Of a stretch of 64,000 bases of DNA, positions 1 through 64,000 are shown in pieces. Position 1 is the first letter of the stretch, and every line of letters starts with the position of its first letter. Source of the DNA: Meghimatium bilineatum (Eukaryota; Mollusca; Gastropoda; Stylommatophora; Philomycidae); assembly GCA_034231615.1 (NCBI GenBank), contig CM067311.1:27122015-27186014 (forward strand), in the 5' to 3' direction. The notes beneath the pieces were generated by a model. The model did not search any database. It worked only from the letters and a program-made list of their open reading frames with translations, and was not told where the DNA came from. The position numbers and the translations under genes were made by a program.

Positions 1-815
1 GATATGACCACAAGTTTTTTTATTTCCAGCCTGTTAAATAGTCCCTATAGGCCTATTTGTCGTATGTTCTGGCTAATTCTTACAGATGTCTATAGCACTT
101 CTTTTCAAAAGCCAGAGTCCTTCTTTCAGTGTCTGCATTGAGTGTCCAATTTTCACATTAAAAAAGACAAATTTAAGCCTACTTGTAAACATAAATACCA
201 CATAGACACATAAACAATGATGCCCCAGATGTACATGGGTAAATGACTAATATAATAATTAAAAAGCATCTAGATTTATGGAGAAAGATCATGCCACTCA
301 CATACTCTAACTTTCAAAAACTGCATATCAGTATTAATATAGGCATTAGCACTAAATTTTCAAATTGGGTTTATTAATTAGTAAATAATTTAATAATGTA
401 CAGATCAATCATAACAGCCAACAGTATTTTGGCATTGTGACTTCTCGCTTCATTCATATAACATTATATCAATACATTCATTTCAAGCCCTGTCATCTTC
501 TCCCTTTTTTAAACAAGCAATCATGTAAAATTTATGAAATAATCTTACCACAACCCTATGCGGTGTTTTGGATAGTCCAACTTTTCAGTCACAAGAACAA
601 CGGCAAAGAATGAGCTTTATTTCGAACTAAAGTTGCAATTACCACTGTAGGTAGAAGCTGTGGGGCGTCATCATTCAACTCTGCTCTAGCGAATATAGAT
701 TTTCCTATACCAATAAACTCTACATTACCTACAACAAACAAAAATAACAAGCACAAATAGGGCCTATAGGTATTTCAAGTTTGGCCAACACTGTATACTG
801 AGCGTCGCCATCTTG
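1..815. other. AT-rich intergenic DNA, nothing recognised
   Basis: No frame over 60 codons, no repeat shared with the rest of the window and no clear splice-bounded exon. Ordinary A/T runs only. Confidence 0.5.
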
Positions 816-939
816 ATTATATTAAAAAACTCAACCATAACATTTGATAGCTTAGTCTGCACGTGCATGCTCTCTGGGCGGAGGATTGGCGTAAAGCTAT
901 TGAGAAGATAATATGCTTATTGTTGCGTTGGTGAAACCC

Positions 940-1078
940 CTGTGTGCTGCCGTGGACCGAAAAGAGGTTCAAATAAGTAAAGTGTCGCTGTAACATGTCA
1001 TGCATGTCGTAAGAGGCGACTAAGAGGGTTTTGGAGAAAGTCTGTAGAGAGCTTGTGTTCCAACCCACACCCTCATAA
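940..1078 (+). mobile_element. SINE family A, 5' part
   Basis: Contains ATGCATGTCGTAAGAGGCGA then CTAAGAGGGTTTTGGAG, the most conserved block of the family, with decayed flanks. A second piece (GACGTCGGATGTTTCAGGTC... to 1540) follows after other sequence. Confidence 0.6.
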
Positions 1079-1224
1079 GAAAATTCAATATTTAGTACAA
1101 TAGACAGACAAAAGATAGGATCCTCCTCCTTTCTAGTTGTTCTTTATAAAAACCTTCAAAAGTTCCACAAAACGAAGTGATTATCTTTTTTATGTATTAC
1201 CCCCCCCCCCCAATTTCTCATCGG

Positions 1225-1395
1225 TCGTGTATGCAAGCCGCATCGCCCAAGACAGAGAGGAATTCAGAGAGTTCATTGGGAAGACAACGTTCTGGAAAGT
1301 ATACATTACATGACAATAACTTATGATGGTAAATGCAAGACCGAAATTATAAGCAGAATAGGACAAGCAAAAGCAGCATTCCATAAAATTGCATT
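1225..1395 (+). mobile_element. RTE-like LINE scrap
   Basis: Short matches to the YDGKCKTEI..RIGQAKAAFH motif (1318-1380), preceded by a 3'-terminal piece (ACAACGTTCTGGAA) that also occurs on the opposite strand at 1957-2040. Looks like two adjoining fragments. Confidence 0.55.
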
Positions 1396-1924
1396 ATTGG
1401 AGGACGGGTAATGTTTCATTCTCATTCATTAGTCAAAGTAACCCCAAAAAAATCTGACGTCGGATGTTTCAGGTCGAATGGTGCATAAGTTGCAGCCTAG
1501 CTGTAAAGCATGATACAATACATAGTGCAAAGAGTGCCACATTGCTATCATGCAGACCCAGGGTGAGCAGAAACCAAGATTCTAAAAGTACCCTCTCGTG
1601 GTGCACCCTGGGAACAGAAGCACAGCGGCTTATGCTGTGTTCCTTGCCAACACTTTTATATTTCATGTCCGCGAATGTGAAGGTTGAAGATAAAATAATA
1701 ACTTGGGGGGGGGGGGAGAGACAAGCAATATCTCTGACAACTCTGCGCCACACGCATCGGCAATGTCGACCCATGGTGACGCAAGTCACTCTAGCTCTGT
1801 CAGCCGAAATGAAGATATATTGTGGAGCGGCCAGTATCAGTGTCCCGAGATAGGTAGATGTCATTACGAATATCGAAAATCGTGCGCAAGTCTCAAGGGA
1901 AGTAAGACTGGCATACTATAATGA

Positions 1925-2156
1925 GAGGGCAGCACATCGCTAGAGGGCAGCGCCACGTGAAGATGTGTCATGTGACGTATTCCTTCCAGAACGTTGTCTT
2001 CCCAATGAACTCTCTGAACCTCTCTCTGTCTTGGGCGATGTGGCTTGCATTTTACTGTCGTCAGTCCATCGTCTTCTTGGTCTGCCCTTTCTCCTCATTC
2101 CAGGTACTCTTTCCTCCATTATTTGTCTTTCTAAACAATTGTGTCTCTTTATATGA
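1925..2156 (-). mobile_element. RTE-like LINE 3' end, inverted against the next copy
   Basis: The minus-strand frame at 1940-2164 gives MFGHIKRHNCLERQIMEERV, GMRRKGRPRRRWTDD and RGSESSLGRQRSGRNTSHDT, the C-terminal end of an RTE-type protein. It abuts the + strand copy at 2157, so two LINE ends sit head to head. Confidence 0.7.
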
Positions 2157-2905
2157 CCAAACACTAATAGATCTAGTCAATAAATCAAGTCATGAATATG
2201 GGCTGGATATAAATATCCAAAAAACAAAAACCATGACAATCAACAAAGACACAGAAGAACAAGAGCTAAACATAAACATACATGGAGAGAAACTACAACA
2301 AGCAAAACAGTATCAATATCTTGGAAACATAGTCACAAATGATGGCAGATGTGAAACAAAAGTTAAAAGGAGAATAGGAATGGCTAAAAGTATTTTCAAT
2401 TACATGAGGAAAATATTAACATCTAAACAAATTACAAACAAGTTAAACATGAAAATTATAAAATGCTACATCTACTCTATATTAATGTATGGCTCAGAAA
2501 CATGGACACTAAATAAACAATTAGAAGATAGAATTGATGCCTTTGAGATGTGGGTATATAGAAGAATAGGGAGAACATCATGGAAAGAGAAGAAAACAAA
2601 TAAAGAGGTACTAAATACACTTAATATGAAGAAAGAACTACTAAGAGAAATAAAGATCAGGTAAATAAAATATTTTGGTCACATTAAAAGACATAACACC
2701 TTATTGAAGATCTTACTTGAGGGTAAAGTCAAAGGGAGGCGAGCAAGAGGTAGGCAGAGATACAAATGGGAGAGTAACATCACACGATGGACAAGTTACA
2801 GTCTAGCAGAATGCACCACCAAGACAAGAGACAGGAGATGTTGGAGATCCGTTGCAGCCAATCTTCGTTGCGGAGACGGCACTTAATGATAATGATGATT
2901 TGACC
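2157..2905 (+). mobile_element. RTE-like LINE 3' fragment (RT thumb to end), ATGATG tail
   Basis: The best copy of this family. An open frame from 2157 encodes LDINIQKTKTM, YQYLGNIVTNDGRCETKVKR, CYIYSILMYGSETWTLNKQL and FEMWVYRRIGRTSWKEKKTN. A single TAA after KIR (2662) separates it from IKYFGHIKRHNTLLKILLEG and GRQRYKWESNITRW. These are typical RTE-type C-terminal motifs. It ends in a TAATGATAATGATGAT microsatellite tail at 2884-2900. Truncated before the RT catalytic core. Confidence 0.85.
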
Positions 2906-3165
2906 AAAAAGGCGTAGTTTTCTTTTTGTTATTGTGTTTAGTAACCAACACTCTGGAATCTTCAATGTGTTTATAATATCTGAATTTCTAATTGTTTTCT
3001 TCCATGATATTCTAAATATATTTCTGTAGCATTTCAGCTCGAAGGCGTTGATCTTCTTTGCCGCTGTTTTACTTACACAGACGTGAAGATAGAATAGAGA
3101 AAACGGTACATGGAAATCGGAACTAAAGCACTGTTCAACTCGAGACAAACCTCTAGTCAACGGTC
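2905..3165 (-). mobile_element. LINE C-terminal remnant
   Basis: The minus-strand frame contains AAKKINAFELKCYRNIFRIS, WKKTIRNSDIINTLKI and KRKLRLFGQ, an RTE-type pol tail of a different lineage from 2157. No longer coding. Confidence 0.65.
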
Positions 3166-3464
3166 ATTTAAAATATATGTAAAGACACAGACTTGGACGA
3201 GGGGTTCATAATATTGGTGAATGACACCTCGGCTAAGATGGCGAAGGAACTCATGCCCAACTCTACTGTCGCGTTTTTCCTAAACCGGAATCTCATGGGG
3301 TTTATTGCTCACAAAGAGAAAGTTAACTCTATCCTTAGCTGCATCTCTATCAACAGCAACTTATAACAATACGTTTATAGACCACACACAAAAAAACCCA
3401 GGATAATTCAAGTCCATGCTCCAACTGCCGAATACGATGAAGAGGAAATATACGTATTTTATGT

Positions 3465-3675
3465 TTTAATACTGGAGGGAACTGTCGAATGTGAAAGAAG
3501 CAGAGCAGGGGAAATAAAGGCATGGACAGACAACATCAAGGAATGGACAAGACAATGTTTTTTATCACTCACCCGCATCAGTGAAGATAAAAATCAGTGG
3601 AGAACTATATGTTCTGAAGCCTACAATGTGGTACCTCTACGACCCTGACGGGTTGTGGGTTTATAGATCGATAGC
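3465..3675 (+). mobile_element. LINE family B 3' terminus (copy 1)
   Basis: Encodes remnants of GTVECERSRAGEIKAWTDNI and ISEDKNQWRTICSEAYNVVP, then the diagnostic tail ACGACCCTGACGGGTTGTGG. The same 3' end occurs at 8080, 10830, 41800, 59118 and 61215. Confidence 0.72.
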
Positions 3676-4182
3676 GGAATTATGTTCACAGATGAGGAAT
3701 GCTTCAATACCTGATGGGTACATGAGCAATGCACCTAATTACAGGAGACAAGTACACTAGCAGCGGAACACCTCATGCGAGACAGGTGTAGTCGACCCAA
3801 ACCTAAATACTTGATTACCGCCTCCCCGGAGACTGACACCCGGGGACATGATTTGGCCTTAAATTCCAAAGGCACAATGGGTAATAAATCGTCGCAGCGT
3901 AGAGTCAATATACATATGTCACCTGGCAACATTGCTGTTCTTTACTTTCCTCTCAGACCTTGGTAACACATGGGCGGCAATTCAATATTATTTATGGTAT
4001 AAATAGAACTGAGAACACGTCGAGTAGAATTAAGAGTGTTTATCCAGCTAGCTAGCCATGGGGACTATCAGCATGCATATTCTTTGACATCTTCTCAGGG
4101 AGATGTAGAATTGTGGGTTTGCCTTGAAGTACAATAACATGGATTAACCAATAGCTTCTTTAATGTGATATTTCTTTAGCAG

Positions 4183-4335
4183 AACATCATCAAGCACTGC
4201 TACTCTCTGTTCTGTGCAACCATCATCAAGCACTGCTACTCTTTGTTCTGTGCAACCATCATCAAGCACTGCTACTCTTTGTTCTGTGCAACCATCATCA
4301 AGCACTGCTATTCTCTGTTCTGTGCAACCATCATA
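4183..4335 (+). repeat. 36-bp tandem repeat, four units
   Basis: Four near-identical units of AACCATCATCAAGCACTGCT plus ACTCTTTGTTCTGTGC. Because 36 is divisible by three the array is open in one frame (PSSSTATLCSVQ per unit), but no gene context supports translation. Confidence 0.9.
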
Positions 4336-4349
4336 TTTTCTCCAGTGTC

Positions 4350-4635
4350 ATATTAAGGAGGCCCTTTTCTTCTGCGTTCTTTTTCAAACTCCTTCAGATT
4401 AACAGGATGTAGTCTGGAGAATTAAATGCACTGTGGCATGGCTTGCAGCTTGGCTGTGATAACTTGGCCATTGGTCCTGACACATTTGACTTTAGCATAG
4501 TTTCTGTGTCATTTGACCCTGTAAGAGATGTGACAGCCAACTCCACCCCCTAAAAGCCTGAGTCACCTCTTACAACATGCATGACATGTAAAAGTTTCAC
4601 TATTATTTTCTCCCCTTTCAGGCCGGGCAACAGGG
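4350..4635 (-). mobile_element. SINE family A copy
   Basis: Reverse copy from TTCTTCTGCGTTC to CCCCTTTCAGGCCGGGCAAC, with ACTCCTTCAGATTAACAGGA and CACCTCTTACAACATGCATG. It adjoins the 36-bp tandem array. Confidence 0.74.
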
Positions 4636-4954
4636 CGAAGAAGGTCCTTGCCAGAATCTTTTTTTCCTATTCATTTATTACTACAGATTAACTGTCTGTC
4701 AATATTTGATGTAAGTAAAACTGAAACTCTACATCTTTTGAAATGTTTGATCTCTTCTATTCTATGACCCTTTTTGTATCATTAAAGTAAATATTAAATA
4801 TCTGCAATGAATAAATCATCAATCCACAGACAAAAGTCCACAAGTAAAAAGTACAAAGAGGAGTTTGTTGGAGGTCGTAGAAGCTCAAATTCAAGGTAGT
4901 AACAATATCAGTGTATTTGTTGTCCTCTATTTTGTTATATTTCTTATACTATAT

Positions 4955-5170
4955 ATTCATCCAAGACTGGTAACATTACATCTGTGTCCATGTGGGCAGA
5001 CAATGGAGCATATCCTGCAAGACTGCATTTCACTAAACCAGTTAAAGGAGGAACGCTGGCCTATAGAGACGGTTGTCTACAGAAAGATGTTAATAATTTT
5101 GGCAGACCATCTGACCCAGTTGGCAGATGTTTTTTTTACACCCTTTGATACAGACCACAGAGTTTGATGA
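4955..5170 (+). mobile_element. LINE C-terminal remnant, + strand
   Basis: The frame at 4865-5167 ends with LCPCGQTMEHILQDCISLNQ and WPIETVVYRKM, matching the cysteine-cluster tail of the intron-2 LINE protein (MCTCGQAV...KHILQEC...YWPEETTLESKLY). Only the last ~70 residues survive. Confidence 0.7.
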
Positions 5171-5434
5171 ATCCATTCGCTTGAAGTGTTTTCTAGTGCT
5201 CTTTGGGCACTCTTCTTCTGTGTTCGTTCTTAAACTCCTGCATATTAGCAGGATGTAATCCGGAGACTGCATGATCATCCTGTCAAGTTCGTCCGTCATA
5301 GTCGATAATGACGATTTGGTATCAACTGTAAAAGGTAAAGGTAATATGAGTTATGAATCAGTGTCATAACACATGGTTTCCCATAAGTGCTCATCTGTCT
5401 AGTCAGTGGTTGACCAGAAACCCCCATCGAAGAT

Positions 5435-5583
5435 GGATGTGTCGTATTATTGGTGTAAATAAAACGGCGACTCAACGCAGGGAATTTCCATTCTCTGGAC
5501 TAAATTCTGCTGGAAATTTAGTAGGACCATTGTTCTGCTGCAAGAGATATCCATTGGAAGTTTTGGAATGAAGAAAAAGACAA
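5435..5583 (+). mobile_element. SINE family B copy
   Basis: GTCGTATTATTGGTGTAAAT, AAAACGGCGACTCAACGCAG, CTCTGGACTAAATTCTGCTG, GTAGGACCATTGTTCTGCTG and a GAAGAAAAAG tail. Confidence 0.72.
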
Positions 5584-5704
5584 GAAACCTCCTGAAGAGG
5601 GTCCTCGACAACACTTGCTAAATTAATATGGCACCTTCTCAGAGTTTGAGCCCTGATATCCAACTTTCTCATGTCTGGTTTAACCATGGGAGTAATTTTT
5701 ATTT

Positions 5705-5895
5705 AAACCATGAATAATGAATGGACCCATGTGACGTCAGTGACCCACAAAGCTGTACTAAATTTGGTTTGTTGTACTGAAAGGAGCAGATATCCCAGAC
5801 AGCTGTAAACCTTGATTTGGCAGATTCTGTTCTCCAGAATACATCCTGCTAGTTTACAAGAGTTTGAGAATGAATGCAGAAGAAGAAGTAACGGT
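5705..5895 (+). mobile_element. SINE family A, 3' two thirds
   Basis: ATGTGACGTCAGTGACCCAC, GGAGCAGATATCCCAGACAG, CTGTAAACCTTGATTTGGC and GAGTTTGAGAATGAATGCAG then AAGAAGAAG. The 5' part is missing. Confidence 0.7.
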
Positions 5896-6239
5896 TCATG
5901 CCTGGAACGTGTGCCTACCAATGTTTACAGCGCTCATAGTTTTTAAAGAATTGTCTGTTCATAATTTTTTAATATTTTGTGACATTGCAGAATGCAATTG
6001 TTTAGTAGTTTGAAGCCAGGGAAATAATTAATGAAAATAGGAAGAACACAGTTTTTGAAACACAGCAGGGGGGGGGGGTTAGGGATAGAATTAGAATTAG
6101 TTGTAGGTAAAGGTAGGCCCCATGGCAGCCACCTGATGTCACGGATGAATATAACTTCATGCACTAAGCCACAGCAGCTATTAATTGTGGTGGCCAGTTC
6201 CCTTTCTTACTGTCTTTACCTCCCCTAACTCATGTGTCA

Positions 6240-6440
6240 GGTACCCTAATACAGCTGAGTCGACAGGAGGAGTGGTCGTGTCCAGCGAGAAATCACAACG
6301 GGAATTTTTGTTTGTCCGGACAAGGTTTCGAACCTGGTATGCTGTAATCCAGAGATAGCAAGCAAGCTCACTATCAATTAGGCTACTGTGCTCCTCAGAA
6401 TTAGTTTTAACACTGCGCCTAACACCTCTCCCCTCCAAAC
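6240..6440 (-). mobile_element. tRNA-derived SINE head
   Basis: On the minus strand GTAGCCTAATTGATAGTGAG (A box) and CCAGGTTCGAAACCTTGTCC (B box) are spaced as in a tRNA. The 5' stem does not pair well, so this is a SINE head or pseudo-tRNA, not a functional tRNA gene. Confidence 0.6.
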
Positions 6441-6679
6441 TCTAGCATTATCCCTTCTCATTAAATCATGGCATAATTTCACTAACATTAGCCGTTTTTG
6501 TAATTTGTGACGACATGCTCTGCAGTGATGTAAAATTATTGACTACATGAAAACTGTGTAAACCATAACAAACTTTCAATGAACCTGTGCATAATTTCTG
6601 AGTTCATTCTATTTTCTGCTTATAGACGAACTATTACATAGGCACGTGTTCCAGACAAGGACAGACGTGACATTATTCT

Positions 6680-7025
6680 ATTGATCTGCTGATGCCCAAA
6701 AAGGGATCAAAGTATAGCAACCTTGTGACCTGCTATGCATGTTGTAAGAGACAGCTAAGGAGCTTTAGGGGTGTACTTTTCTATCCTATCACATGGGTCA
6801 AAGTGACCATAAAGCCATGTCAAAGAATGAGTCTAGAGAACTGAGTTCATTATGTGTGGTTTACAGCTTATCTGCGATATCTCGTCTTTCTGCGACACAT
6901 TCCAACTTCAGAATGACTTCTGGGTTACTTTAGTATTCTATGGGATGGGTCAAGACAACCCCAAATTTCCTTATTCATCTTTAACAACATACATGACAGG
7001 TCATAGTTTTGCTATTCTGCGCAAC
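6680..7025. mobile_element. Two SINE family A pieces head to head
   Basis: A + strand piece (6680-6822: CTATGCATGTTGTAAGAGAC, CATGGGTCAAAGTGACC) meets a - strand piece (6840-7025: TTTACAGCTTATCTGCGATA, TGACTTCTGGGTTACTTTAG, ACAACATACATGACAGG). Confidence 0.65.
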
Positions 7026-7177
7026 ACTTTAAGATCCCGTCAACATACTGGGGGCAACTAAATCTTCATATCCATGACAAGGGGCTGGCTGTGATGTGTA
7101 CTGATCCAAATAAAACATTAATTAAAGTCAATATTATTAATTTGAAGATTTGTCACAACTTTCTAATTTTCAGGGGG

Positions 7178-7430
7178 AATCTCCCTAGTGTAATGGGGTT
7201 AAGCTGTTCGCCTTGAGTTTAAGAGGTCATGAGTTCGAATCTGACTCATGTCATTTTGTGTATAAAGTGGATTTTTTCAGAGATCCCTGTGGGTTATCAC
7301 TTGAAGCTATGGAGTTATGTACTATGAGTGGTACTCTTGGCAGGCGGCATGCCACTTTGTTGAGAGTGATGAGTATATATGGGAAACCGAGTACAGTGAA
7401 GTCAATCCTCTACAACTTTTGAACCCTTTT
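7178..7430 (+). mobile_element. tRNA-derived SINE, family C
   Basis: The head has an A-box-like CTAGTGTAATGGGGTTAAG and a B-box GAGTTCGAATC with tRNA-like spacing. The body includes GAGATCCCTGTGGGTTATCA, GAGTGGTACTCTTGGCAGGC and GCCACTTTGTTGAGAGTGAT. Body copies recur at 9865-9980 and 30985-31125, and a decayed head at 37520-37640. Confidence 0.72.
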
Positions 7431-7689
7431 TTTAACTTTTCTAATTTTCAGATGATGGGAGATAAAAAAAGACAGAAAGTAGAACAGACTGCAGATAAGC
7501 ATCAACAAATGACTTCAGTAGTGTAATATGAAGAGTGGAAAAGAAAAATATTAGCTAGAGCTTCTGAAACCTCTCGATGCTTTACTAACCTTATTGCCCA
7601 TGAATGGAAACAATCAGGGCTTCATGATTGGGGTGCCCAAAGAGGAAGCTTATGGGGTGTACTTTGCTGTCCTATTACATGGGTCCTCC

Positions 7690-8070
7690 AATTGTGTTGT
7701 TAAATGTTGTGGGTGAAGTTGGAGTTGTTAGACTTTAGCTATTGTCAGCACGTGTCTCTTTAAGGTTTCTTTGATTGTCTCCATCCATCTAATTCTTGGT
7801 CTTCCTTGTTCCCTGTAGCCCGATCTTCAGCTGTTGTATGCACAAAGTGCTGGTTGCTTTGGTTCTATTCTAATGATGTGACTAAACCACCTTGTTTGCT
7901 GTCTCTCAATGTAGTCTTGAGATGGTTTTTATTTCTTCTCTGATATCTTCATTTCTCCGTTGGTCTCAATGTTTTATATTTTTAACTTTTCTTAAACATC
8001 TCATTTCTCGCAAATGTATTGTTAAAACCATACCTTGCAAGGTGAGGTTAGTCTCAAGAATTTTCACCCC
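7690..8070 (-). mobile_element. LINE C-terminal remnant (RTE-like)
   Basis: On the minus strand the order HRETANKVV.SHHQNRTKAT, IGLQGTRKTK.MDGDNQRNL matches the end of an RTE-type protein (basic GxxGRPxxxWxD analogue). Multiple stops. Confidence 0.6.
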
Positions 8071-8077
8071 TTGGGGG

Positions 8078-8145
8078 ACTGTGTGCTAAAGATTTCAATG
8101 TGGTACCCTTATGACCCTGATGGGTGCAGGTTTATAAATATAATA
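8078..8145 (+). mobile_element. LINE family B 3' scrap
   Basis: Only the terminal ~65 bp (TCAATGTGGTACCCTTATGA, then CTGATGGGTGCAGGTTTATA) of the family B end. Confidence 0.55.
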
Positions 8146-8582
8146 GATATTTAATATAAATAAAATTGTTGAAGATTATATGAAGTACTTTGTCATTTTT
8201 TTAACCACAATGAATGACAGAATTATATCAAAGAATGATTGTCCAGATTTAGAGACATGTCTCAGAAATAAGAGATTTCTTCTACATCAATCGGTCTGAT
8301 TCTGAAATATTTTTGAGTCATGACCCCATTTTATAGAAACAATCTGATCTGCGACCCCATTTTACGAAACAACGTTACCCTCTACCGGAATACATTAAAA
8401 CAAGGTCTTGATATAGTTAGAAGAAAACATACAAATTTACAGCTATTTGCGTCTTTACAGATGGTCGAAAAGCTGGCCAGTGCAAAATTTCATATGAACA
8501 AGGAGACCCTCAAATTAATTAAATTGCCAAAATGCATAGTGTCTATGTTTCACACGATTTCTTTCCTAGGCAAGTTTTATTG

Positions 8583-9560
8583 GTTGGTTGGTTGCTGATC
8601 CAGCGGTCCATGTGCTCATGCCCTTTGACCCAATGCTATTGTGTGATATATGCATGTGTTTGTGAGCTGTTGTTTTGTTCCAAATAATGTGTTCCATTTA
8701 TCTAGCCCTAGAGTGAGAAACATTTTCCTGATGTCATCCAGTGTTGTGCATTTAAAAAGGTTGCGGTCAACATTTTCATAGGGATGAGTGCACAGCCGGC
8801 ACTCTGGATTGTGTGTTGTGGTTGTATTCTGTTCAGGTGATTGTTAAGCTGTACATGTTGTGTGGTGTGCAGTCGGAAGATGATGCTCTGGTCTTTTCTT
8901 CCCAGGAGGTTGATGTTATCTTCAGGATTTGGGCTGGTCATATATTTCCCTCCCAGTGTTTCCCATAGCCCATCTGTTCACCAAATTTTCTTTAGTCACA
9001 TATTTCAGCATCATTTTAACTTTGTGCATGGTTGTTTATGTATATGGCTGTTCTTGTTGAGCTCCCATCTTTGCTAGTCTGTCTGCCTTGTCATTGCAAG
9101 GTGTGTTTGAGTGGCCAGATATTCACTGCATAACAATGTAAGTAGCTGGTTGGCATGGTGATATATTTCCACCAGCTCAGGCTTAGAATGTCCATCACAT
9201 TCTAGTGCTTGAAGAGCGAACATAGAATCTGTGAAAATAACAATGTTTTGAACTTTTGATGGAAAGGCATCAAATATGGTCTTCAGGTGGTACAATGCAA
9301 CTTCTAGTGCTGTTATTTCGGCTTCATAGATAGAACATATCTCCCCACAGGCATCAAACAACTCATCAGATGTTTTGTCTGGATATTCTATATAGACACC
9401 ATAACCTGCTTGATGGTAGTTTTGAAAGCAGACCCATCAGTATAGACATGAATCCATTGTTCTGGGTAGGTGTCTATTGTTTTCTGTGTTGCTTTCATAA
9501 GACTTACTGGGTCGGAACTTTTTGGTGCATTATTTCTTAATTGTGTCCACACCTCCGCCC
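8583..9560 (-). mobile_element. RNase H-bearing LINE fragment, second family
   Basis: Minus-strand frames give an RNase H start (YTDGSA-like and AGYGVYIEYP around 9365-9450), then EAEITALEVAL and FTDSMFALQALE at 9074-9361. The tail FRLHTTQHVQLNNHLNRIQP lies at 8708-8941. At least two frameshifts separate these pieces. The 3' end carries GGTTGGTTGCTGATCCAG, which recurs at 18008 and 58970 and inverted near 45000. Confidence 0.82.
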
Positions 9561-10029
9561 CCTCTCGTTACGCCACTGGTTGTGGGGCATCAACTTTGGC
9601 ATGACAAAGGCACTTAAATCCAATTTCAATGTATTAATTATTTTGAGGGGCATTTTTATGCCCGGTGCTACCGCAACCCCCTCGGCACGCCCATCACTCA
9701 AGGCACGGGGAAGAATATGCTAACAAAGATGGCGGAAATCCCCAGTGAATTATAGCTTGTTTCATGATATAGCCTAATTGGAATTTGTCCGCTGGTTGAA
9801 AGGGGCATGCCTCTCCAAAAGAGAGGCAACCTCATTAACCTACCTACCTGTGAATTATAGCAATTTTAGCTTAAAGCTGCATAATTATGTGCTATGAATG
9901 ATACTCTCGGCTGGCGCGGATCGCTTTGTTGAGAAGGATGGAATACATATGGGATAATCCAACTACAATTAAATAAATCATCTATGTCTTGTCAAAACTT
10001 TCCTCTATATAACCACATCACTGTTGCTA

Positions 10030-10275
10030 TACCACAGTAAACCTATTGGACACCCTCGTTAAAAGGTGGGTAGATAGTGTATTAGAGACACTCGGAAATA
10101 TAACGTCAGAAGAGGCAAATAGAAGAGCAAAAGACCGTACACTCACTCCCTTCTCAATACCGAAGGTACATGAGGACAGAAGAAGAAGCAATAAACCAAA
10201 GAACACGGACTATTTTCCACGTTACGGTCCAAAAGGGACCTTTCTCAAGAAGCACAGAACAATAAATAAAACACA
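10030..10275 (+). mobile_element. LINE C-terminal remnant
   Basis: The frame at 10046-10279 encodes LVKRWVDSVLETLGNITSEE and ANRRAKDRTLTPF, the typical WxDxV...A.DR end of an RTE-type pol. Nothing upstream survives. Confidence 0.6.
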
Positions 10276-10439
10276 ATAATGTAAATAATATTTAAAACTG
10301 GGATGATTTGGATATCCAAGAGGAAGGTTGCATTACCTTCTCTATTTCCCGACCATGGAGTAGAGAACAAGGAAAGCTAGAGCTTTCCTCCGAATTAGTG
10401 TAGACATATCATCTGCAAGAAGAGATTATGAGATCAAAG

Positions 10440-10540
10440 GGAGGCAGGCTTTTTTGCGTTCGTTCTTTAACTTCCATTAGATCTCTCTTGTAGCAGGACA
10501 ATGGTCCTACAAGATTTCCAGCAGGATGTAGTCCATTTAA
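10440..10540 (-). mobile_element. SINE family B, 3' part
   Basis: GTTCGTTCTTTAACTTCCAT, AGATCTCTCTTGTAGCAGGA and CAATGGTCCTACAAGATTTC match the reverse 3' part of the family. Confidence 0.62.
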
Positions 10541-10829
10541 AATACCTCGAATCTAACATATGCAGAGATGAAAATGCAAAATGTCAATGCTGAGCATTTG
10601 GAAAAGCAACATCGGTGCTAGAGTATCAATCAAACTTGATATAATATATAGTGTGTTCTATTGTGCTGTATGGTTGAGAGAGTTGAGCACTCACTGCGGA
10701 CATAAAAAGAGTGTAGGTCTTCGAATACAAATATTACATACACATTTGTATTAATCTTCTTAATCTTGTATAGAAGGCATACGACAAATGTTTATGTAAG
10801 AAATAAAATAGAGATGTATACAAATCCAC

Positions 10830-11075
10830 AATAACCATTTTCTTCAATATTCCTTGTATAAAATAATACTGCAGGAAATCGTCGAAAGTGGAAGAAGCAG
10901 AGGATAAATAAAAAAACATGGACATACGATATCAAGGACCGGACAAGACACGATTTTTCCTCACTCGTCAGCATCGTTGAAGATAGAAATCGCTGGAGGG
11001 CTAAGTGTATTGAAGCATCCAATGTGGTACCCCTACGACCCTTACTACGGGTTTATAAACAGAGATCGATAGTCC
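10830..11075 (+). mobile_element. LINE family B 3' terminus (copy 2)
   Basis: GTCGAAAGTGGAAGAAGCAG, then the RIVEDRNRWRAKCIEASNVV peptide and CCCCTACGACCC tail. Frameshifted in the middle. Confidence 0.7.
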
Positions 11076-11347
11076 AGATAACGAAAATGCGCTGTGTCGT
11101 CGTTTTATTTACGCCAATGACCCGACACATTCAACTTCAACATTGGAAGCAGGCTTGAAAAAGAACATTTTGGATGGATAAGACGGTTTATATTCTTCTT
11201 CCTCGGCGTCCATTCTCTGACTCCCATTGGATATCTCTTGAAACATGACAATAGTCCCACAGTAAGATTTCCAGTTGGATGTAGTCAAGAGAATGGAAAC
11301 GTGTTGTGTCGCCGTTATATTTTCGCCAATGACCCGACATACCTGTC
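11075..11347 (-). mobile_element. SINE family B copies in tandem
   Basis: 11205-11347 is a full reverse copy (GATATCTCTTGAAACATGAC ... GTCGCCGTTATATTTTCGCC). 11075-11135 is the head of another (GTCGTCGTTTTATTTACGCC). The body between is unrelated or decayed. Confidence 0.7.
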
Positions 11348-11629
11348 TTCGGCGGTGATACACTATACTATCAACATGTATGTTCACACGAAGACACATA
11401 CCTTGGTGCAGGAAGGAATAAAGTGTCTTGAGAACTTAATTTTTAATTAGAAATCAGTTTCATGACATACGGGACATTCCCATAAGTGTTCGGGCTCTTA
11501 ATTCCAGCAGCCATAAAAGAGTTTGCAGATTCAGTCCTAGTAAGACGTTCATTATATGATATTTCAGAAAAGACACACTTTCTCCTATCACCAATGAACT
11601 CTCATATTTATGTAATTCTGTCACCCGTG

Positions 11630-11902
11630 TATTGCCAGGGCCCGAAAGGGGAACAAAGAATAGCAACACTATTTACCTTTCATGCATGTCGTACGAGGCG
11701 ACTAAGGAGGTTATGGGATGGAGCTGGCTAACTCATCCCATATAGGGCCAGTGACCCAAAGCCATGCTGAAGTCGGATGTGTTAGGCCGAAAGGCGCAGA
11801 TATCGCAGCAATGCTGTAAACCATGCCACAAGGCATTCCGTTCTCCGGACTACATCCTGCTAATCTACAAGAGTTTGAGAACGAACGCAGAAGAAGAATG
11901 TG
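11630..11902 (+). mobile_element. SINE family A, reference-like copy
   Basis: Order of conserved blocks: GGCCCGAAAGGGGAACAAAG, CATGCATGTCGTACGAGGCG then ACTAAGGAGG, a GGGATGGAGCTGGC block, GTGACCCAAAGCCATGCTGA, GGCCGAAAGGCGCAGATATC, GCTGTAAACCATGCCACAAG, CTCCGGACTACATCCTGCTA, and a GAACGCAGAAGAAGAA tail. The same order recurs many times in this window. No coding capacity; length (~270 bp), copy number and an AGA-rich tail support a SINE. I do not see a clear A/B-box head, so its promoter class is open. Confidence 0.78.
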
Positions 11903-12089
11903 ATTCTGTGTATGTGTACGTTATTACCTGCAGCATATTCTTCTTCATTCTGTAGTAAAATCCATGACTACATCTTATTTCTTCTCATTACTGTGCCATC
12001 AACCACTGCAATACACACCAGTGAATCTGCTCTTTCGTTGTCTCTGACTCCTGCGCGACTAGGACAGTATTTCAATGTAATACTTTAGA

Positions 12090-12345
12090 TAAATGAGTTG
12101 TTCAGTATCATCCTGTTTCCCCTTAGAAAAATATAAAATGTTATTTAGCACTACACATGTAAAAAAAAAAATATGTTAACACCCACCATTTCGGTAAAAC
12201 TATTGGACAAAATCAGTGTTCCCTCCTCCCCCAGGAAGTATACAAAAAAGACCTAAACAACTTTAAAGAAACCCTTCCTTTTCCTTTCAGCAAAAGCATA
12301 TATACGGCCATATCTTTAAAAAAAATCAAAATACGATTGAAATAA
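12090..12345. other. AT-rich DNA without recognised features
   Basis: Contains an A10-type run and short palindromes only. Together with 12730-13390, which is similar, this is anonymous intergenic sequence. Confidence 0.45.
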
Positions 12346-12729
12346 TTAGACGTCAGGTCCTGCCGAATATACTAAGGATGATATCAATGAACCAAAGAGT
12401 TCGTTTTTAGTGAAATTATCCTTTAATTTTTCTTGGTCTTCATGTACAAGCTCAAGTATAAATTTTAATGTTGCAAGCTTATACACATGAATAGGAGACA
12501 TCTTCTCAAAGTATTTCACAACTATGAGAGTTGGATTCTTCTTGGTATGAAGTAAAGAGAAAAACAACTCCCATGTCGGGAAACAACCCGATACTGGAAA
12601 TGCGAGGGCTGGGGTAACACAAGGCAAATGTATAATGAGAAATGGCCTGGGTAAAATCGTTACCAATATAATCAATATTTGTAAATAAAACATACTAGCA
12701 AAGAGACACAGCGACAGACGACATTTCAC
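12346..12729 (-). other. Unassigned 127-codon ORF
   Basis: Minus strand, with a normal-looking C-terminal half (KYFEKMSPIHVYKLATLKFI, LELVHEDQEKLKDNFTKNEL) of amphipathic helices. The N-terminal half looks like translated non-coding DNA. Just to its right TTTCATCAGGACGAAAC echoes TCTTCATCAGGACGAAAG at 38650, so it may be an edge of an unrecognised repeat. Confidence 0.25.
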
Positions 12730-13396
12730 TAAAAGATTTCATCAGGACGAAACACAACAAACGAAAGAAGCAACATACTAAACATAAGAAAGTACAAGAA
12801 ATATAGAAAATCACTAAATATGCATCAATATTTTAAATAAAAACACTAAACTAGTGCGCCCTAACTATTTTTTTTAAATGTTGGCACTAGATGATTTGAA
12901 AAAGCACCAAACTGGTACAAAAAGCACGAATATTAAAACTATTGTTCAAATTAAAAGTAAAGTACTTTTATGTCGTAAAAATATGAATGTCTTGAAATTA
13001 ACTCAAGATTACCATGGAACTCAAAATATATAACATATGATTTAATGAAACATCAAACAAAATTCGTTACTTTTAAATATTATATAACTATTTAAAACTA
13101 TGTATAAATGGTTCATAAAAACGATATATAAAGTTGTAATACATTTTACGACTTGAAAATGCGTCTTGGGCTCATTCATCCGGGGTTGATGGACGTCAGC
13201 CTTCTTGTAGACAACACAGGAAAATGCTAATTTTCTGATTTTGGTAATGCTGTCTGACGTCAGGTACAATGTAATAGATAATATTCAGTCATATGTATTG
13301 TTGGTGTATAATACCTATATATCTCTAATTGTATTTCTTTTAGAGTGATTTTTATCTCAATAATTATGTTTATTTCCTAACGAAAGTGATCTTTTT

Positions 13397-13612
13397 GTGC
13401 TGTGCTGTTGTTCGTGTTCGGCGTTGAACGTTTTCATTTGTTCTGACTTCCATAGTGTGCAACTCACCCAATATACAGAGACAACAATCGAGACTTGTCA
13501 GGCTTATTGGCTGATTGGTTGTACATTGTTCGGCGTACCCATCGTTCTTATTACTGTAGCATTTTGCATTTACTTTATCAAATTATTTCAATTTCTCCAT
13601 GAACAACATTAA
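13397..13612 (+). other. Unassigned 71-codon ORF with a membrane-like segment
   Basis: Encodes YTETTIETCQAYWLIGCTLF then GVPIVLITVAFCIYFIKLF, one plausible transmembrane segment. No known family, no splice evidence and no repeat context. Such ORFs also arise by chance in AT-rich DNA. Confidence 0.2.
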
Positions 13613-13947
13613 GAATTTAAGGTAACTAACAATAAACAGTAAACATGACATGTCTGATGTCATGAATCCATTATTATTCATTTAGTACATACTTTATCTA
13701 GGCATTAGGCACAAAGGAGCTCTTTGGTGTCCAAAAAAAAAGTTTATCATTCAGATAGTCCCAGTAAATTTTTCTTAGGCAATAAAAATAAATAACAACA
13801 GTGATCATAAATTATTCATCACTATGAATCATAGTGATGTAATAAGTTTAGTTTTGTATGTGAGCTGCTTGTAGAGGGGAATACTATTCTGAATACTATC
13901 GTGGGTCAACTAGTACTAAGTAAGTAGTAGAAATATTTGTAAAATTG

Positions 13948-14241
13948 CAGTTTAAGCCATCACTGCGCTATAAATAACACACTGTTTACATTTTTAACTA
14001 GCCGACGTCACAGATCTCCGCATAACGCCAATCAAATCGATGGTTGCTATGAAGTCACATCTGACATAAAAAAGAATTTTCAAGAATCACAACTGCTGCA
14101 CATGCTAATATGCTATTTCCAAATACTACTAATAACCCTAATTCTAACCCTACTCTAGGTACTTAACCTTGCCAAATCATACTAAAAAGGTTAGGTAATA
14201 CCTCGAAATTAGAACAAAGGTCACAGTGATGGCTTAAACTG
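13948..14241. mobile_element. MITE with 19-bp terminal inverted repeats
   Basis: Left end CAGTTTAAGCCATCACTGCG and right end CACAGTGATGGCTTAAACTG are inverted repeats; AAAATT at 13941-13946 and 14242-14247 looks like the target duplication. 294 bp, no coding capacity. CAG-type ends and a short duplication suggest a hAT-like origin. Confidence 0.8.
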
Positions 14242-14317
14242 AAAATTCATAGAGATATTTATTAGCCTGCACTTCTTGATTGTATCCATACTATTCAAGA
14301 ACTGCACATAATAGCTT

Positions 14318-14395
14318 TGAACAGACAGAATTGGAGAGATCTGACCTATGCGCTAACTTCAACGCAAAAGGAAAATGAATGAATGAAACTTCTTG
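14318..14395 (+). repeat. Single arm of the foldback element
   Basis: ACAGACAGAATTGGAGAGAT through GCGCTAACTTCAACGCAAAA to GAATGAATGAAA matches the right arm of the palindrome at 52828. It lies between the two MITE copies at 13948 and 14472. Confidence 0.75.
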
Positions 14396-14471
14396 ATTAT
14401 AAATTTACTCTGTTGAATTGTCATGCTATTGTGTTTCCTAGGCCTACAACATTATACTGCTAAATTTTCTT

Positions 14472-14735
14472 TTAGGTCTTCGCTGCGCCATAAATAGCAA
14501 ACTGTTTAACTTTTTAACTAGCTGACATCACAGATTTCCATGGAATACCAATCTAAATCTAATTGATGTCACATCTCCTGATGCAGACAAGAATTTTTAG
14601 AAAACTTAGCATATGTAAGTTAAATATCACAATTGCTGCACATGCTAATGTTACCCTAATTCTAACCTTAATCTTAATTCAGTCACATGTTGCGCATGCC
14701 CAATCACACTGCAAAGGTTAGGTAATACCTATCAG
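14472..14735. mobile_element. Second, diverged copy of the 13948 MITE
   Basis: Shares GCGCCATAAATAGCAAACTG, the TAACTAGC.GACATCACAGAT block, CTGCACATGCTAAT and AAGGTTAGGTAATACCT with the copy at 13948, in the same orientation. Its outer inverted repeats are eroded. Confidence 0.72.
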
Positions 14736-14744
14736 CAGAATGTG

Positions 14745-14895
14745 GTTTCCCAAGAGCTAGTTGGGTCAATCTTGCAGTGCTTAAGAGATGTCTTCAAGTA
14801 GTCCTTGAAACATTTCTTCTGGCATCTGCTTGGTCACTTACCTGCACACAGTTCACCGTAGAATAGTCTCTTTGGGAGACATCTGGCTAGCTCAA
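14745..14895 (-). mobile_element. LINE C-terminal remnant
   Basis: Minus-strand sequence reads as QMSPKETILRRTVCR, then KQMPEEMFQGLLEDIS and LQD.PN.LLG, a worn version of the common LINE end (LPKxILYGEL...QKKRFKDTLK...IDPNSWE). Confidence 0.6.
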
Positions 14896-15194
14896 CAAAG
14901 TTGAGACCCGGCCAACACGATGTAGATGCTTACCATGTTAATTTATTTGGAGAATCTCATTATATGGGATGTGATCATGCTATCGTACGCCAAGAATTTC
15001 CTCAGGCACAGCAGGTGAAAAGAGTTACACTGCCTTGCATGCATAGAACATACATCCAGGTCTTTCTCATTATAATAAACTGCAGTAGAACTAGTACACA
15101 ATCTGTGCCTCTCGCTAATCAAGAAAGGAAAAACACACAGAGAAAACTATGCATCTACATAGTGTTACATTATACATTACCTATGCGGTAAATA

Positions 15195-15705
15195 GGACTT
15201 TGCCATCTAATTCAGGGTGCAAAAAATATAGCCACTTTTCTTTCCAGGCATAACTTGGAGGCAACTAAGAAAAATTGGGGTATAGGCTGATAACTTGTCC
15301 ACCTGTAAATACTGTTCCAATGGATCATGAAAAGATGCAGGCTGGTGGACATTGCCCATTTGTTCTTTTGTGGCAGACTCCTGGGAATGCTAAGTGTGCC
15401 ATCACTGTAGATTAATCAACAGATCTGATGGAAGAATGATGAACTAGTTTGGCCTAGATGTATATCCTCCACTCCTGGCAGGATCTAATGTTCCTGGGAT
15501 ACTGCTGCACTTGAATGCCTCCCTTTGGGGACTAAACATGCATCTCCTCCCCCCTCAATACAACGTTGTCTTAGAGAAAACATACCTTACAAGTTAGGGT
15601 TTCACTTCAGTTACTCAACTTAGTTACTAGCCTGTGCATTTGTCAGAGAGGCTATGAGCTGTCAAGAATTACCTGCTCACAGCTAAAAGGATTACTTTAT
15701 CATCA
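15195..15705 (+). mobile_element. Interspersed repeat R490, second copy
   Basis: Matches 26222-26725 from CATCTAATTCAGGGTGCAAA through TAATCAACAGATCTGATGGA and GGGATACTGCTGCACTTGAA to GCTCACAGCTAAAAGGATTA. Confidence 0.68.
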
Positions 15706-16620
15706 TCATCTTCTAGTACACCTGTTTTTTATGTTGTTTTAAATGGAATGGGGTGGCCAACTTTATTCTCATTTGACCGTAGTTGCCTTGTACAGCATAC
15801 ATGGTAGGTTGCAACATTATTTTCTTAAATATGCAGAGCTGATAAGTCATATAAATTTATCTGCAATGTTTTGTAACTGTTTTTGTCATGTATGATGGTG
15901 GGTGCACTGGCTTTCTAGTTGGGTAGACTGTTTGAATTCTTTTAGGAAGAAATTTTCTTAAATATCTTTTAGCTGATCTATTTGGTGGAGGGATTATAAG
16001 GCTGTCAAATAGTCCTAATAGTTATGTATTGTGTTGAGGTTTCAAAACCTAGTGTAGCTCAAGCCACTTCACATAGTTATGGCAATGTTTTTGATCCAAT
16101 TAAAGCTTCTCTTTTCCATTTCACTGAGGCCTAATGGGGAATACTGTATTGGTCTGTATTTCTCATTGGTCAACGCCGTAAATATGTGACGATATGGTGA
16201 CAACATACCTATGTGACGATGTGTTGCTAGAAATTTAATATGTGAAAGAGAATATCCTGTACAGAAAATCCTTCAACTATTATTTAATTAATTAAATAAC
16301 TTAAGGTTTGATCCGGCCTCAGGAAATGGCTTCCAGAACCTTTAGTCCTGACTGCATTACCCCTAGCATGCTGATGATCATTAATATGGGTCTAACACTT
16401 TGTACACCATGTAATCGTTGTGTGACCAAGGATGATTGGCATACAACAGTAGAGACATGAAAATGGTGGGTCAGAGCTGGAGTGAGCTTCTAGGAGTGGC
16501 AGTTGACCAAGCACTTTGGAGACAATTTGTTGTTACTCTTCAGGATGCCATAATGCTTCATGATTAGTCTGCCTTGATGGAGTTTGAAATAGGAGATAAG
16601 AAGACTTTTCCCATATTCCT
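15705..16620. other. Intergenic DNA, nothing recognised
   Basis: No ORF of note and no match to the repeat families seen elsewhere in the window. A short AATTAATTAAATAACTTAAG palindrome-rich patch lies at about 16284-16304. Confidence 0.45.
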
Positions 16621-16621
16621 C

Positions 16622-16900
16622 TGATGTGAAAGGGGAAATCTGTGGCTGTTCTCAAAACTTGCAAATTAACATGATGTAGTCAGTAGAATAAAACACATTG
16701 TGTCATGGTTTACATCTTGGCTGCACTATCTGCGTCTTTCAGCCCAACACATCTGACTTCAGCATAGCTTCTGGGTCACTTTGACCGTCTTTTGGGATGG
16801 AACAACCAACTTAACCCCCCTAAAACCGTAACCACTTACTATGTGCATTGCAAGCAACAGTGTCACTATTCTTTGGTCCCCTTTTGAATCCTGGTGACAC
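16622..16900 (-). mobile_element. SINE family A copy
   Basis: Reverse copy: AACATGATGTAGTCAGTAGA, GTTTACATCTTGGCTGCACT, CTGGGTCACTTTGACCGTCT, then a decayed CGACTAA block and GGTCCCCTTTTGAATCC. Confidence 0.7.
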
Positions 16901-17425
16901 AGACAGAAAAGGGAACTTACTAACAACCTTCTATGTTTGTTTTCATGATCTTGTTAAAGAGACATTGACTTCTTGTACATCTACTCTCTCTTTAAATCAT
17001 GTTTTTTAAGAAATTGTTTTCATGTTTTCCAGTCATCAGTACACCATTTTATTCACTATTGCATGCAGCAATGTCTTTCCTGCTGATTAAGTCTGAGAAA
17101 TTGGTCTCTAGGTACTTTGTTCTTTTGCTGGTTTGTCTTTTTTCTGAACTCATCCCACCCATAAAAACGATATATCGTTGCAGAGAGAGACCCCCCACCC
17201 CCCCAATTCCGGACGTATCCGTGATTATTCGTTTTTGAAGATATGCCATATAAATTTGTTTTGTTTCAATCGTAAATGACAAGTATTAACTTATTTAACT
17301 GTTTAACATTTAGAAATCTGGTTAACAAAAGGAAACCATCGTGGTAATGTGGGATTACATGTGACATGTTTATTTTAAATGAAAATTTGAACAAAGTAGG
17401 TTGAGCTTTTCTGAAATTAGTAAAA

Positions 17426-17713
17426 ATGCTTCATCTTTCACTAGTAAGAGAGCTCAAAGATTTAGCAAACATCGGTCTTTATTGTTCTTTGAGTTTTATA
17501 TTGGAGATATTATTTCAAGTGATGTGTCGGAAAACAAGTGTTTTTTATTTTGACAGGGGAGGTTACCGATTTGTTGAAAATTGGAAAATAAATAGGCCTC
17601 GACCTAATATTATTTTTAGGGAAAATTCTAAAACTGTTCCCACTGATATTGTTCCTGAAGAATCAGATAGGCCTAGTAACAGCAATGGTACTCTTACAAT
17701 ATGTTATATATAA
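17426..17713 (+). other. Unassigned 95-codon ORF
   Basis: Starts at ATG 17426 and includes KTSVFYFDRGGYRFVENWKI and RPRPNIIFRENSKTVPTDIV. The GGYRFVENW segment faintly recalls FLYWCH-type zinc modules found in host and transposon proteins, but the following Trp/Cys/His are absent. A preceding AT-rich stretch and no neighbouring repeats make this a candidate lone exon. It may equally be chance. Confidence 0.25.
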
Positions 17714-18003
17714 AATAGAGTTAGACCTAATGATAATAATAATATTGAGTGGAATAAAGTTTAACTTTGGAAATCCAGTACTTTGGAATGTTTCATAAAG
17801 TTTCACAATATTTTGTTGATTTCTGAAATTTGACATGAAACATAAAATAATAGGCAGTTGATAGATTTACTTCAAATAAACTAATTATGATCAGTAAATG
17901 GACAGTCAAAGCATCTACTTTAGTAACATTTGATATCAACATTTCAAGACAAGTAAAATTGAGTGTGAGTAGAACAAAATACACATAAAAAATAATTTAT
18001 CTT

Positions 18004-18430
18004 CATGGTTGGTTGGTTGCTGATCCAGTGGTCCATTGGCTCATGCCCTTTCAATGCCATTGTGTGATATATGCATGTGTTTGTGAGCTGTTGTTTTGTT
18101 CCACATAATGTGTTCCATTTATCTGGCCCTGGGGGGTAAATCTGATGTCATCCAGCGCTGGGCATTCAAAAAGGTGGTGGTCAACAGTTTCATAGGGATG
18201 AGTGCACAGCCGGCAATCTGTAGTATGTTGTGTTTGTATTCTATTCAGGTGATTGTTAAGCTGTGCATGTTGTGTGATAGATACAAAGATTGTGGACTGT
18301 CTTCTTATGTGAGTGCTTCTGGTACGAATGAGCAGATCTCTTTTTAAATTGATTTCTATTGTCTTCATTTTGTCTTTGAATCTGTGCATAGTATTTTCAA
18401 TGTTCTTTTTTAAAACCACATCTCTCAATC
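18004..18430 (-). mobile_element. Second-family LINE 3' fragment
   Basis: The same 3' terminus as 8583-9560. The frame at 18051-18428 encodes QHAQLNNHLNRIQTQHTTDC and RLCTHPYETVDHHLFECPAL, preserving the C-x2-C-x4-H-x4-C-type cluster that the 8.6-kb copy has partly lost. Confidence 0.8.
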
Positions 18431-18590
18431 AATCAAGTGCCATGCCGAGTGGCATAGGCGATCATGCTTCTCCATAACTCTATATCTTTTGTGTTGTTAA
18501 TAAGTTAATCAGCGAATCCTGGCTAGCTAATCAATTAGACTTCCTTTTCTGCCATTGTGTTAGTTTGAGAGAAAAATAGGAGCCATCTGT

Positions 18591-19499
18591 TTAACCTTTA
18601 GGACCCTGAATTAAAATTAAGAAATATCCCCTGGGGGTTCTTTTTTGAAAAATTTGCGTATTGATGGTGGGTGTTTTGAAAATGCGATAACTTTTTTGTT
18701 TTAAAAGATATCACTATAATTTTTGCATATTTAAATAAAGGAGTGAATAGTGAATATAATCGTGTTTTTGTTGTTGTATGTGTGATATGAAAGTTGTGAA
18801 GTTGAAAATTTGGGCGAAAAATGCAAAACGCCATTTTCAAAATCGCAAAGATATCTTCTTGACAACCCTAAAACATGAGCAATGTGTGGCAACATTGATA
18901 AAATCCTCATAAATACCTATACTTATTGTATATATATATTGTTTTATATCCAAACTAATATAATATGAACTAAAGAAACTAACAAAACGTGAAGAAATCG
19001 CATATAATGTTCGTCCGGTAAACACTAGGTCTAGGCCGACACACGACGTAATTATTGTCCATACACATGTGGCACCCCTGATACACATTATTTTTGTGTT
19101 TTTGAATGAATACACACACATTCTTATCAAATAACAACATATTAAACACAAAAAACAACAATTAGAACATGTAGTCACGATCATTTACCCATGCCACGCG
19201 GTACTCAATTTGATAGTAAAATACGGCAGCTAAAATGGCCAAGTCGTCCCGAAAAGCGTTGATAACATCAGCCGGCTTTCTCCTTCTATACAATGCTAAT
19301 GTCTAAAAGAATTTGACCTTTACACTGTGACATATTCCTAGCTTCGTTTGGCGGGTTTTATGCGTCATTTGTTCATTACTTCGTGGAAGTTCCGTACTCA
19401 GGAATCGGGCGATATTGTATGGTGCTTGCACCCGCCTACAGGCACAAGGGGCCGTGTACTCCAGGTGCGTGAACTCGCCTACATGGTCGTGAAGGTTAA
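18591..19499. mobile_element. piggyBac-like non-autonomous element 1 (TTAA ends)
   Basis: Flanked by TTAA at 18591-18594 and 19496-19499, the piggyBac target signature. The left end reads CCTTTAGGACCCTGAATT and the right end, inverted, CCTTCACGACCATGTAGG (imperfect terminal repeats). It is the reverse complement of the element at 42667 along nearly its full length. No transposase frame. Confidence 0.82.
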
Positions 19500-19519
19500 A
19501 TTGACAATTCTGCATAAAT

Positions 19520-20235
19520 CCGCGTGAATTGTGTTTTATAGACTGGTTTTATCAGGTTTTCAGTAAATTCATTATGGGTTGTGATTCTGATGATGAATTA
19601 TTGAGAATTACATTTTTTCAGTCAATAATATACAGTAGTAATATGATGGTTTTGTTATGAAATGACACCAGACAAGAAAGAATATTTTGACTTGACTACA
19701 GACACTAGATTATGACTAGAGAACAATGAATCGTACAAGGTAAGTAACATCTACATATTCTATTTGTATTCACAGTACTATTAGCAGGTATGTTAGTTTG
19801 GTTATGAAACTACATAAATACAATAGATTTACGTGCGTAGATAATGTTTTCAGGGTTGCCACATCGGAAAATAAAGGTAGTAATTTTAAAATAATTTTAT
19901 TTTTACATTTTACCCCTTTTGACATCTTTACAACCTTACTAAACTTCTTGTATCATACATGCACAAACAAAACTTCACCATTATTTGCAGTATTCAATTT
20001 ATTTTTACATGTACAAAAATTATTTTAAAATCTCAAAGAACAAAAAAGTTATTTTATTTTCCAAACACCCATGTTTGGTTGTTTTAGTGAAATAACATCT
20101 TTAACACTTTCTCACACCTATTGTATCAGACTTACAGAAGAAAAACAAATTACACACAAATTTGTGGTATACAATGTTTAAAATTTATAAAAACAAAAAA
20201 CGTTATTGCATTTTCCGAACACCGATAAAAGTAAC
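19520..20235 (+). mobile_element. piggyBac-like remnant upstream of exon 1
   Basis: ATGGGTTGTGATTCTGATGA at 19573 would encode an acidic MGCDSDDELL start, and 19840-20080 matches the 3' region of element 4 (CAGGGTTGCCACATCGGAAA; GCAGTATTCAATTTATTTT). A second diverged copy of that 3' segment follows at 20090-20225. Clear ends not found. Confidence 0.6.
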
Positions 20236-20419
20236 TGAGAACATGGAGGAATGACAGATTTTTATGTTGATGTTTTCAGAGTAGCACCCCTACTACCCTG
20301 ACTAGCTACTGAGTTTGAAGATTATGTGGATACTTTTCATATTTTTCCATAATCATCACTTTTTAACCTTTTGAAACATTATTTATATATTTGTTAGGTA
20401 AGGTCAGTTGTAAAAAGAG

Positions 20420-20521
20420 ATGTCAGCAGACCAAGACTGGAGTGAGGCAATAAAAGCCAGCATTGAAAATGCAGAGGTTTTTGTCCCTTGTGCATCCAAT
20501 AAGAATCAACGAGATATACAG
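20420..20521 (+). CDS. SENP6/7: SENP6/7-like exon 1 (start codon)
   Basis: Codes 34 residues from ATG at 20420 (MSADQDWSEAIKASIENAEV...) and ends in phase 0 at CAG|GTTATT. An in-frame TAA at 20411-20413, three codons upstream, supports this ATG as the first in frame. A TTAG at about 20393-20396, after an AT-rich stretch, could be the acceptor joining an upstream 5'UTR exon, so the transcription start may lie further left. The peptide is short and amphipathic, and I recognise no domain. Confidence 0.62.
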
Positions 20522-23500
20522 GTTATTTTTTCTTCTTTTGTTTTAAAACTTGTAACGTATTTATGCTAAAAAGACAAATCAAGAAGTGTTTCGATCAATA
20601 CATGTCAAAGAGGGCTGGTACCTAACAGCATCATAACAAGAAAGCTGATTTTTTGGGTCATATCTTCTCGTTCGCAGTTTGACATGTCTACACAGCAAGT
20701 CCTGTTTTCTTAATAAATACTGCTGTATTTGAAAGCTCCTCAGTGCTCCCATACATCTTTCTGTGGATATCTATCTCTGTGGGCCAGTGTTCCTTCCCGT
20801 AACTGGTTTAGTGTCTTGCAGGATATGTTCAGCGGTCTGTGCTGCCTGCCCACAAGGGCACAGTGTTGATGGGACCAATCTTAGTCTATTTAAGTGGCTG
20901 TTTAATCTGTTCTGTCCTGTTCTGAGGCAGAAGATAATAACCTGCTCTGCTCTGTTTAGATAGTTGTAATTGTTATATAAAAAGACATATAACAGTAAGG
21001 AAAGATTAACAACTAAAGGCAGAGCTAATTGCTACAGGGAAAGAGAGCGCCAAGACGATGATTGTGCAGTGATATATCAGATTGTTTAAACATGTTTCTA
21101 GCTATGACAGGTCAATACGCCCAGAATTGCTGAATGTTCAGAGAATCCATAAAGAAATCCTACGTTCATTATCACATGATGATAATGATTTAGAAGATAC
21201 TAGCTTGTTTGACAAAATATGGCAGATAGTCAACAGTGTTGCTGATACACAGTATAGCAGATACAATGTTGTGGAGTTTAGTGGTCACCTACACTACCAG
21301 GGTGATCGGTGAAAATTCCAGGGAAGGTGATATACAGATGGGTCGGTTTTGAGACACATCAGGAGTGCCTGGGCTCAAACGACAAGCATTTTGGCAGTAA
21401 CTAAAGCTTTGCAATGGTTGTGCTCGCAGACTATCTGCGAGCATGCCTGCATACTCAATAACTCGATGAGCATGATTGTGAAAGTTCAGGAGGGGTACAT
21501 TCGGGAACAGTGACTGGATGCAGTGAAGAATTCCTGTATGCGTAAATTGACTTTCATTTTTGTGCCGGGACATGCGGGAGTCCGGGTTAATGAGAGAGCA
21601 GATAGGTTTGCTACACACGCTGCTACTATGGCTGTTGGTGGAGCGATGGATCGAGCAGAAATTTTGAAGCCCTGCGGGAAAAAGCACAAACAAATAACTA
21701 TGTGACAGTGACTCTTGTTCCATGACTAGAATAAAGGAATTTGGTTTGAAATGGGGTGCCGCTAGAAAGGAGTGGTTTCATGGGCAAGAAAGAATGATGG
21801 TCAATCAACTGTGTACTGGGACCGTCAGTCAACGTGTAATGGCGGCTACACTCAAGGAGAGATTTGAGCACCTATGGACTTGTCCGGAGTGCAGTGACAA
21901 TGATCCAACGATTAACTAATTACCAGGCACAACACAGGATGACTTGCAGCAATATTTGAGTACAATAATATAATGTATTAAGATTAAAATTACTGAGCAA
22001 ATTTTAGCAAATAAAACATTTTATAAACATTGGTACTGTATATTCTGTAGCATTAATACAGTAATGGTGTGCCTATCACTGTTTTATAAATTACTTGGAA
22101 GATAAGGTGAATTACTTATGCTTAGTGTACATACCCAAAAACAATATCGTTACTCTTAGAGTACATATCCAAAAACAGTATCATTACTCTCAGTATAGAT
22201 ATCCAAAAACCACATAGTTACTCTTAGTGCACATATCCAAACAACACATAGTTACACTTAGTGTACATACCCAAAAAAATATTGTACTCTTAGTGTACAT
22301 ACCCAAAAAAATATTGTACTCTTAGTGTAGATACTGAAAAACAGTATCATTACTCTATTGTCTTTCCCCAGGTGGTTTGTTATCCACTCTTGCAGTTAAG
22401 CATAGGGGTGATTGAAGCTCGAGCTTGCATTTTAGAGCCAGATGTGTGACCTTGGCTGTGTTATGAATGTGTTTGTTCAGGATATCCCTGACGTTTTCTA
22501 TTCATCTTATCTTTACATCATTACTCTTAGTGTAGATACCCAAAAACCACATTTAATTTTAGTGTAGCTATCCAAAATAAATAAACCATATCAATATGGT
22601 AAACTCTTCAAATTGAGATTTATCCTGGTTTGTCTTGTTTAAATGACTCAATGTAAAAACATTACTGCAAATCTGTCTATTATGTGGCTTGCTATAAACT
22701 AATAATTAAAAAATAGATTTTAAGAACCCTGCAAAGATATTTGGGACCAAAGAACTCTAAGACAATGCTAGAGTTCTTCCATAAGATTTGTCTGATGGTG
22801 TAAACATCAGTAACAAACAAAAGAAAATATTTTGAGACATGATTGCTTTATTGGTTTAATTAATGATTGACATGGTCATTTATGAATCATTCAGTTGCAT
22901 AGTTGCAATTTCTTGTAAGATGTATTTACTTAATTTCTTTCAGGCTGACTTTTTACCAACGTCTTCTCAAAGTCCAGGAAATTCTCCTCAGAGCTCACCT
23001 GACAGTCATCAGACACACCTTCCACATGCACATTTTCATGCACGTTTATGCTCAAATTCACAAGATCAGCGTATTTCCCAATCATGTGCAACCATACCAA
23101 ACACATCTCAGAGGAGTGAGCAGACAGCAAATGGTGAAAAAAATAATACTTTCCTCTCAGAATCTCCGCAAAATTACTGCCCAAAAACCCAGCAGATACC
23201 CCAGAAACTAGGATCTCCAAAACGAAATGAATCAAATGATAGCAGTCATTTTCAGAATTCAAAGACACATCCCCACCCTCAGGAATCTCCTCCACGAAAT
23301 CTTTCACAAAGTCAAGAGGGAACATTGAATGGTAATCAAGCAGATAGAAACGTTACCACTATGATACCTTCTTTTTCCACTAGACAACCACAAAACCAAT
23401 CTACCGATCATCATCAAGAACATCTATCCTCTTCACATCAACAGAGACCAGCATTAAATATTTCAGGTGCTCCTCAGCATCATCATGCCACAAGAATGGG

Positions 23501-26500
23501 GTTACCTCCAAGACAAGCTAACATTCAACAAGCCAGATACGGTATTCCACGTCAAATTCGACCTCAGCATTCGTTTGTTGGTGTTAGACAACCACATCAT
23601 ATACAACGAATTCCACAGCAACAGCAACAAAGGTCTCTTATTCCTGGTCCATCCAGTGCTTCTAGTGTGTATCCAGGTAAAATTATAAGCACTACACCTA
23701 CCAGCCATCCTCAGCCTACTTTCACAGGTCAAGTTCAAGGTTCACGGCCTATTGTTCAGAATCAAACACAGGTATCCATGAACATAACTGGTCAAGCGTT
23801 GCGACCTCCACCCCCACAGAGAAATGACAATATTTTAGGTGTCAATAGGATGTCACAACAGCAACTTCAGCACAAAACATATTCAGATCCACACCATCAG
23901 GGTTCACCTCAATTTAACCAAGATAGAGAATACGAGGGAAGACATCCTCAAGAATATGAAGATGGGGGAATGTATTATGATGATGAAGAGGGCGATGAAG
24001 AAATGGATGAGATAGATGAAGAGGAAATGGAGTATTCAGGATTTCATGGCAACCTTGACTATGGCTATCCTTCGAGTGACAGTGATGAGCTATCTGAAGA
24101 GTGAGTAATAATTTCTTTATTGTATTCCTTTGTCTTTTGTTACAGTTCAGCAATGTAGTTGAGTTATTTATCAGCATCGTGTGTGTGACTTCTTCTTCTT
24201 CTTCTTTCGTTCACTTGAAACATGTCTATATCTGCAATTCTGTCTCCTTAATAAAACTCACTGTCTTTTGTAGTTCATACAGTGTCCCATAGAGCTTTGA
24301 TTCCAGTGTTGTTTCCTCTGGCCAATATGTCTGCCTCAGAGTTTCATGCTCAGAACACTCTTGAAGTATATGTTTGGCACTCTGTACTGCCTGTCCACAT
24401 GTACACATGGCAGTGTTGCCAATCTTGAACTTTGTATACATGTGACTGCGGAGTCGGTTGTGTCCTGTTCTGAGACGTAGAATTATAACTTGTTCTGATC
24501 TGTTCATAATGTGATAGTCATCTTGTGTTGGTGTTTGTGGCTTTCTTATTGACTTGATCATCTGTTTTTTCTGATGGTAGGTGATTGGTATATCTGGTTG
24601 ATCTTCGGCAGCACCTTCCTTAGCCAGTTGGTCTGCTTTTTCATTTCCTGGTATTCCACAGTGAGAGGGTATCCACTGCATGGTTACCCTATACTGGTAA
24701 GACAATTCGCTAAGTAGTTTTTTCAAGTCTGTTAGTTTTCCAGACTGGAGAGCTTGAAGCACTGACCTTGCATCTGTCAGGAATACCACAGGCTGTAGGT
24801 CAGAGTTGGAGTTCAGCAGTTTTTTAGCTGCTACAGTAATTGCCTGGATTTCTGCATCATAATTATTGCAGAATTTTCCTGTCGGTGTTCTGATTGTATC
24901 TCTAGGCTTGTGTGGATATTCTATATATACACCTGCACCTCCATTCCTCACAGCATTCTGTGCTGACCCATCTGTGTATACTCTGACCCATATATCTTGT
25001 GGATATTCCTCGTCCAGGAAACTGAGGGTGACTGTCCTCCGCTGCACACTGTTCTGTTCGTCCTCGCTTAGTATTCCTTTCACATGGGTCTGAATGTATA
25101 TTGGCATTCCATGCCTTTCACTCCATGGGGTTTGTTCTGGTACAGACCTTAAGGAGCTGTCAACTTCAGGTAGGTCTGTAAGTTGTCTACGGAGTCGTTT
25201 AGCTTGATGGATAAAGCTGCTTCTTTTCAGTCGCCCCATTGCTAGGTTTTGGAATCTTTCCTTCATTGGATGACTTGGCATACACTGAAACTTTTCCGCT
25301 TGAATTAGTACTTTTGTGTCTCTGCGTTCGCCAAGTGTTTGCATTCTTCCCATTTTCTGCATCTCTGCTATGGGTGTTGATTTCATTGCTCCCAACATTA
25401 TTCTAAGTGCCTGGTTTTGCACTTTATCTAGATCTTGTAATGTGGTGTTTGATGCAGGACACCACGCAGCTGAACCATATTCCAGGTGTGGTCTTATGCC
25501 TTGCTGGTAAACTTTACTGAGTATATTCCCACTGGCTCCCCATGTGGTTCCACTTAGTTTTCTCAGGATAGCTAACTTCCTCCTGGCTTTTGTTGTTGCT
25601 TTGTTTATGTGCTGCTTCCATGTCAGCTTATCATCAAAAGTAACTCCGAGGTATGTGGGTTGTTTGTCTTCTTTCAAGAGCTCTCCGTCTATCTTGATAT
25701 GACCGGCTTTTTGTTTTGGTGAGAGGGTAAAGAGTGTAGTGCTGCACTTATCTGTGTTAATGCTGACACACCATCTATTTGCCCATAAGGTTAGGGCATC
25801 GATAGCTCTTTGTATTTGTTTAGTGGCCACTGTCGCATGTTCTTCCGTGCACCAGATCACCAGGTCGTCAGCATACATTGCCACTTTGATCCCGTGTGGT
25901 AGTTCAGCAACTAGGTCATTGATGTAAACCAAGAAAAGTGTGGGTGACAGGACTCCTCCCTGGGGGACTCCATGACGCAGTAGGACTTTCTTGCTTTTGC
26001 GACCATCTAATTGTACCCTGGCTCTTCTATTATGCAGGTATGCTTTTACCCATTTGTACATTCTTGAGCTAACCCTGCAATTTCGCAATTTCTTTAGGAG
26101 TCCTTCTTTCCAGACCTTATCAAATGCTTTCCTAAGGTCTATCCATGCTGCTAGTACCAGTTTCTTATCTTGGAAGGCATCCTCAATCTCTTATCGTGTG
26201 TGTGACAACCAGGACCTGGACTTCTAATTCAGGGTGCAAAGAATAGGGCCAATGTCTTCTTTCTAGGCATGTTGTATGAGGTGACTAAGGAAAGTTAGGG
26301 ATGGGGGTTGTCACATGTAAAAAAGTCATTGTCACTGCAGGTCTTTCCCCGATTTCTTACTTTTGTCTTCTGTGAAATGGTCCCCATGGATGAAAGAGAG
26401 ATAAAGGCCAGTGAATATTGCATTTTTGTCTGTTTGTGGCAGACTTCTAGGCAGCAGGGAATTGCTAGGTGTGCCATCACTACTGATGGGTCAATAAACC

Positions 26501-29500
26501 TGGCAGAAGAATGATGAACTAGTTGGCCCAGATGTATATGTTTCATTCTTGTCAGGACGTGATGATCCTAGGATACTGCAGCACTGGAATACCTCCCTTA
26601 GAGGATGAAACATACACCCATAAACCCTAGGCATTTGAGTGTCACCTTGGTTACTTAATTGAGGAGGACCTATGCTTTTGTAGAACAGGCTATAGACTGT
26701 TGAGCTACCTGCTGACAGCTAAAGAGATTATTTCATTATAAATCAGCGTTGTAGCACAAGGTTTTTTCCTATAAGTACTTAAGAACCCCCAAACAAGTGG
26801 TTGATCATAAACCACTTTCAGTACATAAAGGTCAACTCTAAAATACAGTGCTGAAGTTGAATGAGTGAGACCGAAAGATGAAGCAGTGCATTTTGAAGCA
26901 CAACACAGCAGCACATTTTGCCCCCCAAATCGCATCCTGTTTTTTTTCCCCATTCGCTTAAAGTATCTATATCTGTAATTTTGTGTTCTCAGTTAAACTT
27001 CACACAGAAGTCCATAGAGTTTGATTTTAGTGTTGTTTCCATGGACCAGTATGTTTGTCTCAGAATCTCATATTTAGGATATTCCTGAAGTATATGATTT
27101 GTCCTGCATTCTGTTGTTCCTATCAACATGTAGACATTGCCTTGTTGTCAATCCTGAATTCTGTGCAAGTTGGCTGTGTCCTTTTCTGAGGTGTAGAATT
27201 GTAACTTGTTCTGATGTGCTCATAATTTGATAGTCATATTTTTTGTGTGCCTTTTTTATTGATTTCATTTGGGTTTTTTTAATGATGGTAGGTAAATGTT
27301 ACATCCTGTTGGTCCTCGGTACTCCCCCCTCCTTAGCCGGTTGACCTGCTCTCTCATATCCTGTAACTTCATTTCCTGAATACTGCTAATTAGGAGTAAG
27401 AAAGTATGCAAATACTATGCCTACAACAATAGATCTGTTAGAAATGAAAAGTCAAGAGTAAGATCGGTAGACAACATATAGGAATACTATCACAAGAACC
27501 CAACACCGGAACTAACAGTGGTTATTGGCTATGGATCAACATTGCACTCTGGCCAGATCCATTGGTGCCCACTCTCTTCTACTAGATAACGAAGGGTATG
27601 CATATTGATGGTTCTCATGGCTCGCAGGTTGACCACTCTTCTCATTCTGCAGTGCAGCGTCCAGTTCTACTTTGACATTAAATGTGGAACTAATTCCTCA
27701 AATCTCAGCCTTGATGTTTCATCAGTCTCTGTGTCTGTATCCAGCAGGTGCTCGTGAAGTAGTTACAGCACATCCCCTTATACATTGTTAATTTTCCATC
27801 AATTGGTGCCTTGGATTCAATCCTGTCTGATTTGAATTAATAAAAAATATAGCCTATATGCAAATTAATATGTCAGTTTAATAAATAGTTACCTACATTT
27901 AGCTTTACTTAGCACCCCTCTAAAAGGTCATGTCATTGTAATGCTGGTGTTAATAGGGACAGCTCCAAAGTGGGATATCTTTTCCTGTCTCACTAACACA
28001 TTAGTTTTTTTTCTTGTAACAAAGGCAACTGTTTGCTGGAACTTCAGGTTTAAATTACTAATTAGATGTTAGTTAATGATTAACAGATTACATCCAAGAT
28101 GAAAATAGATCAAAGTAAGAAGAAACCATCAAGTGATAGATCTGTCAGAATGCATCACCAGGGCAAAGAACTGAGGGTGTTTGGGATCTATTGTAGACAA
28201 CCTTTAATGCCGAGACAGTAGTGATCTAATTTTAAAGTAATGTGTAAACATGCTGTCAGATTTAATACTAATGAACTCTATATTGCATATCGTGCTTTAT
28301 AAAGGGGAAAATTACATGATGTTCTGTAGTATGACCAGCATCATTTTAAAGTGACAGTTTGCATTATAAATGTACTGTAGGCTGTAAACATGGTTGTAGT
28401 TTTTTAAAACAGCTTGTTGCACCTTCTATTGAGTGACCTGGGGACACAATAAAAATAATATAAATTGTAAAAAATTATTCATTTAATAGAGAGATAATGG
28501 ATGAATTTACTTTTTCTGTTTATGTAATTTCTGTCAATTGTAAGAAAGTTTGTTTATCAATTTGAACAGAGAATCATCATTGCTTGAGGAGCTACGCTGT
28601 TGTGAAGATGATATAAGATATCAAGAAATTGTTGGTCGTCTTCAGGAAAAGGGGGTAGACCCAGAGGAAATTGAAGAAATGCTACACCACAGCAACTACC
28701 CTGATGAAATGTATCCCGATGAAAATTATAATGAAGATAACGAGGATGGTGGGGAAGGTGAAGCTGAGGGGACAGTGTCTTCTTCATCACAAGGTCAGAT
28801 GCCATATATGCGAAATCTATTGCGACCTCATTCTCAGGCATTTCCATCAGGTGGACCAAATCAGTCAAGAATGCATCCAATACCACCAGTTGGATATAAT
28901 CGGGTAGCAACTTCAGCTTCTGCCAGCATGCAAGGTCCGCAGATGAATCCAGTGCCTTCAGGTTTTCATCATCAAGGAATATCTCAGGGTATTTCTGCTA
29001 TATCTACAGATGGTATTTCTCACCAGGGAAAGACTTCTGCTAATCAAGGGTTACAGTTTCATTCACAGCAGAAAATTTCAGACAGTTGTCCATCAGCTTC
29101 TACTTCGACAGGTGTGCATGATGTAATGCAACAGCAGCAAGAACTAAAAGTTATGGGACATGGAAACCAACAGAAGAAAGTTTTTCAAGGCAGTACATTG
29201 GAAATAGGTCAGTCCACTACTCAGTCAAGTGGTTGGCAGCCACTTCAAGGTATAGATAAAACACAAAATCAGCTTAGACTAGGAGACTCAAGGCAGCCGG
29301 CACCAAAAGCCATTCCACAGCCTGGGCACTCTCCAGGTCTTCAAACTTTGAGACCCACCTCAATAAACAAATCACCTCAACTACAAAGTCAAATTGGAGC
29401 TGCCAGACCACAAGGTGGTATTCAAACCCTTTCAGGTTTGGTACGACCTGCACAAAATTTGACAATTACTGGTAGCAACCAGGTTTGTTTACCTGGACCG

Positions 29501-32500
29501 GTGAGTCAAAATCGATCATCGATTGTCAGACAAGCGACACCAGCACAACCTTTAGTTCTTAGTTCAGCACCTGTTAATCAGCAAAGTGGATTTGTAGGAG
29601 CGTCTTCCCAAGCAGCACCTCAAGTTGTGAAAAATGCCAGTCCACGAATCCCTTTTCCAGTGAATCAGAAACCCCTTGAACAGCAAGGCATTCCTGAAAC
29701 ATCAGTGCTGGCTATTAGCCAGCCACAAGGTGTTAACAGGCCTGTCACACCAGTTACTCAAAGCAACCATGTGCAACAGAGTATGATTCAGGCTCCTAGA
29801 TTAAAAGCAGCTTTAGATAGAGAGACTGCTCCTAGTGAAGCTAGCCTTGCAAGGCTTAATGTCATGTACATGCAGCAGATTCTAGATAAAGAAATAATGG
29901 CAAAGAAAGGGCCTGCTCAGGGATCATTTCCTAGTCCACAAAATCCAAATACTCAGGTTTTAAACTCCCAGAACAGATTACCTTTACTTCAGAATATCAA
30001 CCAGATTCCTATTGGAAATTCAGGTCCAGCAATTAATCCTCAGAAGCAACAGAATCAAATTTTGTCTCCTTATCAACCCACACATCAACTTCCTCCCCGT
30101 CAGCCAATCCCTGCCATTGTGAACCCAAACTCCAGCACAAATCAGACTTTATCAGGTGGTAGACCAATTTGTAGTGTTGTACCATTCACATCACAGAAAG
30201 GTGGCCATATTATTTCAACAAATATGCCACGGCAGAGCCCTCCTCAGCAAAGTACAAATCTTTTAAGACCTCGACATCCTGCTCCATTATCCCCTCAGAA
30301 TATTGGTAACACTACTCAACAAATTGGTAACACTACTCAACAAATTGGTAACACTACTCAGCAAATTACTATCACCACACAGCAAATTGGTAACACTACA
30401 CAGCAAATTGGTAACACCACACAGCAAATTGGTAACACCACTCAGCAAATTGGTAACACCACACAGCAAATTGGTAACACCACTCAGCAAATTTGTATCA
30501 CTCCACAACACTCACCAGCGATATTAGCAAGTAAAATGAACGTGCCATCAACAACTCACAGTCCATTGCCGTCTGGTAGTCCTACCACAGCAGTTAATAG
30601 AAGTCTTACACAAGGAAATAATATACCCCATCCCTCTAATCAGACTATCCCTCAGCAATCAGTATCTGACCATGTCCTGCAACAGCATCCCCAGACTCCA
30701 AGCATCAAGTAAGTTGTGTAAACTTCTATTTTCATTGATAAACTAACCTATTAATTTGTATTTTATAAAGTAATAAGAAAAACTTATTGTTTCACAATTT
30801 CATATTTTTCATAGACCTTGAATATTCTGTAACAATGTTTAGCTCTCAGAACTGAAATTATTGCACTTTAGACAGGCACATAAGTGCTCAGTTCCTTATA
30901 GCAAAGGGTATGCATTTGATGTCATGGTGATTAAGTCACAATTTGCTTTGTGCTCAAGAGATTGTTGTTTGCTGCATCTTGTTTAGAAATGGACTTTTTA
31001 TGGAACTCCCTGGGGATTATCGCTTGAAGGTACAGTTGACATGCTGTGAGTGGTACAGGACAGGCGGTGTTGAGAGGAATGTACAGCGTACATTTGGGGT
31101 GACCCAAGTACAATTAAGTCAACGCCCAAGATTGCGAGGTGTTCAGTAGGTCCATAAAGAAGACTACTTTCTGGAAGAATATGTCACATGATGATGATGA
31201 ATAGATAAAATCAGTAAGAAGTGAAGAATGAGAACTAGATATAAACATTTTTTTTTAAAACCATGATAATCAGCAAAATCTCAGAGCAAGTGCTAAACAT
31301 ACAAATACACAAGATAGACACTACAACAAGTTGAACATTGTCAATATTTCAGGCACATAATCACAAATGATGGTAGATGTGAAACAGAAGTTAAAGGAGA
31401 ATAGAAAGTGACATGAAAATATTGACATCTAAACAAATATAAACAAACTAAAAATGAGAATTATAAAATGCTACATCTATTCTATATTAATATATGGCTC
31501 AGAAACATGGACAATGAGCAAACAACTAGAAGACAGAAATGATGCCTTTGAGATGTAGATATATAGAAGAATAGGGAGAACTTCGTGGAATAAAAACCAA
31601 AGATGTTCTATAACACTGTATTAAAAAAGAACTACCGATATTAAAAGCAATAAAGATCAAACAAATAAGGTATTTTGAACATATTAAAAGACATGACACA
31701 TTGGTGAAGACATTACTTGAGGATAAAGTTGAGGGGAGGAAGGCAAGAGATACAAGTGGGAGAGAAACAGCACGAGATGAACGGGTTACGTCTTGCAGAG
31801 ACGTCAAGGTTGGTGGTCTACTTCAGCCAGCCTTTTTTTGCGAAGATGGCTCTTGATGATTATGTTTATACTAAAATTCCATGCTGAATAGCACAATGTA
31901 GTCAAAATGGAATGCCTTGTGTCATAGTTTACAGCTTGGCTGCAATATCTGCATCTTTCTGATACATCCAGGTTCATTATGATTTCTGAGTTACTTTAAT
32001 CCTCTACGGGATGGGACATCCAACCTAATTCTCTCACCTCTTATGGCATCTATGGCTGGTTACAGTGTTGTCTTATTCTGTGCTTTTCTTTCAGATACTG
32101 TAACACGCAGACATCTTGACGATTGGCTTCTGTCTCTAGCAGTGAACAAAAAAAAGTCTAAAATAGTGGTTCTATCAGACCTTATATTACACAACAGTAA
32201 ACTCTGAGTAGATCATGTGCAAATATAGTGAGGCTTTCCTCTTGTTGAAGCTGCACAGCATTTTTTCTGTACAATTATGTTTCTATTTATAGTGCAATAT
32301 TTAGATAATCCTGCATTCCCATTATTCTGAGGGAACCAGATGAACTCCAGCCTTGATCATGGTCCCAGCTACCAAGGTGTAGATGATGACTGGCTATGAA
32401 CAGGTAGCACATGGGGCGTTTTCACATTTTTTCAAATTGACCAATAATAGAATAAAAAAATAATCAAAAGTAAATGTCATTGCCAGTGACACTGGAAAAT

Positions 32501-35500
32501 TGCACATTTGTATAATTTGGACATTTAATTATCCAAACCTGGTCTAGGCCTGGGTTGCTATGGATATAACTGAAAGAAAAGGATGTTGATGGTGGTGGGG
32601 GGCTGAATCTCATGACTTTTAACACTGCATGTTGTGGAAAAGTAGAAAAGCCACAATGCCCCTAGATTTTACCTCAGCTGAGTAGGAGACTTCTTCTCAT
32701 AGCATTGCTATGCACCTCTAAGAGTTAGTATTCCGGGTATGTTAGTCTTCTATATGTAAATAAAGTTCTGGAGAAATAACCCATTGCACATAGGAAGTAA
32801 GAACTAATTGCTCATAATTCTGGGAGATTAAAACAACAATAGTGTTTCAATAATCCGATACACATTTTTATATCTGGTTTGAATTTATGATCTCTTGATT
32901 CTATGTCAGGTCTGAGACATTTAGTCTAGATCATCTATCAGAAGATAAGTGCATCATCACTGGCAAAGGGAAGCAACAAGGCTTGACAGTCAACATGGTG
33001 TATCAAATAAGATCACCTAAAGACAATTCTCTTGTTCTAGCGTTGTGGAATGGAGAACGTTTTGAAGACTTGAAGCAGACAGACATAAAAGGTAGATTAA
33101 TTTTTTATCATGTAATTTTTGTTTGTTAAGAATAGATTAACATTTCAACTTTATCTGACATAATTTTTTTTAATGGGTGTCGTTGTTGCCAAGGCAGAAT
33201 GTTTTAAGACAAAAATACACTGCTATTACACAGATTTTTATGTATCAACATAAACTTAAAGGAGTATGAAGTTTATTATTTTCTTTAGTTATGCCCCATA
33301 GATTCTTAGTCTTTGCAGCAGATATTGTTGTGCATGCTAATGTTTCTGTGACACCCTGATTGAACATGCTCCTGATTATGTCCCACACGCATTCAGTTCT
33401 ACACACTTATTACTGAATTTCCTCTATCAGTTGCAGTTTCTACATCCAGCAGGTGCTCATGAAGATACGAAGTAGCTTCAAAATGTTCCCTGAATAGTCG
33501 AAAAGTGTTTGAATGAAACATGTTGTTATGGAGATTATATGTTTAGAAGTTGGTTAAGACCTCGATGAAAGGACATGGCAGAGGTGACCTTCACTTATAC
33601 TCTCGAACAGAAGATAGAGATGTTTGTGTATTGTGCTAGTAGCATCATCAGAGTTGAAAATGTCCTTCATTGAACAATGTACAAATGTAAATTCTTGGTT
33701 TTTGCTTGAGAAGTCATCCTCAGACACTAACATTGATTAACAGGGTATTATCTACCATGATTTCATTCCTACAGGTTGAACAGTTAACAAATGTGTGCTA
33801 TCCTCAATCATTTAAGATATGCAATCAGAAGAAAACAAATTGTTGGATTATGCTGCATGACAATGCTCCAGCACATTGATCCCTACTGTAAAACAGTACT
33901 TCACAAATGTGGTTACCTTGGAACAGCATCAATATTCTCCTGATCTTGCACTGGCTGATTTTTTTCTCATTGCCTCGATAAATCGGCACTGAAAGGACCC
34001 CAATTCAATGATGCATATGATGTCACCAATGTGACAAAACAGCTGAGAGAGGTATCAAAGAATTGGTTCCACGAGTATTTCTAGCAGCTGTATACACTTT
34101 GGCAAAAGTATGTATTTGCCAAAAGGAACTGCTTTGAAGGAAATGTAGTGTAGATAATTCTATTGTTACTTATTTCTATATAATCCAGTAATTCCTGGAT
34201 CTTTTTAAAGCTACCTCGTAGTTCCTATACATCCTTCTTCACCATCACTGCTACCATTATTATCTGTTTCTTCCAGCTAGCCCAATACTTTGGAGACCAG
34301 CATGTGCCTAGCTCAATTGTTCACTGATATTATCTTTCCAGCTAATTTCTATTTTATACCACAAAATTATGACAACCTCAATGGTAAAGTTATGGGGCAG
34401 CAAGCTAGATATAAACAGAGATATAAGTAGGATAAAAACATCATGATAAAAACATCATGATGAGACAGAACATGTTGGAAATCTGTTGTAGCCAACCTTT
34501 GATGTTGAGACAGAACTTGATGATGCTCATCATTCCTGCTTCTCTACTCTCAATACAAGGAAAAAAATCTGGTACACGCATTGGCAAACTGTATGTGACA
34601 AATGACAACAGAATCTGATGTTTTGTTGAAGTTAAGCCATTCAACCAAAACGGGAAAGGAAACTGCTCTTACCAGTGCCCGATTTATGACAGACGGTTCT
34701 GACAGACCGGTCGTAACAGGATTTCTGCATTAACTGTACATGTACAACTGGTTTAATATTTGCAAAATATAGGTGTGGAAAATACCAAAGGAAACATTTT
34801 CCCCATCTTGGGAAAGATTTAATAAACAAAGACACAAAACATAAATTGCTGTATCTAGTCTGGGATACCAGTTGAAATAGTGCACACGGAGATGGCAGTG
34901 CTGCCGAAAGCTAGTCAGCACTGTAGTACGCCCGCTGGGTAATGTTTGTGCAGTTCAAAACACAAGTTCAAATTTTCAAACTCTGAAGAGCTCTCCAATC
35001 AGCAAGCTTTAGCAGCACTTGAGAAAGTCAATGGAGCTAGGGTTATTGAGTGTGGCCGTGTTATTTCTTAGAAATTGATGACACCTGCTAGCATCATGCT
35101 CCCTTTCCTTAGTTAACAACCACTGATGATTGCAGTCAATTCTGTTCAATTGATAATTGAGACAGAAATAAATCTGAAATCTAATACATGTATGTTGTCA
35201 TAAAGTCGAATACATTTATGGATAGTGATTGTTGTCATAAAGTCAAATACATGTATGGATAGTGATTGTTGTCATAAAGTCAAATGGTTGTACGTTGCAT
35301 AGGTCGTAAGTCGATTTCTCTCTGTAGTAGTGTTTTGAAGATTACACCTGTTCACCTCTGGACATTGACTATTGTTCATTGCACTCAAGCAAATCTATAA
35401 GTGTTCAGTACCTCTAGTAAATGTCAAAGAGCATGAAAAACTACAAGCTGAGGAAGTAAAAGGAAAGCCAAAGAGACTCAAAGAAAAAACTGTAGACTAC

Positions 35501-38500
35501 AACAATGAGTCTAAACAGCATATAAGAACTCCAAGAATAGCACCACATCAATACAGCTTAGATATCACTGGTAAAAAAACAGAATATTGATCTATTGACA
35601 ATTCTGCATTTGTATTGTGAGGCTGAAAACGAAGAAAATTATTTTAACACTCATCTACAATGTTTATTTAAAAAGACATTAAAACATTTTCAAAATGTAT
35701 ATTTGTTGAATGCAAATTTTTAAAAATATGTGATATATGTTTTTGTAATCTAAATTTATTAGCCCTTGGACAGTCAGCTCCGACTACTCAAAGTGGGTTA
35801 CTGCCAAATGAGAAATCAGGACCAGATGTCAAGAAAACACAGACTGCACAAGGGCCAGCCATGATAACTAGGTCAGTGTTTATTTCTTTATTCGTCATTT
35901 ACTTTCATAATATACCACATCAGTAACTTCTTCTGATTAGCAGGATGTAGTCCAGAAAATAGGATGCAGTTGTCATGATTTACAGCCACATTGAGATCAG
36001 ATCATTTCCACAGAGACTTAGTTCAGCCAACAGAGGTTGAAAACTAAAACTTTCCATTCCCTACTATGTGGCACCATGTGCTCATTCTTTGTACCCGTTA
36101 TTCTGTTCTATTCTAGAATTAAATAAAGGTTCTGCAGTGGGAACGAGAGATGTTATAGAAATTTATTATTTCAGATCTCCCATCTTCAAAACTCATATAG
36201 GGGGGGGGGGGGAACGGTGTCTAAGTCCCTTTAGGAAATCAAATTAGAACATGACTTTTAGTACTGGGAATTTAACCAAAATGCTGGCACCAAAAAAGTG
36301 GTCACCAGAAATCTGACAAAAACAAAGGAATTCACATACAAATGTGAACAAAAATGAAATAAATTGACGTATGACTTTGCACATTCTCTCTCTTTCCCAC
36401 CTCTTTTTTGTTGTTGCTGAAGTTATAGTTACTGAAGTTTTATATCACATAGAAAAGGCTTCAACTAACAATTGTAATAATCATGTTTATGTTTATTTTG
36501 TATATATATGAAGCTATGCTATACAGCATGTACATACATTACTAACATTATTTTCTCAGTGAGAAAGATAAAAAGGGAACATGCCCATCAACAGTGTTAG
36601 TTGGCAGCTCCAAATTCCAAGCAGAATTCATGCATACATTGACTGAAAAGCCTCATGAAGAAGTACAGAGGTAATGTTTTTAAGTTATTTTATTTTATGT
36701 GATTTTGTGAACCATCCTTACTCTGTGTTGGGATACTTCATTATTTGATATTTCATCATTTGATATTTAATTTTACATGTTAAATCATGTCAACTTGATG
36801 GTGATGGGGTTAGTGGATTCCTTTCTCACAAACACAACTCTGTTGAACTTGTAGTGTGAAAACTGATCATCCTCATTGTACTGGCGATATGATTGGATGT
36901 ATTAGCCTGTCTGTCAATACTGCATGTTTCCTGTTAGAGAGTTGATGGGAGGCAGCATGTTCTTGCTGCCGCAACATCGTGTACATGGGGAGCTCTTTTA
37001 AAAAAATGTTTCCTCAGACAGAAAAAAATAACTCATTAATAGGTGTTGAACCTATTAGATTAGGAATAGATAAAGCTGATAGACTGGATTCAAGGGTGCC
37101 CATCATATGACCTCTGAGTACGTGTAGAGTAGATGTACTTCATTCCTTCTATGAGCATCACTTTGATGTGGGTACAAGTAATGATGCTTTTGTTATAAGT
37201 TTTCATGAAATAGGAAGTGATTGTGCAGGGGTTGGAGGATCAGTATATAATATTAGTATGGCAGTATATTATATTATATTATATTATATTATATTATATT
37301 ATATTATATTATATTATATTATATTATATTATATTATATTATATTATATTATATTATTATATATAAAAACATAATTTGATCAGTGAAATGAGAATCCTGA
37401 CATAACAAAACTGTATCCCCAAATTTTCCAGATCTATAAATAAAAATAAAAACTTGTCTTGCTACTACCTAGCACTGCAAATTGGTTGCATCTCATTTAA
37501 AAAAAACAAAAACTTTACCTCTCTGGCATAGTAGTTAAGTAATTTGTCTTGTGATCATGAGGTTGGTGGTTTAAAACTGGCTCTGATGTCTTATTAACAA
37601 GTGCATTTTTTGTGTATACATAAGGAAACCCAATTTAGTCAATCCTTTTATGCCTTTTTAAACTGTTAGCTTCTTACTTTAAATTTCAATTCTTGTGATG
37701 TTTTCCAGTCTCATATTTTTCTGATTGTAATTATTGGTTTTGTTCTGTCATCATCATCAAGTGCCGTCTCCACAACGAAGGTTGGCTGCAATTTTAGTTT
37801 TGTAGTTTTGTGTTCGGTAGTTTAGTTTAAATAATTTGCCAGCTGAAGATCTTACAGGTGCTGGTTTCTTGTTAAAGTTGTTTGAAAGTGTAGTAAGAGT
37901 TTTAATGTTTACATTATTTGATGATCATACAGTGACTCTGCCCCAGAATCTCATCCATATCCTGGTCTCAACACAAGTATTGAATTTGGACAATCATCAA
38001 ACTGGCAACAAAAGTATGTCTTAGCTTTACTTGCTACCATTGATTTATCCATGTGTAATAGACTCATAGTTTACAGAGACATACTGCCAGAAACAACTTT
38101 TGCAAACACCCATAACAATTATTCATTTATTGTATCGAATGTCGAATGATAGGTCAATTTCAGATTACCTGCACTTTTTTAAGAATGGCATTGAGTTTCC
38201 TAGAGTATAACTGCTCAGCAGCAATTGGATATTGATAGAAATAAGAGAGATACATAATGTGTTATTAATTTATGTGGGGTATTTTAATGAAAGAATGGCA
38301 CTGTGAAAGCTCTAGAATAGATTTGTGTGCTAAGTGATTGATATTCAAGCATTTAACATAGTTCTTTTATAGATGTTTGTGCGCTATCTGAGAAAATACT
38401 TTGACAGTTTTATAGCATATTCTCAAATGCTGTTTTACAGATTATACTTTGACAATGATATATACATCAAATCTTTGCAGTTGTTATAAGTGCTTTAAGC

Positions 38501-39277
38501 AAGTTTTATGTTGCTAGGATTAATACTTTGATAATAACACCATTGTAAGAAATAAAATGGTAGGGATACATAAATATAGGTATAATTGATGCCAATAAAT
38601 AAATAATATTATTGAGACAAAATGATAAATGATGTTTGACTAGAAAGTCTTCATCAGGACGAAAGACAAAAGAAACCTTATATATGGACAAACAATGTGA
38701 GACAATGATAAAATGGAAGAGGAGGAGAATAAACATAAGAAAGTAATAAGTAGAGTGAAGGTAAATTTCAAAGCCTGATGCAGAACATGAAAGGAGAAAT
38801 AGAAGATAAATGAGAGAAAAGAAGGAATGATGGAGAGAACATGAAGTGAAAGTATAAATAAATGAGATAAATAAATAAAATATTCTTAGCTCATGAAGAA
38901 ATAAACCATAAATGAGAGATAGCTGAAAACACATTTTGGACTGGATAAGTGAGATCTTATGACATATTTATCTCCAGTGTATCTGGTTGTTTGCCTACCC
39001 CACAGATTTATCTCAATGAAAACGAAAGAAATAATTTGGATACCTTCTCTCATCTTTCTCCATAACTTCTCACCCATTTGTTTTTCAACTTTTAGAACTT
39101 CAGATGATGCATCACTCAATCAGTCAACATACATAAAACCATTACCCCAAGGTAAGTTATATTCTTTGTTAATCATTGAGTCTGATATTTTTCTATCTTG
39201 TAAGACTACAGAACATTTTCTAATGGTATTTAAAATAGTGGCTCTCAAATTTTCTTCCTTGGTCTCTCTCTTTCCTC

Positions 39278-39335
<58 letters not shown>

Positions 39336-42300
39336 CCCTCCCTCCCCACTGATTATTTTTGAAAAAAGGTCATGTCCCTTTTTTATGAGCCACCAAGGCT
39401 TTTTAAGCTTTACCACTATCATTCTTGTTATCATTCAAGTAGTTACCTTCATGTGGCCCTCCCAATTAAAAAATCTTATCTGGGACCCATATTGAGAACT
39501 ACTAGGTTAAAGCTACCTTGCATGTTTAAAATGCTCTAAGCCAGCAGAACATGCATGAATTATGATCTGTGAATATTATATTGTTCCTTGTTTGTTTAAA
39601 TGTTTGTGGTTCTTAAGGAATTTACAATTCAATTGAACAGAACAGGCTCAAATCTTGTCGGCTACTTTCTAAAGATGATATGTAGATCAGGGTTTCTTAA
39701 CCTTTTCAGATGGCAAGCACTTTGTAACTTGTATGGCGCGAGCACACATCCTTACAAGCACACATAGGTGCTCGCTTGAACCAGGTTGAGAATGCCTGTA
39801 GTAGAGATGATCATTTGGTTTCAGCATTAAATTTTGTGTGACTTTGTTGATAGGTCATTTGAATAGGATACTCCTGCCAAAGGCGGATTTGTCGGGCCAT
39901 TGGCGCAAATAAAACGGCGACACAACGCATTTCCATTCTCTGGACTACATCCTTCTGGAAATCTAATAGGACCATGGTCCTAATACAAGAGATATCCAGT
40001 GGGAGTTTGAGAATGAACGGTGAAGAAGAAGAAGAAGAATAGGATACTGAAAGAAGCAGGGCTGCTAGTAGAGAGGCTTATGAGTGGCAGTGAGGACAAC
40101 ACTGTGTAAAGGAAGTGTCACATACAATAAGAACGATAAATCTTATTTTAGAATGTAACAGTGTTGCTCATATGCTGTTAAAAAAGAAGCACCAGATTTT
40201 AAAAATAATTGTTTTTTTAGTTTGGAGCATTGAAAAAGCGTTATTCCATTTCCTGTAAAACTATTATTGCTACCAACATCATTATCAAGTGCCATCTCCG
40301 CAACAAAATTTAGCTGCAATGTTCCTCCAGTAGATTGCATCCTGCCCATCTTGTGATATTTTCCTTCTCTTGTATCTCTGTTATACCTAGCTCGTCTCCA
40401 CAAAACTTTACCATTAAGTAAGGTCTTCAACACGGTGTAATATCTTTTAATATTTTCAAAATGTTTTTTATATTTTTATTTCCTTTAATAGTTCTTTTTT
40501 CATACTCATTATTGTTAGAACCTCTTTGTTTTCTTCTCTTTTAATCAAGTTCTCCCTATCATTCCACATATCCACAATTCAAATGCATCAATTCTGTCCT
40601 GAAGTTGTTTGTTCATTATTCATGTTCCTGAGCTATACATATTGTAGAGTAAATGCAGAATTTTACAATTTTGATTTGTAGTTTGTGATTTAAAAAAATG
40701 TTATTTTATTTCCCATGTCATTGAAAGCACATTTAGCCATTGATTCTCTTTTTAACCTCTGTTTTCCATTTACGAAAAATTGTAATTATATGTCTAAGGT
40801 ACTTGTAATGGTGTAATTTCTTGCAGTGTCTCTCCATGTAGTTTTATGTTTACGTTTGTATAATTACATGAAAAAAATATTAAAAAACACAATAGTTGGA
40901 AAGCAAAATCCATGGCAAGATATTCTGAATTATTATTAAACTACATGTGTGTTAATAGTTTATTATTTATGATGTTCTTGGTAAATAGAGTTTGTTATCT
41001 ATGATGTTCTTGGTAAATACAGTTTGTTATCTGTGATGTTCTTGGTACAGTTTGTTATCTATGATGTTCTTGGTATAGTTTGTTATCTATGATGTTCTTG
41101 GTAAATACAGTTTGTTATGTATGATGTTCTTGGTACAGTTTGTTATCTATGATGTTCTTGGTACAGTTGTTATCTATGATTTTCGTGGTACAGTTTGTTA
41201 TCTATGATGTTCTTGGTGCAGTTTTTTTAATCTATGATGTTCTTGGTACAGTTTGTTATCTTTTAATGTTCTTGGTACAGTTTGTTATCTATGATGTTCA
41301 TGGTACAGTTTGTTATCTATGATGTTCATGGTACAGTTTGTTATCTATGATTTTCTTGGTACAGTTTGTTATCTATGATGTTCTTGATGCAGTTTATAAT
41401 CTATGATGTTCATGGTACAGTTTGTTATCTATGATGTTCTTGATGCAGTTTATAATCTATGATGTTCATGGTACAGTTTGTTATCTATAATGTTCTTGGT
41501 ACCTTAGGTACACCACAGCATGAACAGCCAGTGGAGGAGGAGGAAGATGATTTCCTATTCAAGAAGCCCTTTAATGAGGTAATTCATTGTTACAATTGTG
41601 CCAGATGCAGAGGCATCTCACTAGTAATGCATACTAGAGAGCATATGCATAATGATTACAGACAAATTCTGCTCATCTTCTATAGAGAGCATTACAAATA
41701 TGTACGTAAGAAATAAATTATAAAATAGAGATGCATATAGGTTCACAAGAATTATTACTTTCAGTAGTGAAATGACGATAGCATGAATGGTTTGGAAATA
41801 TACTGTTAGTGTTTCTTGTCAGAAACGATACTACAGGGAACAGTCGAAGGTGTAAGAAGTAGAGGACAAAGAAATTCATGGGGGAAAAAAAGATTGGTCA
41901 GGTCAAGATTTTTTCCTCAATCGTCTACATCGCTGAAGATTTAAATCACTGGAGGATTCTGTGTTTATGCATATAATGTGGTACCTCTGTTCGTTATGGG
42001 TTTATGGATAGATTCATGCTGTTTGAAAAGCTACTTATGACATGAAATATAAGACTGACAGTTGACCCACAACTGAAGTCTAGTTCAGATTTTTAAACAT
42101 AATTCCATCTAATAGATAATGACAATGTGTAAGAGTAGCGGGAAATTCTTAGATAATTTGTGTAAAATGTATCTGTCAATGGTACAAAACTAAATCATGT
42201 CTCAGAGTTCATTTATTTAGGAAGCATCTTTTCAGAGGATAACAAACTCAATAAAGAGGTACCAGAAAGCTAATGATATGACTTAACAGCTTTTGCAAAT

Positions 42301-45300
42301 ACTCAAACACCCAGCAATCTGCATGGTTACAAAAGGGCAATTGATAAACAATATTTTTATACCAACTCTATGTTATCAATGCCAAACATGGCATTTCACA
42401 AAGACACTAGCAAAAGGATCACAGTATGTGAAATAAAATGTTTGAGGAAAACTATGAATGTCAACAGAAGAGACCAACAGAGAAATGAAGATAGGAAAGA
42501 AAGGTAGACCATCTCAAGACTAGATTGAGAGACAGCAAGCCAGGTGGTTTGATCATGTCATGAGAATGGAACCAACACAACCATCCCTTCATACAAACAA
42601 CAGCAGAAGATCAGGCTACAAAGCATGAGGAAGACAAAGAATTTGATGGGTGGAGACAAAGAAAGTTTAACCTTTAGGACCCTACGGGCCTACAATATTG
42701 CTACTGTAGTGTACGCTCCGGGGTGCCTGTGGTCGCAATATTGCTACCATACGATATCTCCCGATTCCCGAGTACGGAACTTCACGAACTTAAGCTCATG
42801 TGACATAGAATTTCCGCCAAACGATGCTAGGAATACGTCACAGTATAAAGGTCAAATTCCTTTACACATTACGATTGTATGAGGAGAAAGCCGGCAGATT
42901 TTGTCAACGTATTTCTAGAGCGACTTTAGCCATTTTCGGCCGTATTTTACTATCAAATTGAGTACCACCTGGCATGGGTAAATGATCGTGACTGCATGTT
43001 CTAATTGTTGTTTTTTGTGTTTAATATGTTGTTATTTGATAAGAATGTTTATGTATTCCTTCAAAAACACAAAAATAATATGTATCGGGTGTGCCACATG
43101 TGTGCATGGACAATAATTACGTTGTGTGTCGGCCTAGACCTAGTGTTGACCGGACGGATGTTATATGCGATTTCTTCACGTTTTATTAGATTTTTTTAGG
43201 CCATATTGTATTAGTTTGGATATGAAACAATATATATATACAATAAGTATAGGTATTTATGAGAATTTTATCAATGTTTCCACACATTGTTCAAGTATTA
43301 GGGTCGTCAAGACGTTATATTTGCGAATTTTGGAAATGGCGTTTTGCTATTTTTCACCCGAATTTTCAACTTCACAACTTGCTCACAACTGTTGTATCAC
43401 ACATACAACAACAACAAAAACACAATTATATTCACTCTTCACTCCTTTATTTAGATGTGCAAACATTATTTTGATATCTTTTATATCAAAAAAGTTATCA
43501 CGTTTTCAAAACACCCACCATCAATAACGCAAATTTTCCAAAAAATAATTCAGGCCCAGGGGGTATTTTGCGTAATTTTAATTCAGGGCTCTAAAGACTA
43601 AAGACACACAATCTGACCATGACCAATGCGACTCAAATGGCCAAAGACATAACTTCAACTTTCCCCCATGACATTTAACAGCAAAAGTGGAAATGACAAT
43701 AGATATAATGCCATGTAAAATTGTATTGTTTATTAGAAGACAATGAACACATTCAATCCCAGTAGCCTCAGACTGATTTTGATTAATAGAACTAATTTTT
43801 TGCAACAATCCATTCTCCTTTCACTCAACGCTCTCAAACGCAAAGCCATTTTAAGAACCATCTTTACATAAACCTTCTGAACATGACACAGGAAGACATT
43901 GGACAATTTGCACAGAGCAGAAAGTCTTACAGACTGGCAGTGATGCAAAGACTGAAGTCATAACCAGGAATAAAAATAATGAATGTGATGCATGATACCC
44001 TCAACACTTTCTTCCCCCTCCCGGCATCAAGCCCCTAACCATGAATATAGCTTGCTTGTATTTTTCTGATCATACTCATTGAGTCGCTGAGAATGCAGAT
44101 ATAACTTGCACTCTCTGCACATTTAAGGCAACTGTGCCTACCCAGTTTAAGGCCCTAGTCACTCATAATTTTAGTTACAGTAAAAGTTCCACTCTCTGGT
44201 AGCTTTCCCTTGTTTAATTGGTTTTTGGAAATGTTACGCAATCGTCGGTGGCTGTTTTGAAATCGCGATAACTTTTTTGTTGTTACAGATATTTAAATAA
44301 TATTTGCACATATAAATAAAGAATTAAATTCTGCATATATTGGTGTACATTTTGTTTGTATGTGTGTGATATGAGGTGTGTGCGAAAGCGATAAAGACAG
44401 ATTTAGACCTATCTAGATCTAGACGTGCCGTATTTTTGATAGATCAACAACTGTGAAATCTGTTGATTATTATATATTTTACATAATGGAAACATCGTGG
44501 CATATTGTAAATAATGAATTTGAAGGACTTACCTCTCAAGTTTTCCACTTTTCCAGCTGAATAAACGATGATTTCACTGAATATACTATTAACGAATAGT
44601 ATAATAAACTCATTTCACTGCCATGTCGCTTTGCCGCGATGCAGAAGACTATAAATTGCTCAGATTTCCATGTCAAAATCACTTGACATCGTATCCCTGC
44701 CATCCTCACCATCTTAACAAAATGGCAATAAATTTTCTTCTCAATGTTGTCAACATTCTGTCAAAAAGTTACAGATCTCAATTTTTTCATTTTGGTTTAG
44801 CGAAACGGGCGGTGGATTTCACCTTCCGAAATAAAGACAAGATACATTCCGGTGGAATGCGCCACCTGAATTGTAAACACAGCGTGCTAAAGGTTAAGAC
44901 TAACTGGTTCCCCAGTTATACCATATTAAAATGTTCAGTGAATACATTGATAACATCCATAATGATCACCAAGTAGTCTGTGCCAAAGGGCATGGGTCAC
45001 TGGATTAGTAACCAACCAACCATCAAGAGAGTTGGTCATGCAGAGAGTTGTGGGAATAACACAATTGATTCATAGTTTAAGCTAACTCCATCATTCTACT
45101 CTTTAAAATCTGGTCAACTAGCCCCTAAAACTCCATTCCCCTAGACTCCTTGGAAGAAAACACACAAGCAGGACACATAAGTAGAACTAGGTGCTAAATT
45201 TATGGAATACAGAATACAAATATTATTTCCTATCTTTGTCTCTGATGTATATGTTCTAAATACATTAGTAGGAAACCAATCTATATCAGTTGTAGTTGAC

Positions 45301-48300
45301 ATACTGTGTATAACTATGACATCCCTTTCCTTAGTCCATCTGATTATGATTGGATCTTGATCTATCCTGAATGTAACCACAACTTTTAATCATCAGTTTC
45401 ATAAACTCACAGATATCAACACTATAATAATTGTCAGATTCAAATTCCATGTAATTAAAAAAAATATTCAGTCTAAATTGAATTCATCATCTTTTGAATC
45501 CGATCCGTCTAGCAGAAGTTCAATAGCTTGTTCAGCAGTTAGCCTTTTAGGATGGAAACATCACTGATTTTCATCAATTCATTTCATTTTGGAAACAACT
45601 ATAAAATATGTATTCACAAATGTATGCCAATTGAGAAAACTCCCACAATTCAATGTGTACTTTGTGACATCAGCAGTGTTTGTAATTAAAACTTTACTTT
45701 ATTGACATGAGGTACTGTTTTGTGATATCAAAATCTTGTAATTTTGGTCTGTTTGGGGAATGTATTTACTTACATATAACCCAAGATTTTGAATTCTAAG
45801 TTTTAATAAACAGAATTGTTACTGCTGTCCATCATTTACAAATGTTTATTATTGCTGAAATGAATGTTTCAAATTTCTTGATTTTCAATGATCCTGTTCC
45901 ATCAGAATGAGGATTACTTCAGAGTATGTCAGTACTGTGGATATACCAGCAAGAACTTCAAACGCTGTGAAGGTTGTACAAGAGTTTTTCATGGTGAGGT
46001 CAAAATCCATAGCTTAAAGAAACAGCCTACAAAGACCACCCCATTGTCGTCATCTGGATTCACGAATAATACATCTAGCCATAATCCTCTGGGATCTATT
46101 CAAGAGGAAGACACCAGAAGAAAGGATGATACTGATGGTGACAAGTTTACCAATGTTCCTCTTGGTAGGAGCACAAATGAGCGAGGTCGAGGCAGAGGTT
46201 CTCGTGGCAGGTCTGGGAGGACAAGAGGAGGTGGACTTAGAGGCAGAAATGGAGCGAAAGGAACTCCAGGTCAGTATATGCTATATTTGTAGATAGTATA
46301 CAATTGTAGTCCTGCTCTGTGGCAATGTGGTACGGTGCTGGGCTGTGACAGCCAAGGTACCGAGTTTGAAACCCGATTTAGGCAATTATGCATCCGGACC
46401 GTTTAGAAAGCAAGACAAACTACTGAATGTAAATACTGCCAAGAAAATCACTGCAGCCAAAAATTGCTGGGTTGATGGCTACATCATGTGCCATATGCTA
46501 CCACTGTTTTTTAAAATAAATTTCCCCCCTTTGTTTTGATTTAACAAATAAGTCATACATATGTTGTTATTGTTAGAGCTTGTTAGAATAAGGACATGTA
46601 ACAAGGTATATTGTCATGCATGTTGTAAGAGGATAGACAAGGATACCATTAAACATATCTGCACCCCAGAAGATATAACTCCTAGTGAGTAATGGATATT
46701 CCTATGGTCTTTCAAGAGACAGTTACATCCTCCTAACAAAAGGAAACAAATTTAGTTGAATTTCAATTTTTTTTTTTTAAATGTTCATTGTGTGCTGATC
46801 AGACATTTGTTTAGACAGATACAAACAGAAATAATTCTGGAGATACTGTTTAGGTCAGCAGTTCTGAATTATGTGAGTGGAGTATTATAAGCTGCGACTT
46901 CTGACATGTGCTGTTGCTCACTCATGCATCTTAGAGGGAACATTGTTTCATCTTGTAGTAAATCCTCCCACCCCATATAAAAATTGGTTTGGGAATCATT
47001 AATTTGCATTTTTAGGATAAAATAGATTGCTTAGAGACATGTATAGTATCATTATGTACTAAGAAAATAAGGAATCAAGGTAGTGTCATTTTATGTCATT
47101 TGCTTACCGGCCAGCAGACCTGGGTTTTACGTCCATTCATTATTTGTGGCGTGAAATAAAAATGACCTGTGGTTCATCTAACCACCTGGAAATAAGATAC
47201 CAGGGCTCATGCTCTAGAAAGGTTAAGAAATAATGCCATCACTACTGAGCAAGTTCTGTGACACTAGTCGTGCAGTTTCTGGTCAACCTCTGCCTAAGCG
47301 ACTGAGCACTTATGGAAAACCGTGAGCTAGTTCATTACTCAGCTTACCTTTACTCATCAATTTATATAATAATGTTTTATGTGTTGTCACAAATTTAAAT
47401 AATTTGTACAATTCGTCTTCTAAATTTGTTCTCGAACTCCTAAATATTAGCAGAATTTAGTCCAGAGAAGGGGGTTGGTCCCACACTCGTGAGGTCCAGA
47501 ATTTGATTCCTGGTAATGACTGAGTTTTTTTCTCTCTATCGGAGTGTAAATTAAAACTCACCCTGAACATGACATGGCGACAGCAAGGGCATGCAGCCTT
47601 AATCATACAAGCCTCTTGAATGCTCCCTGTATCTCACTAACAGGAAAAATACAGTATGACAATTGTTTTTTTTTAGTCCAGAGAGCAGAATGCACTGTGT
47701 CATGGTTTGCAAGACAAACTTATATAGAAGTATTTTATCACTCTGAATTTGTCTCTCCAGGAAATACAAATTTTATCAGTTACCTTCTAACTTCTCAAAC
47801 TTCTTTTAACAGGGGAGAACATTAATGGCAGCGAGTCTGATAATTCTTCAGTGGATAAAAAAATAAATGATGGCTCAAGTAGTGGTAGTGATGGGTCAGG
47901 AAAGAAGCGCCCAGCACGACCAAAGTCTAAGAATCCTACACCAAGAAAAAGAAAGAAAGCTGATGAGCCAGGTAGGACCAGCATCTCCTTTTCTAACATG
48001 TAATGTTCATATGCTTCATATAGTGTTAACTTTCATTGAAACCAATATGATGGCGATTCTAGTGTTGAAATGGAGAAAAGGCTAAAAATGGCTGTGGTTT
48101 GCTTTGTAAGGTTGAATGTGGTATGGAAAAGTAAAGTCATTATCTTAGTCAAGATCACTCTATACAACATCTTCTGCGTTAACCTTTAGCAAGCTAAAGG
48201 TGGTACGGATCCCCTAAAGTACTAGCTCCTTCTAGACGAAAGGTCTCCTGACCCACCTATAAACATGATGTGTTTTTTTCCCGTAGTACAGCCTCGATTG

Positions 48301-51300
48301 GAAATGCACATAAACTGGGACATGCGCAGATGAAGCCTATTCCATTTCCACGTCTGCCACCATCTTTGTCACACAAATCTTGTAGAATAGAGAGGAGCAG
48401 TTCGTTTTTTCCTACAGACATCCAAGCAATCAAGTTTGTTCATCATGGATTCAATTTTCTTCGAGTTTATTATGGATGTCGATTCCGATGAGGAGGAAAT
48501 TGTGCCGTTCCTAGAAGCGAAAATTTGCATGTCCCTTCGGCATATAGCCATGATTGGCGTAGCGACTTCGATGAAATTGTTGGAGATATAGGCCTAGCTG
48601 ATAACGTTAGTGTGTTAGACGTGTTTTGAGAGGTAAGTTGATTTTTATAATATAATATAGTATTGTCCATTGATCACGCTGCTTTCATGATTTAGATGGT
48701 GAATCACTGAATATCGACTGTGTTGGAGCGATAAAAAATGACTAGGTCTATCTTTCAGATAACGATTTATGGCAAATTTAAGAGGTTCATTCATTCTTAT
48801 CAGTGACATTATGATGATTTGACAATGAAACCACATAAATACTATTTGAATTAGGTTTATTTTACAGGGTTCCCACTTCAGAAAATATAAAAACTATAGA
48901 TAAGTAATTTTTTAAATAATTTTTTTCCTTTTATCTGTTATAATTTCTTTATTTTTGTGTGAAAAATCATCTTTACTACTTTCTAATACGTCTGGTATCA
49001 CACACACACATAAAAAAATTACACCAATATATGCAGTATTCAATTCTTTATTTATATGTACAAATATTAATTAATTATCTCTAACAACAAAATAGTTATT
49101 GAATTTTTAAAACAGCCGCAATCAATAACACAAAACCTCAAAAAAGAATTCAGTGGCAGGGGGAAGTTTTTGGATTTGTAAACACAGCTTGCTAAAGGTT
49201 AATCTCAAACTGCTGCTGGTTAGCAGAATGTAGTCAGTAGAACTGAATGCATGGTTTACAACTTAGCTGTAGGGTCAGCTCTTTACTGCTTCACTAGTAG
49301 GCATCTGTGACTATGTTGATAGCATTCCAGACTTCAGAATGTGAAGCGATGTTGACCCTGTAGAACATTCAGATTGGTGAAATGGAGCCAATGTGCAGTG
49401 CAAGCAATGCTGATAAACATATTGTGTTGCACAGCTGGTCTACTTACGAATGTTCACCATTCAGTAGAATTGGTACAGGTAAAGGTAAGTTGAATGATGA
49501 ACCAGGTAATAACATTATGGTTATCTCATAAGTAGTAAACTGCCTAGTCAATGGCTAACCAGAAACTACCTGGCTACTGTTGCCTACTGCACTTACTCAG
49601 TAGTGGTGGCTCTTTTTCTAAAACTTTCCAGAACATGAGTCCGGGAACCCCAACTCCTGAGAACCACATAGTCTTTTTCTTTAGCGTTCATTCTCAAACT
49701 GTAGATTAGCAGGTGTAGTCTCTGGAACAGAATGTATTGTGCCATGGTTGACAAGTTTTCTGCAATATCTTTGCCTTTTGGCCTGACACACATGACTTCT
49801 GAGTCACTTTGACCCTCCATGGAATGGGACAGCCAATTCCACTTCAAAACCTCCTTAGTCGCTTACTACGACATGTGTGGTGGGTTACAGTGTTGCTATT
49901 CTTTGCTCCCCTTTCAGGTCTGGCAACTATTCTTTTCTCCCCATTCAGGCCTTGTGTTGACACAAGCGAACCACAGGGGTAATTTTTATTTAAAATCACA
50001 AATAACTTGAAACCCAGGCTATGCTGTCAGAGGCAGGTGAGTGACGAAACATTGTGCTACTGCAACTCTCAGTGTGTTTGGTTCCAGTGTAATTGGTACA
50101 ATACTGAATATGAAAATAAGTACCTCTTATGGTGAGATATGTCCCTTTCAACCATGAGCATTAGTTGAATTTGGTTACATCACAGCTGTGACCTTAGAAA
50201 ATAATGGAAGTTTGTATATCTCAGCAGTACCCTATAACAAACTGCTACTATTGACGAGGATGTTGCCCTACCTATTGCTCGCGCCAGTGCGGCCTACGTG
50301 CCAACGCATAGACCATGCTCAACTTTGCTTTCGAAGTAGTAACATCATCATCAGATATCACTGCTGAAGTTTAATGTATCGGACCATTGGCACAAATATA
50401 ACAGTGGCATGGTACATATCCATTATCTGTGCTACATCCTGCGGGAAATCTAGCATAACCATTGTTCTGCTACAAGTGAGACCCAGCAAGTGTTTGAGTA
50501 TACATTCTAAACAATAAAACTACTCAGCAGGTTTGTTCTGGTACCAATATCTTAAGGCTGGGTTGACTTTGGAGTTGTCTGTGGTAGAAGAAATCCAAGT
50601 TCAATTGGGAAATGAATTCTGAACTACATGGCTAGAAACTAGGAAGCCAATTTTCGACAATACTGCTCAGCATGCAGTAATGTAGTCTATTACCAGAATC
50701 ACAACTTGGCAAACATCTGTACTTCAGAACATTAGACCTATTTTCTTCTGTGTTGTGTTGGTTCTAAAATTTATGTATGCTAGCAGTGTGTAGTCTGGAG
50801 AATAGAATGTGTTTTGTCATGGTTTACAGCTTGGCTGTGATTTCCACACCTTTTGATTTGACACACTGACTTCAGTATGGCTTCTGTGTTAATTTGATCC
50901 TCTATGGAATAGAACTGCCAACTCCACACCCAAAATCTGCTGTCCTCATTTATGACTTGTAAGGCAGGTCACAGTGTCTATATTCTTTGTTTCCATTTCA
51001 AGCCAGGCAACACACACGCAGACTCTTATCTGACATAGAATAGAAGAGTTTCTAACAGTTTTAATCAATACTCTTGGACACTGACTGTTTCAACTATTAC
51101 CAGTTGAGTTATGACGGCAGGTTATCATCAGCGCACACTGAACAAGTCCATAGGAGCTCTGATCTCTGCATTAATTTCTTCTTTTCGTTTACTTGAAACA
51201 TGTCTATATTTGTAATTTTGTCTCCTGATTAAAACTCAGTCTTTTGTAGTTCACATTGTGGCCCATAAAGCTTTGATTCCAGTGTTGATTCCTCTGTCCA

Positions 51301-54300
51301 ATATGTCTGCCTCAGCATTTCATACTCAGAACACTCTTGCAGTATATTTTTTGCACTCTGTGTTGCCTGTACACATGGCCGTGTTGCCAATTGAATTGTA
51401 TGTACATGTGACTGCAGAGTCGGTTGTGTCCCGTTCTGAGGCGTAGAATTACAACTTGTTCTGATCTGTTCATAATATGATAGTCATCTTGTGTTTTGTG
51501 GCTTTCATATAGACTTGATTATCTTTTTTTTCTGATGGTAGATGACTGATACATCTGGTTGGTCTTCAGCAGCACCTTCCTTAGCCACTTGGCCTGCTTT
51601 TTCATTTCCTGGTATTCCAAGTGAGAAGGTATCCACTGCATGATTACCTTATACTGGTAAGAGTTTTTCCAGACTGGAGAGCTTGAAGCACTGACCTTGC
51701 ATCTCTCAGGAATGCTGTGGGCCAGGGTTGTTCAGCAGTTTTTCAGTTGCCTCTCTTAATTGCCTGGATTTCTGCATCATAATTATTACAGAATTTCCCT
51801 GTTGGTGTTCTGATCGTATCTCTGGGCTTTTGTGGATATCCTATATATACACCTGAACCTCCATTCCTCACTGCATTCTGTGCTGACCCATCTGTGTATG
51901 CCCTGACCCATATGTCTTGTGATTATTCATTGTCCACAAAACTGAGAGTTTCTGTCCTTCGCTGCACACTGTTCTGTTCGTCCTCATTTAGTATTCCTTT
52001 CATATGGGTCTGAATGTTTACTGGTATTCCATTTCTTTCACTCCAAAAGGTATGCTCTGGTACAGATCTTAAGGGGCTGTCAACTTCAGGCAGGTCTGTA
52101 CGTTGTCTACAGAGTCGTATAGCTTGGTGGATAAAGCTGCTTCTTTTCATTGCCCATTTCTAGATTTTGGAATCTTTCCTTCATTGGATGACTTGGAATA
52201 TACTTAAACGTTACTGCTTGTATTAGTACTTTTGTGTCTCTGCGTTCGCCAAGTGTTTGTGTTCTCCCCATGTATGTATACAAGTAAAGTTAATCTTCCT
52301 GTCATTATAAAGTTTGATGGAGGACGACTGCTTCTTCAACCTTGCAGAGCGTGTTCATTGAGTCTCTAAGTATGCATGCATGAGAATAACATCAGCCATG
52401 ACAGTGCCTCCATCATAGCCTTTATCTCCATTTTAAGATTGCTTGTGGTTGTAGTGAAGATTTTCTGAGTTTTCCCACTAGACCTTGCAGAAGTCTAAGA
52501 ACAAATGGCTGATCCAACAGTGTAAATTATGACATCATTTTCTTCAGTGTTATCGGCAATGAGTGCCCAAACTTCTGGATCCACAGCCACCAGATTTTTG
52601 TCCCTGCAGCTACTGTCAAGTGTGCTGACTACAGAGAAGATACAGTGTAATGTAGGAGTAGTGAATATCTACTCCTCCCAAGGAGCAATGCAAGTAGTTG
52701 AATTGTTTTTAGTTTGTCTGAGGATATCTTCTTCATGTACCAGCCATGATCTACCTCATTTGAGCCTAAAGCCTTTCACCTTATTGAGGTCTGGGTGTAA
52801 TGGATGAAATATATCACTGATTTTAACATGAGCTCAGGCATATCTTAAAATCATTCATTCATTTTACTTTTGCGCTGAAGTTAGCGCATAGAGCAGAGGT
52901 CAGATCTCTCCAATTCTGTCTGAATAGCTTTGAACAGACAATTGGAGAGATCTGCCCTATGCTCTAACTTCAGCACAAAAGGAAAATGAATGAATGAATT
53001 ATTTTAAGATTTGCCTGAACTCATCACACTTTGATTCTGCTGGCTGTGTTTGGGAAGTCAAGGACAAATGTCATCGCCACACAGGGTGTATGTATCCTTG
53101 GAACGTCCCAAGATGATTTACATGGCCTCGTTCTGAATTTTGTCCAGTCTGGCAATCTGTATAACTATCCGTGAATATAACACTATTACTAGTCAATAAC
53201 AGCAGAAGAATCAGAATGGGAAAACTTAAATTTCCTTATAAAATTATTATCTTTCTTTGATGGGATTTATTTTCTGATTTAGTTACTGTCACCATATCTT
53301 CTGATGAGGATGAGCCATCATCAACATCCAATAATATGGCCAGTCATGCTCCAAGTCCGGTAAATTCTGCAGGGAGTGAGTCACCTATATTTCCTTCAAC
53401 TCCGACTGAACCTATCAATGCTTTTGGAAGATTCAGAAGGGTACTCATGGAGGATGAGGTAAATTTATGATATTGGATATTTACCTTGTTCAACCTGGAC
53501 TGGATATTTGTTTAGATTGGTACTTTAAGTTTATCTATCTTTCACTCCCTGTGGGGGGTAGGTTGTAAGTTACAAATGAGAATTATAAAATGTTACATTT
53601 ATTCTATATTAACGTATGGCTCAGCAGATACATGGACACTAAACAGAGGACAGAATTGCTGCCTTTGAAATGTAGGTGTATAGAAGAATAGGGAGAACAT
53701 CATGGAAAGAGAAGGAACTAAACAATGAGGTTCTAAAAACACTTAATATGAAGAAAGAATTACTAAGAGAAATCAAGATTAGACAAATAAAATATTTTGG
53801 ACACATTAAAAGACATGACACCTTATTGAAGACCTTACTTGAAGGTAAAGTCAAAGGGAAACGAGCAAGAGGTAGACAGAGATACGTGTGGGATAATAAC
53901 ATCACAAGATGGTACAGGGTACAGTCTAGCAGAGTGCATCACCAAAACAAGAGGCAGGGGATGTTGAGATCTGTTGCAGCCAACCTTTATTGCAGAAATG
54001 GTACTAGATGATGTCTACCTGCCACATTTCTGGCTTGCCTCCCCTGATTTCACCAAGGGACAATTGAAGGGTATCTCTTATTTCCCTTGAATTTTCTAAT
54101 TGCAATTGAATTGACAGTGGGCGTGAACAGTGAACACACCCACCTCTGGTTTATTGATATCTCATAAAAACTAAAAGTTCATCCAGTCTCAGGTGTGCTA
54201 TGTCATCATATGCAAGTGTTGTGCCATGAAATTTATGGGTTAAACTGGAAGGAGACTTGGAGACCCATTCTGTGAACATCTGTATAGCATGAAAAAAACC

Positions 54301-57300
54301 ATTCCAGTTATCCTGTAGATGTATTCATGTGGTTGTGTCTGTGGGTCTCACCAATGGCCCACTAGTCATACCATCTATGCAACAGAAAACCTTAGTGGAT
54401 GAATTTACTGTTATATTGAGGTTATCTTCTTATAGAAGCTTCATGGCATGTCATCTATACAGTTATGATTTTGTTTTGTTGTTGAAATGTTTTTCATGTT
54501 TGCCTGAATATATATGTATGCACCCTCTGTGGTTGGGAGGGAGCCAGAGATGTACTGTGCAGCACTGAGGAGGAGGAAACTGACATCACTGTTTTTCCTA
54601 TGGCTGAGGCCCATCATAGAGGCACAGTGACTCAGGATGTGACAATCCTGTTGACTTGAAAATTTGGTTGCATGCCTGGAGCTATAGAGTTCGGCATAAC
54701 CAGTAGTCAATTGGTGGCGGGGAATGAGCACAGTGAACCTTATCTTGGCTACAGTGGCTAGGCACAGTGCATAGGTTGAAACCTACCTTTCTGGAGGTGT
54801 GATAGTTATTCTCTGGTGTCTTTAGTTATTAGCAAAACTTCATTACCCATTTCTTGGATTTACCTGTTGGATTTCAGTTTTGTGCAGTAAGTACATATTA
54901 TCAAGTATGGAAAACCCCATTTACTCAAGTTACATGGCGATTTCGTGCTGCTAGAACGGACCTGATTCAGTTCTCATTAGTATCAAGAGACAGAAGTGAA
55001 AATGTAGTTTTGGGGCAACAGTGAGGACCTCCTGCTGATGGCTAAATTCATAGAGGCAACTCACCCACATAGACTGCTGAGTATAGGAAACTGATCGCAG
55101 AAGTAAAATGTGTGGTCCACTCATTTAAAACAAAGTTGTGAGGTAGAGGAGGTAGTGGGTCCGAAACTGTTCGCAGATGAAAATGGTGTAGTCAATACAA
55201 ATTTGTAAAACAAAATGTTGTGAAGTAAAGTAGGGGAGAAGAGGCAGCAGGGGGCCTGAAACTGATCATAGAAGAAGAACATGAAAATACATCTTTTCTT
55301 GGTCCATATTTAAAACATAAATTTAGGTAGGGGATGGGAGAAGAGGCAGCTGGACTAACGGTCTGAAACAGCAGGCTTTTTCTATCTAGGTGTCTCTTTA
55401 GGCATGACCAACAAAATAGAAAATGTCAGATTGCTAAGTGGGATGGAAACTTGTAGTTTTGTGAGTTAACTAATTCATCATCAGATCATCCATCATGACA
55501 CTCTGGGCATGTTCTCCGATCTCTTGTTCTGTAAGTATACTTTCAAACCACTTAAAAACTATATAACAATTTGATATTTGTAGGATGGACAGAGTAAATT
55601 AAGCAAGAAAATTCAGCAGCAGCAGCAACAGGTCTTGACACCAATGATGGAAAGACATGAAGAAGATGAAGACGAAGATGATGATGAGGATGATGATGAT
55701 GACGAACCTCCAACTTATGAGATAGACATTCGAAGTGTGAGAGTTGGGTCAATGCGTACGCAGCCTGAGGGGCCCTTGTTAATCAATTTGCAGGGAGTTT
55801 GTTTTAAAGTCAGATGTAAGTAATTCTGAATGTGTACAAGAAAATCTTCATAATTATATACCAATATCAAATGCAGTTTTAGGCAGCTGATTGGGGCAAT
55901 CATGAACAGGCTTAACTTTCTGCCCCCTGTCCTATTAGCTGTCTTTTGTTCATTTTTATTTTATGCCATTTTCTCCATTTGTTCTCACACTCCAGCTGGC
56001 TAGCAGGATTAGTCCAGCGAATGAATGTGTGCCGTGTCAGAATTTACAGCTTGACTGTGCTAATATGCTCTTTTTAGGCTAGTACATCATATTTCAGCAT
56101 GCTTTTTTATTATCCGACTCGGACAGAGAGGTACAGAGTGTATCTTGGACAGCAAAAGTACCAGGTTCAATTCCCACTATAGGCAGTTGTGCCCCTTGAC
56201 TGTTCAGAAAGTAATGTCAACCTTCAGAATGTATTTAAAGTGCCTAGAAAATGATTGCAACCAAAAAAATACTGGGTTTGTTACATCCTAAGTAGGATAC
56301 TCTACCAAATTTTTTTTATGTTATGAGGTTACAGTCTAGTATTATCACTATTTTTTTGTCCTCTTGTATTATTCACCAGTACAAGAGTTAGTGAGGCAAT
56401 CTCACAATCCCAACTCAGGCAACTAGATTTAGGTTAAACACATAGAAAAGGTGTGCCATTAAAGTTATACTAGTAATAAGACTGGGCATATATGTGGTGC
56501 CCAAAAAAATTCAACTACTTGAAAAAGCACTGCCCTATGCAAGATATTTTTCAATTTTTTATAGTTTCTTTTATATTTCTTCATAATGTTTTCTAATTTA
56601 TTTCATATTTCTCCATTATTGTTCTCTAATTTATTTCATATTTCTCCATTATTGTTCTCTAATTTATTTCATATTTCTCCATTATTATTCTCTAATTTAT
56701 TTCATATTTCTCCATTATTGTTTTGGTGCCCTCATATTTTCCTCTTATGTTTGATGAACCGATGACTGCTGCATTTATGATAATGTCTGTTTGCAGTGAT
56801 GCTGGTTCCTGTTTAAGTATCAATCAGTCATTAGATTTGTTTTTCCCTCTTTCATTTATTCACTGTTTGATGTCTAAACCAATAGACAAGTCATTTTGGT
56901 GATCTCTAATTTTGTTGTATAATAGGTCATTATGTCTTTCACTTTTGTGGTCAAGTATGAACATTGTTTGACATTTTGTCTTCTCTACAGCTGAAAGAAC
57001 AGAGGAAGCTTTTGAATTTGAGATATTGGCTCAAGATGTAGAACAAGTCAAGTTCTTTTCTGGACAAACTCAACCTGTCTTGTTCCTGTTTCTGAGCCCT
57101 GAGTGTGGAGAGATTTTGAGAAATATTTGTCACATGGAGCCTGGTGATGACGAGTACTTTGATCCTAGCAGCACAGGTATGTTGCAGTATAATACTTTGA
57201 GAATTCTTTTCATTTTTGTTTGTTTCAGTCTTCAGGAATTGCAAAGTTCAGAGTTAACACTCAAAGCACATCAAGTTGTCACTAACACAAATTAAATAAC

Positions 57301-60300
57301 ATTTAGGTTACGTGTTGATAATTTGTGGACAGAACTTTAATTAGCATTCAGAATATTTAGAGCTTTCCCTAAAGGTACAGGGTTTTTGCGTAACAGTCAA
57401 CACTAGTTCTATCAGCTCAGATTTCCATTTGACTTCAGCATCTAGTGACTGAGTTCCATCTCCGTGGCAAGGATCTGGCCTTCATGAGAAGAAACATGAT
57501 CAGATTAATTTGTATCCAGCCTTCAGATTGTCTAACCTAATAATGATACTCATACTTTTGTATACTATCACATATGTAGGTAGACACCCCCCCCCCCCCC
57601 ATGAGTAAGAGGTTTCTTATTAAGATCACCCATGGGGAAACCAGGGCTTTGACTTCTAGATCAGGGTGCAAAATATAGGGCAACCGTATTTTTTCTAAGC
57701 ATGTTGTAGGAAGCGACTAATTAAAGGTAGGAAATGGATTGATAACCTGTCACTTGTGGAAAAGTTATTATCACTGCATGTCTTGCTTCGATTTATTACT
57801 TTTTTCTTCTGTCAAATGGTCCCCATGGATGACTCAGTCTCCTGTGTGTCCCGAAGCATCATCTGCAAGAGCTGCACCATGACGTACATAGATGAGACTA
57901 GTAGGAGGCTTGCTGACCATTTCTGCGAGCACCTACACAGCATCAAACACCATTCAGGCTATCCTGTGGACATTCATTTCAACGGCACAGGCCATTGAGG
58001 CGCCCAGGATGTTCAGGTGACGGCCATTAAAGCATGCTTCTCTGATGACCGAACCCGTCTGGATCTTGAGAACTGTTATATATACGAATTTGACACTCTG
58101 AAGCCTTTGGGTACGGATGAGCGCTTGACATATGCATAATATCGGGTTGTTCCGTTATTTCTCTGTCTCTTTTTCACATGTATTAGGGTCTGTTTTTGTA
58201 TACTTCCTATTTCTGTACATTTCCTGTTTGTGTCACCTTTGACCTCATTTCTATCCTTTTGGCCATTTCACTAGCCATGTGAATGCAAGTTGTATCGTCC
58301 CTACTTGTCATTTTTGATTTATATGTGTATGTTATCCATGATAAAGGCCTTACGGTCGAAATGTTGATTTGTGTGTGTGCCTATGTTTGTTTCATATTAT
58401 TAGCAAAACTTTATTATCCCGTTTCACGCTTCACATGACTGAGAGAAGCAGACCAACAAACATTGTGTGTGTGTCCTTTTGTGACAGACTCCTCTATGTG
58501 GTTGGGAATGTCACTGTGCCATTTCTGTCAAATGGTCAACATATCTGATGGAAGAATGATTAGTCAGTTGGCCTAGATGTATATGTTAGGATGTGATGAT
58601 CCTGGGATACTGTCCCACTTGAATACCCTCCCTTCAGGGACTACATATACCTCGATAGGCCCCCTTAACACAACCATGCCTTTGAGACCACAAACCTTAT
58701 GTGTTTTACCTAGGTTACTCAACTGAGGAGGTTCTATGCTTTTGTCAGAAAGGTTATGGACTATTAAGAACTACCTGCTCACAGCTAAAGGAATTATTTC
58801 GTCATCATCTTGACATTGCACATTGTTAAGAGTTCATGTATTCTTGGTATGAAAGTTCTGAATAAAACTCATGCAACAATAGGAAGTAAGAGCTAACTGC
58901 TCATAGTTCCTTGGAATCGATAGCACGGATAACATTAAAAAATCATATGTAGATATTTAATTTGTGTGGTTGGTTGCTGATTCTGTGGTACATGGGCTCA
59001 TGCTCTTTGACCCAATACCATTGTGTGATTTATGCATTTGAGCTATTATATTTTTTTTCCATATTAAATGTTTCATTTATCTGGCCTTGGATTTAAGCTG
59101 GTAAAACATGTTATATAGTGAAATCGCTGGAGGACAATGTGTGCTGAAGCATCCAATGTGGTAGCCTTATGACCTTGACGGGTTACAGGTTTATGGATGG
59201 GTATATGTAATCTATTCGCTTTTCAGCGTCAGGGGTAGAAGATATTTTCTGGAGACATCGTTTTCGTGGTAGACCTCTAGGTCTGCCTTCACTGTATCTG
59301 TGTAGCATAGCTTGCCGTGGTATACTGTCTGATGGTAGTCTGCTGATGTGGGCAAACCATTTGATTTGTTGTCTCTTAATAAATTCCAAGATTGGGGTAG
59401 ATATATATCATATGTGTCATTATTCTGATTGTATTTCAGACATGAAACAGAAAATGGTTGTGATAATTATTGAATGCTTTAACTACATGCCACACGAGAT
59501 GCTGAGAGAAACCCTGTCACTGTGGGCTGACATGAATCATGTAGAGGATGATTGCTTCATTGAGGAGCTGACTGAAGAGAGTGCTAATGATCTCTTGATT
59601 CAGTCAGCACCACCAGTTCTTACAGCAGACGTTGAAAGAGATGTGGTCAAGTTTAAACGAAGGTAAGATTGATTGCTGCATCTTAACTTTTCCTCTTTTC
59701 TGCAATGGACTTCATGTTGTTTATTCTGCGTAGTGTCACAAGGGTCTAACCTTCATGAGAAGAAACATGATCAGATTAATTTGTATCCAGTCTAACTGAA
59801 TGATGATACTCATGCTTAGTGGTAGTTAGTGTCATAGTGGTAGTTAATGTGATAGTGTCAGAAGGCTTTTTGTGGCATTGTTAGTGGCTGAAGTAGCACT
59901 ACACAAGCTCATTACAGATCTCCCAGAAATTCTTTGGCAGAAACCATGATACATGGGAAAATGCTGCTAAAACTAGAGCTATAATAATATGTAATCACTG
60001 CAGCAAAACTAATCAAACAGATGAAACTTGATACAGGCTAATGAAATTTTGCTAATCACTGGTAACACACATAATAACACAAATTGATGTTTTGACCAAA
60101 AGATCTTTATTAAGAACACAAGTAAAATGGCACTATCCAATGATGGGACAGTTCCATTTTACTTGTCGTGTTATGTTGTGTTCTTGACAAAAGACATTTT
60201 GTCGAAACTTTTATTTGGGTGCTACCAGTGATTAGAAAAATTTAATTACTCTGTTCCAAATTTCGCTTGTTGAACTAGAGTGACAGGGTGCTCTGCAATT

Positions 60301-62153
60301 TTTAAAAAAAACGGTACAGTATCTAGTGAAACATCTGCAGCAGCTCATAGGCGGATAGAAAGATGTACAGAAAGATATAGACAGATCAAGCACCATCTTA
60401 AGTGATCATCCTATGTCCAACCTAAGGACCAGGACCCTTGGAACTTGTGTTATGAATTTGCTCTAGAGACAAAACAAATGTATTTTTCCGAGACAAAATA
60501 ACTAAACTTACAGGTCGACAAGAACCAGTGTTGACACTGGTAAACTAGCATATGCTTGCATGGTTTGGTTATATATTCTACATATACTCTACAAATTGTT
60601 CAACACTTGCCACATAGTTAGTTACTTTGTTAATGACTTACTTAGTTAGTTATTAAGTTAGTTACTTAGTTGCCTGAGTAGTTACTTAGTTATTTACATA
60701 GTTACTTAGTTTTGTACTTAGATACTTAGTCAGCTAATTAGGTAGTTACTTAGTTATTTAGTTAGTTAGTTCCTTTTGGGTCAAAGATGGTGCACAGGAT
60801 AGTAGTAATTTCTTTCTCTGTTGAGCTCCTCAACGTGCAGTTGCTGTAGTTCTTCTGTATTGCTTATGACCCAATTGATCTTTCTCTGTTTGTTTGTTCT
60901 ATGTAGTTTATTTTGGGCGACCTACTTTTCTTTTTCCCTCTGCCTTCCACATGAAGGTTTGTTTGGGAAATTTGTTTTTATCCATTCTAAGTACATGGCT
61001 AGTGTAATTCTAACAACTTCGTTTTATAAAATGATATTCAAATTCTAGTATTTTGACCAAAAGACCTTTAAGAACAAAAGACCTTTATTAAGTTTATTAA
61101 AACATTTAGAACTTTATTACTTTTAAAACTTGTAAAACAAAAGACCTTTATTAAGAACATAAGTAAATGGCACTATTCATCTGAGTTTTAAAACTTTAAA
61201 AGTTTTAAAAGTAATTAAAACTAGTATGGTTCGGACATGTATGTAGGCACGATTCCTTGTCAAAAACAATACTGCAGGGAACTGTCACGGGTGGAAGAAG
61301 CAGAGGCATGGATATACAAATAAAGGCATGGACAGACAACATCAAGAAATGGACAGGGCAAGATATTTCCACACTCATCCGCATCGCTGAGGATAGAATT
61401 TGCTGGAGGACTCTGTGTGCTGAAGCATCCAATGTGGTACCCCTACGACCCTGAAGGGTTACGGGTTTATTGATTGATTCAAATTCTTGGTTTGTTTCTT
61501 ATCTCGGTTTTAAAATCTATCCATTTTATGTTCAATATTCTTCAAAGATACTTCACAATTTAACAAGTTAGAATGACTTGCCAGTACATATAAATCAATG
61601 CTACTGTTTCTGTAACAAAGGATATTTCATGGTGGTGACTTGTTTGTTTAAGCTACCGATTAGCTGCAAATAGCAAGAAAATAAGTACACAACATACTTC
61701 ATTTTGAACTGGAAATGGAAACCACATACATATTTCAAAGAAAAATCATAATGCAGCAAACGGGATTTGAACCAAGTCCACTCAGATGGCACCCACTTGC
61801 CTCTCAAGTCAATGTGTTTTCCATCATTGACCATACTGCATTCCATAAAGGAGAATGAACTAGGTTGCGAGACAAATGGGTGCTATCTGAGTGGACCTGG
61901 TTCAAATCTTGTTTGCTGCATTATTTTTTTAAAATAATAAATCCTCGGTGCTTTTATATTATTCATACATATTTTAAAACAATTCTTGTGTATTTTAACT
62001 TTTCCCTATACTCACTAGGTACCTGAGGGATACAAACAACATGCATTCAGTACCCAGAATTCCAGGTTCACCGTCTGACAGTACAGATAATGAACCAGAT
62101 AGCACATCTAGCTCTCCTCCAGAGATTAAACATTACTTTGGTTCATCAATCAG
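20420..62153 (+). CDS. SENP6/7: SENP6/SENP7-like SUMO protease, N-terminal part (17 exons, 3' end outside window)
   Basis: Overall span of one spliced gene; exons are listed separately. The 17 coding segments sum to 5,645 nt (1,881 codons plus 2 nt), every junction is GT-AG and every phase matches. SENP6/7-type enzymes are Ulp2-class cysteine proteases that remove or edit SUMO chains, mainly in the nucleus. The assignment rests on the order of features in the last five exons, which mirrors the family: basic tract, SIM-like VTISSDEDE (compare IILSSDDDD in vertebrate SENP6), an IRSVRVG segment, QPVLFLFLSP (compare KLPVVFLQ), DMKQKMVVIII, then a Ser/Pro linker. The protease domain itself is absent here. 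The N-terminal part alone is longer than whole vertebrate SENP6 (about 1,100 residues). The alternative, that exons 1-10 belong to another gene, is unlikely given the unbroken phase but not excluded without transcripts. Confidence 0.72.
20690..20965 (-). mobile_element. Diverged LINE 3' fragment (post-RNase H region)
   Basis: On the minus strand it shows the same cysteine-cluster and EQVIIL-type region as the LINE at 24226 (bases around 20810-20965 give a CPCGQAAQ-like peptide). Indels prevent a continuous frame. Lies in intron 1 just after exon 1. Confidence 0.6.
21060..21930 (+). mobile_element. RNase H LINE relic, third family
   Basis: Scattered frames in intron 1 on the + strand. FIFVPGHAGVRVNERADRFA (21523-21705) is the RNase H C-terminal motif with conserved His and Asp. 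After a frameshift, VNQLCTGTVSQRVMAATLKE and FEHLWTCPECSD (21722-21919) form the tail. The middle is damaged and no RT is seen. Confidence 0.75.
22110..22355 (+). repeat. Tandem array of ~40-bp units, intron 1
   Basis: Six to seven units of the type TTACTCTTAGTGTACATACC plus CAAAAACAATATCA. After about 155 bp of other sequence, a further 1.5 units appear at 22510-22577, so an insertion may have split the array. Confidence 0.85.
22944..24100 (+). CDS. SENP6/7: SENP6/7-like exon 2: Q/S/P/H-rich disordered region with acidic C-terminus
   Basis: Codes residues 35 to about 420. The acceptor is TTTCTTTCAG|GCTGAC (phase 0) and the donor GA|GTGAGT (phase 2). The sequence is dominated by Ser, Gln, Pro, His and Asn with no recognisable fold, and ends in an acidic, Tyr-containing stretch (MYYDDEEGDEEMDEIDEEEM). 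It is continuously open for 386 codons despite its length, which supports purifying selection on the frame. The acidic end leads straight into the acidic start of exon 3, so the two large exons form one disordered module. Confidence 0.8.
24190..26192 (-). mobile_element. Young 5'-truncated LINE with intact RT and RNase H
   Basis: Lies antisense in intron 2. It is flanked by a perfect 14-bp target-site duplication, ATCGTGTGTGTGAC, at 24176-24189 and 26193-26206, and its 3' end is a short (GAA)n tail (read as TTC at 24190-24206). The body starts inside the reverse transcriptase just before motif A, so the endonuclease and 5' end are missing. The undamaged frame and perfect duplication indicate a recent insertion. 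RNase H after RT points to the I/R1-type side of the non-LTR tree; clade placement needs a tree. Confidence 0.93.
24226..26181 (-). CDS. LINE reverse transcriptase-RNase H polyprotein (5' partial)
   Basis: Open from the element's 5' truncation to a stop at 24226. It begins in RT motif A (WIDLRKAFDKVW, with the catalytic Asp), then VPQGGVLSP and YADD (second catalytic Asp pair), a thumb region with YLGVTFDDKLTW, and a C-terminal RNase H. Counting from codon 26088, all RNase H catalytic residues are present: D373 (YTDGSA), E413 (AEIQ), D439 (LTDA), H476 (SHCG) and D486 (NEKAD). A Cys/His cluster (MCTCGQAV...KHILQEC) near the end may bind zinc. No frameshift or internal stop. It makes no complete element because the endonuclease is gone. 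Confidence 0.92.
   Translation of the reverse strand, partial: DAFQDKKLVLAAWIDLRKAFDKVWKEGLLKKLRNCRVSSRMYKWVKAYLHNRRARVQLDGRKSKKVLLRHGVPQGGVLSPTLFLVYINDLVAELPHGIKVAMYADDLVIWCTEEHATVATKQIQRAIDALTLWANRWCVSINTDKCSTTLFTLSPKQKAGHIKIDGELLKEDKQPTYLGVTFDDKLTWKQHINKATTKARRKLAILRKLSGTTWGASGNILSKVYQQGIRPHLEYGSAAWCPASNTTLQDLDKVQNQALRIMLGAMKSTPIAEMQKMGRMQTLGERRDTKVLIQAEKFQCMPSHPMKERFQNLAMGRLKRSSFIHQAKRLRRQLTDLPEVDSSLRSVPEQTPWSERHGMPIYIQTHVKGILSEDEQNSVQRRTVTLSFLDEEYPQDIWVRVYTDGSAQNAVRNGGAGVYIEYPHKPRDTIRTPTGKFCNNYDAEIQAITVAAKKLLNSNSDLQPVVFLTDARSVLQALQSGKLTDLKKLLSELSYQYRVTMQWIPSHCGIPGNEKADQLAKEGAAEDQPDIPITYHQKKQMIKSIRKPQTPTQDDYHIMNRSEQVIILRLRTGHNRLRSHMYTKFKIGNTAMCTCGQAVQSAKHILQECSEHETLRQTYWPEETTLESKLYGTLYELQKTVSFIKETELQI
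26222..26725 (+). mobile_element. Interspersed repeat R490 (type unknown), intron 2
   Basis: About 490 bp: TTCTAATTCAGGGTGCAAAG, AGGCATGTTGTATGAGGTGA, AAATGGTCCCCATGGATGAA, TGGGTCAATAAACCTGGCAG, AGGATACTGCAGCACTGGAA, and ACCTGCTGACAGCTAAAGAG then ATTATTTCAT. Copies at 15200-15700 and (split) 57640-58810. No coding frame. It carries a diverged SINE A-like GGCATGTTGTATGAGGTGACTAAGG block near its 5' end. Confidence 0.7.
26951..27345 (-). mobile_element. Old diverged LINE 3' fragment, same family as 24190-26192
   Basis: Resembles the last ~400 bp of the intron-2 LINE, including YDYQIMSTSEQVTILHLRKG in a residual frame at 27074-27268, corresponding to the post-RNase H region. Several indels. It lies about 760 bp beyond the young copy in the same orientation but has no shared duplication, so it is a separate, older insertion. 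Confidence 0.7.
28105..28215 (+). mobile_element. RTE-like LINE 3' scrap, intron 2
   Basis: About 100 bp matching the last part of the 2157 family (CAGAATGCATCACCAGGGCA, then TGTAGACAACCTTTAATGCC). Confidence 0.55.
28570..30708 (+). CDS. SENP6/7: SENP6/7-like exon 3: long Q/P/S-rich disordered region with 7-residue repeats
   Basis: Codes residues about 420-1133 (714 codons) in one unbroken frame. Junctions are AACAG|A (completing GAA) and CAA|GTAAGT (phase 2). It opens with a charged segment that looks helical (ESSLLEELRCCEDDIRYQEI; VDPEEIEEML) and then an acidic patch. A long Gln/Pro/Ser/Asn-rich tract without predicted fold follows. A helical-looking piece near residues 850-870 (LARLNVMYMQQILDKEIMAK) interrupts the disorder and may be a binding motif. 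Residues 998-1067 are ten tandem IGNTTQQ-type repeats. Such composition is common in chromatin and condensate proteins; its role here is unknown. Confidence 0.82.
30302..30511 (+). repeat. In-frame 21-bp coding minisatellite, ten units (IGNTTQQ)
   Basis: Ten 21-bp units encode IGNTTQQ x3, ITITTQQ, IGNTTQQ x5 and ICITPQH. Units differ mainly at synonymous sites (ACT/ACC/ACA Thr, CAA/CAG Gln), so the array is not freshly homogenised, yet the peptide is preserved. The 21-bp period keeps the frame when units are gained or lost. Confidence 0.95.
30940..31130 (+). mobile_element. SINE family C body copy, intron 3
   Basis: ACTCCCTGGGGATTATCGCT, GCTGTGAGTGGTACAGGACA and CAAGTACAATTAAGTCAACG follow the body of the 7178 copy. 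The tRNA-like head is not recognisable. Confidence 0.58.
31215..31860 (+). mobile_element. RTE-like LINE fragment, intron 3
   Basis: Decayed copy of the 2157 family: IITNDGRCETEVKG, CYIYSILIYGSETWTMSKQL and DAFEM.IYRRIGRTSWNKNQ are readable on the + strand with several frameshifts. Ends TGATGATTATG. Confidence 0.78.
31872..32085 (-). mobile_element. SINE family A copy, intron 3
   Basis: Reverse copy from ATGCTGAATAGCACAATGTA through CAGCTTGGCTGCAATATCTG to TTATGGCATCTATGGCTGG. It follows the RTE-like fragment directly. Confidence 0.68.
32090..32909. other. Intron 3 tail, nothing recognised
   Basis: Unique-looking sequence between a SINE and exon 4. No open frame or repeat identified. Confidence 0.45.
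32910..33091 (+). CDS. SENP6/7: SENP6/7-like exon 4
   Basis: Codes residues about 1133-1194. Acceptor is CTATGTCAG|G (completing AAG Lys); donor is AAAG|GTAGAT in phase 1. Unlike the flanking low-complexity exons it has a balanced, fold-like composition (KCIITGKGKQQGLTVNMVYQ, SLVLALWNGERFEDLK), with alternating hydrophobic strands and a conserved-looking WNG turn. It may be a small beta-rich module; I do not recognise the family. Confidence 0.78.
33735..34160 (+). mobile_element. mariner-type transposase relic, intron 4
   Basis: + strand, with frameshifts: YHDFIPTG.TVN, then LLHDNAPAH, TLEQHQYSPDLALADFFLIA, QFNDAYDVTNVTKQLREVSK and LWQKYVFAKRNCFEGN. HDNAPAH and YSPDL..DFFL are hallmark mariner-family blocks around the second and third catalytic acidic residues. 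The N-terminal half and inverted repeats are not recognisable. Confidence 0.82.
34440..34525 (+). mobile_element. RTE-like LINE 3' scrap, intron 4
   Basis: GAAATCTGTTGTAGCCAACC followed by GATGTTGAGACAGAACTTGATGAT corresponds to the 3' end of the 2157 family. Confidence 0.55.
35190..35290 (+). repeat. 37-bp tandem repeat, about 2.7 units, intron 4
   Basis: GTTGTCATAAAGTCAAATAC plus ATGTATGGATAGTGATT repeated in tandem. Ends about 120 bp before exon 5. Confidence 0.85.
35409..35570 (+). CDS. SENP6/7: SENP6/7-like exon 5 (Lys/Glu-rich)
   Basis: Codes residues about 1194-1248. Acceptor is GTGTTCAG|TA (phase 1) and donor ATCACTG|GTAAAA (phase 1). The peptide starts VPLVNVKEHEKLQAEEVKGK and continues highly charged, probably helical, then becomes polar. 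VPLVNVKEHE is a weak SIM-like hydrophobic-acidic pattern. Confidence 0.74.
35763..35871 (+). CDS. SENP6/7: SENP6/7-like exon 6
   Basis: Codes residues about 1248-1284. Acceptor is TTTATTAG|CC (phase 1), donor ACTAG|GTCAGT (phase 2). The peptide is Gln/Thr/Ser/Pro-rich (GQSAPTTQSGLLPNEKSGPD...), consistent with linker. The call depends on phase continuity and good splice sites; no domain is visible. Confidence 0.66.
35928..36110 (-). mobile_element. SINE family A, partial, intron 6
   Basis: TTCTTCTGATTAGCAGGATG then TAGTCCAGAAAATAGGATGC and GATTTACAGCCACATTGAGA. The 5' blocks are decayed. Confidence 0.6.
36560..36670 (+). CDS. SENP6/7: SENP6/7-like exon 7
   Basis: Codes residues about 1284-1321. 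Acceptor is TTTTCTCAG|T (phase 2), donor CAGAG|GTAATG (phase 2). The peptide contains TCPSTVLVGSSKFQAEFMHT, a mixed hydrophobic sequence between linkers. No family recognised. Because entry and exit phases match (2/2), the exon could be skipped without breaking the frame. Confidence 0.7.
37264..37366. repeat. (ATATT)n microsatellite, about 20 units, intron 7
   Basis: An uninterrupted pentanucleotide run of about 100 bp with sharp edges (GCAGTATATT... then ATTATTATATATAAAA). Perfect units imply recent slippage. Confidence 0.95.
37745..37800 (-). mobile_element. RTE-like LINE 3' scrap, intron 7
   Basis: CATCATCATCAAGTGCCGTC and AACGAAGGTTGGCTGCAAT are the reverse complement of the 2157-family 3' end. 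Confidence 0.55.
37933..38013 (+). CDS. SENP6/7: SENP6/7-like exon 8
   Basis: Codes residues about 1321-1348. Acceptor is GATCATACAG|T (weak polypyrimidine tract, phase 2), donor CAACAAAA|GTATGT (phase 2). The peptide includes SAPESHPYPGLNTSIEFGQS. Short, but open and phase-compatible. Symmetric 2/2 phase makes it a possible cassette exon. Confidence 0.6.
39096..39151 (+). CDS. SENP6/7: SENP6/7-like exon 9 (micro-exon-sized)
   Basis: 56-nt exon for residues about 1348-1367. The acceptor follows a C/T-rich tract ending TTTTTCAACTTTTAG|A (phase 2); donor is CCAAG|GTAAGT (phase 1). The peptide is TSDDASLNQSTYIKPLPQ. A long CT-dinucleotide run starts about 140 bp downstream. Confidence 0.62.
39289..39333 (+). 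repeat. (CT)n microsatellite, intron 9
   Basis: About 22 CT units inside a longer pyrimidine tract (39262-39348), 110-200 bp downstream of exon 9's donor. Confidence 0.95.
39885..40043 (+). mobile_element. SINE family B, intron 9
   Basis: GTCGGGCCATTGGCGCAAAT, AAAACGGCGACACAACGCAT, TTCCATTCTCTGGACTACAT, AGGACCATGGTCCTAATACA, GAGATATCCAGTGGGAGTTT, then GAATGAACGG and an (AGA)n tail. Its last ~90 bp resemble the 3' part of family A, so the two share a tail. Confidence 0.75.
40265..40870 (-). mobile_element. RTE-like LINE fragment, inverted, intron 9
   Basis: Reverse complement of the 2157 family, starting at the 3' end (ATCATTATCAAGTGCCATCT) and running through LKTLLNGKVLWRRARYNRDT and the thumb region to about 40870. 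Many indels. Confidence 0.75.
40965..41507 (+). repeat. Minisatellite of about 28-bp units ending at exon 10's splice acceptor
   Basis: About 19 units of the type TTTGTTATCTATGATGTTCTTGGTACAG, varying from 24 to 32 bp; early units have GTAAATACAG. The final unit runs into CCTTAG|GTACACC, the exon 10 acceptor. Most units end in GGTACAG after a T-rich stretch, which resembles a 3' splice site. Confidence 0.92.
41508..41578 (+). CDS. SENP6/7: SENP6/7-like exon 10 (acidic), acceptor at the edge of a minisatellite
   Basis: 71-nt exon for residues about 1367-1390. Acceptor is TACCTTAG|GT (phase 1), donor AATGAG|GTAATT (phase 0). It encodes an acidic peptide (QPVEEEEDDFLFKKPFNE). The whole upstream intron end is the 28-bp tandem array, so branch point and pyrimidine tract must lie within repeat units. 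Confidence 0.74.
41790..42020 (+). mobile_element. LINE family B 3' terminus (copy 3), intron 10
   Basis: Diverged copy with ACTACAGGGAACAGTCGAAG, a corrupted IAEDLNHWRILC region and a shortened tail GTGGTACCTCTGTTCGTTAT. Confidence 0.65.
42060..42660 (+). mobile_element. LINE RT-thumb remnant, intron 10
   Basis: Readable with frameshifts: LNHVSEFIYLGSIFSEDNKL, YQCQTWHFTKTLAKRITVCE, IKCLRKTMNV and RQQARWFDHVMRMEPTQPSL. An RTE-type C-terminal region from a lineage distinct from 2157. It ends where the piggyBac-like element at 42667 begins. Confidence 0.68.
42667..43601. mobile_element. piggyBac-like element 2, inverted copy of element 1, intron 10
   Basis: Begins TTAACCTTTAGGACCCTACG and ends CAGGGCTCTAAAGACTAA (terminal TTAA decayed to CTAA). 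The interior matches 18591-19499 in reverse orientation, sharing for example GGTCTAGGCC/GGCCTAGACC and the ATCATTTACCCATGCCA region. Confidence 0.82.
44147..44897. mobile_element. piggyBac-like element 3, intron 10
   Basis: TTAA at 44147 and 44894; the right end is ACACAGCGTGCTAAAGGTTAA and the left TTAAGGCCCTAG. The interior shares GCGATAACTTTTTTGTT and the AAATAAAGAATTAAATTC motif with element 1. An open frame at 44623-44976 has no recognisable domain and runs off the element. Confidence 0.68.
44980..45050 (+). mobile_element. Second-family LINE 3' scrap, inverted
   Basis: CAAAGGGCATGGGTCACTGG followed by AACCAACCAACC is the reverse complement of the 3' terminus seen at 8583, 18004 and 58965. 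Intron 10. Confidence 0.6.
45906..46269 (+). CDS. SENP6/7: SENP6/7-like exon 11: C4 zinc-binding-like motif plus RG-rich tract
   Basis: Codes residues 1391-1512. Acceptor is CCATCAG|AAT (phase 0), donor CTCCAG|GTCAGT (phase 1). It begins EDYFRVCQYCGYTSKNFKRC then EGC: Cys 1398, 1401, 1411 and 1414 form C-x2-C-x9-C-x2-C, the spacing of a compact zinc ribbon. A polar linker follows, then an RG/RGG tract at about 1483-1504 (RGRGRGSRGRSGRTRGGGLR), the type of sequence that binds nucleic acid and is methylated on arginine. The pairing of a C4 knuckle and RGG box inside a SENP6/7-like protein is not something I know from vertebrate members. Zinc and RNA/DNA binding are inferences. Confidence 0.82.
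46316..46515 (+). mobile_element. tRNA-derived SINE, family D, intron 11
   Basis: TGGTACGGTGCTGGGCTGTG and the B-box-like CCGAGTTTGAAACCCG begin it; the body AGGCAATTATGCATCCGGAC, AAAATCACTGCAGCCAAAAA and GCTGGGTTGATGGC recurs at 56110-56335. It starts only 47 bp after exon 11's donor. Confidence 0.65.
47813..47971 (+). CDS. SENP6/7: SENP6/7-like exon 12: basic NLS-like segment
   Basis: Codes residues about 1512-1565. Acceptor is TTCTTTTAACAG|GG (phase 1), donor GAGCCAG|GTAGGA (phase 1). A Ser/Asp-rich stretch (possible casein-kinase sites) is followed by dense basic residues at about 1542-1560 (KKRPARPKSK and PRKRKK), an apparent bipartite or doubled nuclear localisation signal. This fits the nuclear location of the SENP6/7 family. 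Confidence 0.82.
48179..49202. mobile_element. piggyBac-like element 4 with a transposase N-terminus remnant, intron 12
   Basis: Near-perfect ends: TTAACCTTTAGCAAGCTAAA and, inverted, TTAACCTTTAGCAAGCTGTG, with TTAA on both sides. The interior holds ATGGATGTCGATTCCGATGA at 48471, encoding MDVDSDEEEIVPFLEA, the acidic start typical of piggyBac-type transposases, followed by a large deletion and the A/T-rich 3' region shared with the other copies. Confidence 0.8.
49208..49400 (-). mobile_element. SINE family A, partial, directly after piggyBac-like element 4
   Basis: CTGGTTAGCAGAATGTAGTC, GCATGGTTTACAACTTAGCT and TGTTGACCCTGTAGAACATT are reverse SINE A blocks with insertions between. Confidence 0.55.
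49671..49932 (-). mobile_element. SINE family A copy, intron 12
   Basis: Full-length reverse copy from CTTTAGCGTTCATTCTCAAA to CTCCCCTTTCAGGTCTGGCA, including TTAGTCGCTTACTACGACAT. Confidence 0.75.
50370..50495 (+). mobile_element. SINE family B copy, intron 12
   Basis: ATCGGACCATTGGCACAAAT, GGTACATATCCATTATCTGT and ACCATTGTTCTGCTACAAGT. The tail is decayed. Confidence 0.62.
50738..51012 (-). mobile_element. SINE family A copy, intron 12
   Basis: Reverse copy with ATGCTAGCAGTGTGTAGTCT, GTTTACAGCTTGGCTGTGAT, TGATCCTCTATGGAATAGAA and CCATTTCAAGCCAGGCAACA in order. Confidence 0.72.
51172..52275 (-). mobile_element. Degenerate copy of the intron-2 LINE (RNase H portion)
   Basis: Same 3' end as the element at 24190 (GAA-type tail, then the CTTGAAACATGTCTATAT region), followed by matching RNase H and thumb sequence. 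The longest remaining frame (51923-52150) encodes RSSFIHQAIRLCRQRTDLPE and IQTHMKGILNEDEQNSVQRR, near-identical to the young copy. Small deletions and stops break the RNase H catalytic region. It is truncated near 52275, upstream of the thumb start. Confidence 0.85.
52330..53165 (-). mobile_element. RT tail/RNase H LINE relic carrying a nested foldback element
   Basis: Minus-strand peptides ARLDKIQNEAM (about 53110-53150; end of RT thumb) and EVWALIADNTEENDVIIYT and NLKMEIKAMMEAL (52430-52570; RNase H start and Glu motif) show a decayed LINE. The two halves are split by the palindromic insertion at 52828-53023. Intron 12. Confidence 0.65.
52828..53023. repeat. Long palindrome (foldback element) nested in a LINE relic
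   Basis: Two arms of about 90 bp are inverted copies: left TGAGCTCAGGCATATCTTAA through GACCTCTGCTC-complement to about 52918; right from about 52932 to TTTGCCTGAACTCA at 53023. The centre is only about 12 bp. Both arms contain the ATTCATTCATTTT and GATCTCTCCAATTCTGTC modules. One arm also occurs alone at 14318-14395. Confidence 0.85.
53283..53458 (+). CDS. SENP6/7: SENP6/7-like exon 13: SIM-like motif
   Basis: Codes residues about 1565-1623. Acceptor is TTTCTGATTTAG|TT (phase 1), donor GATGAG|GTAAAT (phase 0). It opens with VTVTISSDEDE, a hydrophobic core followed by Ser and acidic residues: a textbook SUMO-interaction motif pattern, placed where vertebrate SENP6 has its IILSSDDDD. A Ser/Pro-rich linker follows, then INAFGRFRRVLMEDE. 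Confidence 0.82.
53565..54018 (+). mobile_element. RTE-like LINE fragment, intron 13
   Basis: The frame at 53676-54011 encodes YRRIGRTSWKEKELNNEVLK, IKIRQIKYFGHIKRHDTLLK, TLLEGKVKGKRARGRQRYVW and SVAANLYCRNGTR. Here the KIR codon is followed by CAA where the 2157 copy has TAA, showing that the stop in that copy is a later mutation. Confidence 0.82.
54225..54840 (+). mobile_element. Second Penelope-like fragment, intron 13
   Basis: GGAGACTTGGAGACCCATTC encodes the GRLGDPFCEHLYSMKKT region of the GIY-YIG nuclease, and the right end TTATTAGCAAAACTTCATTA matches the right end of the copy at 57841. The region between is diverged. Confidence 0.58.
55584..55815 (+). CDS. SENP6/7: SENP6/7-like exon 14: poly-acidic run and start of the pre-catalytic region
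   Basis: Codes residues 1624 to about 1701. Acceptor is ATATTTGTAG|GAT (phase 0), donor GTCAGAT|GTAAGT (phase 1). Gln-rich start, then an acidic run (EEDEDEDDDEDDDDDE), then YEIDIRSVRVGSMRTQPEGP and a beta-type segment (LLINLQGVCFKVRC). The last part lines up by pattern with the vertebrate SENP6 segment around SIRVGTL, which precedes the protease domain. Confidence 0.84.
56105..56335 (+). mobile_element. tRNA-derived SINE, family D, intron 14
   Basis: CCAGGTTCAATTCCCACTAT (B box), AGGCAGTTGTGCCCCTTGAC, GAAAATGATTGCAACCAAAA and ACTGGGTTTGTTACATCC follow the 46316 copy. The A-box region is decayed. Confidence 0.62.
56560..56722 (+). repeat. 33-bp tandem repeat, four to five units, intron 14
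   Basis: Units of ATTTCTCCATTATTGTTCTC plus TAATTTATTTCAT. The first is diverged and the last is partial. Pyrimidine-rich, about 270 bp before exon 15. Confidence 0.9.
56991..57176 (+). CDS. SENP6/7: SENP6/7-like exon 15: pre-catalytic region
   Basis: Codes residues about 1701-1763. Acceptor is TTGTCTTCTCTACAG|CT (phase 1), donor AGCACAG|GTATGT (phase 1). It contains EILAQDVEQVKFFSGQTQPV and LFLFLSPECGEILR, resembling by pattern the DLTKCEWCNVRKLPVVFLQ segment of vertebrate SENP6 (two strands and a helix of a PH-like fold, by inference). It ends DDEYFDPSST. Confidence 0.84.
57640..58812 (+). mobile_element. Interspersed repeat R490, third copy, split by a Penelope-like fragment
   Basis: The left part is 57640-57840 (TTCTAGATCAGGGTGCAAAA ... 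AAATGGTCCCCATGGATGAC) and the right part 58430-58812 (GACTGAGAGAAGCAG ... GCTCACAGCTAAAGGAATTA). Together they equal the other two copies; the interior belongs to the Penelope-like element at 57841-58425. Confidence 0.72.
57841..58425 (+). mobile_element. Penelope-like element 3' fragment with GIY-YIG endonuclease remnant
   Basis: The frame at 57756-57998 encodes SIICKSCTMTYIDETSRRLA, DHFCEHLHSIKH and YPVDIHFNGTGH; after a stop come VTAIKACFSD and LENCYIYEFDTLKPLGTDER. This matches the C-terminal GIY-YIG nuclease of Penelope-like retroelements (YIGET.RRL..RF.EHL...HFN..GH). The usual YIGET is YIDET here. It interrupts another repeat (57640-58810), with ATGACT on both sides as a possible target duplication. 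Confidence 0.78.
58965..59105 (-). mobile_element. Second-family LINE 3' terminal scrap
   Basis: About 135 bp matching the last bases of the LINE copies at 8583 and 18004 (GGTTGGTTGCTGATTCTGTG onwards). Lies in intron 15, directly before a scrap of another repeat. Confidence 0.7.
59108..59210 (+). mobile_element. LINE family B 3' scrap, intron 15
   Basis: Begins GAAATCGCTGGAGGACAATG and continues through GCATCCAATGTGGTAGCCTT to the family's GACGGGTTACAGGTTTATGG tail. Confidence 0.65.
59180..59400 (-). mobile_element. LINE C-terminal remnant, intron 15
   Basis: The frame at 59183-59389 encodes FIKRQQIKWFAHISRLPSDS, IPRQAMLHRYSEGRPRG and KRCLQKISS, matching RTE-type pol ends. It sits about 50 bp before the acceptor of exon 16. 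Confidence 0.65.
59440..59662 (+). CDS. SENP6/7: SENP6/7-like exon 16: pre-catalytic region
   Basis: Codes residues about 1763-1837. Acceptor is GATTGTATTTCAG|AC (phase 1), donor AAACGAAG|GTAAGA (phase 2). DMKQKMVVIIIECFNYMPHE followed by an amphipathic helix and FIEELTEESANDLL matches the order seen in vertebrate SENP6 (EEQYIILIFQNGLD, a helix, then FFAKIPFEEANGRL). This is one of the clearest pieces of evidence for the family. Confidence 0.85.
60043..60245. repeat. Inverted-repeat element, intron 16
   Basis: Left arm AAATTTTGCTAATCACTGGT through TTATTAAGAACACAAGTAAA, and right arm (inverted) AAATTTTTCTAATCACTGGT through AAGAACACAACATAACACGA. The loop is about 30 bp. The core GACCAAAAGACCTTTATTAAGAAC recurs twice at 61055-61160. 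Confidence 0.75.
60612..60775 (+). repeat. Degenerate TTAGTTAC-type satellite, intron 16
   Basis: About 160 bp built from imperfect AGTTACTTAGTTAGTT words of 8-12 bp, too irregular to give one unit length. Confidence 0.85.
61040..61215. repeat. Degenerate repeats of the 60043 element core plus TTAAAA-rich DNA
   Basis: AAAAGACCTTTATTAAG occurs twice, with AACATAAGTAAATGGCACTA as in the left arm at 60043. The rest alternates TTTTAAAACTTTAAAAG palindromic runs. Confidence 0.6.
61210..61482 (+). mobile_element. LINE family B 3' terminus (best copy), intron 16
   Basis: An open frame at 61257-61454 encodes GTVTGGRSRGMDIQIKAWTD and RIAEDRICWRTLCAEASNVV, ending PLRP then stop. The tail is ACGACCCTGAAGGGTTACGG then GTTTATTGATTGATTC. 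The best preserved of six copies. Confidence 0.8.
61745..61930. repeat. Inverted pair of tRNA-like sequences (hairpin), intron 16
   Basis: Left arm ATGCAGCAAACGGGATTTGA and ACCAAGTCCACTCAGATGGC; right arm GCTATCTGAGTGGACCTGGT and TCAAATCTTGTTTGCTGCAT, about 60 bp each around a ~65-bp loop. Each arm carries a B-box-like GGTTCAAATC, so these look like two tRNA-derived SINE heads inverted to each other. Confidence 0.7.
62019..62153 (+). CDS. SENP6/7: SENP6/7-like exon 17: Ser/Pro linker, last exon in window
   Basis: Codes residues about 1837-1882. Acceptor is TTTCCCTATACTCACTAG|G (phase 2), donor ATCAG|GTACAC (phase 2). The Ser/Asp/Pro-rich linker PRIPGSPSDSTDNEPDSTSS ends in a hydrophobic-aromatic KHYFGSSI. 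In the family the protease domain follows soon after, so the next exon should start it. No segment in 62154-64000 encodes that start in the required phase. Confidence 0.78.
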
Positions 62154-63000
62154 GTACACCATTGTCATCTATATATTCTTGGGCTGTTTAATCATTTTGG
62201 TACAAACTTTGTGCTCGCATATTCTGTAATAATTAAAACTTTTATAAATACTTGAACTAGGATACAAAGATACACTGTTATGTGTATTCAAAGGTTAGAA
62301 CCATGACCCTAAAACAGCTTCATGGGGTGTGTGTGTATCATGTGAAGTATTCTTTACAGAACGTTGTCTTCCTTATGAATCTCCTGAAATTCCTTTTGTC
62401 TCTGGCAAGTTGTACATCCTGGAAATAGGCAAATTTGAGATCTCAGAGCACATAATTCACCAGTCCAATGCTTAAGGATCAAACACAGGTTTATGAGGTC
62501 TGCTAGGAAAAATAATGTGTATTTTCTAGATGAGTAATATCAGCATAGTTCCACTGTTAAACTGATGGAGCTCATTGGTCTGTGGAAGTACTGTATCCCA
62601 ACAGCTCTCATTCTGGTCCCTGCTCACTCTGGCAGTGGGATTTGTCTTAAGGGATTGATCTTCAGATTGTGCAGTGATCTGATGAAAATACAGGTACAAA
62701 TTATCCATACCCTAAAAATCTGATGACATGATTCCTTACTAGAAATACACTTAGTTATTGTGGTTAGCATGTAGAAAGTACGTTGAAGGGAGAAACCACT
62801 TGTACTCCAAAACATTGAGAACATGATTCCTTGTCCTGAATACCACTCTACTAGAAATATCACAGCATAATAGGGTGTTATATGGAAAGTCCTTGCTTTA
62901 AAGGACAGGAAAGAAAATAGAAGTGTATCCTGCTATTCAACTATTGTTGAATTTTGAGGGTACCAATAATACATTCAAGCATATCGCCAGTGCAAAGTGG
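62154..63000 (+). other. Start of the intron after exon 17
   Basis: Begins GTACACC. The only recognised piece is a scrap at about 62335-62410 (ACAGAACGTTGTCTTCCTTA) matching the LINE end at 1957. No protease-domain exon in the required phase is seen here or up to 64000. Confidence 0.55.
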
Positions 63001-63004
63001 ATGG

Positions 63005-63140
63005 TAGACGTTCTTCTTCAGCATTCATTCTCAAACTCCCGATGCATCTCTCTTGTAGCAGGTTAATGGTCCTAATATATTTTCAGCAGGATCTAGTCCA
63101 GAGAATGAAAATGCAGTGTGTTGCCACTTCATATGCTCAG
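63005..63140 (-). mobile_element. SINE family B copy
   Basis: TTCTTCTTCAGCATTCATTC, ATGCATCTCTCTTGTAGCAG, GTTAATGGTCCTAATATATT and GCAGGATCTAGTCCAGAGAA. Lies in the intron after exon 17. Confidence 0.65.
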
Positions 63141-63479
63141 TGTCTTCGTCTTTGGCAGGGGTTGGTTCAAACCACAAGTAAATTTGAGAAGTTGGGTTTG
63201 CTAGGTGAGCTTGCTATGAACTCTGCTACAGAGCTGACTATTAAAGACAAATATAATTAATCAAGTTGAGGCTAACACATTACAAAAGTAATGACTAGCT
63301 GTTAGCTTGCATATCAATGGAATGTTGACCAGAGAAATTGTCTGAAATTTCAATTGTGCCTAGTTTACTATAGTAAAGCTGCACCAGTAATTTCTGGGTA
63401 CTGATTATGCCAATGACCACTGCAGACCAAGTGAACTTTGTGTAAAAACACAAACTTAAGATTGTTATATTTTACTAAT

Positions 63480-63935
63480 TTATTTGCCCAAACCAATTGC
63501 AAATAGCAGCTTTAACAGCAGCTCATACATATGGAGGACGCTTGTTAGAGCAATCACTGTCACAGAAACTCCAGTTTCATGCTTACAAAACAGAAGCCCT
63601 AACATTGGTCCTATCCTTACGTTTTGCCCACTGTATGTTAAATTCTTTCACAGCACGGTAACACTAGGTCACATACATGTTAACATAACCAAGTAATGTT
63701 AGTCTGTGCTTGTACTGGATTGGCCAGCAAACTCTCCAAATATGAATCTGATTGAGCACGCGGCTGGGATGAACAAACAAAAGGGTTCAATAATGGGAAA
63801 GATCTTGAGCAAACATTTTTGCAGAATAAGTCAGACCCCAAAAATTTTTGACTGCACCTAAGACACCTATGCCAACTTTGTATTGGATACTATTGATGGA
63901 CCCACATTATTACTGATGGCTGTAGCATGATGATA
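63480..63935 (+). mobile_element. Tc1/mariner-like transposase relic
   Basis: Around 63717-63770 the + strand reads LDWPANSPNMNLIEHA, matching the DWPAxSPDLNxIExxW block of Tc1-type transposases. Flanking frames are broken. It lies in the intron following exon 17. Confidence 0.68.
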
Positions 63936-64000
63936 GCATGTGGGAAATTCTTTTACAACTAAAATTTGATTGCAGCTCACTAGCAGGTGATTGCAGCTCA

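Follow-up and report, generated by a model that had tools for sequence, protein, structure and literature searches.

Does the stretch of Meghimatium bilineatum DNA analysed here (64 kb in full, hereafter the window) encode a SUMO protease with a greatly enlarged N-terminal arm, and what is this arm made of? The N-terminal parts of SENP proteases are thought to set their location and their substrates, and, in the portion of the text available to us, an article from 2014 called the selective targeting of SENP6 not understood (PMC4281951). We found that the gene is genuine and belongs to a known enzyme family, and that its arm is unusually long and conserved within the clade. Our comparison separates the widespread pieces of the protein (zinc ribbon, SIM, and PH-like domain) from the mollusc or heterobranch additions, and each can therefore be deleted and tested separately. 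In addition, a duplicate pair of genes provides a natural test of how such an arm changes when the enzyme does not.

Gene structure and protease identity

We examined the window together with 80 kb downstream and 20 kb upstream, taken from a 1.61-Gb assembly. Exons on the plus strand were identified by splice-consensus and codon-bias scoring and chained by phase; two small exons were added from a Candidula protein (P0121). A previous sequence-only reading had counted 17 phase-consistent exons with 1,881 codons, and our rebuild returned the identical chain (20420-62153, plus strand; 1,881.7 codons), with AG/GT junctions and no in-frame stop. That reading had also placed a protease downstream of the 17 exons. 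A protease is indeed there, but its catalytic exons lie outside the window, from window coordinate 66533 onwards, and only the preceding PH-like domain (exons 14-16) lies inside. With exon 5 included, the complete gene model has 26 exons and one final stop codon ending at window coordinate 97652. The window probably covers the initial 16 (or 17) exons of a SUMO protease gene of the SENP6/7 family (Ulp2 branch) that appears to be intact, with nine further exons, including the catalytic ones, extending to 33.7 kb past the window end.

We aligned each exon peptide to eight heterobranch proteins and compared the scores with those of 40 shuffles (10 shuffles for exon 3). This supported 14 out of the 17 exons, with z scores from 5.3 to 109.6, but exon 5 had no orthologue support and exons 6 and 8 were weak. 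Beyond the window, exon 22 was weak (z = 2.3) and the other eight exons scored at least 19. Exon 5 (35409-35570, plus strand) had a z score of -1.2, and P0121 reads straight from its exon-4 equivalent to its exon-6 equivalent; this exon is probably not constitutive. As it is phase-neutral, it can be dropped, which leaves 16 window exons with 1,827.7 codons and a whole protein of 2,256 aa, in which the EFLND motif of the protease stands at residue 1,854.

The earlier assignment to SENP6/7-type SUMO proteases was borne out when we searched solved structures in the PDB with the spliced protease piece. SENP7 was the best match (E = 1.4e-81, residues 1-307), followed by Ulp2 (7e-20) and SENP2 (8.8e-20), with weaker matches to SENP1 (1.4e-17), SENP5 (5.8e-13), and SENP3 (6.6e-8). 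A tblastn search downstream of the window, using the SENP6 catalytic region, detected seven exons from window coordinate 66534 onwards, with E values from 7e-16 to 0.006. The 2,256-aa model contains the motifs EHSHW (residue 1939), MFDSL (2027), PQQSN (2073), and SDCG (2079), which we take to hold the catalytic His, Asp, and Cys and the oxyanion Gln. A variable insert of several dozen residues, also present in relatives, separates the His and Asp exons of the catalytic domain. The C48 domain (PF02902) was found in the four relatives scanned with Pfam, and sequence profiles place a SIM and a PH-like domain ahead of the protease, the fold evidence for the PH-like domain being moderate. A Pfam search of ten open reading frames from the window gave no match above the cut-off. 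Run against the genome, the PF02902 profile matched one place (C1:8239833-8239946, E = 6.1e-4, the match being interrupted by one stop) and missed the present gene because exons were scored singly. According to the available part of PMC4281951, SENP6/7 and Ulp2 take SUMO off SUMO2/3 chains, and SIMs are N-terminal in most SENPs. By analogy with these relatives, the encoded enzyme most likely edits poly-SUMO chains.

All window exons lie on the plus strand. Exon 1 (20420..20521; z = 6.8) has an ATG and a GT donor, begins island A, and aligns with the MSADQEW-type starts of P0001, P0002, P0003, and P0006. Exon 2 (22944..24100; z = 21.7) encodes a Q/P/S/H-rich part of the arm with an acidic cluster at its end, contains island B from ~23982, and has a stop-free counterpart in a second gene copy. 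The long arm exon 3 (28570..30708; z = 65.4), which also has a counterpart in that copy, continues island B to ~28804 and contains islands D (~29819-29920) and E (~30065-30190), supported by module HMMs. Islands B and D appear helix-like by eye. Exon 3 also includes an in-frame 21-bp tandem repeat (30294..30501) of ~10 copies, encoding a Q/T/N-rich heptad. Mini-domain F is encoded by exon 4 (32910..33091). Exon 6 (35763..35871) fits P0121 in phase and junction, with conservation at shuffle level (z = 0.2). Exon 7 (36560..36670; z = 5.3) carries a SKFQAEF motif, the weak exon 8 (37933..38013; z = 2.6) matches P0121 at 54% over 24 aa (E = 0.014), and exon 9 (39096..39151; z = 8.6) carries NQSTYIKPL.

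The arm continues in exon 10 (41508..41578; z = 16.6), which is acidic and then carries a FKKPF motif. Exon 11 (45906..46269; z = 64.8) encodes a putative zinc ribbon, C-x2-C-x9-C-x2-C (~45927-45977), followed by an RG-rich stretch, and exon 12 (47813..47971; z = 22.4) encodes an acidic/serine segment followed by the basic stretch KKRPARPKSKNPTPRKRKK, which resembles a nuclear localization signal and may act as one. The SIM, VTVTISSDEDE, stands at the start of exon 13 (53283..53458; z = 60.6), its first codon spanning the exon 12/13 junction. After an acidic run, the PH-like domain starts in exon 14 (55584..55815), continues through exon 15 (56991..57176), and ends in exon 16 (59440..59662); exon 17 (62019..62153; z = 35.8) encodes the linker preceding the protease.

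Antisense to the gene, intron 2 holds an open frame encoding reverse transcriptase and RNase H (24226-26187, minus strand; RVT_1 E = 3.4e-27, RNase_H E = 4e-16), and a frame of similar appearance occurs further downstream (window coordinates ~79714-83451). In intron 17, a long tandem array that covers 63926-64000 and runs on to ~65330 reads as SSLAGDC repeats; it scores as coding and is probably a satellite. Intronic minisatellites occupy 40957-41502 (28 bp, ending just before exon 10) and 22121-22356 (34 bp).

Arm and protease in orthologues and in a second copy

The N-terminal arm had been assigned to the same gene as the protease, and orthologue searches with the spliced protein agreed with this assignment. 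Each protein search scored ~8,000 candidates. Residues 1-1600 retrieved five proteins at E ≤ 0.001, all from gastropods and all with a C48 domain. Residues 1120-2150 gave 151 matches in a set biased to long proteins (at least ~1,234 aa, or 0.55 of the query length), and the best 120 listed added proteins from Aplysia and, as a partial record, Plakobranchus. Taken together, seven heterobranch gastropod records join arm and protease, one of them being partial at its end. Orthologues such as LOC131936507 (Physella acuta) and LOC101864041 (Aplysia californica) have the entire architecture, islands included, with 63% identity over residues 1120-2150. These two records are the same gene under the name uncharacterized protein, and the Elysia record is named sentrin-specific protease 7. 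Among the best 120 of 2,199 matches in a search for relatives of 410-1,304 aa, a single one came from a heterobranch, namely the Candidula protein P0121, which is annotated as partial.

The M. bilineatum genome contains a second copy of the gene at C22:11649314-11668605 (minus strand; L016-L029), with arm exons upstream. Matches at E ≤ 1e-3 were obtained for 18 out of 24 exon peptides, in the same order and on one strand, and the aligned stretches were free of stops, those of exons 2 and 3 included. Exons 1, 5-8, and 20 went unmatched; this numbering follows the 24-exon list used here, which omits exons 7 and 8 of the final model. The copies were 38-39% identical in exons 2-3; of the eight exons in the protease region, six had 84-95% identity and two had 65-70%. 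A Bradybaena protein (P0004) and the C22 copy have the variant YPPPPAKRLSITT in common. Over 1,799 codons of matched exons, the copies differ by a dS of ~1.64 and a dN of 0.38 (Nei-Gojobori/Jukes-Cantor). The dN/dS ratio was 0.43 for exons 2-3 and 0.10 for the PH-like part, with dS saturated in the protease and exon 4. Purifying selection acts between the two gene copies. The accessible part of one study gives Ks peaks of 1.61-1.71, obtained by another method, for a stylommatophoran genome duplication (PMC9392753); set against these printed peaks, our value of ~1.64 suggests that the C22 copy may stem from this land-snail duplication. A tblastx comparison for synteny gave at least 2,000 matches spread along the entire stretch, which probably stem from transposons and are uninformative.

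Could the arm nevertheless be a transcription unit separate from the protease? The splicing was deduced from sequence, P0121 begins at the exon-4 equivalent, and Drosophila Verloren (Velo) has a 711-aa short isoform that lacks the Q-rich region, according to the available part of PMC8324896. However, arm and protease are united in the seven heterobranch records, the C22 copy carries exons 2-4 and the protease exons collinearly on a single strand, phases agree at all junctions, and in the best 120 of 2,199 matches the partial P0121 is the sole short protein from a heterobranch. We therefore regard two separate units as very improbable, and take arm and protease to be one gene because the seven proteins share the arm and the second copy holds 18 of the 24 tested exons in order. 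Short isoforms may exist alongside the long form, since fly Velo has one.

Arm length and distribution of modules

The sequence-only reading took vertebrates as its yardstick and concluded that more than 1,000 residues had been gained in this lineage. Of the arms compared, this one is the longest, with EFLND at residue 1,854 versus 1,677-1,839 in seven heterobranchs, but this yardstick overstates the gain. EFLND already stands at 1,002-1,438 in 20 gastropods and bivalves outside the heterobranchs (1,058-1,438 in six gastropods and 1,002-1,343 in 14 bivalves) and at 1,202-1,441 in six higher flies. It lies at 760 in a chiton, at 812 and 871 in two cephalopods, and at most at 1,494 in 90 other listed long relatives, three out of 93 having been omitted for want of the EFLND pattern. 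For 109 mostly vertebrate listings among the best 120 of 2,199 short relatives, the median was 681. The gain thus comes to ~240-800 residues relative to other gastropods and ~800-1,100 relative to the chiton and the two cephalopods. The six heterobranch records without a partial mark range from 2,074 to 2,234 aa in total length, and the present protein has 2,256 aa. From the EFLND positions, we conclude that the lineage lengthened the arm, but on an older scaffold; growth seems to have been stepwise, moderate in bivalves and other gastropods and then renewed on the heterobranch stem.

Module, tree, disorder, and dN/dS analyses used a 2,243-aa model (with exon 5, without exons 7 and 8), so residue numbers shift slightly. 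We iterated module profiles against 121 proteins (the best 120 of the 151 matches plus the window model) at E ≤ 0.01 and repeated this on 239 fetched proteins without the window model. Among the 121 proteins, the PH-like domain matched 120, the zinc ribbon 95, the SIM 94, and domain F 18; B, D, the RG/basic stretch, and the linker matched eight each, and A, C, E, and G seven each, all heterobranch. Islands B and D were present in all eight heterobranch proteins, the window included, with A missing from Bradybaena and E from Plakobranchus; at E ≤ 0.01, A, B, D, and E were absent from the other 113 proteins. They again matched heterobranchs only among the 239 proteins, 238 of which matched the PH-like domain. 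By these profiles, the zinc ribbon, SIM, and PH-like domain are widespread in animals, and the islands in exons 1-3 are restricted to heterobranchs among the proteins compared.

All 18 matches to domain F were molluscs, the window included; an annelid protein followed at E = 0.026. The domain occurred in 10 out of 20 non-heterobranch gastropods and bivalves (Gigantopelta, Patella, Mytilus, unionids, Dreissena, Mactra, and Mya). At E ≤ 0.01 it was absent from the remaining ten, the chiton, and the two cephalopods, and is therefore not demonstrably mollusc-wide. The 239 proteins gave 20 matches, including P0126 and P0127. A structure model of domain F is three-stranded (pLDDT 73, core ~85), and a fold search with it gave no match at E ≤ 0.001. 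In a fold search, the PH-like domain showed a moderate resemblance to the PH domains of the FACT subunits SPT16/SSRP1, and Pfam assigned no named domain to this stretch in the four relatives. We did not find the PH-like domain in print as a feature of SENP6/7, and its support is the profile matches reported here. Among the titles and abstract openings listed from the open literature, and in PMC10919355, we found no paper on a mollusc SENP6 SUMO protease and no description of the zinc ribbon, the Q-rich arm, or the PH-like domain.

In a maximum-likelihood tree built from 34 segments spanning the PH-like domain and the protease, the window grouped with six heterobranchs (100/100), as sister to caenogastropods (99/97). 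The heterobranch stem in this tree measured 0.8 changes per column.

Possible functions of the arm and known relatives

The N-terminus had been described as Q/P/S-rich, which our counts confirm: Q, S, and P make up 13.8%, 11.3%, and 10.2% of residues 1-1132. On a crude disorder scale, 46% of residues before the protease leaned towards disorder versus 18% after it. We found one clear conserved SIM, in exon 13; the only other window match in a simple scan was a stretch inside domain F. No HP1-type PxVxL site was shared in the arm, with single occurrences in three out of seven proteins, at differing places.

The proposal that the arm could form condensates as a multivalent scaffold for poly-SUMO substrates draws on composition, namely the Q/P/S richness, the RG-rich stretch in exon 11, and the acidic clusters. 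SENP6 loss alters SUMO-driven nuclear condensates in human cells, but that work, in its accessible part, concerns SUMO chains and substrate SIMs rather than scaffolding by the SENP6 N-terminus (PMC10514054). The one clear SIM lies shortly upstream of the PH-like domain; that only one was clear counts slightly against the arm itself being multivalent for SUMO, and we consider such a scaffold unlikely. Alternatively, most of the arm could be tolerated filler, lengthened by slippage and drift, with only the small islands mattering. The 38-39% identity of exons 2-3 between the copies, the mean column identity of 0.10-0.25 in most 50-residue blocks outside the islands, and the expanded 21-bp repeat fit this possibility, which is nonetheless doubtful: the aligned parts of exons 2-3 in the second copy are stop-free with a dN/dS of 0.43, and total length is steady across the six complete heterobranch records and the present protein.

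In the reading that we consider probable, the predicted protein consists, from N to C terminus, of a long Q/P/S-rich arm with short conserved islands, the small beta domain F, the zinc ribbon, the basic segment, the single SIM, the PH-like domain, and the C48 protease. The enzyme would be nuclear and specific for poly-SUMO. The islands, zinc ribbon, and basic stretch may recruit it to partners or chromatin, the poorly conserved Q/P/S stretches may act as spacers, and the SIM and PH-like domain beside the protease may present the SUMO chain. More tentatively, the whole SENP6/7 protease may have been remodelled on the heterobranch stem. Under this hypothesis, several new conserved docking islands (B, D, and E) would have arisen in the arm as the PH-like and catalytic regions evolved unusually fast, yielding a poly-SUMO protease with a dedicated recruitment platform that this lineage later retained in two copies; domain F would be an undescribed small beta domain that binds a chromatin or SUMO partner, beside a FACT-like PH domain.

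Known relatives have part of this architecture. Vertebrate SENP6 and SENP7 possess the C48 domain, the catalytic residues, the PH-like stretch, a SIM of the IILSSDD type, and, in some isoforms (P0044 and P0073), the zinc ribbon; however, they are mostly ~1,000-1,150 aa long among the rows listed, and domain F and islands A, B, D, and E were absent from the named vertebrate rows at E ≤ 0.01. Other mollusc SENP6-like proteins (Haliotis, Littorina, and bivalves) share the zinc ribbon, SIM, PH-like domain, and protease, but islands A, B, D, and E were not found in them. An LKGNATG motif is kept in several of these proteins, whereas the pattern is absent from the window and the seven heterobranchs. 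The long form of Drosophila Velo has 1,833 aa and a Q-rich arm, as given in the available part of PMC8324896. Fly relatives of Velo likewise combine a long Q-rich N-terminus with zinc ribbon, SIM, PH-like domain, and protease, but the fly proteins compared, Drosophila Velo itself not being among them, had no heterobranch islands. The insect proteins P0111 and P0027 carry a conserved segment, KMLVILVSGEQRLITF...CTVQDLLEQVG, upstream of the zinc ribbon, which by eye looks like a ubiquitin-like fold.
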